Assembly: GCA_025451035.1 (NCBI GenBank)
Contig: JANWLE010000018.1
Location: 1 to 54,747 of the forward strand
Source: Solirubrobacteraceae bacterium
GTDB taxonomy: Bacteria > Actinomycetota > Thermoleophilia > Solirubrobacterales > Solirubrobacteraceae
Direction: 5' to 3'
DNA: 54,747 nt
The notes under the pieces are model-generated. The model did not search any database, was not told where the DNA came from, and worked only from the letters and a program-made list of their open reading frames with translations. Positions within the stretch are counted from its first letter, which is position 1; every line of letters begins with the position of its first letter. A program made the position numbers and the translations under genes. Positions 1-54,747 of this stretch are shown here, piece after piece.

Positions 1-2425
1 CGTCGCGCACCAGCTCGACGCTGGTGCCACCCGCCGCGCACGCGATGACCGGCCCGAAGCTCTCGTCGTGCACGACTCCTATCAGCAGCTCCACACCCGC
101 TTGCGTCATGGGCTGCACGACGAAACCCTCGAGCCGGTGGCCGCTCGCGCTAACCGCCGCCTCGATCTCCCTGGCCGCCGCGCGTACCGACTCGGCACCG
201 CTGAGGGAAAGGCGCACGCCACCCGCCTCGGTCTTGTGCACCAGCCCGCGTGCGAGCGCCTTCAACGCGACCGGCCCCCCGATCTCCCGCGCTGCCGCCA
301 CGGCGCGCGTGGCGTTCGCCACCACGCGCGTCTGGATGATCGGCAGCCCGTAGCAGCCCATCAGCTCAGACACCTCGTCTGGCGCCAGCCACCTGCCGCC
401 GCCCTGTACAGCCGCGGCGAGGATCTCCCCGGCGCGCCGCGCGCGCAAGCCGGTCAGCTGTGCAACCGAGCCAGCCGGCCGTGCCCGCCAGCGCCCGTAG
501 CGCGCGGCGTGCGCGAGCGCCCGTGCCGCGTCCTCGGGGAAGCTGAACGCCGGAATGTGGCCGGTGGGGCTCTCGAGCTCGCGCGGCATTCTGGCGCCGC
601 TCATGAACACCGCCGCGACCGGGATGCCGCCGGCTGTCAGCGACGCCTCGCGGATCTCCCGCGCGACATCGGCTGCTCGTGTAGCCAGCGGGCGGACGAA
701 GATCGTGATGATCGCGTCGCAAACATCCGCCCGCGCGAGGATCTCGATCGCGCGGCGGTAGTCCGCGGCGGAAGCGGTCGCGATCATGTCGACCGGGTTG
801 CCGAGCGACGCCTCCGCGGACAAGAACGCCCCCAGCGGCCTGCGTACCCGCGCCGGTAGCTCCACGACCTGCAGGCCCCCAGCCTGGCACGCGTCGGCGC
901 ACATGATGCCGGGGCCGCCGGCGTTGGTGACTATCGCGACGCGGTCGCCGCGCGGCACAGGCTGCGCCGCTAGCAGCGCCGCGACGTCGAACATCTCCTG
1001 CATGGTGTCGGTGCGGATCACCCCGGCCTGCTCGAACAGCGCGTCGACGGTCACATCCGAGGCGGTCATCAGGGCGCCGGTGTGCGACGAGGTGGCGCGC
1101 GCCCCGGCCGGCGAGCGTCCGCTCTTGACCGCGACGATCGGCTTGCTCGCGCAGACGCGGCGGGCGATGCGGGCGAACCGGCGCGGGTTGCCGAACGACT
1201 CGAGGTAGAGCAGAAGGACGTCCGTGTCGGGGTCGTGCTCCCAGTACTCGAGCAGGTCGTTGCCCGAGATGTCGGCCTTGTTGCCGACAGACACGAACGA
1301 GGACAGGCCAAGCCCGAGCCGGGCGGCCGCCTCGATGATCGCGATGCCCAGGCCGCCGCTCTGCGAGAGGAAGCTGACTCGGCCCGCTACCGGCGCGGAC
1401 TCGGAGAACGTGGCGTTCAGCCTCACCAGCGGGGCGGTGTTAAAGACGCCCAGGCAGTTCGGGCCGATCAGGCGCATTCCGCTCCGGCGGCAGACCGCTA
1501 TCAGCCGTGCTTGGCGGCGCGCCCCAGCGCCGCCGACCTCCGCGAAGCCAGCGGAGATGACAAGCAGCGCACGCACGCCAGCGCCGCCGCACGCGCGCGC
1601 GACGTTCACGACGTCCGCTGCGGGGACGACGATGACCGCCAGGTCCACGCGCTGAGGCACTTCGCCGATCGAGGCGTACGCTCGCCGTCCCTGCACGGTG
1701 CGGGCGCGCTTGTTGACCGCGTACACCTCGCCGGTGAAGCCGTCGCGGATGAGGTTGTGCAGGAGCTCGCCGCCGACGGTGTGGCGCCGCCTGGAGGCGC
1801 CGATCACAGCCACCGAGCGCGGCTTGAGGAAGCGGCTGACGGCGGCGACGGCCGCCGTGCCCTCGCGCTCCTCGAAGCGCTCCAGCACTTCGGGTGAAAG
1901 CGTGCTCGGCAGCTCGATCTCGATCACGTCCCCGCGGAAGCGCTGCTTGACGGTGAAGCCGCTGTCGCGGAACACGTCGATCATGCGGTGGTTGTGGGGC
2001 AGCACCTCGGCTGTCATGAGAGTGATGCCGTGCCTCTCGGCGGCGGCAGCCAGGTGCGCCAGCATGATCGTGGCGATCCCGTGGCCCTGCCAGTCGTCTG
2101 ACACCATGAACGCGACTTCCGCGCGCTGCGGGCCGGTGCGGATGTAGGCGGCGTGCGCGACGATCGACTGCTCGCTGCCGGTGGTTGCCACGAGGGCGTA
2201 GCGGTCGGCGTAGTCGACGTCGACCGACCAGTTCGCCGCCCACTCCAGGTCCACGCCGCCGAAGAAGCGAAAGCCGATCGACTGTGGCGAGAGGCCTTTC
2301 AAGAACTCCCTGATCGCCGAGCGGTCCGCGCTGGTGACGGGGCGCACGTGCAGCGTGGAGCCGTCACGCAGTACGACGTCAACCGACTCGACCTCGCGGG
2401 GAGGCTGGATCGCTGGGGCGCTCAC
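1..2425 (-). CDS. GNAT / ADP-forming acyl-CoA synthetase fusion (partial, C-terminus off window)
   Basis: The frame is open from a GTG at 2425 to the window edge, giving about 808 residues. An N-terminal GNAT acetyltransferase domain (about residues 10-165, with the acetyl-CoA loop QGHGIA) is followed by a CoA-binding domain (RSVAVIGASRR), a succinyl-CoA-ligase-like domain and the start of an ATP-grasp domain. The family either makes acetate plus ATP from acetyl-CoA or acetylates lysines on CoA-metabolism enzymes. His448 lies in SSHTGAL, where ADP-forming acetyl-CoA synthetases carry their phosphorylated His, so catalytic synthetase activity is possible; some Pat-type acetylases have lost this residue. 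The GTG overlaps the TGA of the upstream kinase by 4 nt, so translation is probably coupled. Family is certain; which of the two activities dominates is open. Confidence 0.9.
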   Translation of the reverse strand, partial: MSAPAIQPPREVESVDVVLRDGSTLHVRPVTSADRSAIREFLKGLSPQSIGFRFFGGVDLEWAANWSVDVDYADRYALVATTGSEQSIVAHAAYIRTGPQRAEVAFMVSDDWQGHGIATIMLAHLAAAAERHGITLMTAEVLPHNHRMIDVFRDSGFTVKQRFRGDVIEIELPSTLSPEVLERFEEREGTAAVAAVSRFLKPRSVAVIGASRRRHTVGGELLHNLIRDGFTGEVYAVNKRARTVQGRRAYASIGEVPQRVDLAVIVVPAADVVNVARACGGAGVRALLVISAGFAEVGGAGARRQARLIAVCRRSGMRLIGPNCLGVFNTAPLVRLNATFSESAPVAGRVSFLSQSGGLGIAIIEAAARLGLGLSSFVSVGNKADISGNDLLEYWEHDPDTDVLLLYLESFGNPRRFARIARRVCASKPIVAVKSGRSPAGARATSSHTGALMTASDVTVDALFEQAGVIRTDTMQEMFDVAALLAAQPVPRGDRVAIVTNAGGPGIMCADACQAGGLQVVELPARVRRPLGAFLSAEASLGNPVDMIATASAADYRRAIEILARADVCDAIITIFVRPLATRAADVAREIREASLTAGGIPVAAVFMSGARMPRELESPTGHIPAFSFPEDAARALAHAARYGRWRARPAGSVAQLTGLRARRAGEILAAAVQGGGRWLAPDEVSELMGCYGLPIIQTRVVANATRAVAAAREIGGPVALKALARGLVHKTEAGGVRLSLSGAESVRAAAREIEAAVSASGHRLEGFVVQPMTQAGVELLIGVVHDESFGPVIACAAGGTSVELVRD

Positions 2426-4119
2426 GGCCGGCTGGCCTCCGGCGCGGACAGTGAGCGCTGGCGAGCGGCTGTCCGCGGCTCGTGGGGATGGCGGGCGACG
2501 GTACGCCGGTCCAACGCCAGCGCGACCTCGTCCAGCTGCGCGTCAAGCGCCTTGCGCATGTCGAGGTGAAGGACGGTGTCTGCGGGCAGCTCCTCGGGCG
2601 GCTGGAACGAGCGGTACTGCTCGGCCACGATCTCTGGCGTGGCGTCGGAGACGCGTGCCGGATCGGACAGGCGCCTTGTGGCGCGCTCGCAGGCGGTCTT
2701 GAGCGGGAGCTCGCAGTGCACGAACAGCAGATTCACGTTCGCGCGCGCGATGCGCCCCAGCAGCAACGCCCGGTCAAACCGGGTGCGGCAGGTGGCGTCC
2801 ACGATGACGGCATCGTGGTCGCGCAGCACCGTGCGGGCCCGGCTGCCGAGCAGCTCGTAGGTGAGGTGGGTGAAGCTCTCGCGGTAATGCTCGGCGCGGG
2901 CACGCTCGTCGGGGCGAAGGCCGGCCGCGGCCTTGCGCATCACATCGGAGGACACCACCGTCATCTCCGCTTGCCGTGAGAGCGCCGCCGCGAGCGTCGA
3001 CTTGCCGCTGGCCGCGGGCCCGCACAGCACGACCGCAAGCGGCTTACGGGCGCGCCAGCAGAGCCTCTGCGCCAGCTGCCACAGATCCTGTGCACAGGCG
3101 AGCTGGCGCTCGCTTGTGCCGTAGCGGTCCTCGCCGGGGGCGAGCAACGCTACCTTGGCGCGCACGAGCGCCCAGTACGCGGCGTAGAAAGCGCGCAGCC
3201 ACGCGCCGCCGGGACTGAGTCCCGCACGCCGGTATGCGCTGACGAGGCTCTCCGCCGCCGCGCGCGCGCCGCGCGCCTCGAGGTCCATCGCCAGGAACGC
3301 CAGGTCCCACGCGACGTCGATACGCCTCAGCTGGGGGTCGAACTCGATCCGGTCGACGACGCGTACCTGAGGTGAGACCAGCACGTGCTCGCAGCGCAGG
3401 TCGCCGTGGCCGTCGCGCACGAGCCCCCGCAGAGCGCGGCGCTCGAGCTCGGGCGCGTGCGCCGCGACGAATGCTTCACCGAAGTAGAGCGCGCTCTGAA
3501 GGCGCCATCCGGTGGGATGCGCGCTGCGCTGGAGTTCGGCGATGTTCGCCCGCCACGCGGACAGCACCGGCTCATGCCCGCCGCCTGTCGCCGGCGGCGA
3601 GCGGCGGTGAAAGTCGGCCAGGAAGCGCGCCGTCGCCTCCACATCGGCGCGCTTCAGCGCGCGACGATCGATCAGACCGGCGAGCGTGTCCCGCTCGTCG
3701 AAGCGGCGCATTTCGACGAGGTACTCCACGGCCTCGGGCGTCTCCTCGCGCGCTAGGCGAAAGCCTCCCGGCCTCTGCACGAGCGCGCGCACGCCGAGGT
3801 AGATGTCCGGCGCGAGTGGCCGGTTGACCTTCACCTCCTCCCGGCAAGCGGCGTGGCGACGCGCGAGCGTGCTGTAGTCGAGGAAGCCCAGCTCGAGCGG
3901 CTTCTTGACCTTGTAGGCGCGCCCACCGGCGAGAAACACCCATGAGCTGTGCGTTTCGCGCAGCTGCACCGCCGGCTTACCGGGATACATCGACGGCGAG
4001 GCGAGCGCCTGCAACACCCCCGCCTGGGGGTAGGCGGAACGCAGGCGCTCGCCTCGCCGTCGCCTCTCGCTCGAGCGGGCGCCCTGCATACCGGTAGCTG
4101 GAGTCGGCGAAGGTGACAC
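2422..4119 (-). CDS. Two-domain kinase: aminoglycoside-phosphotransferase-like plus P-loop kinase
   Basis: The 565-residue protein has an N-terminal phosphotransferase-like half (about residues 45-340; motifs ETHSSWVFL, AYKVKKP, GHGDLRCEHV near residue 236) and a C-terminal P-loop kinase half with Walker A GPAASGKST near residue 368. This domain pair matches COG2187 plus COG0645 and resembles M. tuberculosis Rv2004c, a DosR-regulon protein of unknown substrate. Its stop overlaps the start of the GNAT/synthetase gene (GTGA). The first ~40 residues are Arg/Ser-rich and look unlike the family, so the true start may be an in-frame GTG about 35 codons in; no convincing ribosome site decides this. 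Substrate unknown. Confidence 0.88.
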   Translation of the reverse strand: MSPSPTPATGMQGARSSERRRRGERLRSAYPQAGVLQALASPSMYPGKPAVQLRETHSSWVFLAGGRAYKVKKPLELGFLDYSTLARRHAACREEVKVNRPLAPDIYLGVRALVQRPGGFRLAREETPEAVEYLVEMRRFDERDTLAGLIDRRALKRADVEATARFLADFHRRSPPATGGGHEPVLSAWRANIAELQRSAHPTGWRLQSALYFGEAFVAAHAPELERRALRGLVRDGHGDLRCEHVLVSPQVRVVDRIEFDPQLRRIDVAWDLAFLAMDLEARGARAAAESLVSAYRRAGLSPGGAWLRAFYAAYWALVRAKVALLAPGEDRYGTSERQLACAQDLWQLAQRLCWRARKPLAVVLCGPAASGKSTLAAALSRQAEMTVVSSDVMRKAAAGLRPDERARAEHYRESFTHLTYELLGSRARTVLRDHDAVIVDATCRTRFDRALLLGRIARANVNLLFVHCELPLKTACERATRRLSDPARVSDATPEIVAEQYRSFQPPEELPADTVLHLDMRKALDAQLDEVALALDRRTVARHPHEPRTAARQRSLSAPEASRP

Positions 4120-4242
4120 CCAAAAAGCCTGATCGCTTTGGCAGCGGCGGTCATCGGGAGCGATCCACAGGGCGGCTGCGGCTGTTCCGTAGTGAGGGCT
4201 GTCAGCGGACGCCCGCCCACGCCAACTTACCCGGGTGTCGCG
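4120..4242. other. Intergenic gap upstream of the kinase/synthetase operon
   Basis: This 123-bp stretch lies between the end of the alcohol dehydrogenase gene and the start of the kinase gene, both on the minus strand, so it should hold the promoter of the kinase operon. It contains one CCGTAG hexamer at 4187-4192. I see no clear -35/-10 pair or hairpin terminator. Confidence 0.4.
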
Positions 4243-5235
4243 TCAGCCAAGCTCGAGCACTGCCGCGCCGTTCAGCGCGCCCGCGCGGATATCTTCCAGC
4301 GCGCGCAAGGCTTGCTCGAGCGCATACGTCCTGACCGTGGTCCTCACCGGCACGCGCGGCGCGAGCGCCAGAAACTCACTCGCGTCAGCGCGCGTGAGGT
4401 TCGCGACCGAGCGCACCGAGCGCTCCCCCCAGAGAATCTCATACGGGAAGCTCGGGATGTCCGACATGTGGATGCCGGCGCAGACGACCACGCCGCCCTT
4501 GGCGAGCGAGCGCAGCGCGAGCGTGAGCAGCTCCCCGGCCGGGGCAAAAATGATCGCCGCATCGAGCTGTTCCGGTGGGTCCTGCAGCGAGCTGCCGGCC
4601 CACTCGGCGCCCAGCTCCCGCGCGAACCGCTGGCCGGCGTCATCCCCCGGGCGAGTGAACGCGAACACCCGCCTGCCCTGGTAGCGCGCTACCTGCGCGA
4701 TGATGTGAGCCGACGCGCCGAACCCGTAGAGCCCGATCCGTTCAGACTCGCCGGCCATGCGCAGCGCGCGGTAACCGATCAGGCCCGCGCACAGCAACGG
4801 TGCGACCTGCAGGTCCGGATAGTCCTCCGGCAGCGCGAAGCAGTAGCGCTCATCCGCGAGCGTCAACTGCGCAAAGCCGCCGTCGATGTCCATGCCGGTG
4901 AAGCGGGCGCGGTCACACAGGTTCTCCCGGCCGCTCAGGCAGTAGCGGCATCGCCCGCAGGTCCAGCCGAGCCACGGGATGCCGATCCGCGCCCCCGCCG
5001 GGTAAAGCTCCGTCTCACCGCCGCCTGGGCCGTGCTCCAGCACCGTGCCGACGATCTGATGTCCTGGCACGATCGGCGGCGAGGGAATCTGTAGCTCCCC
5101 GTCGAGCAGGTGCACATCGGTGCGGCATACCCCGCACGCGTGCACCTGCACCAGCACCTGGCCGGGACCTGGTTTGGGGCGCTCGCGCTCAACGAGCTCG
5201 AGCGATCCAGGCTTGTCGATCTGGACGGCGCGCAC
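4243..5235 (-). CDS. Zinc-dependent alcohol dehydrogenase (AdhA-like)
   Basis: Medium-chain dehydrogenase of 330 residues from a GTG at 5235; the frame is open to 5307, but the first 24 codons do not look like protein and the family starts at VRAVQIDKPGS. Catalytic Zn ligands are visible in GVCRTDVHLLDG and the GH of VPGHQIVG. The structural Zn site is CGRCRYCLSGRENLC. The nucleotide-binding stretch is IGLYGFGASAHI. The enzyme probably interconverts an alcohol and aldehyde with NAD(P)H; in this context acetaldehyde to ethanol to recycle NADH is a reasonable guess. It is divergent from PEP synthase, an arrangement reminiscent of stress clusters in other actinobacteria. Confidence 0.9.
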   Translation of the reverse strand: MRAVQIDKPGSLELVERERPKPGPGQVLVQVHACGVCRTDVHLLDGELQIPSPPIVPGHQIVGTVLEHGPGGGETELYPAGARIGIPWLGWTCGRCRYCLSGRENLCDRARFTGMDIDGGFAQLTLADERYCFALPEDYPDLQVAPLLCAGLIGYRALRMAGESERIGLYGFGASAHIIAQVARYQGRRVFAFTRPGDDAGQRFARELGAEWAGSSLQDPPEQLDAAIIFAPAGELLTLALRSLAKGGVVVCAGIHMSDIPSFPYEILWGERSVRSVANLTRADASEFLALAPRVPVRTTVRTYALEQALRALEDIRAGALNGAAVLELG

Positions 5236-5382
5236 CCCAAAAGGATCGCACCGCCGGACGGTCCGTGAAAGACCGCAGCCGTCCTCGGCATCGCACGGAT
5301 GAAGCAAAAGCGTGCGCGGTGAGAGAGTGCTCTAGACAGCCCGCAGGCTGCCCGCGGAGCCCCGGCAAAAAGTCAGCAGACG
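5236..5382. promoter_or_regulatory. Divergent promoter region, alcohol dehydrogenase / PEP synthase
   Basis: Both genes start outward from this stretch. It contains a short inverted repeat, CGGTC and GACCG separated by 7 bp (about 5258-5274), and a small hairpin AGCC-CGCA-GGCT just before ppsA. No clean -35/-10 was identified. The repeat is short and may be chance. Confidence 0.35.
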
Positions 5383-7689
5383 ATGAGCACAGCAACGACA
5401 ACCACGTTCATTCGCTCTTTCGATGAGCTCACATCAGCGGACGTGCCGTTCGCGGGAGGCAAGGGCGCGAACCTCGGCGAGCTGACGCGCGCCGGCCTGC
5501 CGGTGCCCGACGGGTTTGTCATCGGCGCGAGCGCGTATGCGGCGTTCTGTGACCAGACCGGTCTGCGCGAGCGTCTCGAGCGGATCCTCGCCGGCGTGGA
5601 CGTCGAAGACGCGAAAGCGCTCGAGGAGGCCTCCACCTGCGCCCGGCGCGAGGTGCTCGGGGCGCCAGTGCCGCCGAGCCTACGAGAGGCGATCGCATCC
5701 GCCTACCTGGAGCTCGCGGGCGAGGACCCGCAGGCACCGGTCGCGGTGCGCTCCTCGGCGACCGCCGAGGACACCGCGTCGGCGTCGTTTGCGGGCATGA
5801 ACGAAACGTTTCTGAACACGTGCGGAGTCGACGCGGTGGTGGGAGCCGTGCAGCGCTGCTGGGCTTCGCTGTTCGGCGCCCGCACCATCTACTACCGCGC
5901 TCAACGTGGCTTCGGTCAAGCCGACATGGACATCGCCGTGGTCGTGCAACGCCAGCTCCGTTCCAGCAGAGCGGGCGTGATGTTCACGATCGACCCTTCC
6001 AGCGGCGAGCGCGAGACGCTCGTGATCGAGGGGTCCTTCGGCCTGGGCGAGGCCGTCGTCTCCGGCAGCGTCTCACCCGACCGCTACGTGGTGCGCAAGA
6101 GCGACCTCGCGATCACGACGCGTTCGGTGCGCCCAAAGGAGCTGGTGATCGAACCGGCGCCGACGGGCGGGACCGTGACACGCCCGCTTAGCCCCCAGGA
6201 GAGCATGCGCCCGGTGCTCAGCGACGCTGAGGTAATCACGCTCGCCGAGCTCGGCCTGGCGATCGAGAAGCACTACGGCGAACCGCAGGACACCGAGTGG
6301 TCCTTTGACGAGCAGGACCGAGCGTGGATGCTCCAGAGCCGCCCGATCACGACGGTCGACGCCGCCGGTCACGCACAGGGCGAGGTGCTCGTGCGCGGCC
6401 TCGGCGCCGCCCCCGGCAGCGCCAGCGGCAGTGTGCGACTCCTGAGCGATGCGCACGATACCCGGGGCTTTCGCCGCGGGGATGTCTTGGTGGCGCACAT
6501 GACGACACCGGACTGGGTGCCGTTGATGCGCCAGGCGGCGGCGATCGTCACCGACTCGGGCGGAATGACCTGTCACGCGGCGATCGTTTCGCGCGAGCTC
6601 GGTATCCCCTGCGTCGTCGGCACGGGCGAGGCGACACGCGCCCTGCGCGACGGCGAGCTCGTCACGGTCGACGCCACACGCGGAGTGGTGCTCGAGGGCG
6701 CCCCCGAGAGCTCGGGCGCAAGCCAGCCGCAAGGCGCCGCCCCTTCAGCTCGCGCCGCCGCCCCGGTCACCGCGACGCGCCTGCTGGTGAACCTCTCAGA
6801 GCCCTCGCAGGTGAGCCGCACCGCCGCGCTCGAAGTCGACGGGGTGGGCCTGCTGAGAGCCGAGATGATGGTCATCGAGGCGCTCGACGGGGCGCATCCC
6901 AAGCAGCTGATCGACGATGGCGGCGGCGAGGAGTTCGTGCGCCGCATGGCGGACGCGCTGGAGCTGTTCGCCTCCGGGTTTCACCCGCGGCCGGTCACCT
7001 ACCGGACGATCGATTTCCGCACGAACGAGTTCCGGGGGTTGCGCGGCGGCGAGCGCTTCGAGCCGCAGGAGGCAAACCCGATGATCGGCTACCGCGGCGC
7101 GTTGCGCTACACGCGCGAGCCGGACTTCTTCGCTCTCGAGATGCGCGCGCTGGCACGGGTGTGGGACGCTGGCCACGAGAACCTGCACGTGATGCTGCCG
7201 TTCGTCCGCACCACTGCCGAGCTCGAGCGCTGTCGCGCGATGATCGCCGAGACAGGCCTGCTGCAGCGCCGCGGCTTCGAGCTGTGGATCATGGCGGAGG
7301 TCCCCTCGGTTCTGTTCAACCTTGCGCGCTACACCGAGCTCGGGATCGCCGGCATCTCGATCGGCTCTAACGACCTGACGCAGCTGATCCTCGGCGCCGA
7401 CCGCGACTCGGAGCTCCTGGCGGACACCTTCGACGAGCGCGACGAGGCGGTCGTCGGCTATCTCGGGGCGCTGATCGCCCGCGCACGGGAGCTTGGGCTG
7501 CGAACCTCGATCTGCGGGCAGGCGCCCTCGGTGCACCCACAGTACACCGACCTGCTCGTCTCGCTGGGGATCGAAAACATCTCGGTCAGCGTCGACGCCG
7601 TCGAGCGGACCCGCCGCCTGATCGCCTCAGCCGAGCAGCGGCTGCTGCTCGCGGCTGCCCGCGGCGAGCGCAATGCGGAAAACCCGTGA
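5383..7689 (+). CDS. ppsA: Phosphoenolpyruvate synthase
   Basis: The 768-residue protein is close to the 792 residues of E. coli PpsA. The N-terminal ATP-binding domain (GGKGANLGEL, residues ~25-330) precedes the swivelling phosphohistidine domain, where His398 sits in GGMTCHAAIVSRELGIPC. The C-terminal TIM barrel carries the catalytic Cys711 in SICGQAPS. It converts pyruvate plus ATP to PEP plus AMP and phosphate. A Ser/Ala/Pro-rich linker near residues 440-460 separates the swivel from the barrel. Next to PFK, phosphoketolase and acetate kinase it would let cells keep a PEP pool when glycolytic flux changes. Pyruvate phosphate dikinase is an alternative, but the length and SICGQAPS motif favour PEP synthase. 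Confidence 0.95.
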   Translation: MSTATTTTFIRSFDELTSADVPFAGGKGANLGELTRAGLPVPDGFVIGASAYAAFCDQTGLRERLERILAGVDVEDAKALEEASTCARREVLGAPVPPSLREAIASAYLELAGEDPQAPVAVRSSATAEDTASASFAGMNETFLNTCGVDAVVGAVQRCWASLFGARTIYYRAQRGFGQADMDIAVVVQRQLRSSRAGVMFTIDPSSGERETLVIEGSFGLGEAVVSGSVSPDRYVVRKSDLAITTRSVRPKELVIEPAPTGGTVTRPLSPQESMRPVLSDAEVITLAELGLAIEKHYGEPQDTEWSFDEQDRAWMLQSRPITTVDAAGHAQGEVLVRGLGAAPGSASGSVRLLSDAHDTRGFRRGDVLVAHMTTPDWVPLMRQAAAIVTDSGGMTCHAAIVSRELGIPCVVGTGEATRALRDGELVTVDATRGVVLEGAPESSGASQPQGAAPSARAAAPVTATRLLVNLSEPSQVSRTAALEVDGVGLLRAEMMVIEALDGAHPKQLIDDGGGEEFVRRMADALELFASGFHPRPVTYRTIDFRTNEFRGLRGGERFEPQEANPMIGYRGALRYTREPDFFALEMRALARVWDAGHENLHVMLPFVRTTAELERCRAMIAETGLLQRRGFELWIMAEVPSVLFNLARYTELGIAGISIGSNDLTQLILGADRDSELLADTFDERDEAVVGYLGALIARARELGLRTSICGQAPSVHPQYTDLLVSLGIENISVSVDAVERTRRLIASAEQRLLLAAARGERNAENP

Positions 7690-7772
7690 GGTCTCTCAGT
7701 GCCGCCCGCGGATGGCGCGGCGGCCCCGCAAGGCGAGTATGTGGCTGTCCATCGACCTCTAAGGAAGCAGGG

Positions 7773-8135
7773 ATGTCAGTGCAATCAACACAGCGAGCGC
7801 CGGTACGCAGATACCCGGCGAGGACTCCAGCCAGAGCTGTGGAGGGGCGCGCCTCGAGCGCCGCGAGTGAGCTGCCGCGGCTGAGTACCGAGTTGCGAGA
7901 ACGCGGAGAACGCGAGTACCTGCTGGATCGCTTGCACAACCTGCGCAGGATCGTGCCCGTCTTCGCCGAGGAACTCGCGAGCGCGCGCCGCCAGTCGGCG
8001 GCGCTGCGTGTAGAAAACCGCCGGCTGTTCGAGCGCATCCGCCAGCTGCAAGAGGGCCGCACGCAGGGGGCGGGCGCCGCGGGCAGCCACGCCGGCATCG
8101 ACAGCGCAAGGACCACGGCGCCAAGCGCCGCCTAG
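7773..8135 (+). CDS. Small coiled-coil protein of unknown function
   Basis: The chosen ATG at 7773 follows GGAAGCAGGG; the frame is open further upstream, but that part does not look like protein. The 120-residue product has a basic, disordered N-terminus and a long charged helix (about residues 40-97, rich in Glu, Arg and Leu with heptad-like spacing), then an Ala/Gly tail. No signal peptide or membrane segment is visible. It lies 23 bp before the CBS-domain gene and is probably co-transcribed with it. I do not recognise a family. Confidence 0.65.
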   Translation: MSVQSTQRAPVRRYPARTPARAVEGRASSAASELPRLSTELRERGEREYLLDRLHNLRRIVPVFAEELASARRQSAALRVENRRLFERIRQLQEGRTQGAGAAGSHAGIDSARTTAPSAA

Positions 8136-8158
8136 AGGCTCCCAGGAAAGGGGCAGAG

Positions 8159-8593
8159 ATGATGAGCACGCGCACTCTCTCGGTCGGCGATGTGATGCAC
8201 CACGGGGTGATCAGCACACCGCCCCAGACACCCCTGATCGAAGTCGCCGCGCAGATGGCCGAGCACCGCGTCCACAGCGTCGTCGTCGACGGGCTGGCGC
8301 GCGGGCGCGATGAGCAGGAGACGCTGATCTGGGGGCTCATCACCGACCTGGACCTGATGAAGGCGCTCGCCGGCGAGCGCCTTCACGTGAGCGCCGGCGA
8401 GCTCGCCGCGAGTGAGATCATCACCGTCGAGACGACCGATACGATCGACGACGTCGCCCGCCTGATGGCCGAGCACGAGTGCACTCACCTTGTGGTGATC
8501 TCTCCCCGGTCCGGTGAGCCGCTCGGCGTGATCTCGAGCCTCGACATCGCCGAGGGGCTCATGCGCGCACAGGAATCACTTCCCGTGAGTTGA
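8159..8593 (+). CDS. Two-CBS-domain protein (Hrp1-like)
   Basis: The 144-residue protein consists of a tandem CBS pair (first repeat about residues 8-70, second about 80-138). The second repeat has the typical end THLVVISPRSGEPLGVISSLDIAEG. Such stand-alone pairs bind adenine nucleotides and act as energy sensors; Hrp1 (Rv2626c) of M. tuberculosis is a hypoxia-induced example. It follows the coiled-coil gene closely. Start is ATGATG at 8159/8162 after AAAGGGG. The ligand is not readable from sequence. Confidence 0.88.
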   Translation: MMSTRTLSVGDVMHHGVISTPPQTPLIEVAAQMAEHRVHSVVVDGLARGRDEQETLIWGLITDLDLMKALAGERLHVSAGELAASEIITVETTDTIDDVARLMAEHECTHLVVISPRSGEPLGVISSLDIAEGLMRAQESLPVS

Positions 8594-8603
8594 AGTTTCT
8601 GCC

Positions 8604-9089
8604 GTGAGCAGCAGACCGTGTCTGTGGCTGTGCGCCGCCTCGGCGGTCGTGATCGTGCCGCTGAGCGGCTGCGGAGGCTCCAAACAAGCGCGTTCCAGCG
8701 GCGCCCCGTCCAGCGCCCCGAAGGCTACGCACCAAACCAGCCCGGCGCCCGGCCCGCCGTCGCTGAAGGGCAACACGGTCACCGTCAGCGCCGGTAGCCT
8801 CACTGCGAGCATGCGCGCCAGCGGACACAAACCCAAGGTCGACGCGCCGTGGCCGGTGCACTTCACTCTCACCAGAGCCGGGCGCCCCGCCAGGGCGAGC
8901 GTCACCTACGAGTTCTTGTTCGCTGGCCAGGTCGTCGCCCACCGCTCGCACTACACGTTCACGGGGAGGTTCTCCGACACCCTGACGTGGCCCAGCTCGG
9001 CGGTCGGCTACCCCCTGACTTTTCGCGCGGTGATGTCTTCCGGAGGTACCCTGATCAACCTCGACTACCAGGTCCAGGTCACCCGTTGA
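8604..9089 (+). CDS. Secreted lipoprotein of unknown function
   Basis: GTG start at 8604. A hydrophobic signal peptide ends in the lipobox LSGC with Cys at residue 23, followed by a Ser/Pro/Ala-rich linker (to about residue 55) and a ~100-residue beta-rich domain. The 3' end overlaps the next gene (TTGA), so it is the first cistron of an ABC transporter operon. It may be an extracytoplasmic partner of that transporter. No family recognised for the domain. Confidence 0.72.
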   Translation: MSSRPCLWLCAASAVVIVPLSGCGGSKQARSSGAPSSAPKATHQTSPAPGPPSLKGNTVTVSAGSLTASMRASGHKPKVDAPWPVHFTLTRAGRPARASVTYEFLFAGQVVAHRSHYTFTGRFSDTLTWPSSAVGYPLTFRAVMSSGGTLINLDYQVQVTR

Positions 9090-9775
9090 ACGCGCCCAGC
9101 GGTGCGGATGTCGTAGTCGACGATGTCAGCAAGAGCTTCGGCCGGATCGCCGCGCTGCGGGGCGTTTCCCTGCGACTGAAGCCCGGCGAAGCGGTCGCGA
9201 TGGCCGGCCGCTCGGGGTCGGGCAAGAGCACCCTGCTGGCGCTGATCGGCGGTTTGGAGCGGCCAGACACGGGCCGGGTATTGATCGACGGGCAGCCGAT
9301 CTGGGCGCAACCGCGCCCCGCCCGGGCTCGTCGCGAGGTGGTCGGCTTCGTGTTCCAGCGCCATTTGCTGCTGGGGGCGCTCTCGGCGCGCGCGAACGTC
9401 GAAGTGCCGCTCATCGGCGCGGGCGCCCACCGCGCGGCGCGCCACGAGCGCGCGATGTCGCTGCTCGAGGAGGTCGGTCTGGCGGACCGCGCCGAGCACC
9501 TGCCCTCGGAGCTCTCGGGGGGAGAGCGCCAGCGCGTGGCGGTGGCGCGGGCGCTGGCAAACGAGCCGCGCCTGCTGCTCGCCGACGAGCCCACGGGAGC
9601 GCTCGACTCGGTCACCTCAGAGCGCGTCTTCGACCTGCTCTTCCGGCTACGCGACCGGCTCGGGATGACATTGTTCGTGGTCAGCTACGACCGCTCGGTC
9701 GGTGATCGCGCCGACCGCGCCATCACGCTCACAGACGGCCAGATCGACTCCGAGCACCCACCCGCTGGCCGCTAG
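9086..9775 (+). CDS. ABC transporter ATP-binding protein (LolD/MacB type)
   Basis: 229 residues from a TTG at 9086 that overlaps the lipoprotein stop; the frame extends upstream to 8849 but there it overlaps the lipoprotein gene. Walker A is GRSGSGKST, signature [14 protein letters not shown], Walker B LLLADEPTGALDS, with a Q-loop in VGFVFQRH. It would power the FtsX/MacB-type permease encoded 15 bp downstream. This class usually extracts lipoproteins or exports peptides and lipids rather than importing nutrients. Confidence 0.88.
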   Translation: MNAPSGADVVVDDVSKSFGRIAALRGVSLRLKPGEAVAMAGRSGSGKSTLLALIGGLERPDTGRVLIDGQPIWAQPRPARARREVVGFVFQRHLLLGALSARANVEVPLIGAGAHRAARHERAMSLLEEVGLADRAEHLPSELSGGERQRVAVARALANEPRLLLADEPTGALDSVTSERVFDLLFRLRDRLGMTLFVVSYDRSVGDRADRAITLTDGQIDSEHPPAGR

Positions 9776-9789
9776 CCAGCGCACCACCG

Positions 9790-10896
9790 ATGCTGGCGAT
9801 CATCTCCACCAACCTGACCCGCCGCGCGGCGCGAACGGTGTTGACCGCATCCGGGATCGCGGTCGGAGTGGCGACGATCGTGGCGCTGCTGTCCTTCACC
9901 CAGGGTTTGCGGGAGACCGCCGCCGGGCTGGTCCATCTCGGCGGCTCGGATCTTGGTGTCTTTCAGGCCAACGTGGCCGACCCGACCGCCTCGATCCTGC
10001 CGGAGGCGATGGTCGGCCGCCTCGCCGCCCAGCCGCAAATCGCCCGCGCGACGCCGCTGCTGCTCCTCGTCGAAGCTGTCAGAGGGGACCCGTCGGCGAT
10101 CGTGTTTGGAGCCGACCCGCGCGGTTTCTTCACGGCGAGCCTCGTGCTGACCGCCGGCCGACGCGCCGGGGCGACGCCCGGCCGGATCATGGTCGGAGAG
10201 CGCCTGGCGGCAAAGCTCAAACTGCGCGTGGGCGGGAGCGTCACGGTCAAGGGCCGCTCCTACACAGTGGCAGGTATCTACCACTCGGGGATCTTTTTCG
10301 AGGACTACGGAGCCGTGATGGACCTCGCGCAGGCCCAGACGCTGAGCGGTCATGCCGGGGAGGAGACAGACGTCGTCGTGCGGTTGACCGAAGGCACGCG
10401 CGCCGCGGACGCCGCGAAGGCGATCGAGCGCGCGTTCAGCGGCGTGCAGGTGATCACTGACCCGCAGCAGGCGCTGCGCGCGGGGGCGAACAGCACGTTG
10501 ATCTCGAAGGCGATCCTCGTGATCGTGGTGATCGCGCTGATCGTGGGCTCGATCAGCGTCGCGAACACGATGGCGATGTCGATCATGGAACGCCAGGGAG
10601 AGCTCGGCCTGCTGAGCACCGTCGGCTGGTCGCCGACACGCATCGCGCTGCTGATCCTCGGGGAAGGCGTCGCGGTGAGCCTGCTCGGCGCAGCGGCTGG
10701 GCTGCTCGTCGGGGTGCTCGGCGGGCGGCTGCTAGTCAGCGCGCTCGGCGTCAGTGCCTACGTGTCCCCGTCGATCACCGCCTGGGGCCTCGGCCGCGGC
10801 CTGCTGGTGGGCGTGGCGATCGGGGTGCTCGGCGGCATCTACCCCGCCTGGAGAGTGACGCGTATGACGCCGCTCAGAGCCCTCGCCGGCACATAG
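9790..10896 (+). CDS. FtsX/MacB-type ABC transporter permease
   Basis: 368 residues: one N-terminal membrane segment (about residues 18-38), a large extracytoplasmic domain (about 45-230) and three C-terminal membrane segments (about 240-360) ending in the family motif IYPAWRVTRMTPLRAL. It is a paralogue of the permease at 25359-26456: the N-termini share RTVLTASGIAVGVATIVALL versus RTALTGLGVALGVTTIVALL, and the motifs LGVFQAN and FGVFQAG. Ends 9 bp before the convergent protease gene. Confidence 0.9.
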   Translation: MLAIISTNLTRRAARTVLTASGIAVGVATIVALLSFTQGLRETAAGLVHLGGSDLGVFQANVADPTASILPEAMVGRLAAQPQIARATPLLLLVEAVRGDPSAIVFGADPRGFFTASLVLTAGRRAGATPGRIMVGERLAAKLKLRVGGSVTVKGRSYTVAGIYHSGIFFEDYGAVMDLAQAQTLSGHAGEETDVVVRLTEGTRAADAAKAIERAFSGVQVITDPQQALRAGANSTLISKAILVIVVIALIVGSISVANTMAMSIMERQGELGLLSTVGWSPTRIALLILGEGVAVSLLGAAAGLLVGVLGGRLLVSALGVSAYVSPSITAWGLGRGLLVGVAIGVLGGIYPAWRVTRMTPLRALAGT

Positions 10897-10905
10897 CGCC
10901 CCCGC

Positions 10906-12084
10906 TCAGCCGATCGCGGTGCGCCCCCTGGCACCGCCGGAGCGCGCGCCGCCGTCAGACGGGCGATCGGCGAGCGCCGAGGCGCGTAGCACGCGCTGCA
11001 CGTCGGTGATCGACAAGAGCCCGACGGGACGCCCGGTCCCGTCCACGACGACGGCCCTGCCCACGCGCGCGAACGCTGGCTGCTCGAGCAGGTGTGAGAC
11101 GTCCTCGTCTTCGCCGACGATCAGCTCGGGATCCCGCTCGGCGAGCTCGAACACGCGCTCGCGCTCGCGCTGCTCGGCCGTCAACGACTGCGCCTGCCCG
11201 ATGCTGATCAGCCCAACCGCGCGGCCCGCTACGTCCACCACCGGAAATGAGGTGTAGCGGTGCGCGATGAAGAACTCGCTCACCGCCTGCGCGACGGTCG
11301 CGCGGGCTGGGACGCTCACCACCGGCGTCGACATCAGCTCGGCGGCACGCACACCGGAGAAGACGGCGTTGATCTGTGCGCCCATCGCCTGCGCCCCGGC
11401 CGCGGCGACGATGAAGAAGCCGATCACGGCCAGCCACAGCCCCTCCGGGTAGCCGCTGAAGAACTCGAGCCCGCCGAACGCGATCAGCACGTAGCCGAAG
11501 CCGCGGCCGATGCGCGCGGCGCGCTCGGTCGCGCTCGCCATGTCGTGGCTGCGGCGCCACAACAGCGAGCGCAGCACGCGTCCGCCGTCCAGCGGGAATG
11601 CCGGCATCAGGTTGAACGCGAACAGCAGGCAGTTGATCAGCAGCTGGTATTCGACGAGCACACGGATCGTGGCCGGTGTCCCACCGGGCAGCACCAGCGC
11701 GACCACCGCGAATGCGCCCGCCACCACGGCCGTCACGGCGGGGCCGGCGAGCGCGTAGCGCAGCTCGTCGGCGGGATCGTGGGCTTCGTTGCGCATACGC
11801 GAGACGCCGCCGAGCAACCACAGGTCGATCTCCTCGACCTCGATGCCGTGTCTGCGCGCCACCAGCGCGTGACCGAACTCGTGCGCGAGGATGCTCGCGA
11901 ACAGCAGTATCGCGCTCGCCAGCCCGAGGGCGTACGCGACGACTGGCTCGATGCCGTGGATTTCTTCGGGGAAGTAGCTCGCGCCGAGCGACCAGGTGAT
12001 GAGCGCCACTATCACCAGCCACAGCGGACTCACCCCGACCGGGATCCCAGCAATGCGGGCGATGCGGATGCTGCGTCCTGGCAT
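10906..12084 (-). CDS. Site-2 protease (M50) with two CBS domains (Rip3-like)
   Basis: The 392-residue membrane metalloprotease has the zinc motif HEFGH (His68, Glu69, His72) in a membrane helix and the third ligand in NLMPAFPLDGGRVL. Six or so hydrophobic segments fill residues 15-215, followed by a CBS pair (about 225-370). The family cleaves membrane-bound anti-sigma factors or similar substrates; CBS pairs couple this to nucleotide levels. Rv2625c (rip3) of the DosR regulon has this architecture. The ATG follows a TAACTT box by 6 nt with no room for a useful ribosome site, so a leaderless mRNA is likely. Confidence 0.93.
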   Translation of the reverse strand: MPGRSIRIARIAGIPVGVSPLWLVIVALITWSLGASYFPEEIHGIEPVVAYALGLASAILLFASILAHEFGHALVARRHGIEVEEIDLWLLGGVSRMRNEAHDPADELRYALAGPAVTAVVAGAFAVVALVLPGGTPATIRVLVEYQLLINCLLFAFNLMPAFPLDGGRVLRSLLWRRSHDMASATERAARIGRGFGYVLIAFGGLEFFSGYPEGLWLAVIGFFIVAAAGAQAMGAQINAVFSGVRAAELMSTPVVSVPARATVAQAVSEFFIAHRYTSFPVVDVAGRAVGLISIGQAQSLTAEQRERERVFELAERDPELIVGEDEDVSHLLEQPAFARVGRAVVVDGTGRPVGLLSITDVQRVLRASALADRPSDGGARSGGARGRTAIG

Positions 12085-12090
12085 GCTCCC

Positions 12091-12096
12091 AAGTTA
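12091..12096 (-). promoter_or_regulatory. Candidate -10 box of the protease gene
   Basis: TAACTT on the minus strand fits TANNNT and ends 6 nt before the ATG at 12084, so the transcript would begin at or next to the start codon. The inference rests on spacing only. Confidence 0.45.
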
Positions 12097-12109
12097 GGGG
12101 ACGCACCCA

Positions 12110-12143
12110 GCGAGTTCTACGGGGCTCGCCCGCGGGCGATATC
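12110..12143 (-). promoter_or_regulatory. Shared promoter block, copy 1 (protease gene)
   Basis: On the minus strand this reads GATATC, then GCCCGCGGGCG, then a 4-nt spacer, then CCGTAG, upstream of the protease -10. The same arrangement occurs before the P-type ATPase gene (14632-14658) with 22 of 27 positions identical. CGCCCGCGGGCG is itself palindromic. It is a candidate activator or repressor site for co-regulation. A second CTACGG lies at 12152-12157. Confidence 0.5.
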
Positions 12144-12168
12144 AGCGGAAACTACGGGCGCGTGTCGC

Positions 12169-12597
12169 TCAGGCGGCGATCAGCACCCTCAGCTTCTCCG
12201 GCAGGATCGCCAGTACGTCGTCGATCTCACCGGCGCTCACGTGCTGGCGCAGTACGTGAGCGACAGCGCTCACCGCGATCGACGCCTCGGTCTCGCCCGC
12301 CATGCGTCCCTCTTCGGCGACGTGCTGCAAGAACGCGTTGACGTCGTGGATCGGCAGCGGGGTGCGGCTGGGATGCCAATCCTCGTAGTAGACGCCACGG
12401 ATCAGCGTCGGTAGCTGCGCGGCGAACTTCGCTGCTACCTCGACCGTCAGGCGGTCACGCAGCGAGTGCAGCACGGCCCGCAGCGCGCGGTACGCGTAGT
12501 GACGATCATCGCCGCCGAGCTCCTCGGCGACCTCTCTCAGCCAGATGTTCGTCTTCTCGACGCTGCGCTCGATGATGCTTGGCTCGATCTCACTCAT
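12169..12597 (-). CDS. DUF2267 family protein
   Basis: 142 residues, all helical in character, with the family pattern REVAEELGGDDRHYAYRALRAVLHSLRDRL near residues 22-50 and a C-terminal helix bundle. DUF2267 proteins are common in actinobacterial stress clusters; no biochemical role is established to my knowledge. The ATG follows GAGGAG by a few bases. The gene lies just upstream of the protease gene but a likely promoter block separates them. Confidence 0.85.
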   Translation of the reverse strand: MSEIEPSIIERSVEKTNIWLREVAEELGGDDRHYAYRALRAVLHSLRDRLTVEVAAKFAAQLPTLIRGVYYEDWHPSRTPLPIHDVNAFLQHVAEEGRMAGETEASIAVSAVAHVLRQHVSAGEIDDVLAILPEKLRVLIAA

Positions 12598-12885
12598 ACG
12601 GGCTCCTCGCGGATCGAATTACGTGGGATGTCAGCGTCCCGCACAGCCCGCAACGTCTGCATCAGTAAAGCACGGCAGGATCGTGCCGTAGAAGGCTGCA
12701 GCGGCGAGCGCGAGGCGTTCTCGACCGCCCGCGGGCGCAGCAGGAACAGGCTTGTACACAAAGGCATCGAAAAGTAGTTCAATACCCATAAAGGGCATCT
12801 AGATCGTGGCGCAAGGAAGCGACACGAAGGGGTTCGGGTCGAGGTCGTGGCGCAGACGAATAGTCGTACGGGAAGGGCATAGCTT
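12598..12885. promoter_or_regulatory. Divergent promoter region, DUF2267 / DosS-like kinase
   Basis: This 288-bp gap feeds genes in both directions. It holds CCGTAG at 12687-12692, a weak inverted repeat GCACG/CGTGC at about 12671-12687, the palindrome CGCCCGCGGGCG near 12726-12737 that recurs in the shared promoter block, and an AT-richer stretch near 12765-12800. GGAAGG near 12871 is the ribosome site for the kinase. No RNA gene is visible. Confidence 0.45.
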
Positions 12886-14577
12886 TTGAATCGCGCGGTC
12901 CAGGGAATTCTCGAGGTCGCGCGAGGCGTTCTCGCCGAGCTCGATCTGGACGTGGTGCTCGAGCATGTGCTCCAGTCCGCGCAGGAACTGACCGAAGCCC
13001 GCTACGCCGCGCTCGGTGTCCTGAATGAGTCCAAGACCGAGCTCGAGCGCTTTCTCACCAAGGGCCTCGACGAGCGCGCACACGCCGCGATCGGGGCGTT
13101 GCCGCGCGGGCGCGGTGTGCTCGGCGCGCTCATCACCGACCCCGCGTCGCTGCGACTGGCCGAGGTCGGCAAGCACCCGCGCTCCTACGGCTTCCCCCAA
13201 GGGCACCCGCCGATGAGCACGTTTCTGGGGGTGCCGATCCTCATCGACGGAGAGCCGTTCGGGAACCTGTACCTGACCGAGAAGACGGGCGGCGGGCCGT
13301 TCTCTGATGAGGACGAGCAGGCCGTGATCGTGCTCGCGGGGTTCGCCGCGGTTGCGATAGACCACGCGCGGCGCTATACAGGTGCTAGCGAACGTCGGGA
13401 CGAGCTGGAGCGAACGGTCGCTGCGTTGGAGGCCACAATGCAAATAACGCGGGCGGTTGGAGGAGAGACGGACCTCGAGGTGATCCTCGAGCTCGTAGCC
13501 AAGCGCGGTCGCGCGCTGGTGTCGGCGCGGACGCTGGTCGTCGAGCTCAAGCGCCACAACGAGCTGCTCGTCGCCGCGGCGGCGGGAGAGCTGCCTGACG
13601 GTCTGATCGGCAAGCGCCTGTGGCTGGAGAACACAATCGCCAGCCGCGCGATGAGCACGTCTCGCCCCCAGCATTTGCAGGATGAGCTGAGCCTCGCCCG
13701 TTTTGACGAGCACGGTTTGGGCAGGCTCGGCATCAAAGCGGCGGGGGGGCTGGTCGTGCCGCTCGTCTTTCGCGGCGAGCCTCACGGCGCGCTGGTCGCG
13801 CTCGATCGCCTGCACGACGGTCCGACCTTCACGCCCGAGGACGAGCGGCTGCTGGAGGCGTTCGCGGCGAGCGCCGCCGCCGCCATCGCGACCGCGCAGT
13901 CGATCGCCTCAGAGCGCCAGCGCCAGCGTCTGGCGGCGACGGAGGGGGAGCGCCGGCGCTGGGCGCGGGAGCTCCACGACGAGACCCTGCAGAGCCTGAG
14001 CGCGCTGCGCATCGGTCTCTCGACGGCGGGACGCTCAGCCCAGCCAGACGCCCTCGCGAGAGCCGTCGGCCAGGCCGTGGAGCAGCTGGAGGAAGCGATC
14101 GCGAACCTCCGTGGACTGATCACCGACCTGCGGCCGGCGGCGCTAGACGAGCTCGGCGTCCAGGCGGCGATCGAAGGCTTGGCGGAGCGCACAGGCCGAC
14201 ACGGCCTGGATGTCGATGTCAGCGTCGAGCTCTTCAGTGACGACGACGACCGTCCCGTTCGTCACCTGCCGGAGATGGAGACAGCCATCTACCGCATCGT
14301 CCAGGAGGCGCTCACGAACGCCGTCAAGCACGGCGAAGCCAAACGCGCGGTCGTGGAGGTACACGAGGACCAGGCCACGATCCACGTGATCATCCGTGAC
14401 GACGGCACCGGCTTTGACCTCGGGCAGGACACCAGCGGCTTCGGGCTGGTGGGTATACGCGAGCGGATCGAGCTGCTCGGCGGAGAAGTCGAGATCGAGT
14501 CCGCGCCAGGCCGTGGCACGGCGATCAGGGCGAGAGTCCCCTCGCAGCGCGCGAGCAAAGAGCGCCTAGTCGGCTGA
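12886..14577 (+). CDS. GAF/GAF sensor histidine kinase, DosS/DevS-like, candidate haem sensor
   Basis: 563 residues from a TTG; an in-frame TAG lies two codons upstream, so the start cannot be earlier. Two GAF domains (about 18-165 and 185-335) precede a HisKA_3 domain with His364 in ARELHDETLQ and an HATPase domain (N-box EALTNAVKH, G-box DDGTGF). In the first GAF, His107 of GHPPM and Tyr129 of GNLYL are 22 residues apart, as are the DosS haem ligand His149 and distal Tyr171. It is therefore a candidate haem-based oxygen, NO or redox sensor. No response regulator adjoins it; the NarL-type regulator at 37455 is the nearest plausible partner. Confidence 0.9.
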   Translation: MNRAVQGILEVARGVLAELDLDVVLEHVLQSAQELTEARYAALGVLNESKTELERFLTKGLDERAHAAIGALPRGRGVLGALITDPASLRLAEVGKHPRSYGFPQGHPPMSTFLGVPILIDGEPFGNLYLTEKTGGGPFSDEDEQAVIVLAGFAAVAIDHARRYTGASERRDELERTVAALEATMQITRAVGGETDLEVILELVAKRGRALVSARTLVVELKRHNELLVAAAAGELPDGLIGKRLWLENTIASRAMSTSRPQHLQDELSLARFDEHGLGRLGIKAAGGLVVPLVFRGEPHGALVALDRLHDGPTFTPEDERLLEAFAASAAAAIATAQSIASERQRQRLAATEGERRRWARELHDETLQSLSALRIGLSTAGRSAQPDALARAVGQAVEQLEEAIANLRGLITDLRPAALDELGVQAAIEGLAERTGRHGLDVDVSVELFSDDDDRPVRHLPEMETAIYRIVQEALTNAVKHGEAKRAVVEVHEDQATIHVIIRDDGTGFDLGQDTSGFGLVGIRERIELLGGEVEIESAPGRGTAIRARVPSQRASKERLVG

Positions 14578-14606
14578 GCGGCAGGCCTGCTGGAGTTTCG
14601 GCTTTC

Positions 14607-14624
14607 CCGCAGTCAAGTGCGGGC
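14607..14624 (+). terminator. Short hairpin after the kinase gene
   Basis: CCCGCA and TGCGGG form a perfect 6-bp stem around a 6-nt loop, 30 bp after the kinase stop. There is no T-run, so it is at best a weak or Rho-aided terminator. Confidence 0.3.
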
Positions 14625-14654
14625 GAGCGCCGATGTCCCCCGCGGGCGCTCGCC
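14622..14654 (+). promoter_or_regulatory. Inverted repeat in the P-type ATPase promoter
   Basis: GGCGAGCGCC (14622-14631) and GGCGCTCGCC (14645-14654) are perfect 10-bp inverted arms with a 13-bp spacer, covering the expected -35 region of the ATPase gene. Candidate operator; it overlaps shared promoter block copy 2. Confidence 0.45.
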
Positions 14655-14661
14655 GTAGTTT
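14632..14661 (+). promoter_or_regulatory. Shared promoter block copy 2 with -10 TAGTTT (P-type ATPase gene)
   Basis: GATGTC, then CCCCGCGGGCG, a 4-nt spacer and CCGTAG mirror the block before the protease gene. The TAG of CCGTAG begins TAGTTT (14656-14661), a TANNNT -10 box that lies 9 nt before the ATG at 14671, which implies a leaderless or nearly leaderless transcript. Confidence 0.5.
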
Positions 14662-14670
14662 GACGCAGGT

Positions 14671-17415
14671 ATGGCGCCACCAAGCGCAATGTCCGGGCAC
14701 GCCCGGACGGGCGAGCCCCCGGGCGAGGTCGAGGCGACCGAGAGCATCACCTTGCTGCTCGAGCACCTGCACAGCTCCCCGGCAGGGCTCTCGACGGCGG
14801 AGGCGGGCCGCCGCCTGCTGCAGTACGGGCCGAACGAGCTGCGCCGCCGCGGCGGGACGCGCTGGCCGCGCGAGCTGGCGCGCCAGTTCACCCACCCCCT
14901 CGCGCTGCTGCTGTGGGTGGCCGCCGGGCTGGCCTGGGCGGCTGGCATCCTCGCCGTCGCGATCGCGATCGTGGTCGTGATAATCGTCAACGCGCTGTTC
15001 GCTTTCATCCAGGAGGCCGAGGCGGAGCGAGCGGTGGAGGCGCTAGCCCGCTTCATGCCGGAGCGCGCGACGGTGCTGCGCGACAGGGAACAGGCCACCG
15101 TCTCCGCGCGCGAGCTCGTGCCGGGCGACATCCTGGTCGTGCGCGAAGGCGACCGCATCTCCGCCGACGCGCGCCTGCTTGACGGCGCGATCGACGTCGA
15201 CACGTCGATGCTGACCGGCGAGTCGCTGCCGGTGCTGCGCTCCGCGCAGCTGCCGGAGGGCCGCGGACCGCTGCTGCAGGCGAGGGACCTGGTTCTCAGT
15301 GGCACGGCATGCACGGAGGGCGAAGCGCGCGCGCTGATCTTCGCGACCGGGATGCACACGGAGCTGGGGCGCATCGCCGCGCTGACCGAGCGCGTCGGCG
15401 TCGAGCCGAGCCCGCTGGAACGGCAGGTGCGCCGCGTCGCCTGGCTGATCGCGCTGATCGCGGTGCTTCTCGGCGTTGCCTTCATGCCGATCGCAATGCT
15501 CGGCGCGGGCCTGCCATTCACCGACGCGGTCGTATTCGCGGTCGGTCTGCTCGTGGGCAACGTACCCGAGGGCCTGCTGCCGGTGATAACGCTTGCGCTC
15601 GCCGTCGGCGTCCGGGGCCTGGTGCGCGACGGAGCGATCGTCAAGCGGCTGAGCGCCATCGAGACGCTCGGGTCAACCGACGTGATCTGCACCGACAAGA
15701 CGGGAACCCTGACGGAGAACAGCATGCGCCCGGTCTCGGCGTGGACGCTCGACGGCACGACGAGCCTCGCCGCAGGCGGGCAGCGAGCTACGGCCGCCGC
15801 TGGCGGTGACGCGGCGCTGCGCGCGCTCGCCGTGACGGCGGCTCGCTGCAACAACGCCAGCCTCCAGGGCGATGCCGCGACGGGTGATGCGACCGAGGTA
15901 GCGATGCTCATCGCCGCCCGCGTCCTCGGCGCGGACGTCCACAGAACGCTCCGTGAGCGGCAACGGCGCGCCCAGTACAACTTCGACCCGCAGATCAAGT
16001 TGATGTCGACGCTCGACGCCGACGAGGGGGGCGTCCTTCACACCAAGGGCGCGCCCGAGGCGATGCTGCCGCGTTGCACGGTGACGCTCGCCCCCGACGG
16101 GGCGCAGCGCGAGCTGGACGAGGACCAGCGCCACGCGATCGCCGAGCAGGTGGAGAGCTTCGCGACGTCCGGCATGCGGGTGCTCGCGCTGGCGCAGAGA
16201 GCGATCGGCCCGGGCGCCCCGCCGCCGCGCGAGGAGGCGGAGCGCGGCCTGTGCTTTCTGGGTTTGATCGCGATGCTCGACCCGCCCCGGCCCGAGGTCG
16301 AGGCGGCCGTCGCGTCGTGCCACAGCGCGGGGATCCGCATCATTGTGATCACCGGCGACCACCCGTTGACCGCGACCGCCATCGCACGTCAGGTCGGCAT
16401 CGGCGGGGGGGAACCGAGGGCGATCGACGCATCTGTGATCGACCACAGACATGAGCCCGAGCTGCGAGAGCTGCTCGCGTCGGGCGAGGAGCTGGTCTTT
16501 GCGCGCGCCTCACCCGAGGCGAAGCTGCAGATCGCCGACGCGCTGCGCGCACAGGGCCACGTGATCGCCATGACCGGTGACGGCGTCAACGACGCGCCGG
16601 CGCTGCGCCGCGCCGACATAGGCGTGGCGATGGGCCGCTCTGGCACGGATGTCGCCCGCGAGGCCGCGACGATGATCCTGACCGACGACAACTTCGCGAC
16701 GATCACCGCCGCCGTGAAGGCCGGACGGCGGGTCTACGAGAACATCCGCAAGTTCATCGTCTACATTTTCGCGCACGCCACCCCCGAGGTGACGCCGTTC
16801 TTGGTCTTCGCGCTCAGCGGCGGCGCCGTGCCGCTGCCGTTGACGGTGCTGCAGCTGCTGGCCTTCGACGTCGGCACCGAGACGCTGCCGGCGCTCGCGC
16901 TCGGACGCGAGCCGGCTGAGCCAGGGCTGATGGCACGCTCGCCCAGGCGTCGCAGCGAAGGCATCATCCAGCGATCGATGCTGCTGCGCGCATGGCTATT
17001 CCTCGGGCTCATCTCGGCGTTGCTGGGCATGGGCGGCTTCTTCTACGTGCTCATCAAAGCCGGCTGGCATCCCGGTGATCCGACCGGCGCCGGGCATCCA
17101 CTCAACCATGGCTACCGCGAGGCGACGAGCATGACCTTCTTCTCGATGGTCGCCTGCCAGATCGGAACGGCGTTCGCCGCCCGCACCGAGCGGGCGTCGC
17201 TGCGCTCGGTGGGGGTGTTCTCAAACCGGCTGCTGCTGTGGGGGATCGCCTTCGAGCTGGCGCTGGCGGGAGCGATCATCTACGTCCCGGTGCTGCAGTC
17301 GCTGCTGGGCACAGAGCCCTTGCCCCCGGACGCGCTCGCGCTCGCGCTGCCGTTCCCGTTCATCGTCTGGGGAGCCGATGAGCTGCGCCGCTACCTGTTG
17401 CGGAGAAACCCTTAG
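14671..17415 (+). CDS. Type II P-type cation ATPase (CtpF-like)
   Basis: 914 residues with ten expected membrane helices. The phosphorylated Asp342 is in [15 protein letters not shown]-type actuator motif MLTGESLP; hinge [21 protein letters not shown]. Ion-site helices read NVPEGLLP (M4), PEVTPF (M5) and [11 protein letters not shown] (M6). These are closer to Na+/K+-type pumps ([21 protein letters not shown]) than to SERCA. Its length and class match M. tuberculosis CtpF (Rv1997), a DosR-regulon pump. The transported ion cannot be fixed by eye: Na+, K+ or Ca2+ are all possible. Confidence 0.92.
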
Positions 17416-17472
17416 GGGGCGGCGTAGCGGCTGCGGATGCCACCTCGCCGCACGGTGGCGGAAGATCGCCTC

Positions 17473-18702
17473 ATGCTTCAGCGCGTCTCCGTCGGGCGCT
17501 GGTCGCTCGATGCCTATCGCGGGATCGTCCCTGGCGAGATCCTCGAAGAGCTACACGAGCAAGCACGTGCGCTGCGCGGCGCGCGCGTGCTTCACCTGAA
17601 CGCCACCGCCTACGGCGGCGGCGTATCGGAGCTGCTGCGCTCGGTGGTGCCGTTGCTGAACAACGTCGGCTTGCGCTGCGACTGGAAGGTGATCTCCGCT
17701 AGCCAGGAGTTCTTCGGTGCCACCAAGGCTCTGCACAACGGCCTGCAGGGCAGCCCGCTGCAGCTCAGCGACGCGGACAAGGCCGCGTACCTGCAGTGCT
17801 CGCGGGAGAACGCGGGCGCCCTCGAGGACGGCTATGACTTCGTGATCGTGCACGACCCGCAGCCCGCCGCCATGGCGCAGCTGCACGGCAAGGGCAGCGC
17901 GCGCTGGGTTTGGCGCTGTCACATAGACACCTCCGAACCCAACCCCGACACGTGGGCGTTCTTGCGTGGCTATCTCGCCGCGTTCGACGCGGCGGTGTTC
18001 ACGATGAAGCAGTTCGTGCCGCCTGACCTGCCGGTGGGCAGGGTCGAGGAGATCGCGCCGGCGATCGACCCATTGAGCCCCAAGAACCTGCCTTTGAGCC
18101 TCGACACGTGCAGGCAGATACTTGACTGGATCGGGATCGAGCTGCCCGGTCGTCTGGTGACGCAGGTCTCGCGCTTTGACGCGTGGAAGGACCCCGAGGG
18201 GGTGATCACCGCCTACCGGCTGGTGCGTTCAGAGGTCCCGGAGCTTCAGCTTGCGCTCGTCGGCTCGATGGCGCTGGATGACCCTGAGGGGTGGGACGTG
18301 TACCGCCAGTTGTCCGAGCACGCGACGGGAGACCCGTTGATCCATCTCTACACGAACCTGACGGGAGTGAGCAACATGGAGGTGAACGCGTTCCAGCGAC
18401 TGTCGGAGATCATCGTGCAGAAGTCGATCCGCGAGGGTTTCGGGCTGGTCGTCTCCGAGTCGCTGTGGAAGGGCACGCCGGTGGTAGCCGGCCGCGCCGG
18501 CGGCATCCCGCTGCAGATGCCAGCCGGCGTCGGCGGGCTGCTCGTCGACTCCGTCGAGCAGTGCGCCGAGGCGATGCTGAAGCTGCTCAGCGACCCGCAG
18601 TACTCGCGTGAGCTGGGCTCGAGCGGCCGCGCGCGCGTGCGCGAGCGCTTCTTGCTGCCGCGCCTGCTCGCCGACGAACTGAGGCTGCTCGCGGACCTCT
18701 AG
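17473..18702 (+). CDS. treT: Trehalose synthase TreT-type glycosyltransferase (GT4)
   Basis: 409 residues from the ATG at 17473 (GGAAG nine bases upstream); the frame is open to 17437. The N-terminus [24 protein letters not shown] matches the TreT pattern FVHVNSTSFGGGVAE. The GT4 C-terminal domain shows [28 protein letters not shown], with the donor-binding Glu motif. TreT joins NDP-glucose and glucose to give trehalose, and can run in reverse to make NDP-glucose. It lies upstream of a glucan debranching-type gene, so trehalose and glycogen turnover appear linked. Confidence 0.88.
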
Positions 18703-18778
18703 CCCAAGCGGGCCGGCGCGGGCAGCCCGCTTGTCCCAGCGGGCCCTCCGGAGGGCTTGACGAGGGTGTGTACGATCG

Positions 18779-21124
18779 ATGAGTGGCGAGGATCGGCCAA
18801 CCGTCGTGAGCGAGGAGCAAGCAGCCGGGCCGGGCACGGCGAGCTCCCCGACGACGGGCTCACACAGGCGCCGCGCGCCCTCCGCGGCGCGGGCGCAGGC
18901 CGCCCGCCAGCGGGTGCTCAGCCCGCGCGGCGAGCAGTTCAAGGTGATTGGGCGCGCCGGCCCGGTCGAGCTGCACGGCGCCCCGTCGATACCGGCCGAG
19001 GCGCGCGAGGAGCTCCTGGTCATCAAGGACGATGAGATCTTCCTGTGCGCCCGGACCGACGGGGAGATCGCGCCCGCGCAGATCTCCGGCGAGGGGTTCT
19101 ACGCGTATGACACGCGGTACCTGTCGCAGCTCAAGCTCGAGGTGGGGGGCGCCCGTCCCGTCGCGTTGTCCTATTCGGCGCATGAGAACCGCGTGCTGCT
19201 CGACTGCACCAACGCCACGCTGCAGCGGGACTCGCTGCCGGCGGTACCGCAGCTCTCCCTGAGCATCGGCCGGGAACTGATGATCGCCGCGGGACGCCTC
19301 TACTACCTCGTGCGCCTGCGCAACTTCCTGAGCGAGGCCGTGACGACGACCGTGTCGTTGACGCTGGCGGCGGACTTCGCCGACATGTTCGAGATCCGCG
19401 GCACCCCGGCGCGCGCCGCCCGCGGGCACGCGCTCGCGCCCAAGCGCACCGCCCGCGGCATCACGCTCGCGTACCTCGGCGAGGACGAGGTGTTCCGCGA
19501 GACCGTCGTGGAGTTCGACCCCGAGCCCAAGCGCGCCGAGCTCGACGCGGAGTGCGTGCAGGCGTTCTGGGATGTCGAGCTCAAGCCCCGCGTGCACGTG
19601 GCGCTGCTGATCACCGCCGAGCCGTCTGTCGGCGGGCGCCGCAGAGCCCGCCGGCGGGTCGACACGGCCGCCCGCCATCTGCGTGAAAGCGAAGCGCGCT
19701 GGGATGCCCGCTGCACCTCGATCGAGAGCGACAACGAGCTCTTCAACGAGCTGATCACGATCTCCGCGCAGGATTTGCGGGCGTTGAGGATGCCGACCAA
19801 GGGCGGGCAGATCCTGGCCGCCGGGATCCCGTGGTATGTCGCGCCGTTCGGGCGGGACGCCCTCGTCACGGCCGGCGAGGCGCTCCTACTGAACACCGAT
19901 CTGACGCGCGAAGCCCTGCGCAGCCTCGCGCACCTGCAGGCGAGGGAGGACGACCCGTGGCGAGACGCGCAGCCGGGCAAGATCCTGCACGAGCTGCGCG
20001 TCGGCGAGCTCGCGGGCGCGGGACTCGTGCCCCACACGCCGTACTACGGCACCGTCGACGCCACGCCACTGTTTCTGATGAGGGCCGCCGACTACTACGC
20101 GTGGACCGGAGACCTGGAGACGCTGCGCGCGCTGCGCCCCGCGCTGGACGCGGCGCTGCGCTGGATAGACGAGTACGGCGACCTCGATGGCGACGGGTTT
20201 GTGGAGTATGAGCGCCGTTCCGCCGGCGGTCTGCGCAACCAGGGTTGGAAGGATTCGGAGGACTCGATTGTCCACGCCGACGGCAGCCTCGCCGAGGGGC
20301 CGATCGCTTTGGTCGAGGTTCAGGGCTACGTCTATGCCGCCAAGTACATGATCGCCGACGTTTACGACGCGCTCGGGCTCCCGCAGGTGGCGCAGCGTCT
20401 GCGCGAGGAGGCCAGCTCGCTGCGGGTCGCGTTCAACGAGGCGTTTTGGAACCCGCAGGAGGGCACGTTCGCGCTGGCGCTCGACGGACGCAAGCGCCAG
20501 GTGGCGAGCGTCACCTCCAACCCGGGTCACTGCCTGTACTGCGGGATCGTCGATGCGGATAAGGCCGACGCGGTCGTCGAGCGCCTGTTCGCGCCCGACA
20601 TGTTCTGCGGCTGGGGGGTGCGCACGCTCTCCAGCGAATGCCCCGCATACAACCCGATGAGCTACCACAACGGCTCTGTGTGGCCGCACGACAACGCGAT
20701 CATCGCCGCAGGCTTGAAGCGCTACGGCCACCAGCAGGCGGTGCTGCAGATCGCGGCATGCCTGTTCGAGGTCGCGGTGAGCATGCGCGACTCTCGTCTG
20801 CCGGAGCTCTACTGCGGCTTTGACCGCGCCGAGCGGCCGGCGATCGTCGCCTATCCGGTGGCGTGCATCCCGCAAGCCTGGGCGGCGGCCGCGCCGTTTT
20901 TGATCATGCAGGCGATGCTCGGGATCTCCGCGAACGCTCCGTCTCTGGCGCTGACGATAGGACGGCCAGCCTTGCCCGACTGGCTCGGCGAGATCCGCCT
21001 GCAGGGGCTGCGGGTCGGTGACGCGAGCGCCACCCTGCTGTTCGAGCGCGACGGGCAGACCACGAGCTTCGCCCTGACTGAGCAGACGGGCCGTTTGAAT
21101 GTGATCATGGCTGCGGGGAGATAG
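18779..21124 (+). CDS. Glycogen-debranching-type (amylo-alpha-1,6-glucosidase-like) enzyme
   Basis: 781 residues. The N-terminal beta-sandwich (about 80-300; GEGFYAYDTRYLSQL) is the GDE N-terminal domain. The (alpha/alpha)6 barrel (about 315-720) has IPWYVAPFGRDALVTAGEALL, WIDEYGDLDGDGFVEY and NGSVWPHDNAII, as in GH63/GH15-like debranching enzymes. The first ~60 residues are disordered and Ala/Arg-rich. It probably releases glucose from branched glucan or a related oligosaccharide in the cytoplasm. ATG at 18779 and GTG at 18806 are both possible starts. Confidence 0.88.
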   Translation: MSGEDRPTVVSEEQAAGPGTASSPTTGSHRRRAPSAARAQAARQRVLSPRGEQFKVIGRAGPVELHGAPSIPAEAREELLVIKDDEIFLCARTDGEIAPAQISGEGFYAYDTRYLSQLKLEVGGARPVALSYSAHENRVLLDCTNATLQRDSLPAVPQLSLSIGRELMIAAGRLYYLVRLRNFLSEAVTTTVSLTLAADFADMFEIRGTPARAARGHALAPKRTARGITLAYLGEDEVFRETVVEFDPEPKRAELDAECVQAFWDVELKPRVHVALLITAEPSVGGRRRARRRVDTAARHLRESEARWDARCTSIESDNELFNELITISAQDLRALRMPTKGGQILAAGIPWYVAPFGRDALVTAGEALLLNTDLTREALRSLAHLQAREDDPWRDAQPGKILHELRVGELAGAGLVPHTPYYGTVDATPLFLMRAADYYAWTGDLETLRALRPALDAALRWIDEYGDLDGDGFVEYERRSAGGLRNQGWKDSEDSIVHADGSLAEGPIALVEVQGYVYAAKYMIADVYDALGLPQVAQRLREEASSLRVAFNEAFWNPQEGTFALALDGRKRQVASVTSNPGHCLYCGIVDADKADAVVERLFAPDMFCGWGVRTLSSECPAYNPMSYHNGSVWPHDNAIIAAGLKRYGHQQAVLQIAACLFEVAVSMRDSRLPELYCGFDRAERPAIVAYPVACIPQAWAAAAPFLIMQAMLGISANAPSLALTIGRPALPDWLGEIRLQGLRVGDASATLLFERDGQTTSFALTEQTGRLNVIMAAGR

Positions 21125-21236
21125 CCAGCGCCCCACACCGGCGGCTGGGCGCGAGCCTTGCGCCGTGCGTGTTTACTACCGACGCGCCTGCGGGTAGCGT
21201 CCCGATGTCTAGTGGTGGGCCACCTGGGTAACGTCA

Positions 21237-21270
21237 TTGTGAGTGCGTGTCTTTGAGACGCACGTCACAA
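21237..21270 (+). promoter_or_regulatory. Long palindrome upstream of hsp20
   Basis: The left arm TTGTGAGTGCGTGTC (21237-21251), loop TTT and right arm GAGACGCACGTCACAA (21255-21270) pair along almost their full length with one bulged G and one mismatch. It ends 48 bp before the hsp20 ATG. It does not match the HspR HAIR (CTTGAGT-N7-ACTCAAG) or CIRCE sites. Candidate heat-shock operator or 5' hairpin. Confidence 0.6.
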
Positions 21271-21318
21271 CCGCAAAAGTAATCCGCTCTAAGAAGGCCC
21301 GTTGGAAAGGAGCTTGCT

Positions 21319-21747
21319 ATGCCAAGGGGTTTGATGCGGTGGGAGCCGTTCAGCGAGCTAGGCGACCTGCGTGGTCGCCTGATCGATGAACTGTTTGAGG
21401 GCCGTCAGCGCGAGTGGTCTCCCGCGATTGATGTGGTGCGTGAGAACGGCGATCTGGTTGTCCGTGCCGATGTTCCCGGGATCAAGCCCGAGGAGGTCAA
21501 AATCGAGGTCGAGGACGACATCCTGACGGTCTCCGGCGAGCACGAGGAGCGCAAGGAGGAGAAAGACAAGAACTTCTTGCGCAGGGAGCGCCGTTACGGG
21601 TCGTTCTCCCGGTCGATGACGCTTCCGCCTGGCGTGGAAGCGAAAAAGATCAAAGCCAAAACGCACGACGGGATCGTCGAAGTCACGATCCCGCTGCCGC
21701 AGGAGGCCAAGAAGGAGAAGGTGAAGATCACCCCCACCGTGGGGTGA
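21319..21747 (+). CDS. Hsp20 / alpha-crystallin small heat-shock protein
   Basis: 142 residues with the alpha-crystallin domain at about 35-135: PAIDVVRENGDLVVRADVPG at the front and the GVEAKKIKA plus DGIVEVTIPL beta strands near the end. It binds unfolding proteins as an ATP-independent oligomeric holdase. Strong ribosome site GGAAAGGAG 8 nt before ATG. HspX of the DosR regulon belongs to this family. A long palindrome sits upstream and a GC-rich hairpin downstream, so it is likely a monocistronic, separately controlled unit. Confidence 0.96.
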   Translation: MPRGLMRWEPFSELGDLRGRLIDELFEGRQREWSPAIDVVRENGDLVVRADVPGIKPEEVKIEVEDDILTVSGEHEERKEEKDKNFLRRERRYGSFSRSMTLPPGVEAKKIKAKTHDGIVEVTIPLPQEAKKEKVKITPTVG

Positions 21748-21760
21748 TGTGCCCTCTTTG

Positions 21761-21808
21761 AGGGGCCGTCGGGGCGCGGTGCTCGCGCTCGGGGCGGCCC
21801 CTATTTCT
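21761..21808 (+). terminator. Hairpin terminator after hsp20
   Basis: AGGGGCCG (21761-21768) pairs with CGGCCCCT (21795-21802), with a second inner stem GCGCG/CGCGC, followed by ATTTCT. The short T-run makes it a plausible intrinsic terminator. Confidence 0.55.
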
Positions 21809-21862
21809 GCGCGTGCGCGGCGAGTGGGTCTCACGCCGCTGGCATGGGTGGTGCGTGGCCAG

Positions 21863-22363
21863 CTACTCCTCGCAGATATCCGCCACTCTGGCGGCGGTGA
21901 TCCGCACGATCTCGCGTGGGTCGATGAGCACCGAGTGGGTGTGGTCGCCGGCGGCGCAGAGCACCTGCTGCTGTTTGGCCAGCCTGGCGTCGATGATCTC
22001 GGCGAGCGGGACCATCGGGCCGAACGGCGGCACGGCGCCCACTTCCATTGACGGGAAGTCGCGTTCTATCTCAGGCTCGCTCGCGAGCCGCAGGTGCCGG
22101 CTCGCGCCGAGCACATCTCGCAGCTTGTGCAGGTCGAGCCTGTCCGCGGCCGAGATCGCCGCGATCACGTACGCCTCGCCGTCGTGCAGGATGATCGTCT
22201 TGGCGACCCGCTCGGGCTCCTGCTCTACGGCGAGTGCTTGCTCGCCCGAGCTCATCACGGGTGTGTGCTGAACTAGCTGGTAGGGGACTTGAGCCCCCTC
22301 CAGAAACCCCACGACCGCGTCGACACGCGTCGTGGTCATTGCGGCTGGACCTGGCTCGTTCAT
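21863..22363 (-). CDS. YbaK/aminoacyl-tRNA deacylase family protein
   Basis: 166 residues. The family core is clear: VPYQLVQHTPV near 25, ERVAKTIILHDGEAYVIAAISAADRLDLHKLRDVLG, and GAVPPFG near 115. Such proteins hydrolyse mischarged aminoacyl-tRNAs such as Cys-tRNA(Pro) or act as free editing factors. The ATG follows AAGGAG by 5 nt, which settles the start. The exact tRNA substrate is unknown. Confidence 0.9.
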   Translation of the reverse strand: MNEPGPAAMTTTRVDAVVGFLEGAQVPYQLVQHTPVMSSGEQALAVEQEPERVAKTIILHDGEAYVIAAISAADRLDLHKLRDVLGASRHLRLASEPEIERDFPSMEVGAVPPFGPMVPLAEIIDARLAKQQQVLCAAGDHTHSVLIDPREIVRITAARVADICEE

Positions 22364-22782
22364 GTTGACTCCTTGCGTAGAGACGATCGGCGCCTGCGCC
22401 GCAAGCTCTGCGCCAGCCAGGTGGCCGGCAGCGGGGCTCCTGCTCTGTTTCCCAGCTACAGGATGCCCGTACGCGCGCCTTTATATATCGGTGCTGGCTA
22501 CGGAAATTTGCTGCGGTGAAGGCCCCGCACGCCTGCACCGGCGCGGGGAAAAGGCGTATCTCGCGGCCGTTCGGTGTGCCGCGCGCTCGCGCCGCGCCAG
22601 ATAAGTCGAAGGGCCGTCCTGTCCTCTTTCGAGGAGTGTGGGCGACCCTTCTGATAAGCATGTTCGCTCAGCGGGGGCGCCGCCGTATCCGTGGTGAGTA
22701 CGGATCTTGCGTTCGTGTGACGCTCACGCTTGGCGTGATGGCGAAAGCGCGATCGGGCGCTGTGCTGAGTCGGCGCGCCCGC
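22364..22782. other. 419-bp gap, no gene recognised
   Basis: This space separates the starts of YbaK-type gene (promoter side) and the 3' end of the phosphoribosyltransferase fusion gene. It contains an AT-rich stretch TTTATATATCGG near 22480, unusual for this genome and a possible promoter, and CTACGG at 22498-22503. Short frames here have no protein-like character. I see no RNA gene. Confidence 0.4.
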
Positions 22783-24141
22783 TCAGCTCTGCAGGTGGCA
22801 GTCTAGCCACTGCGTGGTGAGCTCGCCGACGCGCTCGAGCGCCCCCGGCTCCTGGAAGAGATGCGTGGCGCCGGGGATCACGCTCAGCTCGCTTGGGCAG
22901 CGCAGCTGCCGTTGGGCTCGACGGTTGAGCTCGAGCACCTGATCGTCCGCGCCGCCGACGATCAGTAGCGTCGGCGCGCGGACAGCGGCGAGGTTGAGCG
23001 CGAGGTCCGGGCGTCCTCCGCGGGAGACGACGGCCGAGATCCGGTCGTTCAGCTCGGCGGCGGCGGTCAGCGCCGCGGCGGCTCCGGTGCTCGCGCCGAA
23101 GTAGGCGAGCGGGAGCTCCGCTTCGTTGTCGGTCTCGTCCAGCCAGCGCGTCGCGCTCACCAGCCTAGAGGCGAGCAGCGGGATGTCGAAGACGTTGGTG
23201 CGACTGTTCTCCTCCGCCGGTGTCAGCAGGTCGAACAGGAGCGTGGCGTAGCCCGCTTGAGTCAAGCTGTCCGCGATCTGACGGTTGCGGGGGCTGAAGC
23301 GGCTGGAGCCGCTTCCGTGGGCGAACAGGACGATCCCGCGCATGCCCGGCAGGCGCGTCAGCTCGCCGGCGAGCTGCACGCTGTCTGCGGGGATCCGGCA
23401 CGCGATGCGGTCCGTCTGCGCTGGCCGTGGACGGGGGCTGGCGTTGGCGGCGAGCAGCGCCGCCACCTCGCGGTCGCTCGTGGGGGTGAAGTCCTCGTAC
23501 CACGCCCCGACCGACCACAGGTTGCCGGGAGCCTCGACGCAGATTACCTCCTGCGCCTGCTCTCGCAGCGCGGCAATGGACTCGGGTGCGGCTACCGGCA
23601 CCGCCAGGATCACCGTCGCGGCCCCGCGCTTGCGCAGCGAGGCGACAGCGGCCATGGCAGAGCGCCCGGTCGCCAGTCCGTCGTCGACGAGGATCGCGGT
23701 GCGACCGTGTAGGTCTACCGGCTCGCGCGGCCCACGGACGCGCTGGACGCGTTCTGAGAGGTCTGCCTGCACGCGGTGAAGCAGCGACTGCAGCTCGCTG
23801 TCGGTGATGCCCAGCGCCCGCACCGCGCGCTGGCTGAGTACGTGGACGCCGCCCTCGGCGAGCGCCCCGATCGCGTACTCGGGGTTCTGTGGCGCGCCGA
23901 TCTTGCGCACCACGGCTACGTCCAGTGGCGCCTGCAGGACGCCCGCGACCTCGGCGGCGACGGGGACGCCACCGCGGGGAATGCCGAGGATCACCGGCCG
24001 CTGCACGCGGAAACGCTCGAGCAGGCGCGCCAGCTGCCGGCCGGCGTCGCGGCGGTCAGAAAAGCGCGGCGGCTCGATGGGCCGTGGGGCATCGACGCTC
24101 CTGAGGGCGCCTGAACCTGAATCACGTGAGGTGCTGCTCAT
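22783..24141 (-). CDS. Phosphoribosyltransferase / dienelactone-hydrolase-like fusion
   Basis: 452 residues from ATG 24141; the frame is open to a GTG at 24264. The N-terminal phosphoribosyltransferase domain (about 25-225) shows the PRPP loop AILVDDGLATGRSA. The C-terminal alpha/beta hydrolase (about 240-450) shows the nucleophile elbow YFGASTGAA (Ser), a later Asp in VGGADDQV and a terminal His in ATHLF, so a full triad is possible. Rv0571c of the DosR regulon has the same fusion. It follows the sigma factor gene on the same strand and may be co-transcribed. The physiological substrate is unknown. Confidence 0.87.
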   Translation of the reverse strand: MSSTSRDSGSGALRSVDAPRPIEPPRFSDRRDAGRQLARLLERFRVQRPVILGIPRGGVPVAAEVAGVLQAPLDVAVVRKIGAPQNPEYAIGALAEGGVHVLSQRAVRALGITDSELQSLLHRVQADLSERVQRVRGPREPVDLHGRTAILVDDGLATGRSAMAAVASLRKRGAATVILAVPVAAPESIAALREQAQEVICVEAPGNLWSVGAWYEDFTPTSDREVAALLAANASPRPRPAQTDRIACRIPADSVQLAGELTRLPGMRGIVLFAHGSGSSRFSPRNRQIADSLTQAGYATLLFDLLTPAEENSRTNVFDIPLLASRLVSATRWLDETDNEAELPLAYFGASTGAAAALTAAAELNDRISAVVSRGGRPDLALNLAAVRAPTLLIVGGADDQVLELNRRAQRQLRCPSELSVIPGATHLFQEPGALERVGELTTQWLDCHLQS

Positions 24142-24269
24142 CGCGTTGCTCGCTTCGCTTGGCGCAAACCTGCGATCCGTTGGGTAATGAGTACCCGCCT
24201 GTGTGGATGCTGCCCCATTCGCGCCCGGTGCGCCTGAGGAAAGCGCCCGGCCGCAAACCGGCACCCATC

Positions 24270-25325
24270 TCAGGCGGCCTTTCGCAACGCGTCGAGCTCA
24301 CGGTGCAGGGCCAGCTCCTTGAGCGCCCGCTGCTCGACGATGCGCACGCGCTCTGCGCTGATACCGAGCTGTCGGCCAATCGCCGCCAGCGTCAGCGGCT
24401 TGTTGTCGCCGTTCAAGCCGTAGCGCAGACGGATAACAGAACGTTGGGGCTCGGCGAGCTCCTGCACTATCCGCCGCACCGTGTCCCGCTCAAGGCTGAT
24501 CAGGACCTCCTCGCCAACCTCCAGGGTCTCCGCGGCGAGCAGCGCGCCGAGCGGCGTCTCGCCGTCCTCCCCGACGGGGCGGTCTAGGCTCGTGATGACA
24601 CGCGCCGCCTCCGAAAGCGAGAGAACCTCCTCGAGCGTCAATTCCGCTGCCTGTGCTATCTCCTGCTCTGTCGGCTCGCGGCCCAGGTCTTCCCTCAGCG
24701 ACCGCCGCACAGACCCGATCCTGCGCTCGCGCTGCGCGAGCGACACCGGCAAGCGAACCATGCGCCCCCGGTCGGCCAGGCCCCGCAGGATAGCCTGGCG
24801 GATCCACAGCGTCGCATAGGTCGAGAAGCGAAAGCCCTTGCGCCAGTCGAACTTCTCGCTGGCACGGATCAACCCGAGCATCCCCTCCTGGATGAGGTCT
24901 AGCAGCGTCATCTCGCCGCCGGCCTGATAGCGCTTGGCAATCGACACGACGAGGCGTAGGTTGTGGCTGATCAGCTTCTCCTTCGCCTTCAAATCACCCC
25001 GCTCGATCCGCCTCGCGAGCTCTAGCTCCTCGCTGGCCCGCAGCAGCGGGTAGCGGGAAGCCTCGTGCAAAAACTGCCGCATCGCGTCGACCGTGTAGTG
25101 CGTGAGGTCGCCGTTGGCGTAGCTCGTCGGGGCGACCGCCGGCTTACCGCAATCGTCATTGACGTCCACGCCCAGCGCCGTGAGCCGCTCGCGCAGCTCC
25201 GAGACTTCCTCGTCGAGGAGCAGCAGCGTTTGCGCCAGCTGGTCGACCTCTGACTCCCTGACGCAGCCACGCTCGACGCCGGAGGCGACCAGCTGCTCGA
25301 TCTGGGCTTGCTCTGTCTCAGGCAT
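24270..25325 (-). CDS. Sigma-70 family RNA polymerase sigma factor (group 2-like)
   Basis: 351 residues. Region 2 is intact (NLRLVVSIAKRYQ, DLIQEGMLGLIRASEKFDWRKGFRFSTYATLWIRQAI), as are region 3 and region 4 with the helix-turn-helix LTLAAIGRQLGISAERVRIVEQRAL. The region 1.1 of primary sigma factors is absent, so this is likely an alternative, stress or stationary-phase sigma. AGGAGG nine bases before ATG 25325 favours that start over the TTG at 25331. It may direct other promoters in this island. Confidence 0.92.
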   Translation of the reverse strand: MPETEQAQIEQLVASGVERGCVRESEVDQLAQTLLLLDEEVSELRERLTALGVDVNDDCGKPAVAPTSYANGDLTHYTVDAMRQFLHEASRYPLLRASEELELARRIERGDLKAKEKLISHNLRLVVSIAKRYQAGGEMTLLDLIQEGMLGLIRASEKFDWRKGFRFSTYATLWIRQAILRGLADRGRMVRLPVSLAQRERRIGSVRRSLREDLGREPTEQEIAQAAELTLEEVLSLSEAARVITSLDRPVGEDGETPLGALLAAETLEVGEEVLISLERDTVRRIVQELAEPQRSVIRLRYGLNGDNKPLTLAAIGRQLGISAERVRIVEQRALKELALHRELDALRKAA

Positions 25326-25358
25326 GCTCAAACACCTCCTTGTGGCGATGCTCGGGGG

Positions 25359-26456
25359 TCATCGCTGCAGCGCCTTCAGGACGGGAACGCGCATCACCTG
25401 CCAGACACAGAACGCGGCGGCCAGTACCCCGAACGCGAAGCCGACGAGGGCGCCGCGACCAAGCACCCAGGCGGTGATCGCGGGCGTGACGAACGTCGTC
25501 GCGGTGAGCGCGCGGACGAGCAGTTCGCTGGCGAGGACGCCCGCGGCGAGCCCCAGCCCAGCGCCGCCGGCGCTGGTCACCACCGTCTCTGTCACGATCA
25601 GCCGCGCGATCCGAGGGCGGGTCCAGCCGACGGCGGCAAGCACGCCGAACTCGGTGCGGCGCTCGATCATCGCCATCGCCACCGTGTTGATCACGACGAC
25701 CGCGCCGAGCGCCAGCGCCAGCGCGGCGATGATGATCGCCGCCTTGTTTATCAAGCGGCTGTTGGTGTCGACGCGTGCCACCTCGCGCGGATCGCCGAGC
25801 GCGAGCGTTCCCGGCGCAGCGCGTTCGACGGCCGCCTGGACGTCGCTTTCGCGGAAGCCGGGCGCGATGGAGACCGCGATCATGCTGATCTCGCCGGGCC
25901 TGGCGGAAAGTCGCTGCGTGACGTTCAACGGCAGCACCGCGCCTGAGTCCTCCAGCGAGATGCCCGAGCGGAAGACGCCGGCGACCGGCAGCCTGCGCCC
26001 CAGAACATCGACTTCGCTTTTTGCCGAGACGTACAAGCGCGCTGCCGCCGCCTCTCCGAGCAGCAGCTGTTCGCCCTGGGCCCGCCGCCCGGAGACGAGC
26101 ACCAGACGCCTGCTCAAAAAGCTCTGCTGGGCGGCGCCGAACAAAAGGATGGAGCGGTCGGCGGCGATCGCGTCAGGGAGGATCTGTACGGGTGAGGCGG
26201 CGGCGACCCCCGGCAGGCGTTCCACCCGCGCTAGTACCGATGCCGGCAGCGAGGAAGCGCTCAGGTCAGCCAAGCCCGCCTGAAAGACGCCGAAGTCGGC
26301 GCGTCCGAGCTTCGCGAGGTCGCCGGCGCTGCGCGAAAGGCCGCCGGTGAGCGCGAGCAGCGCAACGATCGTGGTCACGCCGAGCGCGACGCCGAGACCC
26401 GTCAAAGCGGTGCGCCCCCAGCGGCGGGCGAGGTTGGCCGTCACTAGCGCGCTCAT
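25359..26456 (-). CDS. FtsX/MacB-type ABC permease without adjacent ATPase
   Basis: 365 residues from ATG 26456 with GAGGA six bases upstream; the open frame continues to 26645 but is not protein-like there. One N-terminal and three C-terminal membrane segments flank an extracytoplasmic domain. It is a clear paralogue of the permease at 9790-10896, but no ATP-binding subunit lies near, so it may share the ATPase at 9086-9775. It ends 34 bp before the sigma factor gene starts. Confidence 0.88.
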   Translation of the reverse strand: MSALVTANLARRWGRTALTGLGVALGVTTIVALLALTGGLSRSAGDLAKLGRADFGVFQAGLADLSASSLPASVLARVERLPGVAAASPVQILPDAIAADRSILLFGAAQQSFLSRRLVLVSGRRAQGEQLLLGEAAAARLYVSAKSEVDVLGRRLPVAGVFRSGISLEDSGAVLPLNVTQRLSARPGEISMIAVSIAPGFRESDVQAAVERAAPGTLALGDPREVARVDTNSRLINKAAIIIAALALALGAVVVINTVAMAMIERRTEFGVLAAVGWTRPRIARLIVTETVVTSAGGAGLGLAAGVLASELLVRALTATTFVTPAITAWVLGRGALVGFAFGVLAAAFCVWQVMRVPVLKALQR

Positions 26457-26757
26457 CGGGTTCCTCGCGCGCGCGGCGCCCGGGTCCCCGCGGCGGTGGC
26501 CTGTAGCCGTCCGGCGAGGCTCCATGCGCCGTGGGATGCCGGTGGCCGGGTGGTGTTCGTCGGCGGGGCGATGCGGCAGGCAGGCATACGGGTCATCACA
26601 AGATCGATCTAGGAGCACCGTACGGCGGGGCGTGTGCGCTGTCATGCGTGCAGGTCCGCGGCGCTGGGAGGGGATTCCTACGGATTGCCCGGTGGATGCC
26701 GGACGTGCGTGTGTAGCGCCGTGCGCGAGACTCGCCGCCCGCGGCCGGGGACTCTCG
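26457..26757. other. 301-bp gap upstream of the second permease
   Basis: The stretch lies between the permease start and the 3' end of the pfkB-like gene, both minus-strand. It holds CTACGG at 26677-26682. No convincing gene, RNA or terminator is visible. Confidence 0.35.
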
Positions 26758-27711
26758 TTAGATCTCGCGCATGGTGTGCGGCAGAGTGCGGACGTGTATG
26801 AGGTTGCGCAGCTGCTCGATCTCCCCGCGCGTACCGGTACCGAGCCCGTGTCGGGTGGCGTTGACCGTGCCGGCGGAAGTGGCGAGTGCCAGCCAGTCGT
26901 GCGGCGTGAGACCTCGGGCGATGCCGACCGCGGCGGCGGCTGTCATCGAGTCTCCCGTGCCGTGGCGGTCGGCGGCCGTCAGCCGCGGACCGGTGACCTC
27001 GTGCAGCTGCCCGTCGACGAGCGCCAGCGCGCCGGCTTGGCCGCGCGAGAGGATGACGTTGCGCGCGCCGCGCTCGTGGAGGAGAGCGATCGCGCGCAGC
27101 TGGCCGATCAGCTGGTCTTCGGTTGCCGGGAAGCCCTCGCCCTGCAGCTCCTTCTCGCTGATCTTCAACAGGGTCACCCCGCCGGCGAGAGCTCCCGCGA
27201 GTGGCTCGCCGGTGAGGTCGGCGATCACCGCGACGTCGTTTTCGCGGGCGTCTTTCGCCAGGCGCGCGTAGATCGCGCCTGCGATCGTCCGGTCCTGGGG
27301 CCCGGCGAGGATCAGCGTGCCGCTCCTGAGCGCAGCCAGCAGTGTTTTCCCATACAGGTCGTCGAGCTCGTGGCGGGATAGCGCCGCGCCGGCGATCTCG
27401 ACTATCGGTGTGCGCTCGCCCGAGCGGCGGTCGTGCACATAGGAGCCGTTTGAGCCCATGGAGGTCACGCTCACCAGGTCGATCTCTTCACCAGCGAGCA
27501 GGCCGGCGAGCACATGCCCGGACTCGCCGCCAAGGGCCGTGCAGAGCGTGACCCGTGCGCCGAGGATCGCCGCCATACGCGCAACCCATAGTCCCTGCCC
27601 GCCGGCGTGCAGGTGAAGCTCGGGCGCGCCGCCGGACCCTGACTCGATCGTGACTGTGAGAATCAGCGACGGGGCGAAGACGACGACCGGTGGGGGCTCA
27701 GCGACCCGCAT
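26758..27711 (-). CDS. PfkB-family carbohydrate kinase
   Basis: 317 residues of ribokinase fold. The N-terminal substrate lid and glycine motif (GGQGLWVARMAAILGARV) are near residues 33-50 and the C-terminal signature RHGTGDSMTAAAAVGIARG carries the catalytic Asp. Substrate could be fructose-6-phosphate, 1-phosphofructose or tagatose-6-phosphate. PfkB (Rv2029c) of the DosR regulon belongs here. It is divergent from a phosphofructokinase of the other family, so two unrelated sugar-phosphate kinases share one promoter region. Confidence 0.9.
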   Translation of the reverse strand: MRVAEPPPVVVFAPSLILTVTIESGSGGAPELHLHAGGQGLWVARMAAILGARVTLCTALGGESGHVLAGLLAGEEIDLVSVTSMGSNGSYVHDRRSGERTPIVEIAGAALSRHELDDLYGKTLLAALRSGTLILAGPQDRTIAGAIYARLAKDARENDVAVIADLTGEPLAGALAGGVTLLKISEKELQGEGFPATEDQLIGQLRAIALLHERGARNVILSRGQAGALALVDGQLHEVTGPRLTAADRHGTGDSMTAAAAVGIARGLTPHDWLALATSAGTVNATRHGLGTGTRGEIEQLRNLIHVRTLPHTMREI

Positions 27712-28036
27712 TGGCGCGTGGGCTGGCTGGTCTCGTCGGCGCTGGGCAGACTGAACGCGAGCACAGGCCAGCGGGCGCCAACGCGAGGCGCCAGGTCACG
27801 GTGGGTGACTCATCTTCGGCGATTTTTGCTCCTCCGTGGTTGGGTGCGCCTGCGTGCGGTCCGCGCCCCCTCTACGGTAGCGCTCGGCGGCGCCGGGCTT
27901 TCCGTAGTTTCGCCCGTTGACGGGTGGGCTTGTGCGGTCCTGCGCGCACGTGCGGTGGTCGTAGACTTGCAGGCATGAGATCCACCAACACGGCGTGGGC
28001 TTGTGTGGCGCTCGTGAAGGGCTTTGGGGGTCGCTG
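27712..28036. promoter_or_regulatory. Divergent promoter region, pfkB-like / phosphofructokinase
   Basis: This 325-bp gap carries CTACGG at 27872-27877 and CCGTAG at 27902-27907, which are inverted relative to each other and 24 bp apart, followed by TTTC. CCGTAGTTT matches the P-type ATPase promoter exactly. The stretch between is GC-rich and palindromic (GGCGGCGCC). No gene is seen inside. Confidence 0.45.
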
Positions 28037-29071
28037 ATGCGTGTTGGCTTGCTCACCGGCGGGGGGGACTGCCCGGGGCTGAACGCGGCGATCCGCGCGG
28101 TGGTGCGCCGCGGCCTGGTCACTGGCGAGCACAGCTTCTGCGGCTTTCGCTACGGCTGGGCGGGGGTGCTGGAGCAGGACGTGGTGGAGCTCACGCTGCA
28201 GAGCACAGCGGGAATCCTCCCTCGCGGCGGCACGATCCTCGGCACGTCCCGCACCAACCCGCTGGCTGATCGGGAGGTGGGGCTCGAGCGCATTCGGCGG
28301 GCTTTTGAGCAGCAGCGGCTGGATGGGCTGGTGGCGATCGGTGGTGAGGACACGCTCGGCGTCGCGCTCGCGTTGGCGCAGGAGGGCCTGCCGGTTGTGG
28401 GTGTCCCGAAGACGGTCGACAACGACCTGGCCGCGACCGACTTCACTTTCGGCTTCCACACAGCCGTACAGATCGCCACGGACGCGATCGACCGCCTGCA
28501 TACGACCGCCGAGTCGCATAACCGCGTGATCGTCGTCGAGGTGATGGGGCGCCACGCCGGCTGGATCGCGGCCTACGCCGGTATCGCCGGTGGCGCTGAC
28601 GCGATCCTCGTGCCGGAGCGACCCTTCGACATCGACGAGGTCTGCAAGCATCTGCGGCGGCGCCACGAACGCGGCCGCACGTTCTCGATCGTGGTGGTGG
28701 CGGAGGGAGCGACGCCGCACGAGGGGGCCTCACTGGTGCTCGCCAGCGAGAAGCTGGACGCGTTCGGTCACGTGCGCCTCGGCGGGATCGGTGTGACGCT
28801 GGAGAAGGAGATCGAGCGGCGTACGGGCTTCGAGACGCGGGCGACGATCCTCGGGCACGTACAGCGTGGCGGTACGCCCTGCGCCTACGATCGGGTGCTC
28901 GCCACCCGTTTCGGGGTCGCGGCGATGAGCGCGCTCGAGGGCGGGCGCTTCGGCGTGATGGTCGCGCTGCGGGCTACCGGGATCGTCGAGGTGGCGCTCA
29001 CGCAGGCGCTCGCCGAGCCCAAGCTGCTCGACCCAGACCTATATGAGACGGCCGAAGTCTTCTTCGGCTAG
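28037..29071 (+). CDS. 6-phosphofructokinase, PPi-type active-site residues
   Basis: 344 residues from ATG 28037; an in-frame ATG at 27995 adds 14 unlikely residues. Motifs: TGGGDCPGLNAAIR, then GGEDTLG with Asp105 where ATP enzymes have Gly104, and GVPKTVDND with Lys125 where E. coli has Gly124. Asp plus Lys at these two positions is the pattern of pyrophosphate-dependent enzymes. Later motifs MGRHAGWIAAYAG and HVQRGG are conserved. A PPi enzyme runs reversibly and saves ATP, which suits an energy-limited state. Confidence 0.92.
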   Translation: MRVGLLTGGGDCPGLNAAIRAVVRRGLVTGEHSFCGFRYGWAGVLEQDVVELTLQSTAGILPRGGTILGTSRTNPLADREVGLERIRRAFEQQRLDGLVAIGGEDTLGVALALAQEGLPVVGVPKTVDNDLAATDFTFGFHTAVQIATDAIDRLHTTAESHNRVIVVEVMGRHAGWIAAYAGIAGGADAILVPERPFDIDEVCKHLRRRHERGRTFSIVVVAEGATPHEGASLVLASEKLDAFGHVRLGGIGVTLEKEIERRTGFETRATILGHVQRGGTPCAYDRVLATRFGVAAMSALEGGRFGVMVALRATGIVEVALTQALAEPKLLDPDLYETAEVFFG

Positions 29072-29107
29072 CCCGTACGTCATGTCTCGCTCACGCTCGC
29101 CTCGCAG

Positions 29108-30283
29108 ATGGCAGTGAGCTTCGAGACCCTCGCGGTGATCGTGCTGGCGGGCCTGGGTGGACCGCTGCTTGCGATCGCGGGCCGTCGCCGCTTCGTGCCG
29201 GTCGTGATCGGCGAGCTCCTCGCCGGGGTGCTGATCGGCCCGGAAGCGCTGGGCGCGGTCGATCCCGCGAATGGCACCGTCACGCTGCTCGGCGATATCG
29301 GTTTCGCGATGCTGATGCTGACCGTCGGGATGCACCTGCCGCTGCGCGACCCGCGGCTGGCCGGCTCGCTGAGAAGCGGCGCTTGGGTCGCGGCGATCGT
29401 CGCGGTGCTCGCGGTCCCGGGCGGGCTGCTCGCGTCGGCTGTCGCCGGCACCGGCCACGCCGCCGTCTACGCGGTGCTGCTCGCGTCGGGGTCGGCCGCT
29501 GTGTTGCTGCCCGCCTTCCAGGAGGCGGGCGTCTCCAGCGGCGAGGTGATGACTGTGATGGCGCAGGTCACCGTCGCCGACCTCGTCACGATCGTCTCGG
29601 TCCCTGTGGTCCTGCAGCCGGCGCGCGCCGGCAACGCGGCGCTGGGAGGCGTGCTGGTCGCCGCGGCGGTGCTGGCTCTGCTCGCCGTGTCCCGTCTGCT
29701 CGCTTCGCGCCACGAGGTGCACCGTCTGCGCCGCCTATCCAAGCAGCGCCGCTGGGTCCTCGATCTGCGCCTGTCGCTGCTCGTCCTGTTCGCGCTGGGC
29801 TGGGTCGCCCAGAAGAGCGGAACGAGCATCCTCATCGCGGGGTTCGGCGCTGGTGTGATGGTGGCCGTCCTCGGCGGACCGCACCGCCTCTCGACCCAGA
29901 TGCGGGGTGTCGCCGATGGTTTCTTCATCCCGCTGTACTTCGTCGTCCTCGGCGCGCGCCTAGACCTCGTTGGTTTCTTCGCACACCCGGGGATGCTCGC
30001 TCTGGCGGCGGCGCTCGCGTGCGTGAACACTGCGATCCGCCTGCTCGCCGCCGTGATCACGGGCCACTCGTCAGCGGCCGCGCTCGCGGCGAGCGCACAG
30101 CTGGGGGTGCCCGCCGCGGTCGCCTCGCTCGGCCTGGCCGAGCATGTACTCGCACCCGCCACCGCGACCGCGATCATCCTCGCCGCGCTGGTCAGCCTCG
30201 CCATCTGCACCGTCGGCGTGGAGTTGCTGGTCGCTCGAGCCGAGACGGCCGGGCCGCTCAGCGCGGGCGCAGCAGCGCCCTGA
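29108..30283 (+). CDS. CPA2-type cation/proton antiporter
   Basis: 391 residues with about twelve hydrophobic segments. The N-terminal stretch FVPVVIGELLAGVLIGPEALG is typical of KefB/NapA-type exchangers. The core holds GVSSGEVMTVMAQVTVADLV, with an Asp in the usual ion-site helix. It lacks a TrkA-N or other cytoplasmic tail. It probably exchanges Na+ or K+ for H+ at the cell membrane. Its 3' end overlaps the convergent acetate kinase gene by 26 bp. Confidence 0.88.
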   Translation: MAVSFETLAVIVLAGLGGPLLAIAGRRRFVPVVIGELLAGVLIGPEALGAVDPANGTVTLLGDIGFAMLMLTVGMHLPLRDPRLAGSLRSGAWVAAIVAVLAVPGGLLASAVAGTGHAAVYAVLLASGSAAVLLPAFQEAGVSSGEVMTVMAQVTVADLVTIVSVPVVLQPARAGNAALGGVLVAAAVLALLAVSRLLASRHEVHRLRRLSKQRRWVLDLRLSLLVLFALGWVAQKSGTSILIAGFGAGVMVAVLGGPHRLSTQMRGVADGFFIPLYFVVLGARLDLVGFFAHPGMLALAAALACVNTAIRLLAAVITGHSSAAALAASAQLGVPAAVASLGLAEHVLAPATATAIILAALVSLAICTVGVELLVARAETAGPLSAGAAAP

Positions 30284-31358
30284 CGGCGCGCGCGATCTGG
30301 ATGTCCTCGCGTGAGCTGAGTACGAGCGCCCGCACCGGTGCCTCGGCGGCGCCTATCTCGGTGTCGGCGCTGGCCCGCGCGTTGCGTGTCTGGTCAAGCT
30401 GCACGCCGAGGAAGGACAGGCCGGCTGTGGCGAGCGCGCGGACATGGGCGGCGTGCTCTCCCACGCCGCCGGTGAAGCTCAGCACGTCGAGCCCCCCGAG
30501 GCTGGCCGCCATCGCCGCGATCGCGCCGCGCAGGCGGTGCACGTACACGTCGAGGGCGAGCCGCGCCGAGGTCTCGCCACCAGCCGCGCGCTCGATCACC
30601 TCGCGCATGTCGGGGCTGCCGCAGAGGCCCTTGATGCCCGAGTCGTGCTCGAGCCCGTCCGCCACCTGCGCTGTGGTCAGGCTGCCGTGGTCCAGTAGCC
30701 ACAGCAGCAGGCCCGGGTCGACGCTGCCCGAGCGCGTGGCCATCACCAGCCCCTCCAGTGGCGTGAAGCCCATCGTGGTGTCCAGCGAGCGCCCATCGGC
30801 GATAGCGCAAACCGACGCTCCGGCCCCGAGGTGGCAGCTGATGATCCGCAGTCCGTGGGCGTTTAGGGCGAGCACCTCGGGCACGCGTGAGGCCACCCAG
30901 GCGTGCGAGAGGCCGTGGAAACCGTAGCGGCGCAGGCCCCATTTGCTGCGCCACGCCGCGGGCAGCGCATAGGTCGCGGCGGCGGGAGGAAGGGTGAGGT
31001 GAAACGCGGTGTCAAAGCATGCGACTGCGGGGGTGTGGGGGAGCGCCTCGCTGACCGCATCGAGCACGGCCAGCGACTTGTGCTGGTGTAGCGGCGCGAG
31101 GTCAGAGAGCTCGCCGAGAGCTCTGCGCACCGCCGCGGTGATGGGCACCGCCTCACGGAAGAGCTCCCCGCCGTGCACGATGCGATGCCCGACCGCGTCA
31201 GCTTGCGAGAAGGGGGCGGCAAGCGCCGCCTTGAGCTCGGCGGGGTCGGCCCGCGCTCGCGGGGCCGCCAGTTCACGCTCGGCCAGCGTCTCGTCGCCGG
31301 CGTCTAGCAGCGTCAGCTTGACGCTGCTAGAGCCGGCGTTGACGACCAGTACGCGCAC
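30258..31358 (-). CDS. ackA: Acetate kinase
   Basis: 366 residues, a little shorter than the usual ~400. Signature 1 VNAGSSSVKLTLLD is at the N-terminus and signature 2 GFHGLSHAWVA near residue 145; the later GCGSPDMRE-like stretch (LCGSPDMREV) and FTGGVGEHA are also present. It converts acetyl phosphate plus ADP to acetate plus ATP. It starts 9 bp after the phosphoketolase stop, forming a two-gene operon that makes ATP directly from sugar phosphates. Confidence 0.96.
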   Translation of the reverse strand: MRVLVVNAGSSSVKLTLLDAGDETLAERELAAPRARADPAELKAALAAPFSQADAVGHRIVHGGELFREAVPITAAVRRALGELSDLAPLHQHKSLAVLDAVSEALPHTPAVACFDTAFHLTLPPAAATYALPAAWRSKWGLRRYGFHGLSHAWVASRVPEVLALNAHGLRIISCHLGAGASVCAIADGRSLDTTMGFTPLEGLVMATRSGSVDPGLLLWLLDHGSLTTAQVADGLEHDSGIKGLCGSPDMREVIERAAGGETSARLALDVYVHRLRGAIAAMAASLGGLDVLSFTGGVGEHAAHVRALATAGLSFLGVQLDQTRNARASADTEIGAAEAPVRALVLSSREDIQIARAVRALLRPR

Positions 31359-31367
31359 GAGCCCGCC

Positions 31368-33773
31368 CTACGTGCTTTCTGCCTGCGGCCAGCGCCAGTC
31401 GGTGATATCGGGGCTGTCGCTGCCGTGCTCGCGGGTGTAGGCGCGGTGGCGCAGGCGTTCGTCGGCCATCAGCTGGCGCACGTGCGCCGCGCGCTCGGCG
31501 AGCCCCGGCACCCTGTCGAGCACGTCGATCACGAGGTGAAAGCGGTCCAGGTCGTTGAGCATCACCATGTCGAACGGCGTCGTGGTGGTGCCCTCCTCCT
31601 TGTAGCCGCGCACGTGGATGTTGTGGTGGTTGGTTCGCCTGTAGGTGAGGCGGTGGATCAGCCAGGGGTAGCCGTGGTAAGCGAAGACGACCGGTTGCGA
31701 GGTGGTGAAGAGCGCGTCGAACTCCGAGTCGGGCAGGCCGTGCGGGTGCTCGCTGTCGGGCTGAAGGCGCATCAGGTCGACCACGTTGACGAGGCGCACC
31801 CGCAGGTCGGGCAGGTGCTCGCGCAGCAGCGCGCTCGCGGCCACGCACTCGAGCGTGGGCACGTCACCGGCGCAGGCGAGCACCACGTTGGGCTCCTGCT
31901 CGCCGTCGTTGGAGAACTCATCCCAGATGCCGATGCCGCGCGCGCAGTGCGCGATCGCCCGGTCCATCGGCAGGTAGTCCAGCGACGGCTGCTTGCCGGC
32001 GACGATCACGTTGACGTAATGGCGGCTGCGCAGGCAGTGGTCGGCGACCGACAGCAGGCAGTTGGCGTCGGGTGGAAAGTAGACCCGCACGATCTGGGCC
32101 TTCTTGTTGACGACATGGTCGATGAAGCCGGGGTCCTGGTGAGAGAAACCGTTGTGGTCTTGACGCCACACGTGCGAGGAGAGCAGATAGTTCAGCGAGG
32201 CGATCGGCGCCCGCCACGGGATGTCGCGGGTCACCTTCAGCCACTTGGCGTGCTGGTTGAACATCGAGTCGACGATGTGGATGAAGGCCTCGTAGCAGTT
32301 GAACAGGCCATGCCTGCCGGTCAGCAAATAGCCCTCGAGCCAGCCCTGGCAGAGGTGCTCGCTCAAGACCTCCATCACGCGCCCGTCGGGCGCGAGATGC
32401 TCGTCGTCCTCGCGCCGCTCGGCCTCCCAAGTGCGGTCGGTCGCCTCGAACAGCGCGCCCAGGCGGTTGGAGGCGGTCTCGTCGGGGCCCATCACGCGGA
32501 AACGGTCGGCGTTCATCTTCATGACGTCGCGCAGAAAGGCGCCCAGCACGCGCGTCGGTTCGCTCACGCTCGCGGTCGCTCGCGGCACGTCCACCGCGTA
32601 GTCGCGGAAGTCCGGCAGCTCCAGCGCACGCACCAGTAGCCCTCCGTTTGTGTGTGGGTTGGCGCCCATGCGCCGTATACCGGAGGGCGCCAGTGCCGCC
32701 AGCTCCGCGCGCAGGGCACCGTGCTCGTCGAAGAGCTCCTGTGGGCGATAGGAGCGCAGCCACTCCTCCAGGGCGCGCAGGGCCCCGGGTTTGGAGGCGA
32801 GGTCGGACAACGGCACCTGGTGAGAGCGGAAGGATCCCTCCGCGGGCAGCCCGTCGACCTCCTTCGGTCCCGTCCAGCCCTTCGGGGTGCGCAGCACGAT
32901 CATTGGCCAGCGGGGGCGGGAAGGCTCGCCTGTGCTGCGCGCCCGCTCCTGTATGAGTGCGATCTCGTCGGCGACCTCCTCTAGCGTGGCTGCCATCAGG
33001 GCGTGCATCGTGGCGGGGTCCTCGCCCTCGACGAAGCGGGGCGCGTAGCCGTAGCCTTCGAGCAGCGCGCGCAGCTCCTCGCCGGGGATCCGCGCCAGCA
33101 CCGTCGGGCTGGCGATCTTGTAGCCGTTGAGGTGCAGCACCGGCAGCACGGCGCCGTCGCGCGCCGGGTTGAGGAACTTGTTCGAGTGCCAGCTGGTGGC
33201 CAACGGCCCGGTCTCGGCCTCGCCGTCCCCGACGACGCAGCAGACCAGCAGGTCGGGGTTATCGAAGGCGGCGCCGTAGGCGTGGGCGAGCGAGTAGCCG
33301 AGCTCACCGCCCTCGTGGATCGAACCGGGGGTCTCAGGCGCGACGTGGCTCGGGATCCCGCCGGGGAAGGAGAACTGTCGAAATAGTCGCCGTAGGCCCT
33401 CCTCGTCACGCCCTATGTGGGGATAGACCTCACTGTAGGTGCCCTGTAGATACACGTTGGCGACCAGCCCCGGCCCGCCGTGCCCCGGCCCGGTGACGTA
33501 GATAACGTTCAGGTCGCGCTGGCGGATCAGCCTGTTCACGTGTACATAGATGAAGTTCAGGCCGGGCGTGGTGCCCCAGTGACCGAGCAGCCGCGGCTTG
33601 GTGTGCTCCAAACGCAGCGGCTCGCGCAGAAGCGGGTTCTCAAGCAAATAGATCTGCCCCACCGAGAGGTAGTTGGCCGCGCGCCAGTAGGCGTGGAGCT
33701 CTTCCAGTTCGGTAGCTGGGAGGTGGCTGGCAGGGCTACTCATAGGGGTTAAGGGGCGCCGCGATCGGCTCAC
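31368..33773 (-). CDS. xfp: Xylulose-5-phosphate/fructose-6-phosphate phosphoketolase
   Basis: 801 residues, the family's normal size. Thiamine-diphosphate enzyme motifs include [60 protein letters not shown] and, near residue 540, [18 protein letters not shown]. It splits ketose phosphates with phosphate to acetyl phosphate plus an aldose phosphate. Acetate kinase follows 9 bp downstream. The start is either GTG 33773 or ATG 33743; neither has a clear ribosome site. Confidence 0.96.
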
Positions 33774-33925
33774 ACGTCGATCATCGCGTGCACGACGCCG
33801 CTAGCCGTCCGAGTTTCAAGCCTGATTCGTCTCCGTAGAAGACCGCAGTAGCTCTGGTGCGCACCCCGGAGTTCCCGCGGTTCTGCTGCGCCTAGCATCA
33901 CACCTAGTAAACCAGCGGAGATGCG
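33774..33925. promoter_or_regulatory. Divergent promoter region, phosphoketolase / universal stress protein
   Basis: The gap holds CCGTAG at 33833-33838 and, toward the stress protein gene, a TAGCAT -10-like box at 33893-33898 followed by AGCGGAG just before the start codon. The TAGCAT lies inside an element repeated upstream of the small ribbon-helix-helix gene (35793-35810). Confidence 0.45.
33893..33912 (+). promoter_or_regulatory. Element shared with the ribbon-helix-helix promoter, copy 1
   Basis: TAGCATCA then CACCTAGTAAAC. Copy 2 at 35793-35810 reads TAGCATCA then CCTAGTCAAC: it differs by a 2-bp deletion and one substitution. It covers the probable -10 of the stress protein gene, a typical repressor position. 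Confidence 0.5.
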
Positions 33926-34822
33926 ATGTTCAAGCGAGTGCTCGTAGGGGTGGACGGCAGGTCCAACGGCCGTGACGCTGTGGCGCTCGCCACGCGCCTG
34001 ATCGAGTCTGGCGGGACGTTGACGCTCGCGCACGTGCACAGCGGCGAGGTCGGCCCGCTCCACGCGCGGACCCCTTCGTTGGCTGCGCAGGAGCGCGAGG
34101 CCTCACAGCTGCTGCTAGAGCAAGAGCGCGCTGCGAGTGACGTCGAGGCGAGGCTCGTCAGCGTCGTGGCGGCTAGCCCCGGGCGCGGACTTCACCAGCA
34201 GGCGGAGGCCGAAGGCGCTGACTTGCTGGTGGTCGGCTCGTGCTGCCACGGCGTCTTCGGGCGAGCGATGCTCGGCAACGACACCCGGGGCGCGCTCAAC
34301 GGCGCGCCGTGCGCCGTCGCGATCGCGCCCCGCGGCTACGCCCAGAGCCCTCACACGATCGGCAGGATCGGTGTGGCCTACAACGGGTCCGAAGAGAGCA
34401 AGACGGCGCTGGCCGCCTCGCGCGAGCTTGCGGCGCAGACGAGCGCGACGGTTCACGCGCTTGAAGTCGTCTCGGTGTCGTCCTACGCGTTCGCCGGGCT
34501 GATGGCGGCAAGCATTGGCGACAGCCTGGAGATGATGCTCGAGGAGGCGAACACGAGGATGAAGGAGCTTCCCGAGGTCAAGGGCCGCGCCGTGTGCGGA
34601 CTGGCGGGCGAGGAACTCGCCGCCTTCGGCGAGGAAGTGGACATTCTCGTCATCGGGTCGCGCAGCTATGGGCCGGTACGCCGCCTGGTGCTCGGCAGCA
34701 CCTCAGACTACCTCGAGCGTCACGCCCGCTGCGCCCTGCTGGTGCTGCCCCGGGCTGCCCAGCACGCAGAGATCAGTGCCACCGAGCTCTCAGGCACCGG
34801 CGAGTGGCTGCAGCACCAGTGA
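33926..34822 (+). CDS. Tandem universal stress protein
   Basis: 298 residues made of two USP domains (about 1-142 and 148-290). Both have the ATP-binding pattern: LVVGSCCHGVFGRAMLGN in the first and LVIGSRSYGPVRRLVLGSTS in the second. Tandem USPs such as Rv2623 bind ATP and slow growth in hypoxia. The start ATG at 33926 follows AGCGGAG; an overlapping ATG at 33921 is out of frame. It is divergent from phosphoketolase. Confidence 0.94.
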   Translation: MFKRVLVGVDGRSNGRDAVALATRLIESGGTLTLAHVHSGEVGPLHARTPSLAAQEREASQLLLEQERAASDVEARLVSVVAASPGRGLHQQAEAEGADLLVVGSCCHGVFGRAMLGNDTRGALNGAPCAVAIAPRGYAQSPHTIGRIGVAYNGSEESKTALAASRELAAQTSATVHALEVVSVSSYAFAGLMAASIGDSLEMMLEEANTRMKELPEVKGRAVCGLAGEELAAFGEEVDILVIGSRSYGPVRRLVLGSTSDYLERHARCALLVLPRAAQHAEISATELSGTGEWLQHQ

Positions 34823-35243
34823 GCGCTCGCTGTTGAGTTCCGTCTCGCCAGGCGGGCACCGTCGGGGTAGCGGGTTCTCGCGGCTCGCGGGAAAGAGCTT
34901 GAGCAGGAAGGCGAGGCTCGGCTGCTGCTAGGGGCCGGTCGCCTTATCGGGTGAGCGACTCGAGAAGCTCGCGCCAGGGTCGAGCCTATGAATCGCGGCC
35001 GCGGCGAGAGGCTCCAGTCACGGAACGCTCGATGCTTGGCAGGTAGCCCCATGTGTACCCTTCGAGCATCCATCGTTTCGGGCTTCGGGCCGGCGCACGA
35101 GCTTGCCGCCAACAGCATCCTGTCTGGGGTACGCGGGGATATCGCGAGGGCTCGCGATGAGCGGGCGTGGCGCTCGGCGAACGCGTGACGTCATCTGGCA
35201 TGCTTTGGCTACTTCGTCGCTGAGGCTGAAGAAAGAGGTTGCG
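34823..35243. other. 421-bp gap with an inverted repeat, no gene recognised
   Basis: Short frames on both strands here have no protein-like features. A perfect inverted repeat ATCGCGA-GGGC-TCGCGAT lies at 35141-35158, about 85 bp before the cupin start. AAAGAGG at 35232-35238 is the cupin ribosome site. No tRNA or known RNA fold is visible. Confidence 0.4.
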
Positions 35244-35618
35244 ATGCAAAGCTGGGAGTTGAACGCGATTAACCTCAAGCCACGACTGCCTGAGATTCTC
35301 TCCACCTGCGCTGCGGCTCGTGTAATCGTGCTCGACCTGGCTAGTGGCGAGAGCCTCTCAGACCATGAGGTTCACGAGCACGCGTGGCTTGTAGTGGTGC
35401 GGGGTGAGGTCGAGGTGAGCACTGCCTCCGGAGGGCTGGTTCGTGGTGGAGGCGGGCTGTTGGTCGAGTTCGCTCCGGGTGAGCGGCACGAGGTGGTTGC
35501 TTCTGAAGATACGCGGCTTCTACTGATGCTCGCGCCATGGCCGGGAAAGGGTCATCCTGGAGCGATGACTATCCGCGAGAAGCTTTACGCCCGTCGTCAT
35601 GCCGCTAAGCAAGCGTAG
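35244..35618 (+). CDS. Small cupin-domain protein
   Basis: 124 residues from ATG 35244 with AGAGG seven bases upstream. One cupin barrel: LASGESLSDHEVHEHAWLVVVRGEVEVS has the first motif with two His, and FAPGERHEVVASEDTRLLLML the second with one His, so a metal site is likely. The C-terminus has a basic helix REKLYARRHAAKQA. Role unknown; small cupins often act as metal-dependent sensors or enzymes. The 3' end overlaps the convergent regulator gene by 14 bp. Confidence 0.8.
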   Translation: MQSWELNAINLKPRLPEILSTCAAARVIVLDLASGESLSDHEVHEHAWLVVVRGEVEVSTASGGLVRGGGGLLVEFAPGERHEVVASEDTRLLLMLAPWPGKGHPGAMTIREKLYARRHAAKQA

Positions 35619-35781
35619 TACTTGGAGCCTCGCTCACCCATACCGCTAGCACCTGGGCTAGGCCGAGGTGCTGGGCGAGTGCGGCGCGCGTGACCTCGGA
35701 CGCCGACGTGTGCCGTCTCCGCGCCTCTCGGTCGAGTGCCTGGGCGAGGTCATCGGGAAGGGACACAGTGGTGCGCTGCAT
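35605..35781 (-). CDS. Ribbon-helix-helix (CopG/Arc-like) DNA-binding protein, 58 aa
   Basis: Translating the minus strand gives a 58-residue protein starting MQRTTVSLPDDLAQALDREA, followed by RRRHTSASEVTRAALAQHLG and a short tail. The beta strand RTTVSLP plus two helices is the ribbon-helix-helix fold used by autoregulating repressors and antitoxins. No toxin-like partner adjoins it; the cupin gene is convergent. Its promoter region carries an element also found over the -10 of the universal stress protein gene, so it may regulate both. Confidence 0.75.
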   Translation of the reverse strand: MQRTTVSLPDDLAQALDREARRRHTSASEVTRAALAQHLGLAQVLAVWVSEAPSTTLA

Positions 35782-35792
35782 AACGGCATATT

Positions 35793-35810
35793 TAGCATCA
35801 CCTAGTCAAC
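35793..35810 (+). promoter_or_regulatory. Element shared with the stress-protein promoter, copy 2
   Basis: TAGCATCA then CCTAGTCAAC, 12 bp upstream of the ribbon-helix-helix gene start (gene on the minus strand). See copy 1 at 33893-33912. On the minus strand TTGACT in this element could also serve as a -35. Confidence 0.5.
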
Positions 35811-35908
35811 TTGAGGATCCTTTCTGCATCCAAAAGGGGAGTTAGCGAACCAGCGCGGCAAGTAGGCTGGACCACCATCGGCGGCCGTGCACGCGGCCAG
35901 CCAGCGAG

Positions 35909-36274
35909 TCAGCGCAGGCCGGCGCGCAGCACGCTCGCGAGCACCACTGCGTTGTTGTGCTCGGTGTCGCGGGCGCCGTAGAGGATCGTCAAGCGTCCCT
36001 CGCGCGCGGTTCGGCGCAGCCGCGAAAGGGTCTGTCGCTGATCGCGCAGCTCCGCCATGTAGCGGCGCCTGAACTCCTCGAAGCGCTCGGGGCGGTGATC
36101 AAACCAGCGGCGTAGCTCATCGGAAGGCGCGAGCTCCCGCGTCCACTCGTCCAGTTGCGCGCGGTCCTTGCTGACGCCACGTGGCCAGAGCCGGTCGATG
36201 AGCACGCGACGCCCATCGTCGGCGCTCGCCGGTTGCTGGACCCGCTTCACCTGGATATCTAGCGATCCGGCCAT
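35909..36274 (-). CDS. DUF488 family protein
   Basis: 121 residues with the family marks VLIDRLWPRGVSK near residue 24, WTRELAPSDELRRWFDHRPERFEEFRRRY in the middle and a C-terminal GARDTEHNNAVVL. DUF488 proteins are found across bacteria and have no firm function. The gene is 17 bp downstream of the nitronate monooxygenase gene's end on the same strand and may share its transcript. Confidence 0.88.
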   Translation of the reverse strand: MAGSLDIQVKRVQQPASADDGRRVLIDRLWPRGVSKDRAQLDEWTRELAPSDELRRWFDHRPERFEEFRRRYMAELRDQRQTLSRLRRTAREGRLTILYGARDTEHNNAVVLASVLRAGLR

Positions 36275-36291
36275 GTCGTTTGTCTACCCGC

Positions 36292-37281
36292 TCACGGCGT
36301 CAGCCGTAGCACTGCCTCCTCGGCGGGGATGATGTCCTGCAGCCGTCTCGCTGTCTCCCCGGCATACAGCGCGGTGCGCTCGACGGCGCTGTCGGGCATC
36401 CCTGCCAGCGGCAGGGCGGGGCTGAATAGCGGCAGCGCGGGACGCTGCCATGCGGCGAGGCTGCCCATAGCCTCAAGCGGCGCGAGCCGGCCGATGGGTG
36501 CGCTTGCTCGCGCCAGCAACCTCGCGTACACGGGGCCGAGCTCGCTTCTAGCGCACCAGCGTTCGGTCGCCTGATTCGGCACGACGCGGTGAAGCAGCGG
36601 CCAGCCGAGGCCGAACAGCTGTGTTGCGAGCGTCTGTTGGGAGCCCATCACACGGCGCTTGTACTGCGGGTGAGCCGCTGACTCTTCGGTGAGCAGAAAG
36701 CGTGTCCCGGCGATCGCGGCGACCGCGCCGAGATCGAGCAGGCGGCGGACATCGGCTGCTTCGGCGACACCGCCGGCGGCAAGCACCGGCAGCTCGCCCG
36801 CGACTTCGAGGATCCGTGGCAGCGCCGAGGTGACGGGCTCGGTGCCGACGAGGTGTCCACCGGCCTCGATTCCTTGCACGACTAGGCCATTCGCGCCGGC
36901 GGCGATCGCCCGAATCGCCTGCTCGCGGGTGCCGACAGTGATGAGCACCCTCGCGCCTCGCTGGCGCAGCGCGCTCGTCCAGCGCCGCGAGATGCCGCCG
37001 TGCAACACGGTGAGCGCCGCGTCATCTGCGGCGCGCTCGACGTGGCCGCGGCGGATGAAAGGCACGAGCAGGTTTGCCGCGACCGGACGCGCCCCGGCGC
37101 GCCTGCGGGCGTCCGCGAGCGCCTGCGCGAACGCGGAGACCCCCATCATGCCGACAGTGCCGAGACCCCCCGCGGCAGAAACCGCTCCGGCCAGCTCGCC
37201 GCGATCGACGCCGCCGGCCATGCCGGCCTGGACCACCGGGCGCTGCAGGGCGAGCTCGTCGAGGAACGTGGCGCGGTTCAT
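36292..37281 (-). CDS. Nitronate monooxygenase-type flavoprotein
   Basis: 329 residues from ATG 37281; upstream codons to 37365 do not look like protein. TIM barrel with FMN-binding motifs: RPVVQAGMAGGVDRGELAGAV at the start, GLVVQGIEAGGHLVG and LAAGGVAEAADVRRLLDLGA. The family oxidises alkyl nitronates, and some members act on other enolates. It is divergent from the NarL-type regulator gene. The true substrate is not evident. Confidence 0.88.
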   Translation of the reverse strand: MNRATFLDELALQRPVVQAGMAGGVDRGELAGAVSAAGGLGTVGMMGVSAFAQALADARRRAGARPVAANLLVPFIRRGHVERAADDAALTVLHGGISRRWTSALRQRGARVLITVGTREQAIRAIAAGANGLVVQGIEAGGHLVGTEPVTSALPRILEVAGELPVLAAGGVAEAADVRRLLDLGAVAAIAGTRFLLTEESAAHPQYKRRVMGSQQTLATQLFGLGWPLLHRVVPNQATERWCARSELGPVYARLLARASAPIGRLAPLEAMGSLAAWQRPALPLFSPALPLAGMPDSAVERTALYAGETARRLQDIIPAEEAVLRLTP

Positions 37282-37454
37282 CGTCTCGCCAGCGCCAAGC
37301 CGCCGCGGGCGTATGCCTGAAAGAGGGTCCCGGGGCGCTCGCCACTCGCCGCTCGCAAGCAGCATGGGCCGCTACTGGTCAACGTGTGTCCTGTATCGTG
37401 CTCTATGGCCTCGGCTCGGCTCAACGCTCAAATGAGAATAGTCGGTACTTTCCA
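37282..37454. promoter_or_regulatory. Divergent promoter region, nitronate monooxygenase / NarL regulator
   Basis: A 173-bp gap. TATCGT at about 37393 and TAGTCG near 37439 could be -10 parts for the regulator, but no convincing pair was found. The open frame that runs through it from 37074 is a by-product of the opposite gene. Confidence 0.3.
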
Positions 37455-38159
37455 GTGACGACAGACCAAAGCACTAACCCCGCCGACGACGGTGCCCAGA
37501 CCGAGGACGTCGGTAACTCGATTCGGATCATCCTCGCGGACGACCACGCCGTCGTGCGCAGTGGCCTGAGGATGCTGCTCGACAGCGAGGGGGACTTCGA
37601 GGTCGTCGCTGAGGCGAGCGACGTCGACAGCGCCAGACGCTATGTGCGCGGCCACCACCCGAAGGTGCTGATCCTCGACCTGAACATGCCTGGAGGCTCG
37701 AGCCTGGAGGCGATCCCCGCGATCCGCAAGGAATCACCCGACACCCAGATCGTGGTGCTCACGATGCAGCAGGAGCCGGCGTTCGCGCGTGAGGCGCTCA
37801 GCGCGGGAGCCCTTGGCTACGTGCTCAAGGAGGCCGCCGACGACGAGCTTGTTGAAGCGGTGCGGCGCGCCGCCGCCGGCGAGAGCTACCTGAATCCGCG
37901 ACTGGGCGCACGGATCGCGGCGGAGCCGCCGCCGGGACCACCCGATGACCTCTCAGACCGGGAGGTCGACGTGCTGAGGCTGATCGCGCTCGGGCACACC
38001 AACGCGGAGATCGCAGAGCAGCTGTACCTGTCCGTGCGAACAGTCGAGACACACCGTTCGCACATCCAGCAGAAGCTGAGGCTGTCCACCCGAGCGGAGC
38101 TCGTCGGGTACGCGCTCGAGCGTGGCCTGATCAAGGCCGGCGGCGACCACAGCGGCTGA
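37455..38159 (+). CDS. NarL/LuxR-family response regulator
   Basis: 234 residues from GTG 37455. The receiver domain (about 22-140) has the acidic pair ADDH, Asp75 in LILDLNMPGG as phosphorylation site, then Thr and Lys in VVLTMQQ and GYVLKEA. The C-terminal helix-turn-helix is LSDREVDVLRLIALGHTNAEIAEQLYLSVRTVETHRSHIQQKL. No kinase adjoins it; the DosS-like kinase at 12886-14577 is the best candidate partner in the window. The recognition helix differs from that of DevR, so its box may differ too. Confidence 0.93.
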   Translation: MTTDQSTNPADDGAQTEDVGNSIRIILADDHAVVRSGLRMLLDSEGDFEVVAEASDVDSARRYVRGHHPKVLILDLNMPGGSSLEAIPAIRKESPDTQIVVLTMQQEPAFAREALSAGALGYVLKEAADDELVEAVRRAAAGESYLNPRLGARIAAEPPPGPPDDLSDREVDVLRLIALGHTNAEIAEQLYLSVRTVETHRSHIQQKLRLSTRAELVGYALERGLIKAGGDHSG

Positions 38160-38284
38160 CAAGTCCGCTCTTCACCGCCAGATGACCGCGTAGTTTCTCA
38201 CGCGGCTCGCCGGGGCTCAGCGGATGCCCTCGGTCCACGGGTCCTCGACAATCGCGCTTTGGCCCGTCAGCGAAAAGGAACTGG

Positions 38285-38668
38285 ATGATCCCTGTGGCGG
38301 TCTCTGCGCGGCGCTTGGCGGCGATTGGCGCGACGGCGCTCGCGCTGCTCTTCAGCGTGGTGGGCGCTGTCGCGAGCGCGCATCGTTCCCCGAACAGCAA
38401 AGAGGCCGCCGCGATCTCCCGCGCGGTCCACCGCTCGCCGGCGCGCGGCGCGGTTCGCTGCTTCAGTGTGCGCGGCATCCTCGTCTCGAGTGCGGGGCCC
38501 TGGGCGCGGGCGCGGATCTACCCATGCAGCGGTCGGGGCGATGACGCGCTGGTGGTGCTCGAGCACCGTGGCGGGCGCTGGACCGTGCGTGACCTCGGCA
38601 CCGCCGACACCGGCTGCAGCGTCGCGCCGATACGCGTGAGACGCGACCTGAAACTCGTCTGCGCCTGA
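38285..38668 (+). CDS. Small secreted protein of unknown function
   Basis: 127 residues. A signal peptide (about 1-32, hydrophobic core LAAIGATALALLFSVVGAVA, cleavage likely after ASA) leads a compact domain with three Cys (in RCFSV, YPCSG and TGCSV) and a terminal one in LVCA, suggesting two disulphides. AAAAGGAACTGG precedes the ATG, a good ribosome site. Convergent with the cytochrome operon. No family recognised. Confidence 0.7.
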   Translation: MIPVAVSARRLAAIGATALALLFSVVGAVASAHRSPNSKEAAAISRAVHRSPARGAVRCFSVRGILVSSAGPWARARIYPCSGRGDDALVVLEHRGGRWTVRDLGTADTGCSVAPIRVRRDLKLVCA

Positions 38669-38673
38669 GCGAG

Positions 38674-39612
38674 CTAGCGCAGGCGGCTGTAGTGCTCGCG
38701 CCAGATGAGACGGTGGACGGGTATCCAGCGCGGGATTGAGCGCACTCCCGGGATGAACGGGATGCACACGAACGCGATGCTCAGGAGCGTCATCACGAGC
38801 ACGACGAGGATGTCGGCGTTTTCGGAGTTCTTGAAGGGTTCGATCTGATACCAGAACGTGTATAGCCACAGCCACGACTGACCGGGGTAGGAGCCGGTCT
38901 CGTTCATCATTCCCCACTGGTCGCCGAGCAGATGCTCGGATTCAGCGCGTCCTTCGAGCAGTTTCCCGTCGGCCATGAACAAGAGCGGCTTGGTGTAGTC
39001 GGTCTGGAAGAACTGGTTGCTGCGCAGCAGGTTGCCTTCGAGGCCCCCGGTCTGGGCGAGGCCGAGCAGGGCGTTCATCATCGCCGGCACCGGCCCGTAC
39101 GCGCCGGCCGCCACCCTTAGCGTCCCGTTGGCGGCTACCGTGGCGTTTTCCAAGGCCTTTGCGTACGCTTCGCTCCAGGCCTTCTGCTGGCTGGCGGAGG
39201 CTCCCTTGTAAGTGGCGATTGCGCTCTGCAGCGCCGGATCGTTGGCGATAGTCGCCAGCGGTTCGAACACGTAGGCGCTCGGCGTGTCGATGGGGTGGCT
39301 GACGCCGAGCCATTCCTGTGGTTTGAGGAACGCCGCGTGCTGGCCTTCGGCGGCGTGGTTGTAGGGGGGGCCGTATCCGGCGATGCCGCTCGTCCCGTCG
39401 AGCTCGCTCACGGCGGTGCTCTCGAAGTCCGCGGGCGTCGCCGTCGACCACTGCGCGATCGTGCTCGGCTTCTCGTCAGGGGAGGAGAGAAGGACCGTCA
39501 GCACCACCGCAAGCAGCGTGATCACGCCGAGCGCTATGCACAGCTCCTTGACCAGGTCGTAGGCCGCGTAGGGGCCTTTCCAATCCCGTGTCTGCCCGGT
39601 GTAGCGGGTCAT
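38674..39612 (-). CDS. Cytochrome b C-terminal-type subunit
   Basis: 312 residues from ATG 39612, overlapping the previous cistron by ATGA; the longer open frame to 40428 is an artefact of the preceding gene. It has an N-terminal membrane segment (KELCIALGVITLLAVVLTVLL, about 18-45), a long ~200-residue soluble insert, and two hydrophobic helices near the end (ILVVLVMTLLSIAFVCIPFIPG). Sequence around the HPIDTPSAY and PEDEKPS-like start resembles subunit IV or the C-terminal half of QcrB. It would form the quinol side together with the b6-like subunit. Confidence 0.78.
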   Translation of the reverse strand: MTRYTGQTRDWKGPYAAYDLVKELCIALGVITLLAVVLTVLLSSPDEKPSTIAQWSTATPADFESTAVSELDGTSGIAGYGPPYNHAAEGQHAAFLKPQEWLGVSHPIDTPSAYVFEPLATIANDPALQSAIATYKGASASQQKAWSEAYAKALENATVAANGTLRVAAGAYGPVPAMMNALLGLAQTGGLEGNLLRSNQFFQTDYTKPLLFMADGKLLEGRAESEHLLGDQWGMMNETGSYPGQSWLWLYTFWYQIEPFKNSENADILVVLVMTLLSIAFVCIPFIPGVRSIPRWIPVHRLIWREHYSRLR

Positions 39613-40361
39613 GAGGGCTCTCCCTGGCGGCCGGGCTGCGCTCCACCCGATGGGGGGGCCTCCGACGGCGGTCCGGCCGGTGGCGGCGCACCGGATGCGG
39701 GGCCGGGGGGTGAAGCGCTCCCCGCGGGCGCCGCTGGCGCGCGTTCGGCGAGCTCGAACGGCGGCACCACCCCGTGGCGGCGCACGAGCAGCACGTGGCC
39801 CGCGACGAGCGCCACGACAGCGACAGGGAACAGCAGGACGTGCCAGCTGTACATCTGCCCGAAGTTGGTCACGTTGAAGAAAGCGCCCGCGCCGATCGAG
39901 TTCATCGCGTCCTTCGCCTGCGTGGAGATCCACTGCGCGTCGAAGTTCTGCTGTGAGACGTACCCGGTGAGCGCCGTCGGGATGGCAACGAGGAACGTGA
40001 CCGCTCCCGTCATCCACACGCGCGCGCGCCCACCGCGCCAGGCGGCCATCCAGTACTTGCCCCACAGGTGCACGACCATCGTGAAGAAGAACAGCTCCAC
40101 CGCCCACAGGTGGATCGAGTTGAAGAAGTGCCCGACCCCGGTGTCGTGCCACCAGGCGGGCCCCTTCAGGCCGAGGATCATCCCCGACCCCACGATCACG
40201 ATCAGCGCGGCGAGCGTAGCCACGCCGAACACGTAGATCCACGAGTCCACGTAGGTGGGTTGCCCGTCGGGCAGCAGCTTCTCTGGCGGCAGCGCGCCAA
40301 CCGCCGCTTCGCGGGTGCGGACGGTCCACGAGCGCTTGCCCGGTGTCGCGGCGACGCTCAT
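39609..40361 (-). CDS. Cytochrome b N-terminal (b6-like) subunit
   Basis: 250 residues with four membrane helices. Two His pairs for the haems are visible: H in FFNSIHLW and MVVHLWGKYW, and later YSWHVLLF and LVAGHVLLVRRHG. The sequence GPAWWHDTGVGHFFNSIHLW resembles the b6/QcrB family. The C-terminus is a Pro/Ala-rich tail. It overlaps both neighbours by ATGA, so three proteins are made from one transcript. It would bind quinol in the membrane. Confidence 0.88.
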   Translation of the reverse strand: MSVAATPGKRSWTVRTREAAVGALPPEKLLPDGQPTYVDSWIYVFGVATLAALIVIVGSGMILGLKGPAWWHDTGVGHFFNSIHLWAVELFFFTMVVHLWGKYWMAAWRGGRARVWMTGAVTFLVAIPTALTGYVSQQNFDAQWISTQAKDAMNSIGAGAFFNVTNFGQMYSWHVLLFPVAVVALVAGHVLLVRRHGVVPPFELAERAPAAPAGSASPPGPASGAPPPAGPPSEAPPSGGAQPGRQGEPS

Positions 40362-40549
40362 CGCTCGGCCCTACCTTCACGCGCCGCCTGTCTGCGAGCC
40401 GCGCCGGGGAAGGGCAGCAGGATCGCAAGCGCGAACACGGCCAGCATCGCCACGATCACGATGATGTTCGACACCGACATCTGGAAGAAGTGCCAGTGCA
40501 CGACGTGTGCCGGGTTGTTGAGGTTGAAAACGGCGCCGATCACGTTCAC
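40358..40549 (-). CDS. Small single-span membrane protein of the cytochrome b operon
   Basis: 63 residues with one membrane helix (about 24-48, VSNIIVIVAMLAVFALAILLPF) and a basic tail. GTG start at 40549 follows GGAGG six bases upstream. The last bases overlap the cytochrome b start by ATGA. It probably is a small accessory subunit of the complex. Confidence 0.75.
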   Translation of the reverse strand: MNVIGAVFNLNNPAHVVHWHFFQMSVSNIIVIVAMLAVFALAILLPFPGAARRQAAREGRAER

Positions 40550-40677
40550 AAGCTCGCCTCCTGGTGTGTAGCCAAGCGTGGGGTGCCAGACTACCGTTCG
40601 GTCTGGACGGCCAGAACCCTATGTTCGGCTCTCGGCGGGCGCGTCCGTAGAAACCACCAATCCGTACCTGTATCGGC
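40550..40677. promoter_or_regulatory. Promoter region of the cytochrome b operon
   Basis: On the minus strand the gap reads TTTCTACGG (CCGTAG at 40645-40650 on the plus strand), then TAGTCT, a TANNNT -10-like box, about 40 bp before the GTG. Confidence 0.4.
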
Positions 40678-41712
40678 CTAAAGCGGCCAGTAGTGCGCGA
40701 TCTGCGCCGCCGCACGGGAGGTGAGCAGCCCCTCCGGCGCGGCCGAGCGGGCGGGCGCGGAGTCGCCTAGCGCGGTGAGTGTCTGTGTCACCGACTCGGC
40801 CAGCGCACGCGGTTCGTAGCCGCCCTCGAGGACCATTCCCAGCGGCGCGTTCAGCTCGCTTGCGAGATCGCGCAAGTGGCGAGTCATCTGGGCGAAGGAC
40901 TCTGCCAGCAGGCGGCAGCCCGCGAGGGGGTCATCGCGGTGTGCGTCAAAGCCGGCGGAGAGCAGCACCAGATCGGGGTCGAAGGCGCGTGCCGCGGGCA
41001 CGATGATGTGCTCGAGTAGCGACAGCCAGAGATCCTCCTCGGAGCCGGCGGGAACCGGAAGATTGATCGTGAAACCCTCGCCGGGACCCGAGCCGACGTC
41101 GCTGAGCGCGCCGGTGCCAGGATAGATCCCGGCCTGATGGATGCTCGCGTACAGGACGTCTGAGCGGTAGCGAAACGCCTCGGCTGTCCCGTTGCCGTGG
41201 TGGACATCCCAGTCGAAGATGAGCACGCGCTCGGCGTCTAGCTCAGAGATCGCTAGCTGCGCGGCGATCGCCGCGTTGTTGAACAAGCAGAACCCCATCG
41301 CGCGGTCCGGCTCGGCGTGGTGGCCCGACGGGCGCACACCACAAAACGCAACCCTCGCCTCGCCACCCATCAACGCCCGGACCATCGCGCACGCGCCACC
41401 AGCGGCGTGCAACGCCGCGCGGTAGGAGGGTTCTCCGAGGAACGTATCGGCGTCGATCGCACCTCCGCCTGCGAGCGAGATCTCCCTGATCTTCGCGATG
41501 TGGGCAGGCGTGTGGACGAGCTCGAGCTCCCGCTCGCTCGCGGCGGGGGCGCCTCGAAGCTCAAACCCGAGCCAATCCCGCGCGGCTAGCGTTCGCTCGA
41601 TCGCCAGCAGCCGCTCCGGGGTATCCGGATGAGCAGGCATCAACACGCGGGGGTCGTGCTCCAGGCACGACGGATCGCGAAAATAGAGGCCGACGGGGGG
41701 CTGCTCGGTCAC
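40678..41712 (-). CDS. Histone-deacetylase-family protein (acetoin/acetylpolyamine type)
   Basis: 344 residues with the class II HDAC core: RPSGHHAEPDRAMGFCLFNNAAIAA, VLIFDWDVHHGNGTAEAF (Asp and His zinc ligands), and LLSAGFDAHRDDPL (Asp ligand). It probably removes acetyl groups from small amines or protein lysines. A GNAT/acyl-CoA synthetase lies at the other end of the same island, so both sides of an acetylation cycle may be encoded. Confidence 0.93.
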   Translation of the reverse strand: MTEQPPVGLYFRDPSCLEHDPRVLMPAHPDTPERLLAIERTLAARDWLGFELRGAPAASERELELVHTPAHIAKIREISLAGGGAIDADTFLGEPSYRAALHAAGGACAMVRALMGGEARVAFCGVRPSGHHAEPDRAMGFCLFNNAAIAAQLAISELDAERVLIFDWDVHHGNGTAEAFRYRSDVLYASIHQAGIYPGTGALSDVGSGPGEGFTINLPVPAGSEEDLWLSLLEHIIVPAARAFDPDLVLLSAGFDAHRDDPLAGCRLLAESFAQMTRHLRDLASELNAPLGMVLEGGYEPRALAESVTQTLTALGDSAPARSAAPEGLLTSRAAAQIAHYWPL

Positions 41713-41907
41713 GGCTAGCGCCCGCCCGTTCGCCCACCGGCAGGCTGTTGCTGGAGGTCACAGCGTGCGGCTTGCCGACCGAGCCCGGGGCTCCGGCGTG
41801 CGCGCCCGCCGCGTCCGGTCGGGGGAATGCTCACCCCAGCACCATGATCTCTCACGCACGCGTGGTCAAGCCCGGCAGTCGGTCGAGGCCCTTCTTGTGG
41901 CGGCCCG
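41713..41907. other. 195-bp gap between HDAC and sensor kinase genes
   Basis: Both neighbours are on the minus strand, so the promoter of the HDAC gene should be here. No distinct box or hairpin is visible. Confidence 0.3.
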
Positions 41908-43443
41908 TCAGAGGGCGGGGGCCGCGGGCTCTCGCGTCGTGTCATCGCCCGCCGGCAAGCCCTCGCTATCCGCCGCCAAAGGCAGGCGTAGCCGCAGAAG
42001 CGCGCCTCCCCCTGGTGCCCGCTCGGCGCTCACACTGCCACCGTGCGCCTGTGAGACCTGTCGGACGATTGCCAGACCCAGCCCGCTGCCGGGAAGCGCG
42101 CGCGCACTCTGACCGCGGTAGAAGCGGTCGAACACGTGCGGGAGATCGGTGTCGGCGATTCCCGGCCCGTGGTCACGCACGACGAGCTCGCCGCCGCGCA
42201 GCGACACCTCTATCGGCCGATCGGGTGGAGCGAACTTCAACGCGTTGTCAAGCAGGTTGTTGACCGCGCGGGCCAGTCGCGCGGGATCCGCCGCGACCAG
42301 CGTCCCCCCGAGGTCCCTCTCGATACGGATCTGTGGTGCGCGCGTCTCGGCCTTGCGTATCGCCTCCTCGACGATCTGATCGAAGCGGACCTCCTCTAGT
42401 GCCGGCGATGGCTCATCGCCGCGTGCCAGCTCGATCACGTCGTTGATCAGGACCGTCAGCTCCTCGAGCTGCTCGACCACGTCGGACAGGATTCGCTCAC
42501 GCTCGTTCGCAGGCAACCCCGGTGACTGCTGCAGCACCTCGATGTTGGCGCGCACGCTGGTGATCGGCGTGCGCAGCTCGTGTGACGCGTCTGCCACCAA
42601 CTGGCGTTGCGCCTGCACCGAGGAGTCGAGCGCCTGCATCGAGCGCTCCAGCGCGTCGAGCATCGCGTTGAAGCTGACGGCCAGCCGGCTCAGCTCGCCG
42701 CCTCCGCCAGTGGGTATGCGCCGCTCGAGGCTCTGTGTTAGGGCGACGTGCTCGGCCGCCTCGGTCAGGCGCCTGACAGGGGCGATCGCGGCGCGGCTCA
42801 CCAGCTGCCCCAGCAGCGCCGCAACGGCGATCCCGCCGAGGGCGACGATGGCCAGGATGAGACGCAGATTCGAGAGGGTATGGTCGATCTCGTTCAGCGA
42901 GCGCGCGATCTGGACCGCGCGCGCGGGCGTGTTGCCAGTGAGTGCGACGGTGAGGACGCGTAGGTGGTCTGAGCCGATGTGGGTTTCAGAGAAGTAGCTG
43001 TGACCGCCCCTGATCGCAAGCGCGCGTGCACGCCCGTCGATCGGCAGCGTTCCGGCGGCGCCCTCCGGTGAGACCAACACCTGGCCGTTGGCTGAGAGCA
43101 CCTGGATCACGCCGCGGTCCTGCCCGAGCGAGTTCTTCGGCGTGCGCAGCACCAGCCGGCCGAAGCGCTGATCTCGCGCCGCATTATCTGGGTGGGCTCC
43201 GAACAGCAGGATGCGGCGAAGCTGGCCCTCGGGCACGCCGGCGGGTAGCGCCAGCACCGTCGGGGCGCCCGGGCGGTGCGCGAGGAGAGCCCGCTGCAGC
43301 CCGCTCGCGGTGTCGCGCAGCGAGCTGTCGATTTGACGGTGAAGCTGGTCTGAGACGAGCAGGTACGTCAGGGCGGAGGCGACCAGCACAGCGACCGCGA
43401 CCGCCGCGGTGGCTACCAATGTGATCCTGTGGCGAAAGGTCAT
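41908..43443 (-). CDS. OmpR-partner sensor histidine kinase (MprB/CutS-like)
   Basis: 511 residues. Membrane segments at about 10-33 and 190-212 flank an extracytoplasmic sensor domain; then HAMP (about 213-270), HisKA with His in [12 protein letters not shown] near 295, and HATPase with [19 protein letters not shown] and [12 protein letters not shown]. It overlaps the response regulator gene by 4 bp (ATGA), so they are a coupled pair. It probably senses an envelope signal. Confidence 0.94.
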
Positions 43444-44171
43444 CGTTCGCGAAGCACGTAGCCCACACCCCTCACGGTGTGAAGCAGACGGGGCTCGCCA
43501 CCGGCCTCGACCTTGCGGCGCAAATAGCCGATGTAGACGCCGAGCGCGTTTGAGCTAGCCCCGAAGTCGTACCCCCACACGTGCTCGAAGATCATCGATC
43601 TCGTCAGCACCTGGCGTGGGTGGCGCAGAAAGAGTTCCAGCAGGCGGAACTCTGTGCGGGTCAGGGTCAGCTCACGCTCGCCGCGGCGTACCTCATAGCT
43701 CGAGGGGTCGAGGGTCAAATCGCCGTGGCGGAGCACCTCCTCGCCCGGCTCCTCGCCACGGCGCCGCAGCAGCGCGCGCACCCGCGCCATCAGCTCCCGC
43801 AACGCGAACGGCTTGACGAGATAGTCGTCGGCGCCCGCGTCGAGCCCCGCCACACGATCGTCGATGGTCTCGCGTGCGGTCAGCATCAGCACGGGCGTCC
43901 GGTCGCCACGCTCACGCAGATGCCGGCACAACTCGAGCCCGCTGACGCCCGGCATCAAGACATCGAGCAGGATCACGTCATAGGCGCGTGCGCCCAGGGC
44001 CGCCTCGGCCTCCGGTGCGTCGCGGGCAAGCGTCACCTCGTAGCGCTCGAGCGCTAGCGCGCGCGTGAGCGCCTGGCGTACGGCAGGCTCGTCGTCGACC
44101 ACGAGGTTGCGCGCCGGCGCGCCGGCCGCGACGGCGTCTCCGGAGCGCCTGAGCGCGCCGGAGGCGCTCAT
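43440..44171 (-). CDS. OmpR-family response regulator (MprA/CutR-like)
   Basis: 243 residues. Receiver: VVDDEP, Asp in [12 protein letters not shown] near residue 75, Thr in LMLTARE and Lys in DYLVKPFA. Winged helix: [35 protein letters not shown]. It is divergent from the macA-like gene, and the four-half-site repeat between them is a good candidate for its own binding site. The N-terminus carries ~20 extra residues before the receiver. Confidence 0.95.
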
Positions 44172-44222
44172 AGCGATGCCCTCATGCTCAAGATTGTCGG
44201 CCCAAAACGCTGCAGTGCGGCG

Positions 44223-44260
44223 AAGAATCTCATAAGAACGCCGTTTCTTATGAACTTCTT
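44223..44260. promoter_or_regulatory. Four-half-site operator, 11-bp periodic
   Basis: AAGAA at 44223 and 44234 and TTCTT at 44245 and 44256 start exactly 11 bp apart and are symmetric about 44241/44242. The inner pair belongs to a perfect 9-bp inverted repeat TCATAAGAA/TTCTTATGA (44230-44238 and 44245-44253). Direct repeats at one helical turn are the usual target of OmpR-family regulators. It lies between the regulator gene (start 44171) and the adaptor gene (start 44288). Confidence 0.75.
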
Positions 44261-44287
44261 GATCGACCGAGCCATGATCGCCAGCGC

Positions 44288-45739
44288 ATGGCGGCTAATC
44301 GTGTGGGAACGCCCAGGTGGCTGAACATCGCGCTCGGCGCGCTCTGTATAGGCGCGATCACGGCGGCGATCCTGCTCGTCGGTCCTGTCGCGGGCGGCCA
44401 GTCCACCGTCACACGTACGGCCAAGGCGGCCGAGGGCGTGGTGCAGGCGACCGTGTCTGGCAGCGGCAACCTGCAGCCCGCCAGCCAGCTCAACCTCGGT
44501 TTCAAGACGAGCGGCACGGTTACCCGCGTATTCGTGACCCAGGGCGAGTATGTCACCGAGGGGCGCCTGCTCGCCGAACTCGACCCCTCAAACGCCGAAG
44601 TGACGCTCGAACAGGCCCGCGCGAGCCTGCAGGCGGCCGAAGCCAAGCTCGCCAAGGAAGAGGAAACCAGCGGCGATGGCTCGGGCTCGGGGGGCGCCGC
44701 CGTCGCCGCGACGGCATCAGTGCGAGACGCCACCACCCCAAGCGCCACGACGGTGGGGGCAAACAGCGCCGCGCAAAAGACTGCTCCCAGACCCAACAAC
44801 AAGACCTCCTCCCAATCCGCGGGCGAAACGGCGGAAAGCGAAGGTTCAAACGCCGCAGCGAAAGTCACTGTGAGCGCCGCGACGCGCGAAGCCAACCTCG
44901 CCTCCGCGCGGGCCGCCGTGAAAAGCGACGCGCTCACCGTGAGGACCGAGGAAGAGGCGCTTGCCGACACGAGGCTCTACGCGCCGCAAGACGGCACGAT
45001 CGTTTCGCTCGCCGGGCAGGTGGGTGAAGTTGTGTCGGCGAGCGGTACCACGAGATCTTCGAGCAGCTCTTCAAGCGCGTCCAGCGGCTCGGGCGGGTCG
45101 GCGTCAAGCGGCGCCTCCAGCCGTTCGGGCAGCGGCTCCGCGGGCGCGGGCTCGAGCGGGTCGGGATCCACGGGGTCGTCGAGCTCGCCGTTTGCCGTGC
45201 TCGCCGACCTCTCCTCGATGCGGCTCGTGGCGCCGCTCAGCGAATCGGAAATCTCGAGTGTGAAGGTCGGTCAGTTCGCCACCGTGACCGTAGAAGCGCT
45301 GGAAGGACGTAAGCTCGCGGCGCATGTGAGCGAAGTCGCCACGCTCTCCACCAGCAGCAGCGGCGTGGTGAGCTACGACGTGACCTTCCAGCTCGACCAG
45401 ATGGACGCGGGCGTGAAGCCCGGCATGAGCGCCACCGCGGAAGTCGTGGTGAAGCAGGCCGAAGGCGTGAACATCCCCACGAGCGCCATCACGGCGGGCT
45501 CGGTGACAGTGTTGAGCGCAGGCAAGCAAACGCGCCGGGGCGTGGTGAGCGGACTGGCGGGCAACAGCTCCACGATCGTCATAAGCGGCTTGAGGGCGGG
45601 CGAAACGGTGGTGCTGCCCGCCGCCACCAGCACGAGATCGAGCACGAGCCTCACCTCCCGGCTCGCCAGTCGCTTCGGTGGCGGCACGGGCGGGGGCCTT
45701 GCCGGCGGCGGCGCGGTGTTCTTCAGGGGCGGTGGCTGA
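44288..45739 (+). CDS. MacA/HlyD-type periplasmic adaptor with Ser/Gly linkers
   Basis: 483 residues. An N-terminal membrane anchor (about 12-35) precedes the biotinyl-lipoyl half-motif [22 protein letters not shown], an alpha-hairpin region and the second half-motif [20 protein letters not shown]. Two unusual low-complexity stretches occur: an Ala/Ser/Thr-rich one at about 120-190 and a pure Ser/Gly one at about 256-300. It would link a MacB-type ABC exporter to the cell envelope. Its stop overlaps the ABC start (TGATG). Confidence 0.9.
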
Positions 45740-46518
45740 TGCGTCGGGCGCCTGTCATCCAGGTGCACGACGTCTCGAAGACCTTCCGGCTCGGACAGAT
45801 CCAGGTGCACGCGTTGCGCGGCGTGTCGTTGCGCATCGACGCGGGTGACCTGGTGGGGATCATGGGCAGCTCGGGCAGCGGCAAGAGCACGCTCATGAAC
45901 ATCCTCGGCTGCTTGGACGTGCCCACGCGCGGGCGCTACGAGATCGACGGCGTCGACGTGGGTGAGATGGACGAGGACGATCTCGCCGACCTGCGCAACC
46001 GCAAGATCGGGTTTGTGTTCCAGAGCTTCAACCTCGTGCCGCGCACGAGCGCCCTCGACAACGTGGAGCTGCCGCTTGCCTACGCCGGCTTGCACCGCAC
46101 GGAGCGCCGTCGTCGCGCCGAAGCGGCGCTGGACTCGATGGGCATGGCAAACCGCCTACACCACCAGCCCTCCGAGCTCTCGGGTGGCCAGCAGCAGCGC
46201 GTGGCGGTGGCGCGGGCGATCGTCACCAACCCGTCGCTGATTCTCGCCGACGAGCCGACGGGCAATCTCGACTCGCACTCAACCGAGGACGTGTTGCGCA
46301 TCTTCGCCCACCTCAACGAAGAAGGTCGGACCGTGGTGCTCATCACCCACGAGCCGGATGTCGCCGACCAAACCAAGCGCGTGATCCGCCTCTCAGACGG
46401 GGAGATCGTGGGGGACACGCGTACGCTCGGGGTGTTTGACCGTCCGCCCGCGCTCCATGCCCAGAAGTCGGCGCACCGTCAGCCGGCCGGCGCGGGCATC
46501 GTGGAGGGACCGTCGTGA
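45739..46518 (+). CDS. MacB-type ABC transporter ATP-binding protein
   Basis: 259 residues: Walker [11 protein letters not shown]-loop [18 protein letters not shown], signature [14 protein letters not shown], Walker [15 protein letters not shown]-loop LITHEPDVA. The C-terminal ~30 residues are an extra tail. It powers the permease encoded next, with which it overlaps by 4 bp (GTGA). Confidence 0.95.
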
Positions 46519-47756
46519 TCGGGCTGGGCACGCTGCGCGTCGCGTGGGGCGGCATCGTCACCAACAGGCCACGTTCGGGACTGACGATACTTGGGATGAC
46601 AATCGGGGTGGCGTCGGTGATCGTGCTCATCGCCGTCGGCAACGGCTCTTCCAAGGCCGTTGAGTCGCGCATCCAGAGCCTTGGCACGAACGTGCTCATC
46701 GTGATGCCCACCGGCGGCGGCTTTCGGCTTGGTGGACGCATAGGGGGCGGCGCGGGCGGGAGCGCCGCCACGAGCGTGTCGCTCACCAAGCAGGACGCTG
46801 AAGCCCTACAGAGCCAAAGCCTCGCCCCGGACGTGAAGAGCGCCTCGCCGGTAGTGAATGCCGGCTCGGTGAAACTGGTGTTCGCCAGCTCCAGTTACGA
46901 ACCGAGCTCGTTTGTGGGAACCACACCCTCCTATCTGGAAGCCCACAGCTACAAGATCGTCGAAGGCGCCTCGTTCACCGCAGCGGACGTCACCGAGCAC
47001 AGGCGCGTGGTGGTGATCGGCCAGACCGTGCTCGCGGAACTGTTCTCGGGCCAGAGCGCGGTGGGGCAGAACATCAAGGTGAACGGCGGCAACTTCGAAG
47101 TGGTGGGCGTGCTCGCGTCCAAGGGAACGAGCGGCGTCACCAACGAGGACGATGTTGTGATGGCGCCCCTTACTACCGTGCAGAGCACGTTGAGCGGCGC
47201 CGGACCGGTGAACTCGATCACGGTGCAAGCCAAGTCGCAGTCGGCGCTCGACGCGGCTGAAGCTGAGGTGAGCACGATCATCGAGGAACGCCACAAAATC
47301 AAGGACACCGCCGAACCGGGCTTCCAGGTGCTCAACCAGGGGTCGCTGCTTGAAACCTCGAGCTCCACGAGCAGCGTGTTCACGACGCTGTTGGGCGAGG
47401 TCGCCGCGATCTCCCTGCTCGTGGGCGGGATCGGCGTGATGAACATCATGCTCGTGAGCGTTACCGAGCGCACCCGCGAGATCGGCATCCGCAAGGCGAT
47501 CGGCGCCAGACGGAGCGACATCCTCACCCAATTCCTAACGGAGGCTGTGCTGGTGTCGCTCATTGGCGGCCTCGTAGGAGTGCTCGTGGGAGTGATCGGC
47601 AGTCAGTTTGAAATCGCCGGCGTACACCCTGAAGTCGCGCTCTGGTCGATCTTCCTGGCTTTCGGCGCGGCAGCCCTTTCGGGGCTGTTCTTCGGCACCT
47701 ATCCCGCCGCTCGCGCCGCCTCCCTCAGACCGATCGAAGCGTTGCGCTTCGAGTGA
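46515..47756 (+). CDS. MacB-type ABC transporter permease
   Basis: 413 residues from GTG 46515. N-terminal membrane helix (about 22-45; RSGLTILGMTIGVASVIVLIAVGNG), a MacB periplasmic domain (about 50-285), then three membrane helices with the family motifs IGVMNIMLVSVTERTREIGIRKAIGARRSDI and FGTYPAARAASLRPIEALR. It likely exports a peptide, lipid or drug. Overlaps the following gene frame by 4 bp. Confidence 0.94.
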   Translation: MIGLGTLRVAWGGIVTNRPRSGLTILGMTIGVASVIVLIAVGNGSSKAVESRIQSLGTNVLIVMPTGGGFRLGGRIGGGAGGSAATSVSLTKQDAEALQSQSLAPDVKSASPVVNAGSVKLVFASSSYEPSSFVGTTPSYLEAHSYKIVEGASFTAADVTEHRRVVVIGQTVLAELFSGQSAVGQNIKVNGGNFEVVGVLASKGTSGVTNEDDVVMAPLTTVQSTLSGAGPVNSITVQAKSQSALDAAEAEVSTIIEERHKIKDTAEPGFQVLNQGSLLETSSSTSSVFTTLLGEVAAISLLVGGIGVMNIMLVSVTERTREIGIRKAIGARRSDILTQFLTEAVLVSLIGGLVGVLVGVIGSQFEIAGVHPEVALWSIFLAFGAAALSGLFFGTYPAARAASLRPIEALRFE

Positions 47757-47773
47757 ATCGCAAGGAAACCGCC

Positions 47774-48544
47774 ATGTCAGAAGAGCAGTCTGCAATCCAC
47801 GACGACCCCACCGAGCCGACGGAGGCCGAGGCGCAAAACTCCGCCTACGCTCGTGACCATGAAGAGGACCTCGACGAGCAGCGCGGGGACTGGCCGCAGC
47901 CGCCGACCCAGCCTGAGCTTCCCCGCCGGCCGAGGCGGCGCCTGATGGGAGTGGGAGCCAATCGGGCAGCGCTCGGACTGATCGGCGTGCTGCTGACCGC
48001 GTGCGGTTTCATCGGCGGGGTGCTCGTGGAGAAGGGCCAGAGCTCCTCGGGCGGGTCGAGCTCCACGTCCGGCTTGGCTTCGCGCTTTGCGGCCTTGCGA
48101 TCGGCAGCGAGCGGCGCCGCCACGGCTCACACTGGGGCGGGCGGATTCCTCGGGGGTGGCGGTGGTGGCGCGAGCGGCGCCGCGGGCGCAACGTTCGGTC
48201 AGGTTGCGTATGTGTCGGGCAGCACGCTGTATGTGGCGAACGCCGAAGGCAACACGGTGAAGGTGCTCACCTCCGCCGCATCCACCGTCACCAAGACCGT
48301 GAAGTCCGACGTCAAGGGCATCCATCCGGGTGAAACGGTGATCGTCGCCGGGAGCCCTGGCGCCAACGGCTCGGTCAGCGCGGAAACGATCCGTGTGAGC
48401 GAAGCCGGCGGCGGGGGCGGCGGTTTGGGCGCGCTGCTCGGCGGCGGCGGCTTCGGGGCGGCGCGGGGCGCTGGCTCTGAAGGAGCCTCGCGCGGAGCAG
48501 GTGGTGGCGCGCCTGGCGGCGAACAGGCTCTGTTTGGGAAGTGA
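47774..48544 (+). CDS. Membrane-anchored Gly-rich DUF5666-like protein
   Basis: 256 residues from ATG 47774 (AAGGA seven bases upstream); GTG 47753 adds seven codons and overlaps the permease stop. An acidic cytoplasmic N-terminus is followed by one membrane helix (about 65-88), a Gly/Ser/Ala-rich linker, then a small beta domain (GQVAYVSGSTLYVANAEGNTVKVLT, HPGETVIVAGS) of the DUF5666 type and a Gly-rich tail. As part of the MacAB operon it is probably exported-side and transporter-associated. Function unknown. Confidence 0.75.
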   Translation: MSEEQSAIHDDPTEPTEAEAQNSAYARDHEEDLDEQRGDWPQPPTQPELPRRPRRRLMGVGANRAALGLIGVLLTACGFIGGVLVEKGQSSSGGSSSTSGLASRFAALRSAASGAATAHTGAGGFLGGGGGGASGAAGATFGQVAYVSGSTLYVANAEGNTVKVLTSAASTVTKTVKSDVKGIHPGETVIVAGSPGANGSVSAETIRVSEAGGGGGGLGALLGGGGFGAARGAGSEGASRGAGGGAPGGEQALFGK

Positions 48545-48624
48545 GGGCCCGCGACCATAGCCAGCGCCTTGAGGCCCTGGACGTGTGAGAGTTGATAGGC
48601 AAATCGAGAGCACAAAGGAGCTAG

Positions 48625-49236
48625 ATGCCTCATATGAGAAACGCCCTGCGCACACCGGCGGCAGGTGTCGTGGCTGTGTTGGTAGCCGCAGTGCTTGGCC
48701 TCGCCGCGTGTGGCGGCTCTTCGGTGAGCACCACCTCGCAGTCAAATGCGGCTGCCACGAGCGCCGCGACTTCGACGAGCGGCGCCCCGGGCAACGGGAC
48801 GGCGTTTCGTGCGGCTCGCCCGCGGATCTCGGCGATGCGCGAATGCCTGCAGAAGAACGGCATCCCGGTGCCGGCGCCCTCGAGTGGGAACGGTCGTCCG
48901 GCCGGTGGCTTCTTCGGAGCGCTCGCGGGCGGACGACTGCCCAAGGGAGTGACGCGGGCCCAGCTGCAGGCCGTGTTCAAGAAGTGTGGCGGTGGACGCT
49001 TCGGGGGCGCAGGCGGCCCCGGCTTTCGCCGTGTGAGCAGCCCCGCTTTCAGGCAGGCACTGGCGACCTACGCTGCTTGCCTGCGTCAGAACGGCGTGAA
49101 CGTGCCGCCCCCGAATACGACTGGCAAAGGCCCGGTGTTCAGCACGAAGGGGATCAACACGGCCAGCCCAGAGTTCAAGAGCGCGACCGCCAAGTGTCGC
49201 TCCGTCCTGGCTGCGGCCTTCGGCGCCAGGCACTGA
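48625..49236 (+). CDS. Lipoprotein with Cys-rich repeat-like pattern
   Basis: 203 residues. Signal peptide with lipobox LAAC (Cys29) and a Ser/Thr-rich linker, followed by two similar segments: MRECLQKNGIPVPAPSSG ... FKKCGGG and YAACLRQNGVNVPPPNTTG ... AKCRSVL. The internal duplication (x-C-L-x-x-N-G-x-x-V/P-P) suggests a repeated domain of about 60-70 residues. AAAGGAG precedes the ATG. It follows the MacAB operon and may be a binding partner. Confidence 0.75.
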   Translation: MPHMRNALRTPAAGVVAVLVAAVLGLAACGGSSVSTTSQSNAAATSAATSTSGAPGNGTAFRAARPRISAMRECLQKNGIPVPAPSSGNGRPAGGFFGALAGGRLPKGVTRAQLQAVFKKCGGGRFGGAGGPGFRRVSSPAFRQALATYAACLRQNGVNVPPPNTTGKGPVFSTKGINTASPEFKSATAKCRSVLAAAFGARH

Positions 49237-49260
49237 CAGTCCGGGCGGCAGCGCGCTCTT

Positions 49261-49291
49261 GCTCGAGCGGCGTCCTGCCGATCGCTCGAGC
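49261..49291 (+). terminator. Hairpin after the lipoprotein gene
   Basis: GCTCGAGCG (49261-49269) and CGCTCGAGC (49283-49291) form a perfect 9-bp stem 25 bp after the stop, followed by CGTTGT. It could end the efflux operon, though the T-run is weak. Confidence 0.45.
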
Positions 49292-49425
49292 CGTTGTCGA
49301 CAGGGACGGGTTCTAGCGGTCTGCCCGTGTGGTGAGCTACGGATGCGACCCCTCGTGTGCGAGTAGGAGGATGGCCTGAGGGCAGACCCACGCCCGGCGC
49401 TAAGCAAACACTGGAGGTCAGAGTC

Positions 49426-50463
49426 ATGCGCGCCTTTCAGCTCACAGCCGCGCAGACCACCGAGCTGCGCGAGGTCCCCGAGCCGCAACCGGGGCCCGGC
49501 GAGGTGCTCGTCCAGGTCGGGGCCGCCGGGGCCTGTCACTCTGATTTGCACCTGATGCAGGCACCGGCGGAGGCGTTGAGCGCGTTCCCGGTCCCGTTCA
49601 CCCTCGGGCACGAGAACGCGGGCTGGGTGCACGCGCTGGGCGCTGGCGTCGGCGGGTTCGAGCAGGGAGAGCCAGTCGCGATCTACGGCATCCTCGCCTG
49701 CGGGCGCTGCCGGGCATGCTTGGCCGGTCGCGACAACGAGTGTCGCAACGTGCCGCCCAGCGGGATCGGCATCGGCAGGGATGGTGGAATGGCTCCATTC
49801 CTGAGTGTGCCGGCGCGCCAGCTCATACCGATCGGTGATCTAGACGTCGCACAGGCAGCGCCGCTCACCGACGCAGGCTTGACTCCCTACCACGCGATCG
49901 CGATCAACCGCGACGCGCTTACCCCAGGCTCGACGTGCGTCGTGATCGGGATCGGGGGGCTTGGCCACATGGCGATCCAGATCCTCGCCGCGACGACCGC
50001 GGCACGGATAATCGCGGTTGACGTCGAGCAACGCCATCTCGCGCTCGCGCGTGACATCGGGGCACACGAGACGGTCCGCTCCGGTGGACAGGCGCAGGCC
50101 GAGATTCGCGACCTGGTGGGTCCCGCGCCGGGTGGAGCGGATGTCGTGCTCGACTTCGTCTGCCTCGACGAGACGCTGGCTTTGGGGGCGGCGGTCGTCT
50201 CGACCGGGGGGCGCCTTACGCTCGTTGGGCTGGGCGGCGGCACCCTGCCATTGCAAGTGGGCATCGCGCCCACGATCCCGTTTCAGGTGTCGCTCGAGAT
50301 CCCATTCTGGGGAACTCGGGCTGAGCTGGCGGAGGTCATTGCCCTAGCCCGCGCGGGGCTGATATTCGCGCACATCGAGCGATTTAGTCTGACCGACGCA
50401 CGCACCGCTTACGAGCGCCTGGAGCACGGCGAGATAGACGGGCGGGCGGTAGTGGTGCCATAA
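49426..50463 (+). CDS. Zinc-dependent alcohol dehydrogenase, second copy
   Basis: 345 residues from ATG 49426 with GGAGG ten bases upstream; the frame upstream to 49357 is not protein-like. Catalytic Zn ligands in GACHSDLHLM and LGHENAG; structural site CGRCRACLAGRDNEC; Rossmann motif VVIGIGGLGHMAIQIL. It resembles NAD-dependent secondary-alcohol or aryl-alcohol dehydrogenases and is clearly distinct from the copy at 4243-5235. Physiological substrate unknown. Confidence 0.92.
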   Translation: MRAFQLTAAQTTELREVPEPQPGPGEVLVQVGAAGACHSDLHLMQAPAEALSAFPVPFTLGHENAGWVHALGAGVGGFEQGEPVAIYGILACGRCRACLAGRDNECRNVPPSGIGIGRDGGMAPFLSVPARQLIPIGDLDVAQAAPLTDAGLTPYHAIAINRDALTPGSTCVVIGIGGLGHMAIQILAATTAARIIAVDVEQRHLALARDIGAHETVRSGGQAQAEIRDLVGPAPGGADVVLDFVCLDETLALGAAVVSTGGRLTLVGLGGGTLPLQVGIAPTIPFQVSLEIPFWGTRAELAEVIALARAGLIFAHIERFSLTDARTAYERLEHGEIDGRAVVVP

Positions 50464-50477
50464 CAGGGCAGGGCATG

Positions 50478-50672
50478 TCAGCTCGCTTGCTCAGGTGATG
50501 CCGCGGTGCTCCCGAAGGCGTGACGGTTGGAGGCTTCGATACGAGCGGTATGTCTGACTGCTACCCGGGGCCAGGCCAGAGGGGTAATCAGCCCGGTCTC
50601 AAACGCCGCCGCATCCGCCTCGAACGGCCCGCTGCTCTGGGTGACAAACAGCGTGGCGTGACGTTCGCTCAC
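50478..50672 (-). CDS. Small ORF coupled to the SCO1 gene (doubtful)
   Basis: A 64-residue frame begins with GTG that overlaps the SCO1 TGA by 4 nt, the usual sign of translational coupling. Codon use in its first half is GC3-rich like neighbouring genes, less so in the second half. No motif, signal or membrane segment is seen. It may be a small real gene or chance. Confidence 0.3.
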   Translation of the reverse strand: MSERHATLFVTQSSGPFEADAAAFETGLITPLAWPRVAVRHTARIEASNRHAFGSTAASPEQAS

Positions 50673-51313
50673 ATCGCTGCCAGGAGCTTCCCGTCATGCA
50701 CAATTTCGCCGGGCTTGAACTCCTGGTCGTACAGCGCGAGCAGAACGCCTTTGCCGGTGACCCCATACACAAGCGCCGTGTGTGAGACCTCGCGGCTTTC
50801 GGGACTTGCTTCAGAGGCGATGCCGTAGGCCTTCCAGACCGGCGCGAGTTCTTTTCGCGAGCCGATTAGGTACTCCATGCGGCCAGTCATCCCGTGCCGC
50901 GCCAAGAAGGCGTTCACTGTCTTCGGTGTGTCGCCCTTGGGGTCCACCGAAACGGCCACGACTTGGATCTCGTGCGCGCGGGGACCTAGCTGAGCCAGAG
51001 CCTGCCGTAGGTGATCGACGATCAGGGGGCAGGTATCCGGGCAGTGGTCGTAGATGAACGTCAAGAACACCGCTTTCCCGCTGTATTCGGACAAGCGCAC
51101 GGGGTGACCAAGCGAGTCCCGCAAGGCAATTTCGGGGGCCGGCTTGGGAGGCTGCATTTCCCCGGCAGCGTCGAGCTTGCCGGCAGGCGCCGAGGAGGAG
51201 GAGGAGGAGGTCGAGTTCGCCGATTTACCGGTCCCGCCGCAGCCGGTGGTCGTCGCGATAGCCGTCGCCATCAGAAAGCCAGTGAACGCAAGCCGTGCCG
51301 TAGAAACCCTCAT
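50669..51313 (-). CDS. SCO1/SenC-type copper chaperone lipoprotein
   Basis: 214 residues from ATG 51313 (GGGGAT upstream); an extra 16 codons to 51361 are in frame. Signal peptide with lipobox TTGC, a poly-Ser linker, then a thioredoxin-like domain with the copper-binding CPDTC motif in TFIYDHCPDTCPLIVDHL and a conserved His in REVSHTALVYG. The family assembles CuA in cytochrome c oxidase or reduces thiols on the outside. No oxidase genes are in this window. Confidence 0.92.
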   Translation of the reverse strand: MRVSTARLAFTGFLMATAIATTTGCGGTGKSANSTSSSSSSAPAGKLDAAGEMQPPKPAPEIALRDSLGHPVRLSEYSGKAVFLTFIYDHCPDTCPLIVDHLRQALAQLGPRAHEIQVVAVSVDPKGDTPKTVNAFLARHGMTGRMEYLIGSRKELAPVWKAYGIASEASPESREVSHTALVYGVTGKGVLLALYDQEFKPGEIVHDGKLLAAM

Positions 51314-51645
51314 CTGGTGATCCCCGCTTTCTGTGACCCGCTTTGGTTCTCGTGTGGCCACACATCATTCCAACTGTCTCGCTCCAGGGTCCCCGTATGG
51401 CTCTTCCCTGCGAGGGCGCGCCTCGATCGCTTGGCTGCTTCGACCACGCGATTGCAGCCCTCAAGTGGGTCACAGTGGATGCCGATGCCCTCTCGCGGCG
51501 ATCAAGCCGTACACCTGTATAAGTAGGGGGGTCTCTCATAGTCGTCCAGTCGCAAGGTCGCTCCACCCGTCACGCGGGTGATTCCGGCGACACCCAGGCG
51601 GAGGTCCGCCGTCTCGGGTTCTTCCTGCTGCACTGCACCGATGAA

Positions 51646-52641
51646 ATGATCGGTTCGGTCGTCGATCACGCCAACCGAACGCGACAGCGCAGAGGACAGG
51701 ACCCGCTGGAGGACGCGGCTCAGGAGAGCTTCATCCGGCTGGGTGCCATCGCCACAGCCGCCGTCGCTCGCTGGCTGGCCGGCGAGTCCATCGATGCCGC
51801 ATCCGCGGCCGGCGAGGAGTTCTCCCGCGTGTTCGCGCAACTGGCGGCTTCGAGCAACGTGCCTCTCGGCGAGGTTGTGATGAGGTGCCGCTATTGGCGC
51901 GACGCGTGTCAGCTTGTTCTTCACGAAGCAGCCGCGGAGCTGCATGCCAGCGAGGAGGCGCTCACGGTTGCCTGCGCAGCGATCCAAGGCGCTGTGGACC
52001 ACGCGCTCGCTCAGACCAGCGCGCTGTTTGACGCCGAACATCAGCGCACACAGGCAGAGCTGGCCCATCGCCAGCAAGAGCTCGCCTTTCTCGCAACCCA
52101 TGACCCGCTGACCAAGGTCGCCAATCGCTCGCTGATAATGGACAGACTCAAGCGGATGCTGGTGCGCTCGGCGCGTCACGGCGGGATGGTCGCCGTGTTT
52201 TTCATAGACCTCGATGACTTCAAGGTCATCAACGACACCCAGGGGCATACGATCGGCGATCGCCTGCTCATCGCGGTAGCCGAGCGACTTCGCGGGCTCG
52301 TGCGAGACAACGACACGCTGGGGCGCTTGGGCGGCGACGAGTTCGTCCTGATAGGCGAGGGGTATACGCTGAAGAGAGCGCCCGCCAGACTCGCTGAACG
52401 CCTGCTCGGCGCCTTCGCGGACCCGTTCCCGATGCAAGAGCCTTCCGGTCCGGTCAAGATCAGGGCGAGCGTTGGGGTCGCGATCGGGCAGCCAGGCAGC
52501 TCAGCCGAGCAGCTCCTCTGCGACGCGGACATCGCTATGTACAGCGCCCAGTCAAGGCGCAGCGGCTGTGAGACATTCGAGGACGGCATGCAGCAGGTGC
52601 TGGTCCAGCACAGCGACCGCCGCCGCCTCAGCAGCGCCTGA
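51646..52641 (+). CDS. GGDEF diguanylate cyclase with helical N-terminal sensor domain
   Basis: 331 residues from ATG 51646. The GGDEF domain (about 155-320) is intact: DPLTKVANRSLIMDRL, FFIDLDDFKVINDTQGHTIGDRLL and LGGDEFVL. An I-site RxxD was not seen. The N-terminal ~145 residues are helical and unassigned. The reading frame is open upstream to a TAA at 51520 and looks coding (RRLGFFLLHCTDEM), but has no ATG, GTG or TTG; GGGGGG followed six bases later by ATA at 51538 is a possible rare start. It makes cyclic di-GMP. Confidence 0.9.
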   Translation: MIGSVVDHANRTRQRRGQDPLEDAAQESFIRLGAIATAAVARWLAGESIDAASAAGEEFSRVFAQLAASSNVPLGEVVMRCRYWRDACQLVLHEAAAELHASEEALTVACAAIQGAVDHALAQTSALFDAEHQRTQAELAHRQQELAFLATHDPLTKVANRSLIMDRLKRMLVRSARHGGMVAVFFIDLDDFKVINDTQGHTIGDRLLIAVAERLRGLVRDNDTLGRLGGDEFVLIGEGYTLKRAPARLAERLLGAFADPFPMQEPSGPVKIRASVGVAIGQPGSSAEQLLCDADIAMYSAQSRRSGCETFEDGMQQVLVQHSDRRRLSSA

Positions 52642-52955
52642 ACGAACTGACCCACGGTCCCGCCTTGCGCACGCTGGACCGTTCACGACCCACAGCTACC
52701 TTTCTCCTCCCGCCTGTCTTTCGGGCTCTCGGGATAGTCGCTTTTTGGCCCGCACCCGATGGTCGCCCTGCTGGCGGCCAGGGCCGTAGGTACTTGACGG
52801 CAATGCCAGGCAGCGGAAGGTCATGCGGGCGATGATCGTTGGGTGATCACGTGATCTCCGCGGCGCGCGGTTCTTGTGAGTTTTGTTGCGTGTGCATGGG
52901 GGAGTGGGTGCACTGGGTATTGCTTGTGCCGAGGTCAGACCTGGAGGTCGAGTCG
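52642..52955. promoter_or_regulatory. 314-bp gap with a perfect 12-bp palindrome
   Basis: GATCACGTGATC at 52845-52856 is a perfect palindrome about 100 bp before the start of the TPR membrane protein gene and is a candidate operator. CCGTAG also occurs near 52784. No gene is recognised in the gap. Confidence 0.4.
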
Positions 52956-54104
52956 ATGAGCATGAGCATCTTTTCCACGCGTGACGTTGGCCGCGGTACA
53001 CCGGCGGGATCCGGTCACGCCGAGCTTGAGGCCCAACAAGCAGCGCTATTGGAGATGCTGTACGAAGCCGATGGAGCACCGCTGAGCTACGCCGAGCTGC
53101 AGGAGGCCGGGATCGAACTGCCGGCCAGCGTGGTCTCCGAGCTCGAGTTGGCCGGTGTGCCGATCGTACGCTGTCTGCTTGGCGGCGCCCGCGGCGTTGG
53201 TGTGCGGTTGCTCCGTCACTTTGATGCCCAGAGCATTCTCAACCCGCCAGTGGCGCAGAAGGCTCCGCGCCACGCGTGGTCTGGCGCTGCGCGTAAGCAA
53301 AGGTGGGCTGGCATTGAAAGTACCTTCAGCGAGGGTGTGCGTCGTGGCTGGCAGGTGGTCCTGGCGGTGGCTGCTTGGGTGGTTCGTGTCGTTCCGCCGG
53401 CCACCCAGGCCGCGGTAAAGCGACTCTCGGACACCGGGCGCGCCGCGGTTGACCTGACTCGCCGAAGCTGGAGCGCCGAATACCGACCATTGCAGGAGCA
53501 GCCAAACACGCGTTTGACTCAAACGGACACTGTGGCACCCTCGTTTCCGCTCCTCGACCCAGCCGAGCGGCAACACGTCAATCAGGCCCGCGTTCGTTGG
53601 GTGGCGTTCGGTGCGCTGACGGCAGTCGGGGGTGTGGTATTCGCGCTTGTCCTCATCGCTCTGGCTTCCGGAGGGCAGACTGGCCGCCATCTCGCGCATC
53701 ACCATAACCTCAGGCATCCTCTCTCTGCCGCCACTGCGAGTGGGCTGCAAAAGGCGAGGCCCGCTCGCCGCCAGGCCCCTATCGCGGTGTCTGGCGCGGC
53801 GGCTCGAGAACTGGAGGCTCGCGGACACCAGATGCTGCTAGCAGGCCGATATGGCGAAGCCGTCCAGATTCTCCCGCGGGCGGTCGCGGCGAGCGGCGAG
53901 CGCGCCGAAAGCTGTGTACAGCCAGTCAGCGAAACATGCCTGACCTATACGTATGCTCTGTATGACCTCGGCAGGGCGCTGCTACTGGATGGTCAGCCGG
54001 CCGCGTCGATTCCAGTGCTCGAACGACGCCTGCAAATCGATAACCAGCGCACGGCCGTACAGGCCGAGCTCGAACTCGCGCGCGCCCAGGCAAGGAGATC
54101 ATGA
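52956..54104 (+). CDS. Membrane protein with helical N-domain and TPR-like C-terminus
   Basis: 382 residues from ATG 52956 with GGAGG nine bases upstream; the frame is open to 52839. A winged-helix-like segment (about 25-85, LLEMLYEADGAPLSYAELQEAGIEL) lies at the N-terminus, then a basic region, one membrane helix (about 215-240, WVAFGALTAVGGVVFALVLIAL), a linker and a TPR-like pair (GHQMLLAGRYGEAVQILPRAV and DLGRALLLDGQPAASIPVLERRLQI). It may pass a signal from outside to a cytoplasmic DNA- or protein-binding head. No family recognised. Confidence 0.75.
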   Translation: MSMSIFSTRDVGRGTPAGSGHAELEAQQAALLEMLYEADGAPLSYAELQEAGIELPASVVSELELAGVPIVRCLLGGARGVGVRLLRHFDAQSILNPPVAQKAPRHAWSGAARKQRWAGIESTFSEGVRRGWQVVLAVAAWVVRVVPPATQAAVKRLSDTGRAAVDLTRRSWSAEYRPLQEQPNTRLTQTDTVAPSFPLLDPAERQHVNQARVRWVAFGALTAVGGVVFALVLIALASGGQTGRHLAHHHNLRHPLSAATASGLQKARPARRQAPIAVSGAAARELEARGHQMLLAGRYGEAVQILPRAVAASGERAESCVQPVSETCLTYTYALYDLGRALLLDGQPAASIPVLERRLQIDNQRTAVQAELELARAQARRS

Positions 54105-54168
54105 TGCTTCCCGACCAGAAGGCGCCCCGGCCAAGAGACTAGACGCCTACCCGGGCGAGTCGCGGGTA

Positions 54169-54345
54169 ATGGCCGCACAAGATTGGTCGCCCAGGAGGCG
54201 TATGCTGGAGAAACTGCTCGCTGACGTGCTCGGAACCGAGGGCGGGCCGTACAGCGGCGCCGTTCCGGGCGTACCGCGGCTGCAGGCGATGAGCCTCGAC
54301 CACGACGGGGCCGCGGCGGCCTACTGCGAGTGCGTGATCGGCTAG
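54169..54345 (+). CDS. Possible 58-residue ORF (doubtful)
   Basis: The frame from ATG 54169 encodes a 58-residue protein with a plausible helix RRRMLEKLLADVLG and a Gly/Pro-rich middle. There is no clear ribosome site and no recognised motif. It sits between the membrane protein gene and the convergent methyltransferase gene. Confidence 0.3.
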   Translation: MAAQDWSPRRRMLEKLLADVLGTEGGPYSGAVPGVPRLQAMSLDHDGAAAAYCECVIG

Positions 54346-54372
54346 CGTCGCTCCCACGCCTGGTACGGCGTT

Positions 54373-54747
54373 TCACCGACGCTTGCGTGCGCGAATGATC
54401 GCCGAAGTCGCCTGCGGATGAACGCGGTGTGTCTCGCGGATCTCAACGTCGGTCAGTCCCGCGTCCGCGAGTGCCCGCTCGAACTCCTGGCTGGTGAGAG
54501 CCCCGGCGATGCAGCCCGTCCACTGCTGCATGTCTGCGCGCGTGGCATCGTCCATGTTCTCGTCGGCGATGACGTCGGAGATTGCGAATCGTCCTCCCGG
54601 GCGCAGGACCCGGGCGACCTCGCGTAGAACCCGTGGCTTGTCGCCCGAGAGGTTGAGCACACAGTTGGAGATCACCACGTCGACGCTCGCGTCCGGGAGC
54701 GGGATCGCCTCGATGTAGCCCTTGCGGAACTCGACGTTCTCGACGCC
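54373..54747 (-). CDS. ArsM-like SAM methyltransferase (partial, N-terminus off window)
   Basis: The last 124 residues are present and the frame is open to the window edge. VEFRKGYIEAIPLPDASVDVVISNCVLNLSGDKPRVLREVARVLRPGGRFAISDV matches arsenite methyltransferases, including the Cys of NCVLNL that binds arsenite. It probably methylates As(III) with SAM. Assignment is from the C-terminal half only, so a related UbiE-type enzyme remains possible. Confidence 0.85.
   Translation of the reverse strand, partial: GVENVEFRKGYIEAIPLPDASVDVVISNCVLNLSGDKPRVLREVARVLRPGGRFAISDVIADENMDDATRADMQQWTGCIAGALTSQEFERALADAGLTDVEIRETHRVHPQATSAIIRARKRR

Follow-up and report, generated by a model that had tools for sequence, protein, structure and literature searches.

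The window analysed here, an entire contig of 54,747 nucleotides from a member of the Solirubrobacterales, carries an island of stress and carbon genes that is real and conserved in relatives, and that probably responds to hypoxia in the manner of DosS/DosT systems, with wiring specific to the Solirubrobacterales. The new element of this analysis is a 19-bp palindrome, ATCCGTAGTNACTACGGAT, which de novo motif discovery brought out in front of the cluster genes and through which oxygen would exert control. A sequence-only reading had proposed a hypoxia island joined to substrate-level phosphorylation; conserved co-localisation, DosT-type haem-pocket residues and a palindrome common to relatives support this proposal at the sequence level.

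Gene content of the island

Family assignments were made by Pfam and NCBIfam profile searches. All ten families named in the sequence-only reading, and the carbon enzymes interleaved with them, were recovered as the enzyme or domain classes proposed and at the positions proposed. The features are as follows.

2–2425, minus strand, ADP-forming acyl-CoA synthetase with N-terminal GNAT domain, incomplete at contig end (Pfam and NCBIfam)
2422–4119, minus strand, AAA_33 P-loop kinase (Pfam)
4243–5307, minus strand, zinc alcohol dehydrogenase family TIGR02822, score above cut-off (NCBIfam)
5383–7689, plus strand, phosphoenolpyruvate (PEP) synthase, score above cut-off (NCBIfam)
8159–8593, plus strand, two-CBS protein (Pfam)
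10906–12084, minus strand, M50 protease with CBS domain (Pfam)
12169–12597, minus strand, DUF2267 protein (Pfam)
12886–14577, plus strand, sensor kinase, GAF-GAF-HisKA_3-HATPase
14671–17415, plus strand, type II P-type ATPase (Pfam/NCBIfam)
17437–18702, plus strand, TreT-type trehalose synthase (Pfam/NCBIfam)
18779–21124, plus strand, glycogen debranching-type enzyme (Pfam)
21319–21747, plus strand, Hsp20 (Pfam)
21863–22363, minus strand, aminoacyl-tRNA editing (YbaK-type) protein (Pfam)
22783–24264, minus strand, phosphoribosyltransferase-alpha/beta hydrolase fusion (Pfam)
24270–25331, minus strand, sigma-70 factor, RpoD/SigB type (Pfam/NCBIfam)
26758–27711, minus strand, PfkB-type sugar kinase (Pfam/NCBIfam)
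27995–29071, plus strand, phosphofructokinase (PF00365), putatively PPi-type from residues GGED and PKTVDND
29108–30283, plus strand, CPA2-type cation/proton antiporter (Pfam/NCBIfam)
30258–31358, minus strand, acetate kinase with short N-lobe, N-terminal phosphate loop identified by eye
31368–33773, minus strand, phosphoketolase (Pfam/NCBIfam)
33926–34822, plus strand, tandem universal stress protein, USP (Pfam)
35103–35618, cupin reading frame
37455–38159, plus strand, NarL-type response regulator, recognition helix SVRTVETHRSHI
38674–40361, minus strand, cytochrome b operon (cytochrome b at 39609–40361 and a downstream membrane protein of no family)
about 40358–40594, small membrane gene preceding cytochrome b, identified by eye
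40678–41712, minus strand, histone-deacetylase (HDAC)-domain protein (Pfam)

The gene for the ADP-forming acyl-CoA synthetase is truncated because the window is an entire contig. The tRNA-editing protein, the sigma factor, cytochrome b (Pfam) and the HDAC-domain protein were absent from the earlier list, and ABC/FtsX genes are scattered among the stress and carbon genes. Some of the orthologue names given earlier held less well than the domain classes: the two-CBS protein has four PDB matches at E ≤ 1e-6, Hrp1 not being the name of any of them, and a PDB search with the tandem USP at E ≤ 1e-10 returned zero matches. The AAA_33 kinase, the M50-CBS protease, the P-type ATPase and the HDAC-domain protein we take to be Rv2004c-like, Rip3-like, CtpF-like and of the AcuC type, respectively.

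In an alignment the phosphofructokinase at 27995–29071 carries D and K where ATP-dependent enzymes carry G and G, an exchange characteristic of PPi-type enzymes. The 26 solved relatives listed for it, from the best downwards, are almost without exception ATP-dependent or unspecified phosphofructokinases, and one PPi-type enzyme ranks last. Judged by its residues, the enzyme is likely to use PPi.

Sensor kinase and response regulator

The first GAF domain (GAF-A) of the kinase found its best PDB matches in DosT (2vzw, E 3.5e-42) and in DosS chains (e.g. 2w3d, 2.1e-38), and the architecture of two GAF domains followed by HisKA_3 and HATPase_c matches that of the DosS/DosT kinases. His107 aligns with the proximal haem ligand His149 of DosS, Tyr129 with the distal tyrosine (171 in DosS, 169 in DosT) and Gly44 with DosS position 87, which is Gly in DosT. 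Among distinct aligned segments of the kinase relatives, 81 of 83 have the haem-ligand His and 81 of 84 the distal Tyr; the Gly is found in 79 of 81, the other two being gaps, with zero substitutions among the 79 residues. GAF-A is expected from these residues to bind haem. The review PMC4082495 gives a proposal tying the Gly of DosT to stable oxygen binding, and describes the matter as contested for DosS.

The regulator is composed of a receiver and a LuxR-type HTH domain, as are the DosR/DevR regulators (Pfam), and DevR is fifth among its solved relatives. Asn183 is part of the recognition helix of DevR. In the window this helix is VRTVETHRSHI, versus EKTVKNYVSRL in DevR, and the DevR-type pair Lys182/Asn183 is not encountered; Lys182 is described as a DNA-binding residue of DevR in PMC5999986. 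Regulator homologues are present in 59 of 80 kinase loci, and, of the 70 regulators encoded no more than 1.5 kb from a kinase, at least 64 have the helix core RT[VI]E[ST]HR (counted over 68 of them, with some loci represented twice). Comparisons across the order were based on 17 focal regions, each some 60 kb of sequence surrounding a kinase homologue, and on 12 control regions. No family is found beside the kinase more often than NarL, which occurs in 14 focal regions versus two controls; in the window itself kinase and regulator are 23 kb apart. A paralogous pair on another contig of the same genome (C91) was rejected as partner, its kinase frame lacking GAF-A and its regulator having a different helix.

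The palindromic box and its putative targets

In four of six split-half tests the box was found in 20–24 of 142–160 held-out upstream regions versus 0 of 279 controls, and the null sets were negative; it was not recovered in splits 3 and 5, nor in folds 2 and 4 of a first five-fold cross-validation using a poorer seed rule. In the genome to which the window belongs the rigid consensus occurred as often as its controls (8 versus 8), and a weight matrix was therefore used instead; with up to two mismatches, the consensus gave a modest 21 versus 9 in 24 chosen genomes. The matrix yielded 69 matches over 2.08 Mb of focal sequence and 3 over 0.72 Mb of control sequence. Of the focal matches 34 lie within the training upstreams and 35 outside all of them, 18 of the latter being intergenic; 31 of the 69 are inside reading frames as called by a crude gene caller. 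A strict pattern matched 19 sites in 232 genomes of the order, versus 2 for the reversed pattern, and had no copies in 23 genus mates searched. Of 18 strict genome-wide sites, 11 have neighbours of no obvious hypoxia role, which speaks against the hypoxia reading.

Within the window, three intergenic matches were obtained at 13 bits, where permutation gave 0.07 on average and none of 500 permutations reached three; all listed frames including the cupin frame were masked as coding, the cytochrome b operon by eye. Without the intergenic restriction, five matches at 11 bits were equalled by 65 of 500 permutations and four at 13 bits by 15 of 500. The boxes are as follows.

12139–12161, 10.8 bits, weak, upstream of the M50-CBS gene
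21163–21185, 16.6 bits, centred 145 bp ahead of the Hsp20 start
22485–22507, 9.3 bits, weak, upstream of the tRNA-editing gene
22685–22707, 21.6 bits, strongest, about 330 bp upstream of the tRNA-editing gene
27898–27920, 11.8 bits, between the divergent PfkB and phosphofructokinase genes
35507–35529, 15.6 bits, within the cupin reading frame
37439–37461, 9.9 bits, weak, at the NarL regulator start
40641–40663, 18.2 bits, upstream of the cytochrome b operon

The box at 35507–35529 may be a chance match, given its position inside a reading frame. The box at the regulator start recurs at the same place in two relatives, G060 (11.9) and G205 (13.7), and the HDAC-domain gene is preceded by boxes at 52 bp in one relative (L034) and at 110 and 155 bp in another (L064). 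In the matrix scan the genes for kinase, phosphoketolase and PEP synthase in the window were each without a clear box upstream, and an inventory of intergenic palindromes in the window showed nothing outstanding. The DosR box consensus was not found in the window at up to four mismatches; a lone five-mismatch site lies inside the tRNA-editing reading frame. Neither recognition helix nor operator supports a regulator of the DosR type. Our literature searches found no earlier report of the operator ATCCGTAGTNACTACGGAT, and no such operator was among the matches listed for CTACGGAT with response regulators.

It is doubtful that the palindrome serves some other regulator of the neighbourhood and not the NarL protein encoded near the phosphoketolase. 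Two of the nine strict-box genomes (among 101) are without a kinase match at the cut-off, as such a reading would have it; against it, the kinase was matched in 7 of 9 genomes with a strict box and in 35 of the other 92 (hand counts, p=0.026), several relatives have the box upstream of the regulator and kinase genes themselves, and NarL proteins predominate next to the kinase as given above.

We consider it unlikely that the island serves general stress or slow growth, answering starvation, desiccation or redox stress, with a haem sensor responsive to NO, CO or redox and not to oxygen. In its favour, Hsp20, USP, sigma factor, TreT and P-type ATPase belong to the general stress repertoire, and the neighbours of strict boxes include UbiD and fatty-acid-desaturase/AlkB-type genes as well as genes that by eye are of LysR and MFS type. 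Opposed to this are the unsubstituted DosT-position Gly, with the reservation on DosS made above, and the boxes outside the training upstreams, which in relatives precede genes for CydA, a multicopper oxidase, pyruvate:ferredoxin oxidoreductase (POR) and arginine deiminase; CydA, POR and arginine deiminase indicate oxygen limitation.

Clustering, proposed mechanism and known systems

Leaving aside kinase, regulator and generic families, focal regions contain on average 2.6 window families versus 0.25 in controls (n=17 and 12, p=0.0013); the clustering exceeds chance, and five focal regions are without any counted family. At least one carbon gene is present in 10 of 17 focal regions versus 0 of 12 controls (p=0.001) and absent from the other seven. 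The GNAT-fused acyl-CoA synthetase and AAA_33 kinase families each occur in 4 of 17 versus 0 of 12. Order and orientation of acetate kinase (minus), phosphoketolase (minus), USP (plus) and NarL regulator (plus) are kept in 5 of 11 genus mates examined, and the antiporter precedes the acetate kinase gene also in G060, G195 and G194. Across families gene content is conserved and gene order is not. The check for a conserved neighbourhood thus bore out co-localisation across the order, with gene order kept in some genus mates. The description of the island as self-contained had to be abandoned, since matching boxes are found elsewhere in the genomes and genus mates carry different subsets of the island genes. 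That chance drift or horizontal transfer merely brought together unrelated stress and carbon cassettes is highly improbable: order is lost across families, some regions lack the set and ABC/FtsX genes are interspersed, but enrichment over controls, genus synteny with orientation and the common palindrome speak against it.

In the hypoxia-response model, oxygen would leave the haem of GAF-A and the kinase would then phosphorylate the NarL-type regulator. This would bind ATCCGTAGTNACTACGGAT and activate its own gene and those for the kinase, the chaperone, the USP and the cytochrome b complex; lineage-wide, it may also activate a high-affinity oxidase and anaerobic carbon genes. If metabolism runs in the direction envisaged, the debranching enzyme, TreT and both phosphofructokinases would bring in carbon from glycogen and trehalose, phosphoketolase would form acetyl phosphate, and acetate kinase together with the ADP-forming acyl-CoA synthetase would yield ATP without respiration.

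We see an even chance that this represents an order-wide regulon of the Solirubrobacterales, in which a haem sensor of the DosT type acts through a regulator and operator not of the DosR type and the genus core is phosphoketolase-acetate kinase fermentation, not nitrate respiration or hydrogenase. If true, dormancy of abundant soil and permafrost bacteria would rest on fermentation of glycogen and trehalose to acetate, and a haem-sensor dormancy switch would have exchanged its operator and acquired a fermentation core with many target families kept. With sensor, regulator and operator named, anoxic survival of Solirubrobacterales becomes directly testable. According to PMC5823929, the order has a relative abundance of 30% within the Actinobacteria in an arctic tundra profile and increases with permafrost depth. 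In our literature searches no paper linked Solirubrobacter to DosR or to a ‘dormancy regulon’, or Thermoleophilia to DosR, and nothing relevant was among the matches listed for the DosR regulon with phosphoketolase; Solirubrobacter and phosphoketolase came together in one tundra metagenome study.

The DosS/DosT-DosR system of M. tuberculosis resembles the island in the GAF-A domain of its haem sensor, where the key positions are occupied by His, Tyr and, in DosT, Gly. The DosR regulon includes USP, Hsp20, CBS, PfkB and phosphoribosyltransferase-hydrolase genes, all represented here, and WS/DGAT, represented in relatives of the window. It differs in regulator helix and box, and in that phosphoketolase and acetate kinase are built into the island.

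Such genes had been thought scattered in mycobacteria, which does not hold for M. smegmatis, where msmeg_3926-3955 form a contiguous hypoxia-induced DosR cluster adjoining DevR/DevS, in which PEP synthase and a P-type ATPase for cations are encoded as here but, unlike here, also a Ni-Fe hydrogenase (PMC2799521); a word search of its main text gave no mention of phosphoketolase, acetate kinase or trehalose. A further contiguous case is the OsdKR region SCO0167-SCO0219 of S. coelicolor. The main text of PMC5069765, by word search, does not mention phosphoketolase, acetate kinase or Hsp20, and the region differs from the island by its operator, AGGGCCGATCGGCCCT, and by a nitrate reductase; it resembles the island in its contiguous USP genes, pyruvate phosphate dikinase and alcohol dehydrogenase, and in a two-component pair with a palindromic operator.

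Gene content and neighbourhood of the island

The source genome (2.87 Mb, 94% complete) contains the window as one entire contig of its assembly, and is assigned to Solirubrobacterales by the named relatives of the window's kinase. The enzyme and domain classes that the sequence-only reading had named within 1–41712 were borne out by Pfam and NCBIfam; the acyl-CoA synthetase gene is interrupted by the contig end. Four further island genes, which that reading did not list, encode cytochrome b, a tRNA-editing protein, a sigma factor and an HDAC-domain protein. The features considered below include:

12886–14577 (+), GAF-GAF-HisKA_3-HATPase sensor kinase
24270–25331, RpoD/SigB-type sigma factor inside the island
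37455–38159 (+), NarL-type response regulator
38674–40600, cytochrome b operon; a small membrane protein (by eye) precedes cytochrome b, and a membrane protein of no assigned family follows

The sigma factor could provide a second control layer. At its two flanks the island has a GNAT-fused acyl-CoA synthetase (2–2425) and an HDAC-domain deacetylase (40678–41712); the response may involve acetylation of proteins. From 41908 onward the window carries a kinase/OmpR pair, an HlyD/MacB exporter and GGDEF; no tie between these genes and the island was seen, bar the kinase/OmpR pair, a similar one of which lies near the gene set in some relatives (e.g. G194).

Within the genus, gene order is partly conserved. 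Acetate kinase (AckA, −), phosphoketolase (Xfp, −), universal stress protein (USP, +) and the NarL regulator (+) occur in the same orientation in five of 11 genus mates examined (G060, G195, G194, G205, G188), the remaining six carrying smaller subsets. TreT lies ahead of this block in G060, G195 and G188, and the membrane protein downstream of cytochrome b comes next after it in G060, G195 and G205; the latter frame recurs in these three genomes and at locus L075. About 22 kb of G205 hold AckA, Xfp, USP, regulator, PEP synthase, PFK, deacetylase, alcohol dehydrogenase, kinase and TreT. At the cut-offs used, and with many assemblies incomplete, phosphoketolase was found in 15 of the 24 genus genomes, counting the source genome, and the regulator in 18.

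Across the order, a kinase match was present in 42 of 101 genomes. From these, 17 focal regions of ~60 kb (16 genomes) were chosen by hand, mostly on long contigs and not comprising all eligible ones, and were compared with 12 control regions at round coordinates from eight of the focal genomes. Window families averaged 3.4 per focal and 0.42 per control region (p=2e-4), or 2.6 and 0.25 with the regulator excluded (p=0.0013); a carbon gene was present in 10/17 focal and 0/12 control regions (p=0.001). Five focal regions (G025, both of G066, G030, G072) were without any stricter-count family. Across families, gene content is conserved and gene order is not.

In one control region (L177; G051:C1, ~1500–1504 kb) an Hsp20 (69%) adjoins a P-type ATPase (56%); parts of the stress set therefore also travel apart from the kinase.

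Sensor kinase and regulator

The best matches of the first GAF domain to solved structures are the DosT and DosS domains. His107, Tyr129 and Gly44 align to DosS His149, Tyr171 and position 87, the last being occupied by Gly in DosT but by Glu in DosS (residue roles as described in PMC4082495), and are nearly invariant among relatives aligning there. From these alignments we infer that the domain would bind haem. Since the next closest kinase in the genome is without GAF-A, the likeliest partner of the island kinase is the island regulator, despite the 23 kb separating them.

Seventeen genus mates have a match to the regulator; sequence identity is 79–93% in 16 of them and 71–73% in G096. The recognition helix of the window's regulator is SVRTVETHRSHI, whereas that of DevR is EKTVKNYVSRL. 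The core RT[VI]E[ST]HR occurs in at least 64 of 70 kinase-adjoining regulators of the order (68 of the 70 among the matches listed; some loci counted twice).

A palindromic candidate operator

The training set consisted of 297 stretches taken upstream of homologues of window families, among them 81 for the kinase and 75 for the regulator; a divergent promoter shared by two such genes entered twice. Dyad enumeration followed by a palindromic weight matrix yielded the 19-bp palindrome CCATCCGTAGTNACTACGGATGG from this set. It was found again in 4/6 split-half tests, where at 12 bits 20–24 of 142–160 held-out upstreams matched, against 0/279 control upstreams; the same procedure on control upstreams gave no enriched motif in six runs. 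The scanning matrix, built from 39 sites with the window and G060 left out, gave at 13 bits 69 matches across the focal DNA (2.08 Mb), compared with 3 across the control DNA (0.72 Mb). Of the 69, a crude gene caller places 38 between genes and 31 within reading frames. Training upstreams contain 34; the other 35, 18 of them intergenic, correspond to ~4x control density.

Seven of the window's eight best matches are intergenic and one lies in a cupin frame. With all listed frames taken as coding, three intergenic matches reached 13 bits (column-permuted mean 0.07; 0/500 permutations reach 3); without the intergenic restriction four were seen, a number reached by 15/500. The three precede Hsp20, the tRNA-editing gene and the cytochrome b operon, the box of which is strong, and weaker boxes precede M50-CBS, the PfkB/PFK pair and the regulator. 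The deacetylase gene has a box 52 to 155 bp upstream at loci L034 and L064. Elsewhere in the own genome, a cupin gene and a glyoxalase-family gene flank a near-perfect box (L203; G000:C69:163571–163589).

Families were assigned to 16 hand-picked proteins near boxes in relatives, a selection that gives no rate. A first group comprised CydA, a multicopper oxidase, three flavin oxidoreductases and USP; a second comprised pyruvate:ferredoxin oxidoreductase, arginine deiminase, two COX2 and a flavin oxidoreductase, besides WS/DGAT, UbiD, a cupin and one protein each of the fatty-acid-desaturase type and the glyoxalase family. The WS/DGAT box lies in a divergent promoter whose other gene, a PEP synthase, belonged to the training set. 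At 18 loci from a strict whole-order search, the neighbour was USP, regulator, COX2 or flavin oxidoreductase in seven cases, the other 11 being mixed. In other genera the box is repeatedly followed by Pyr_redox_2 flavin oxidoreductases (Pfam; L090:7885, L110:5315, L082:7035, L241:237), with further flavin oxidoreductases by eye in G011:C11 and G023:C1; no Pyr_redox_2 protein was found among the window proteins scanned.

Proposed role and known systems

The simplest account of these sequence data would be a DosT-like oxygen switch governing stress and fermentation genes. As deduced from the known reactions of these enzyme families, stored sugar would be converted through island enzymes to acetyl phosphate and acetate, with ATP supplied by acetate kinase and acyl-CoA synthetase. 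Precedents are a contiguous hypoxia-induced cluster of M. smegmatis containing PEP synthase and a P-type ATPase (PMC2799521) and the OsdR region of S. coelicolor (PMC5069765); phosphoketolase and acetate kinase are not named for either in the main text of these papers. Among the papers searched, none links Solirubrobacter or Thermoleophilia to DosR. New relative to these systems are the lineage and the candidate operator, together with a regulator helix not of the DosR type and a core built on phosphoketolase.
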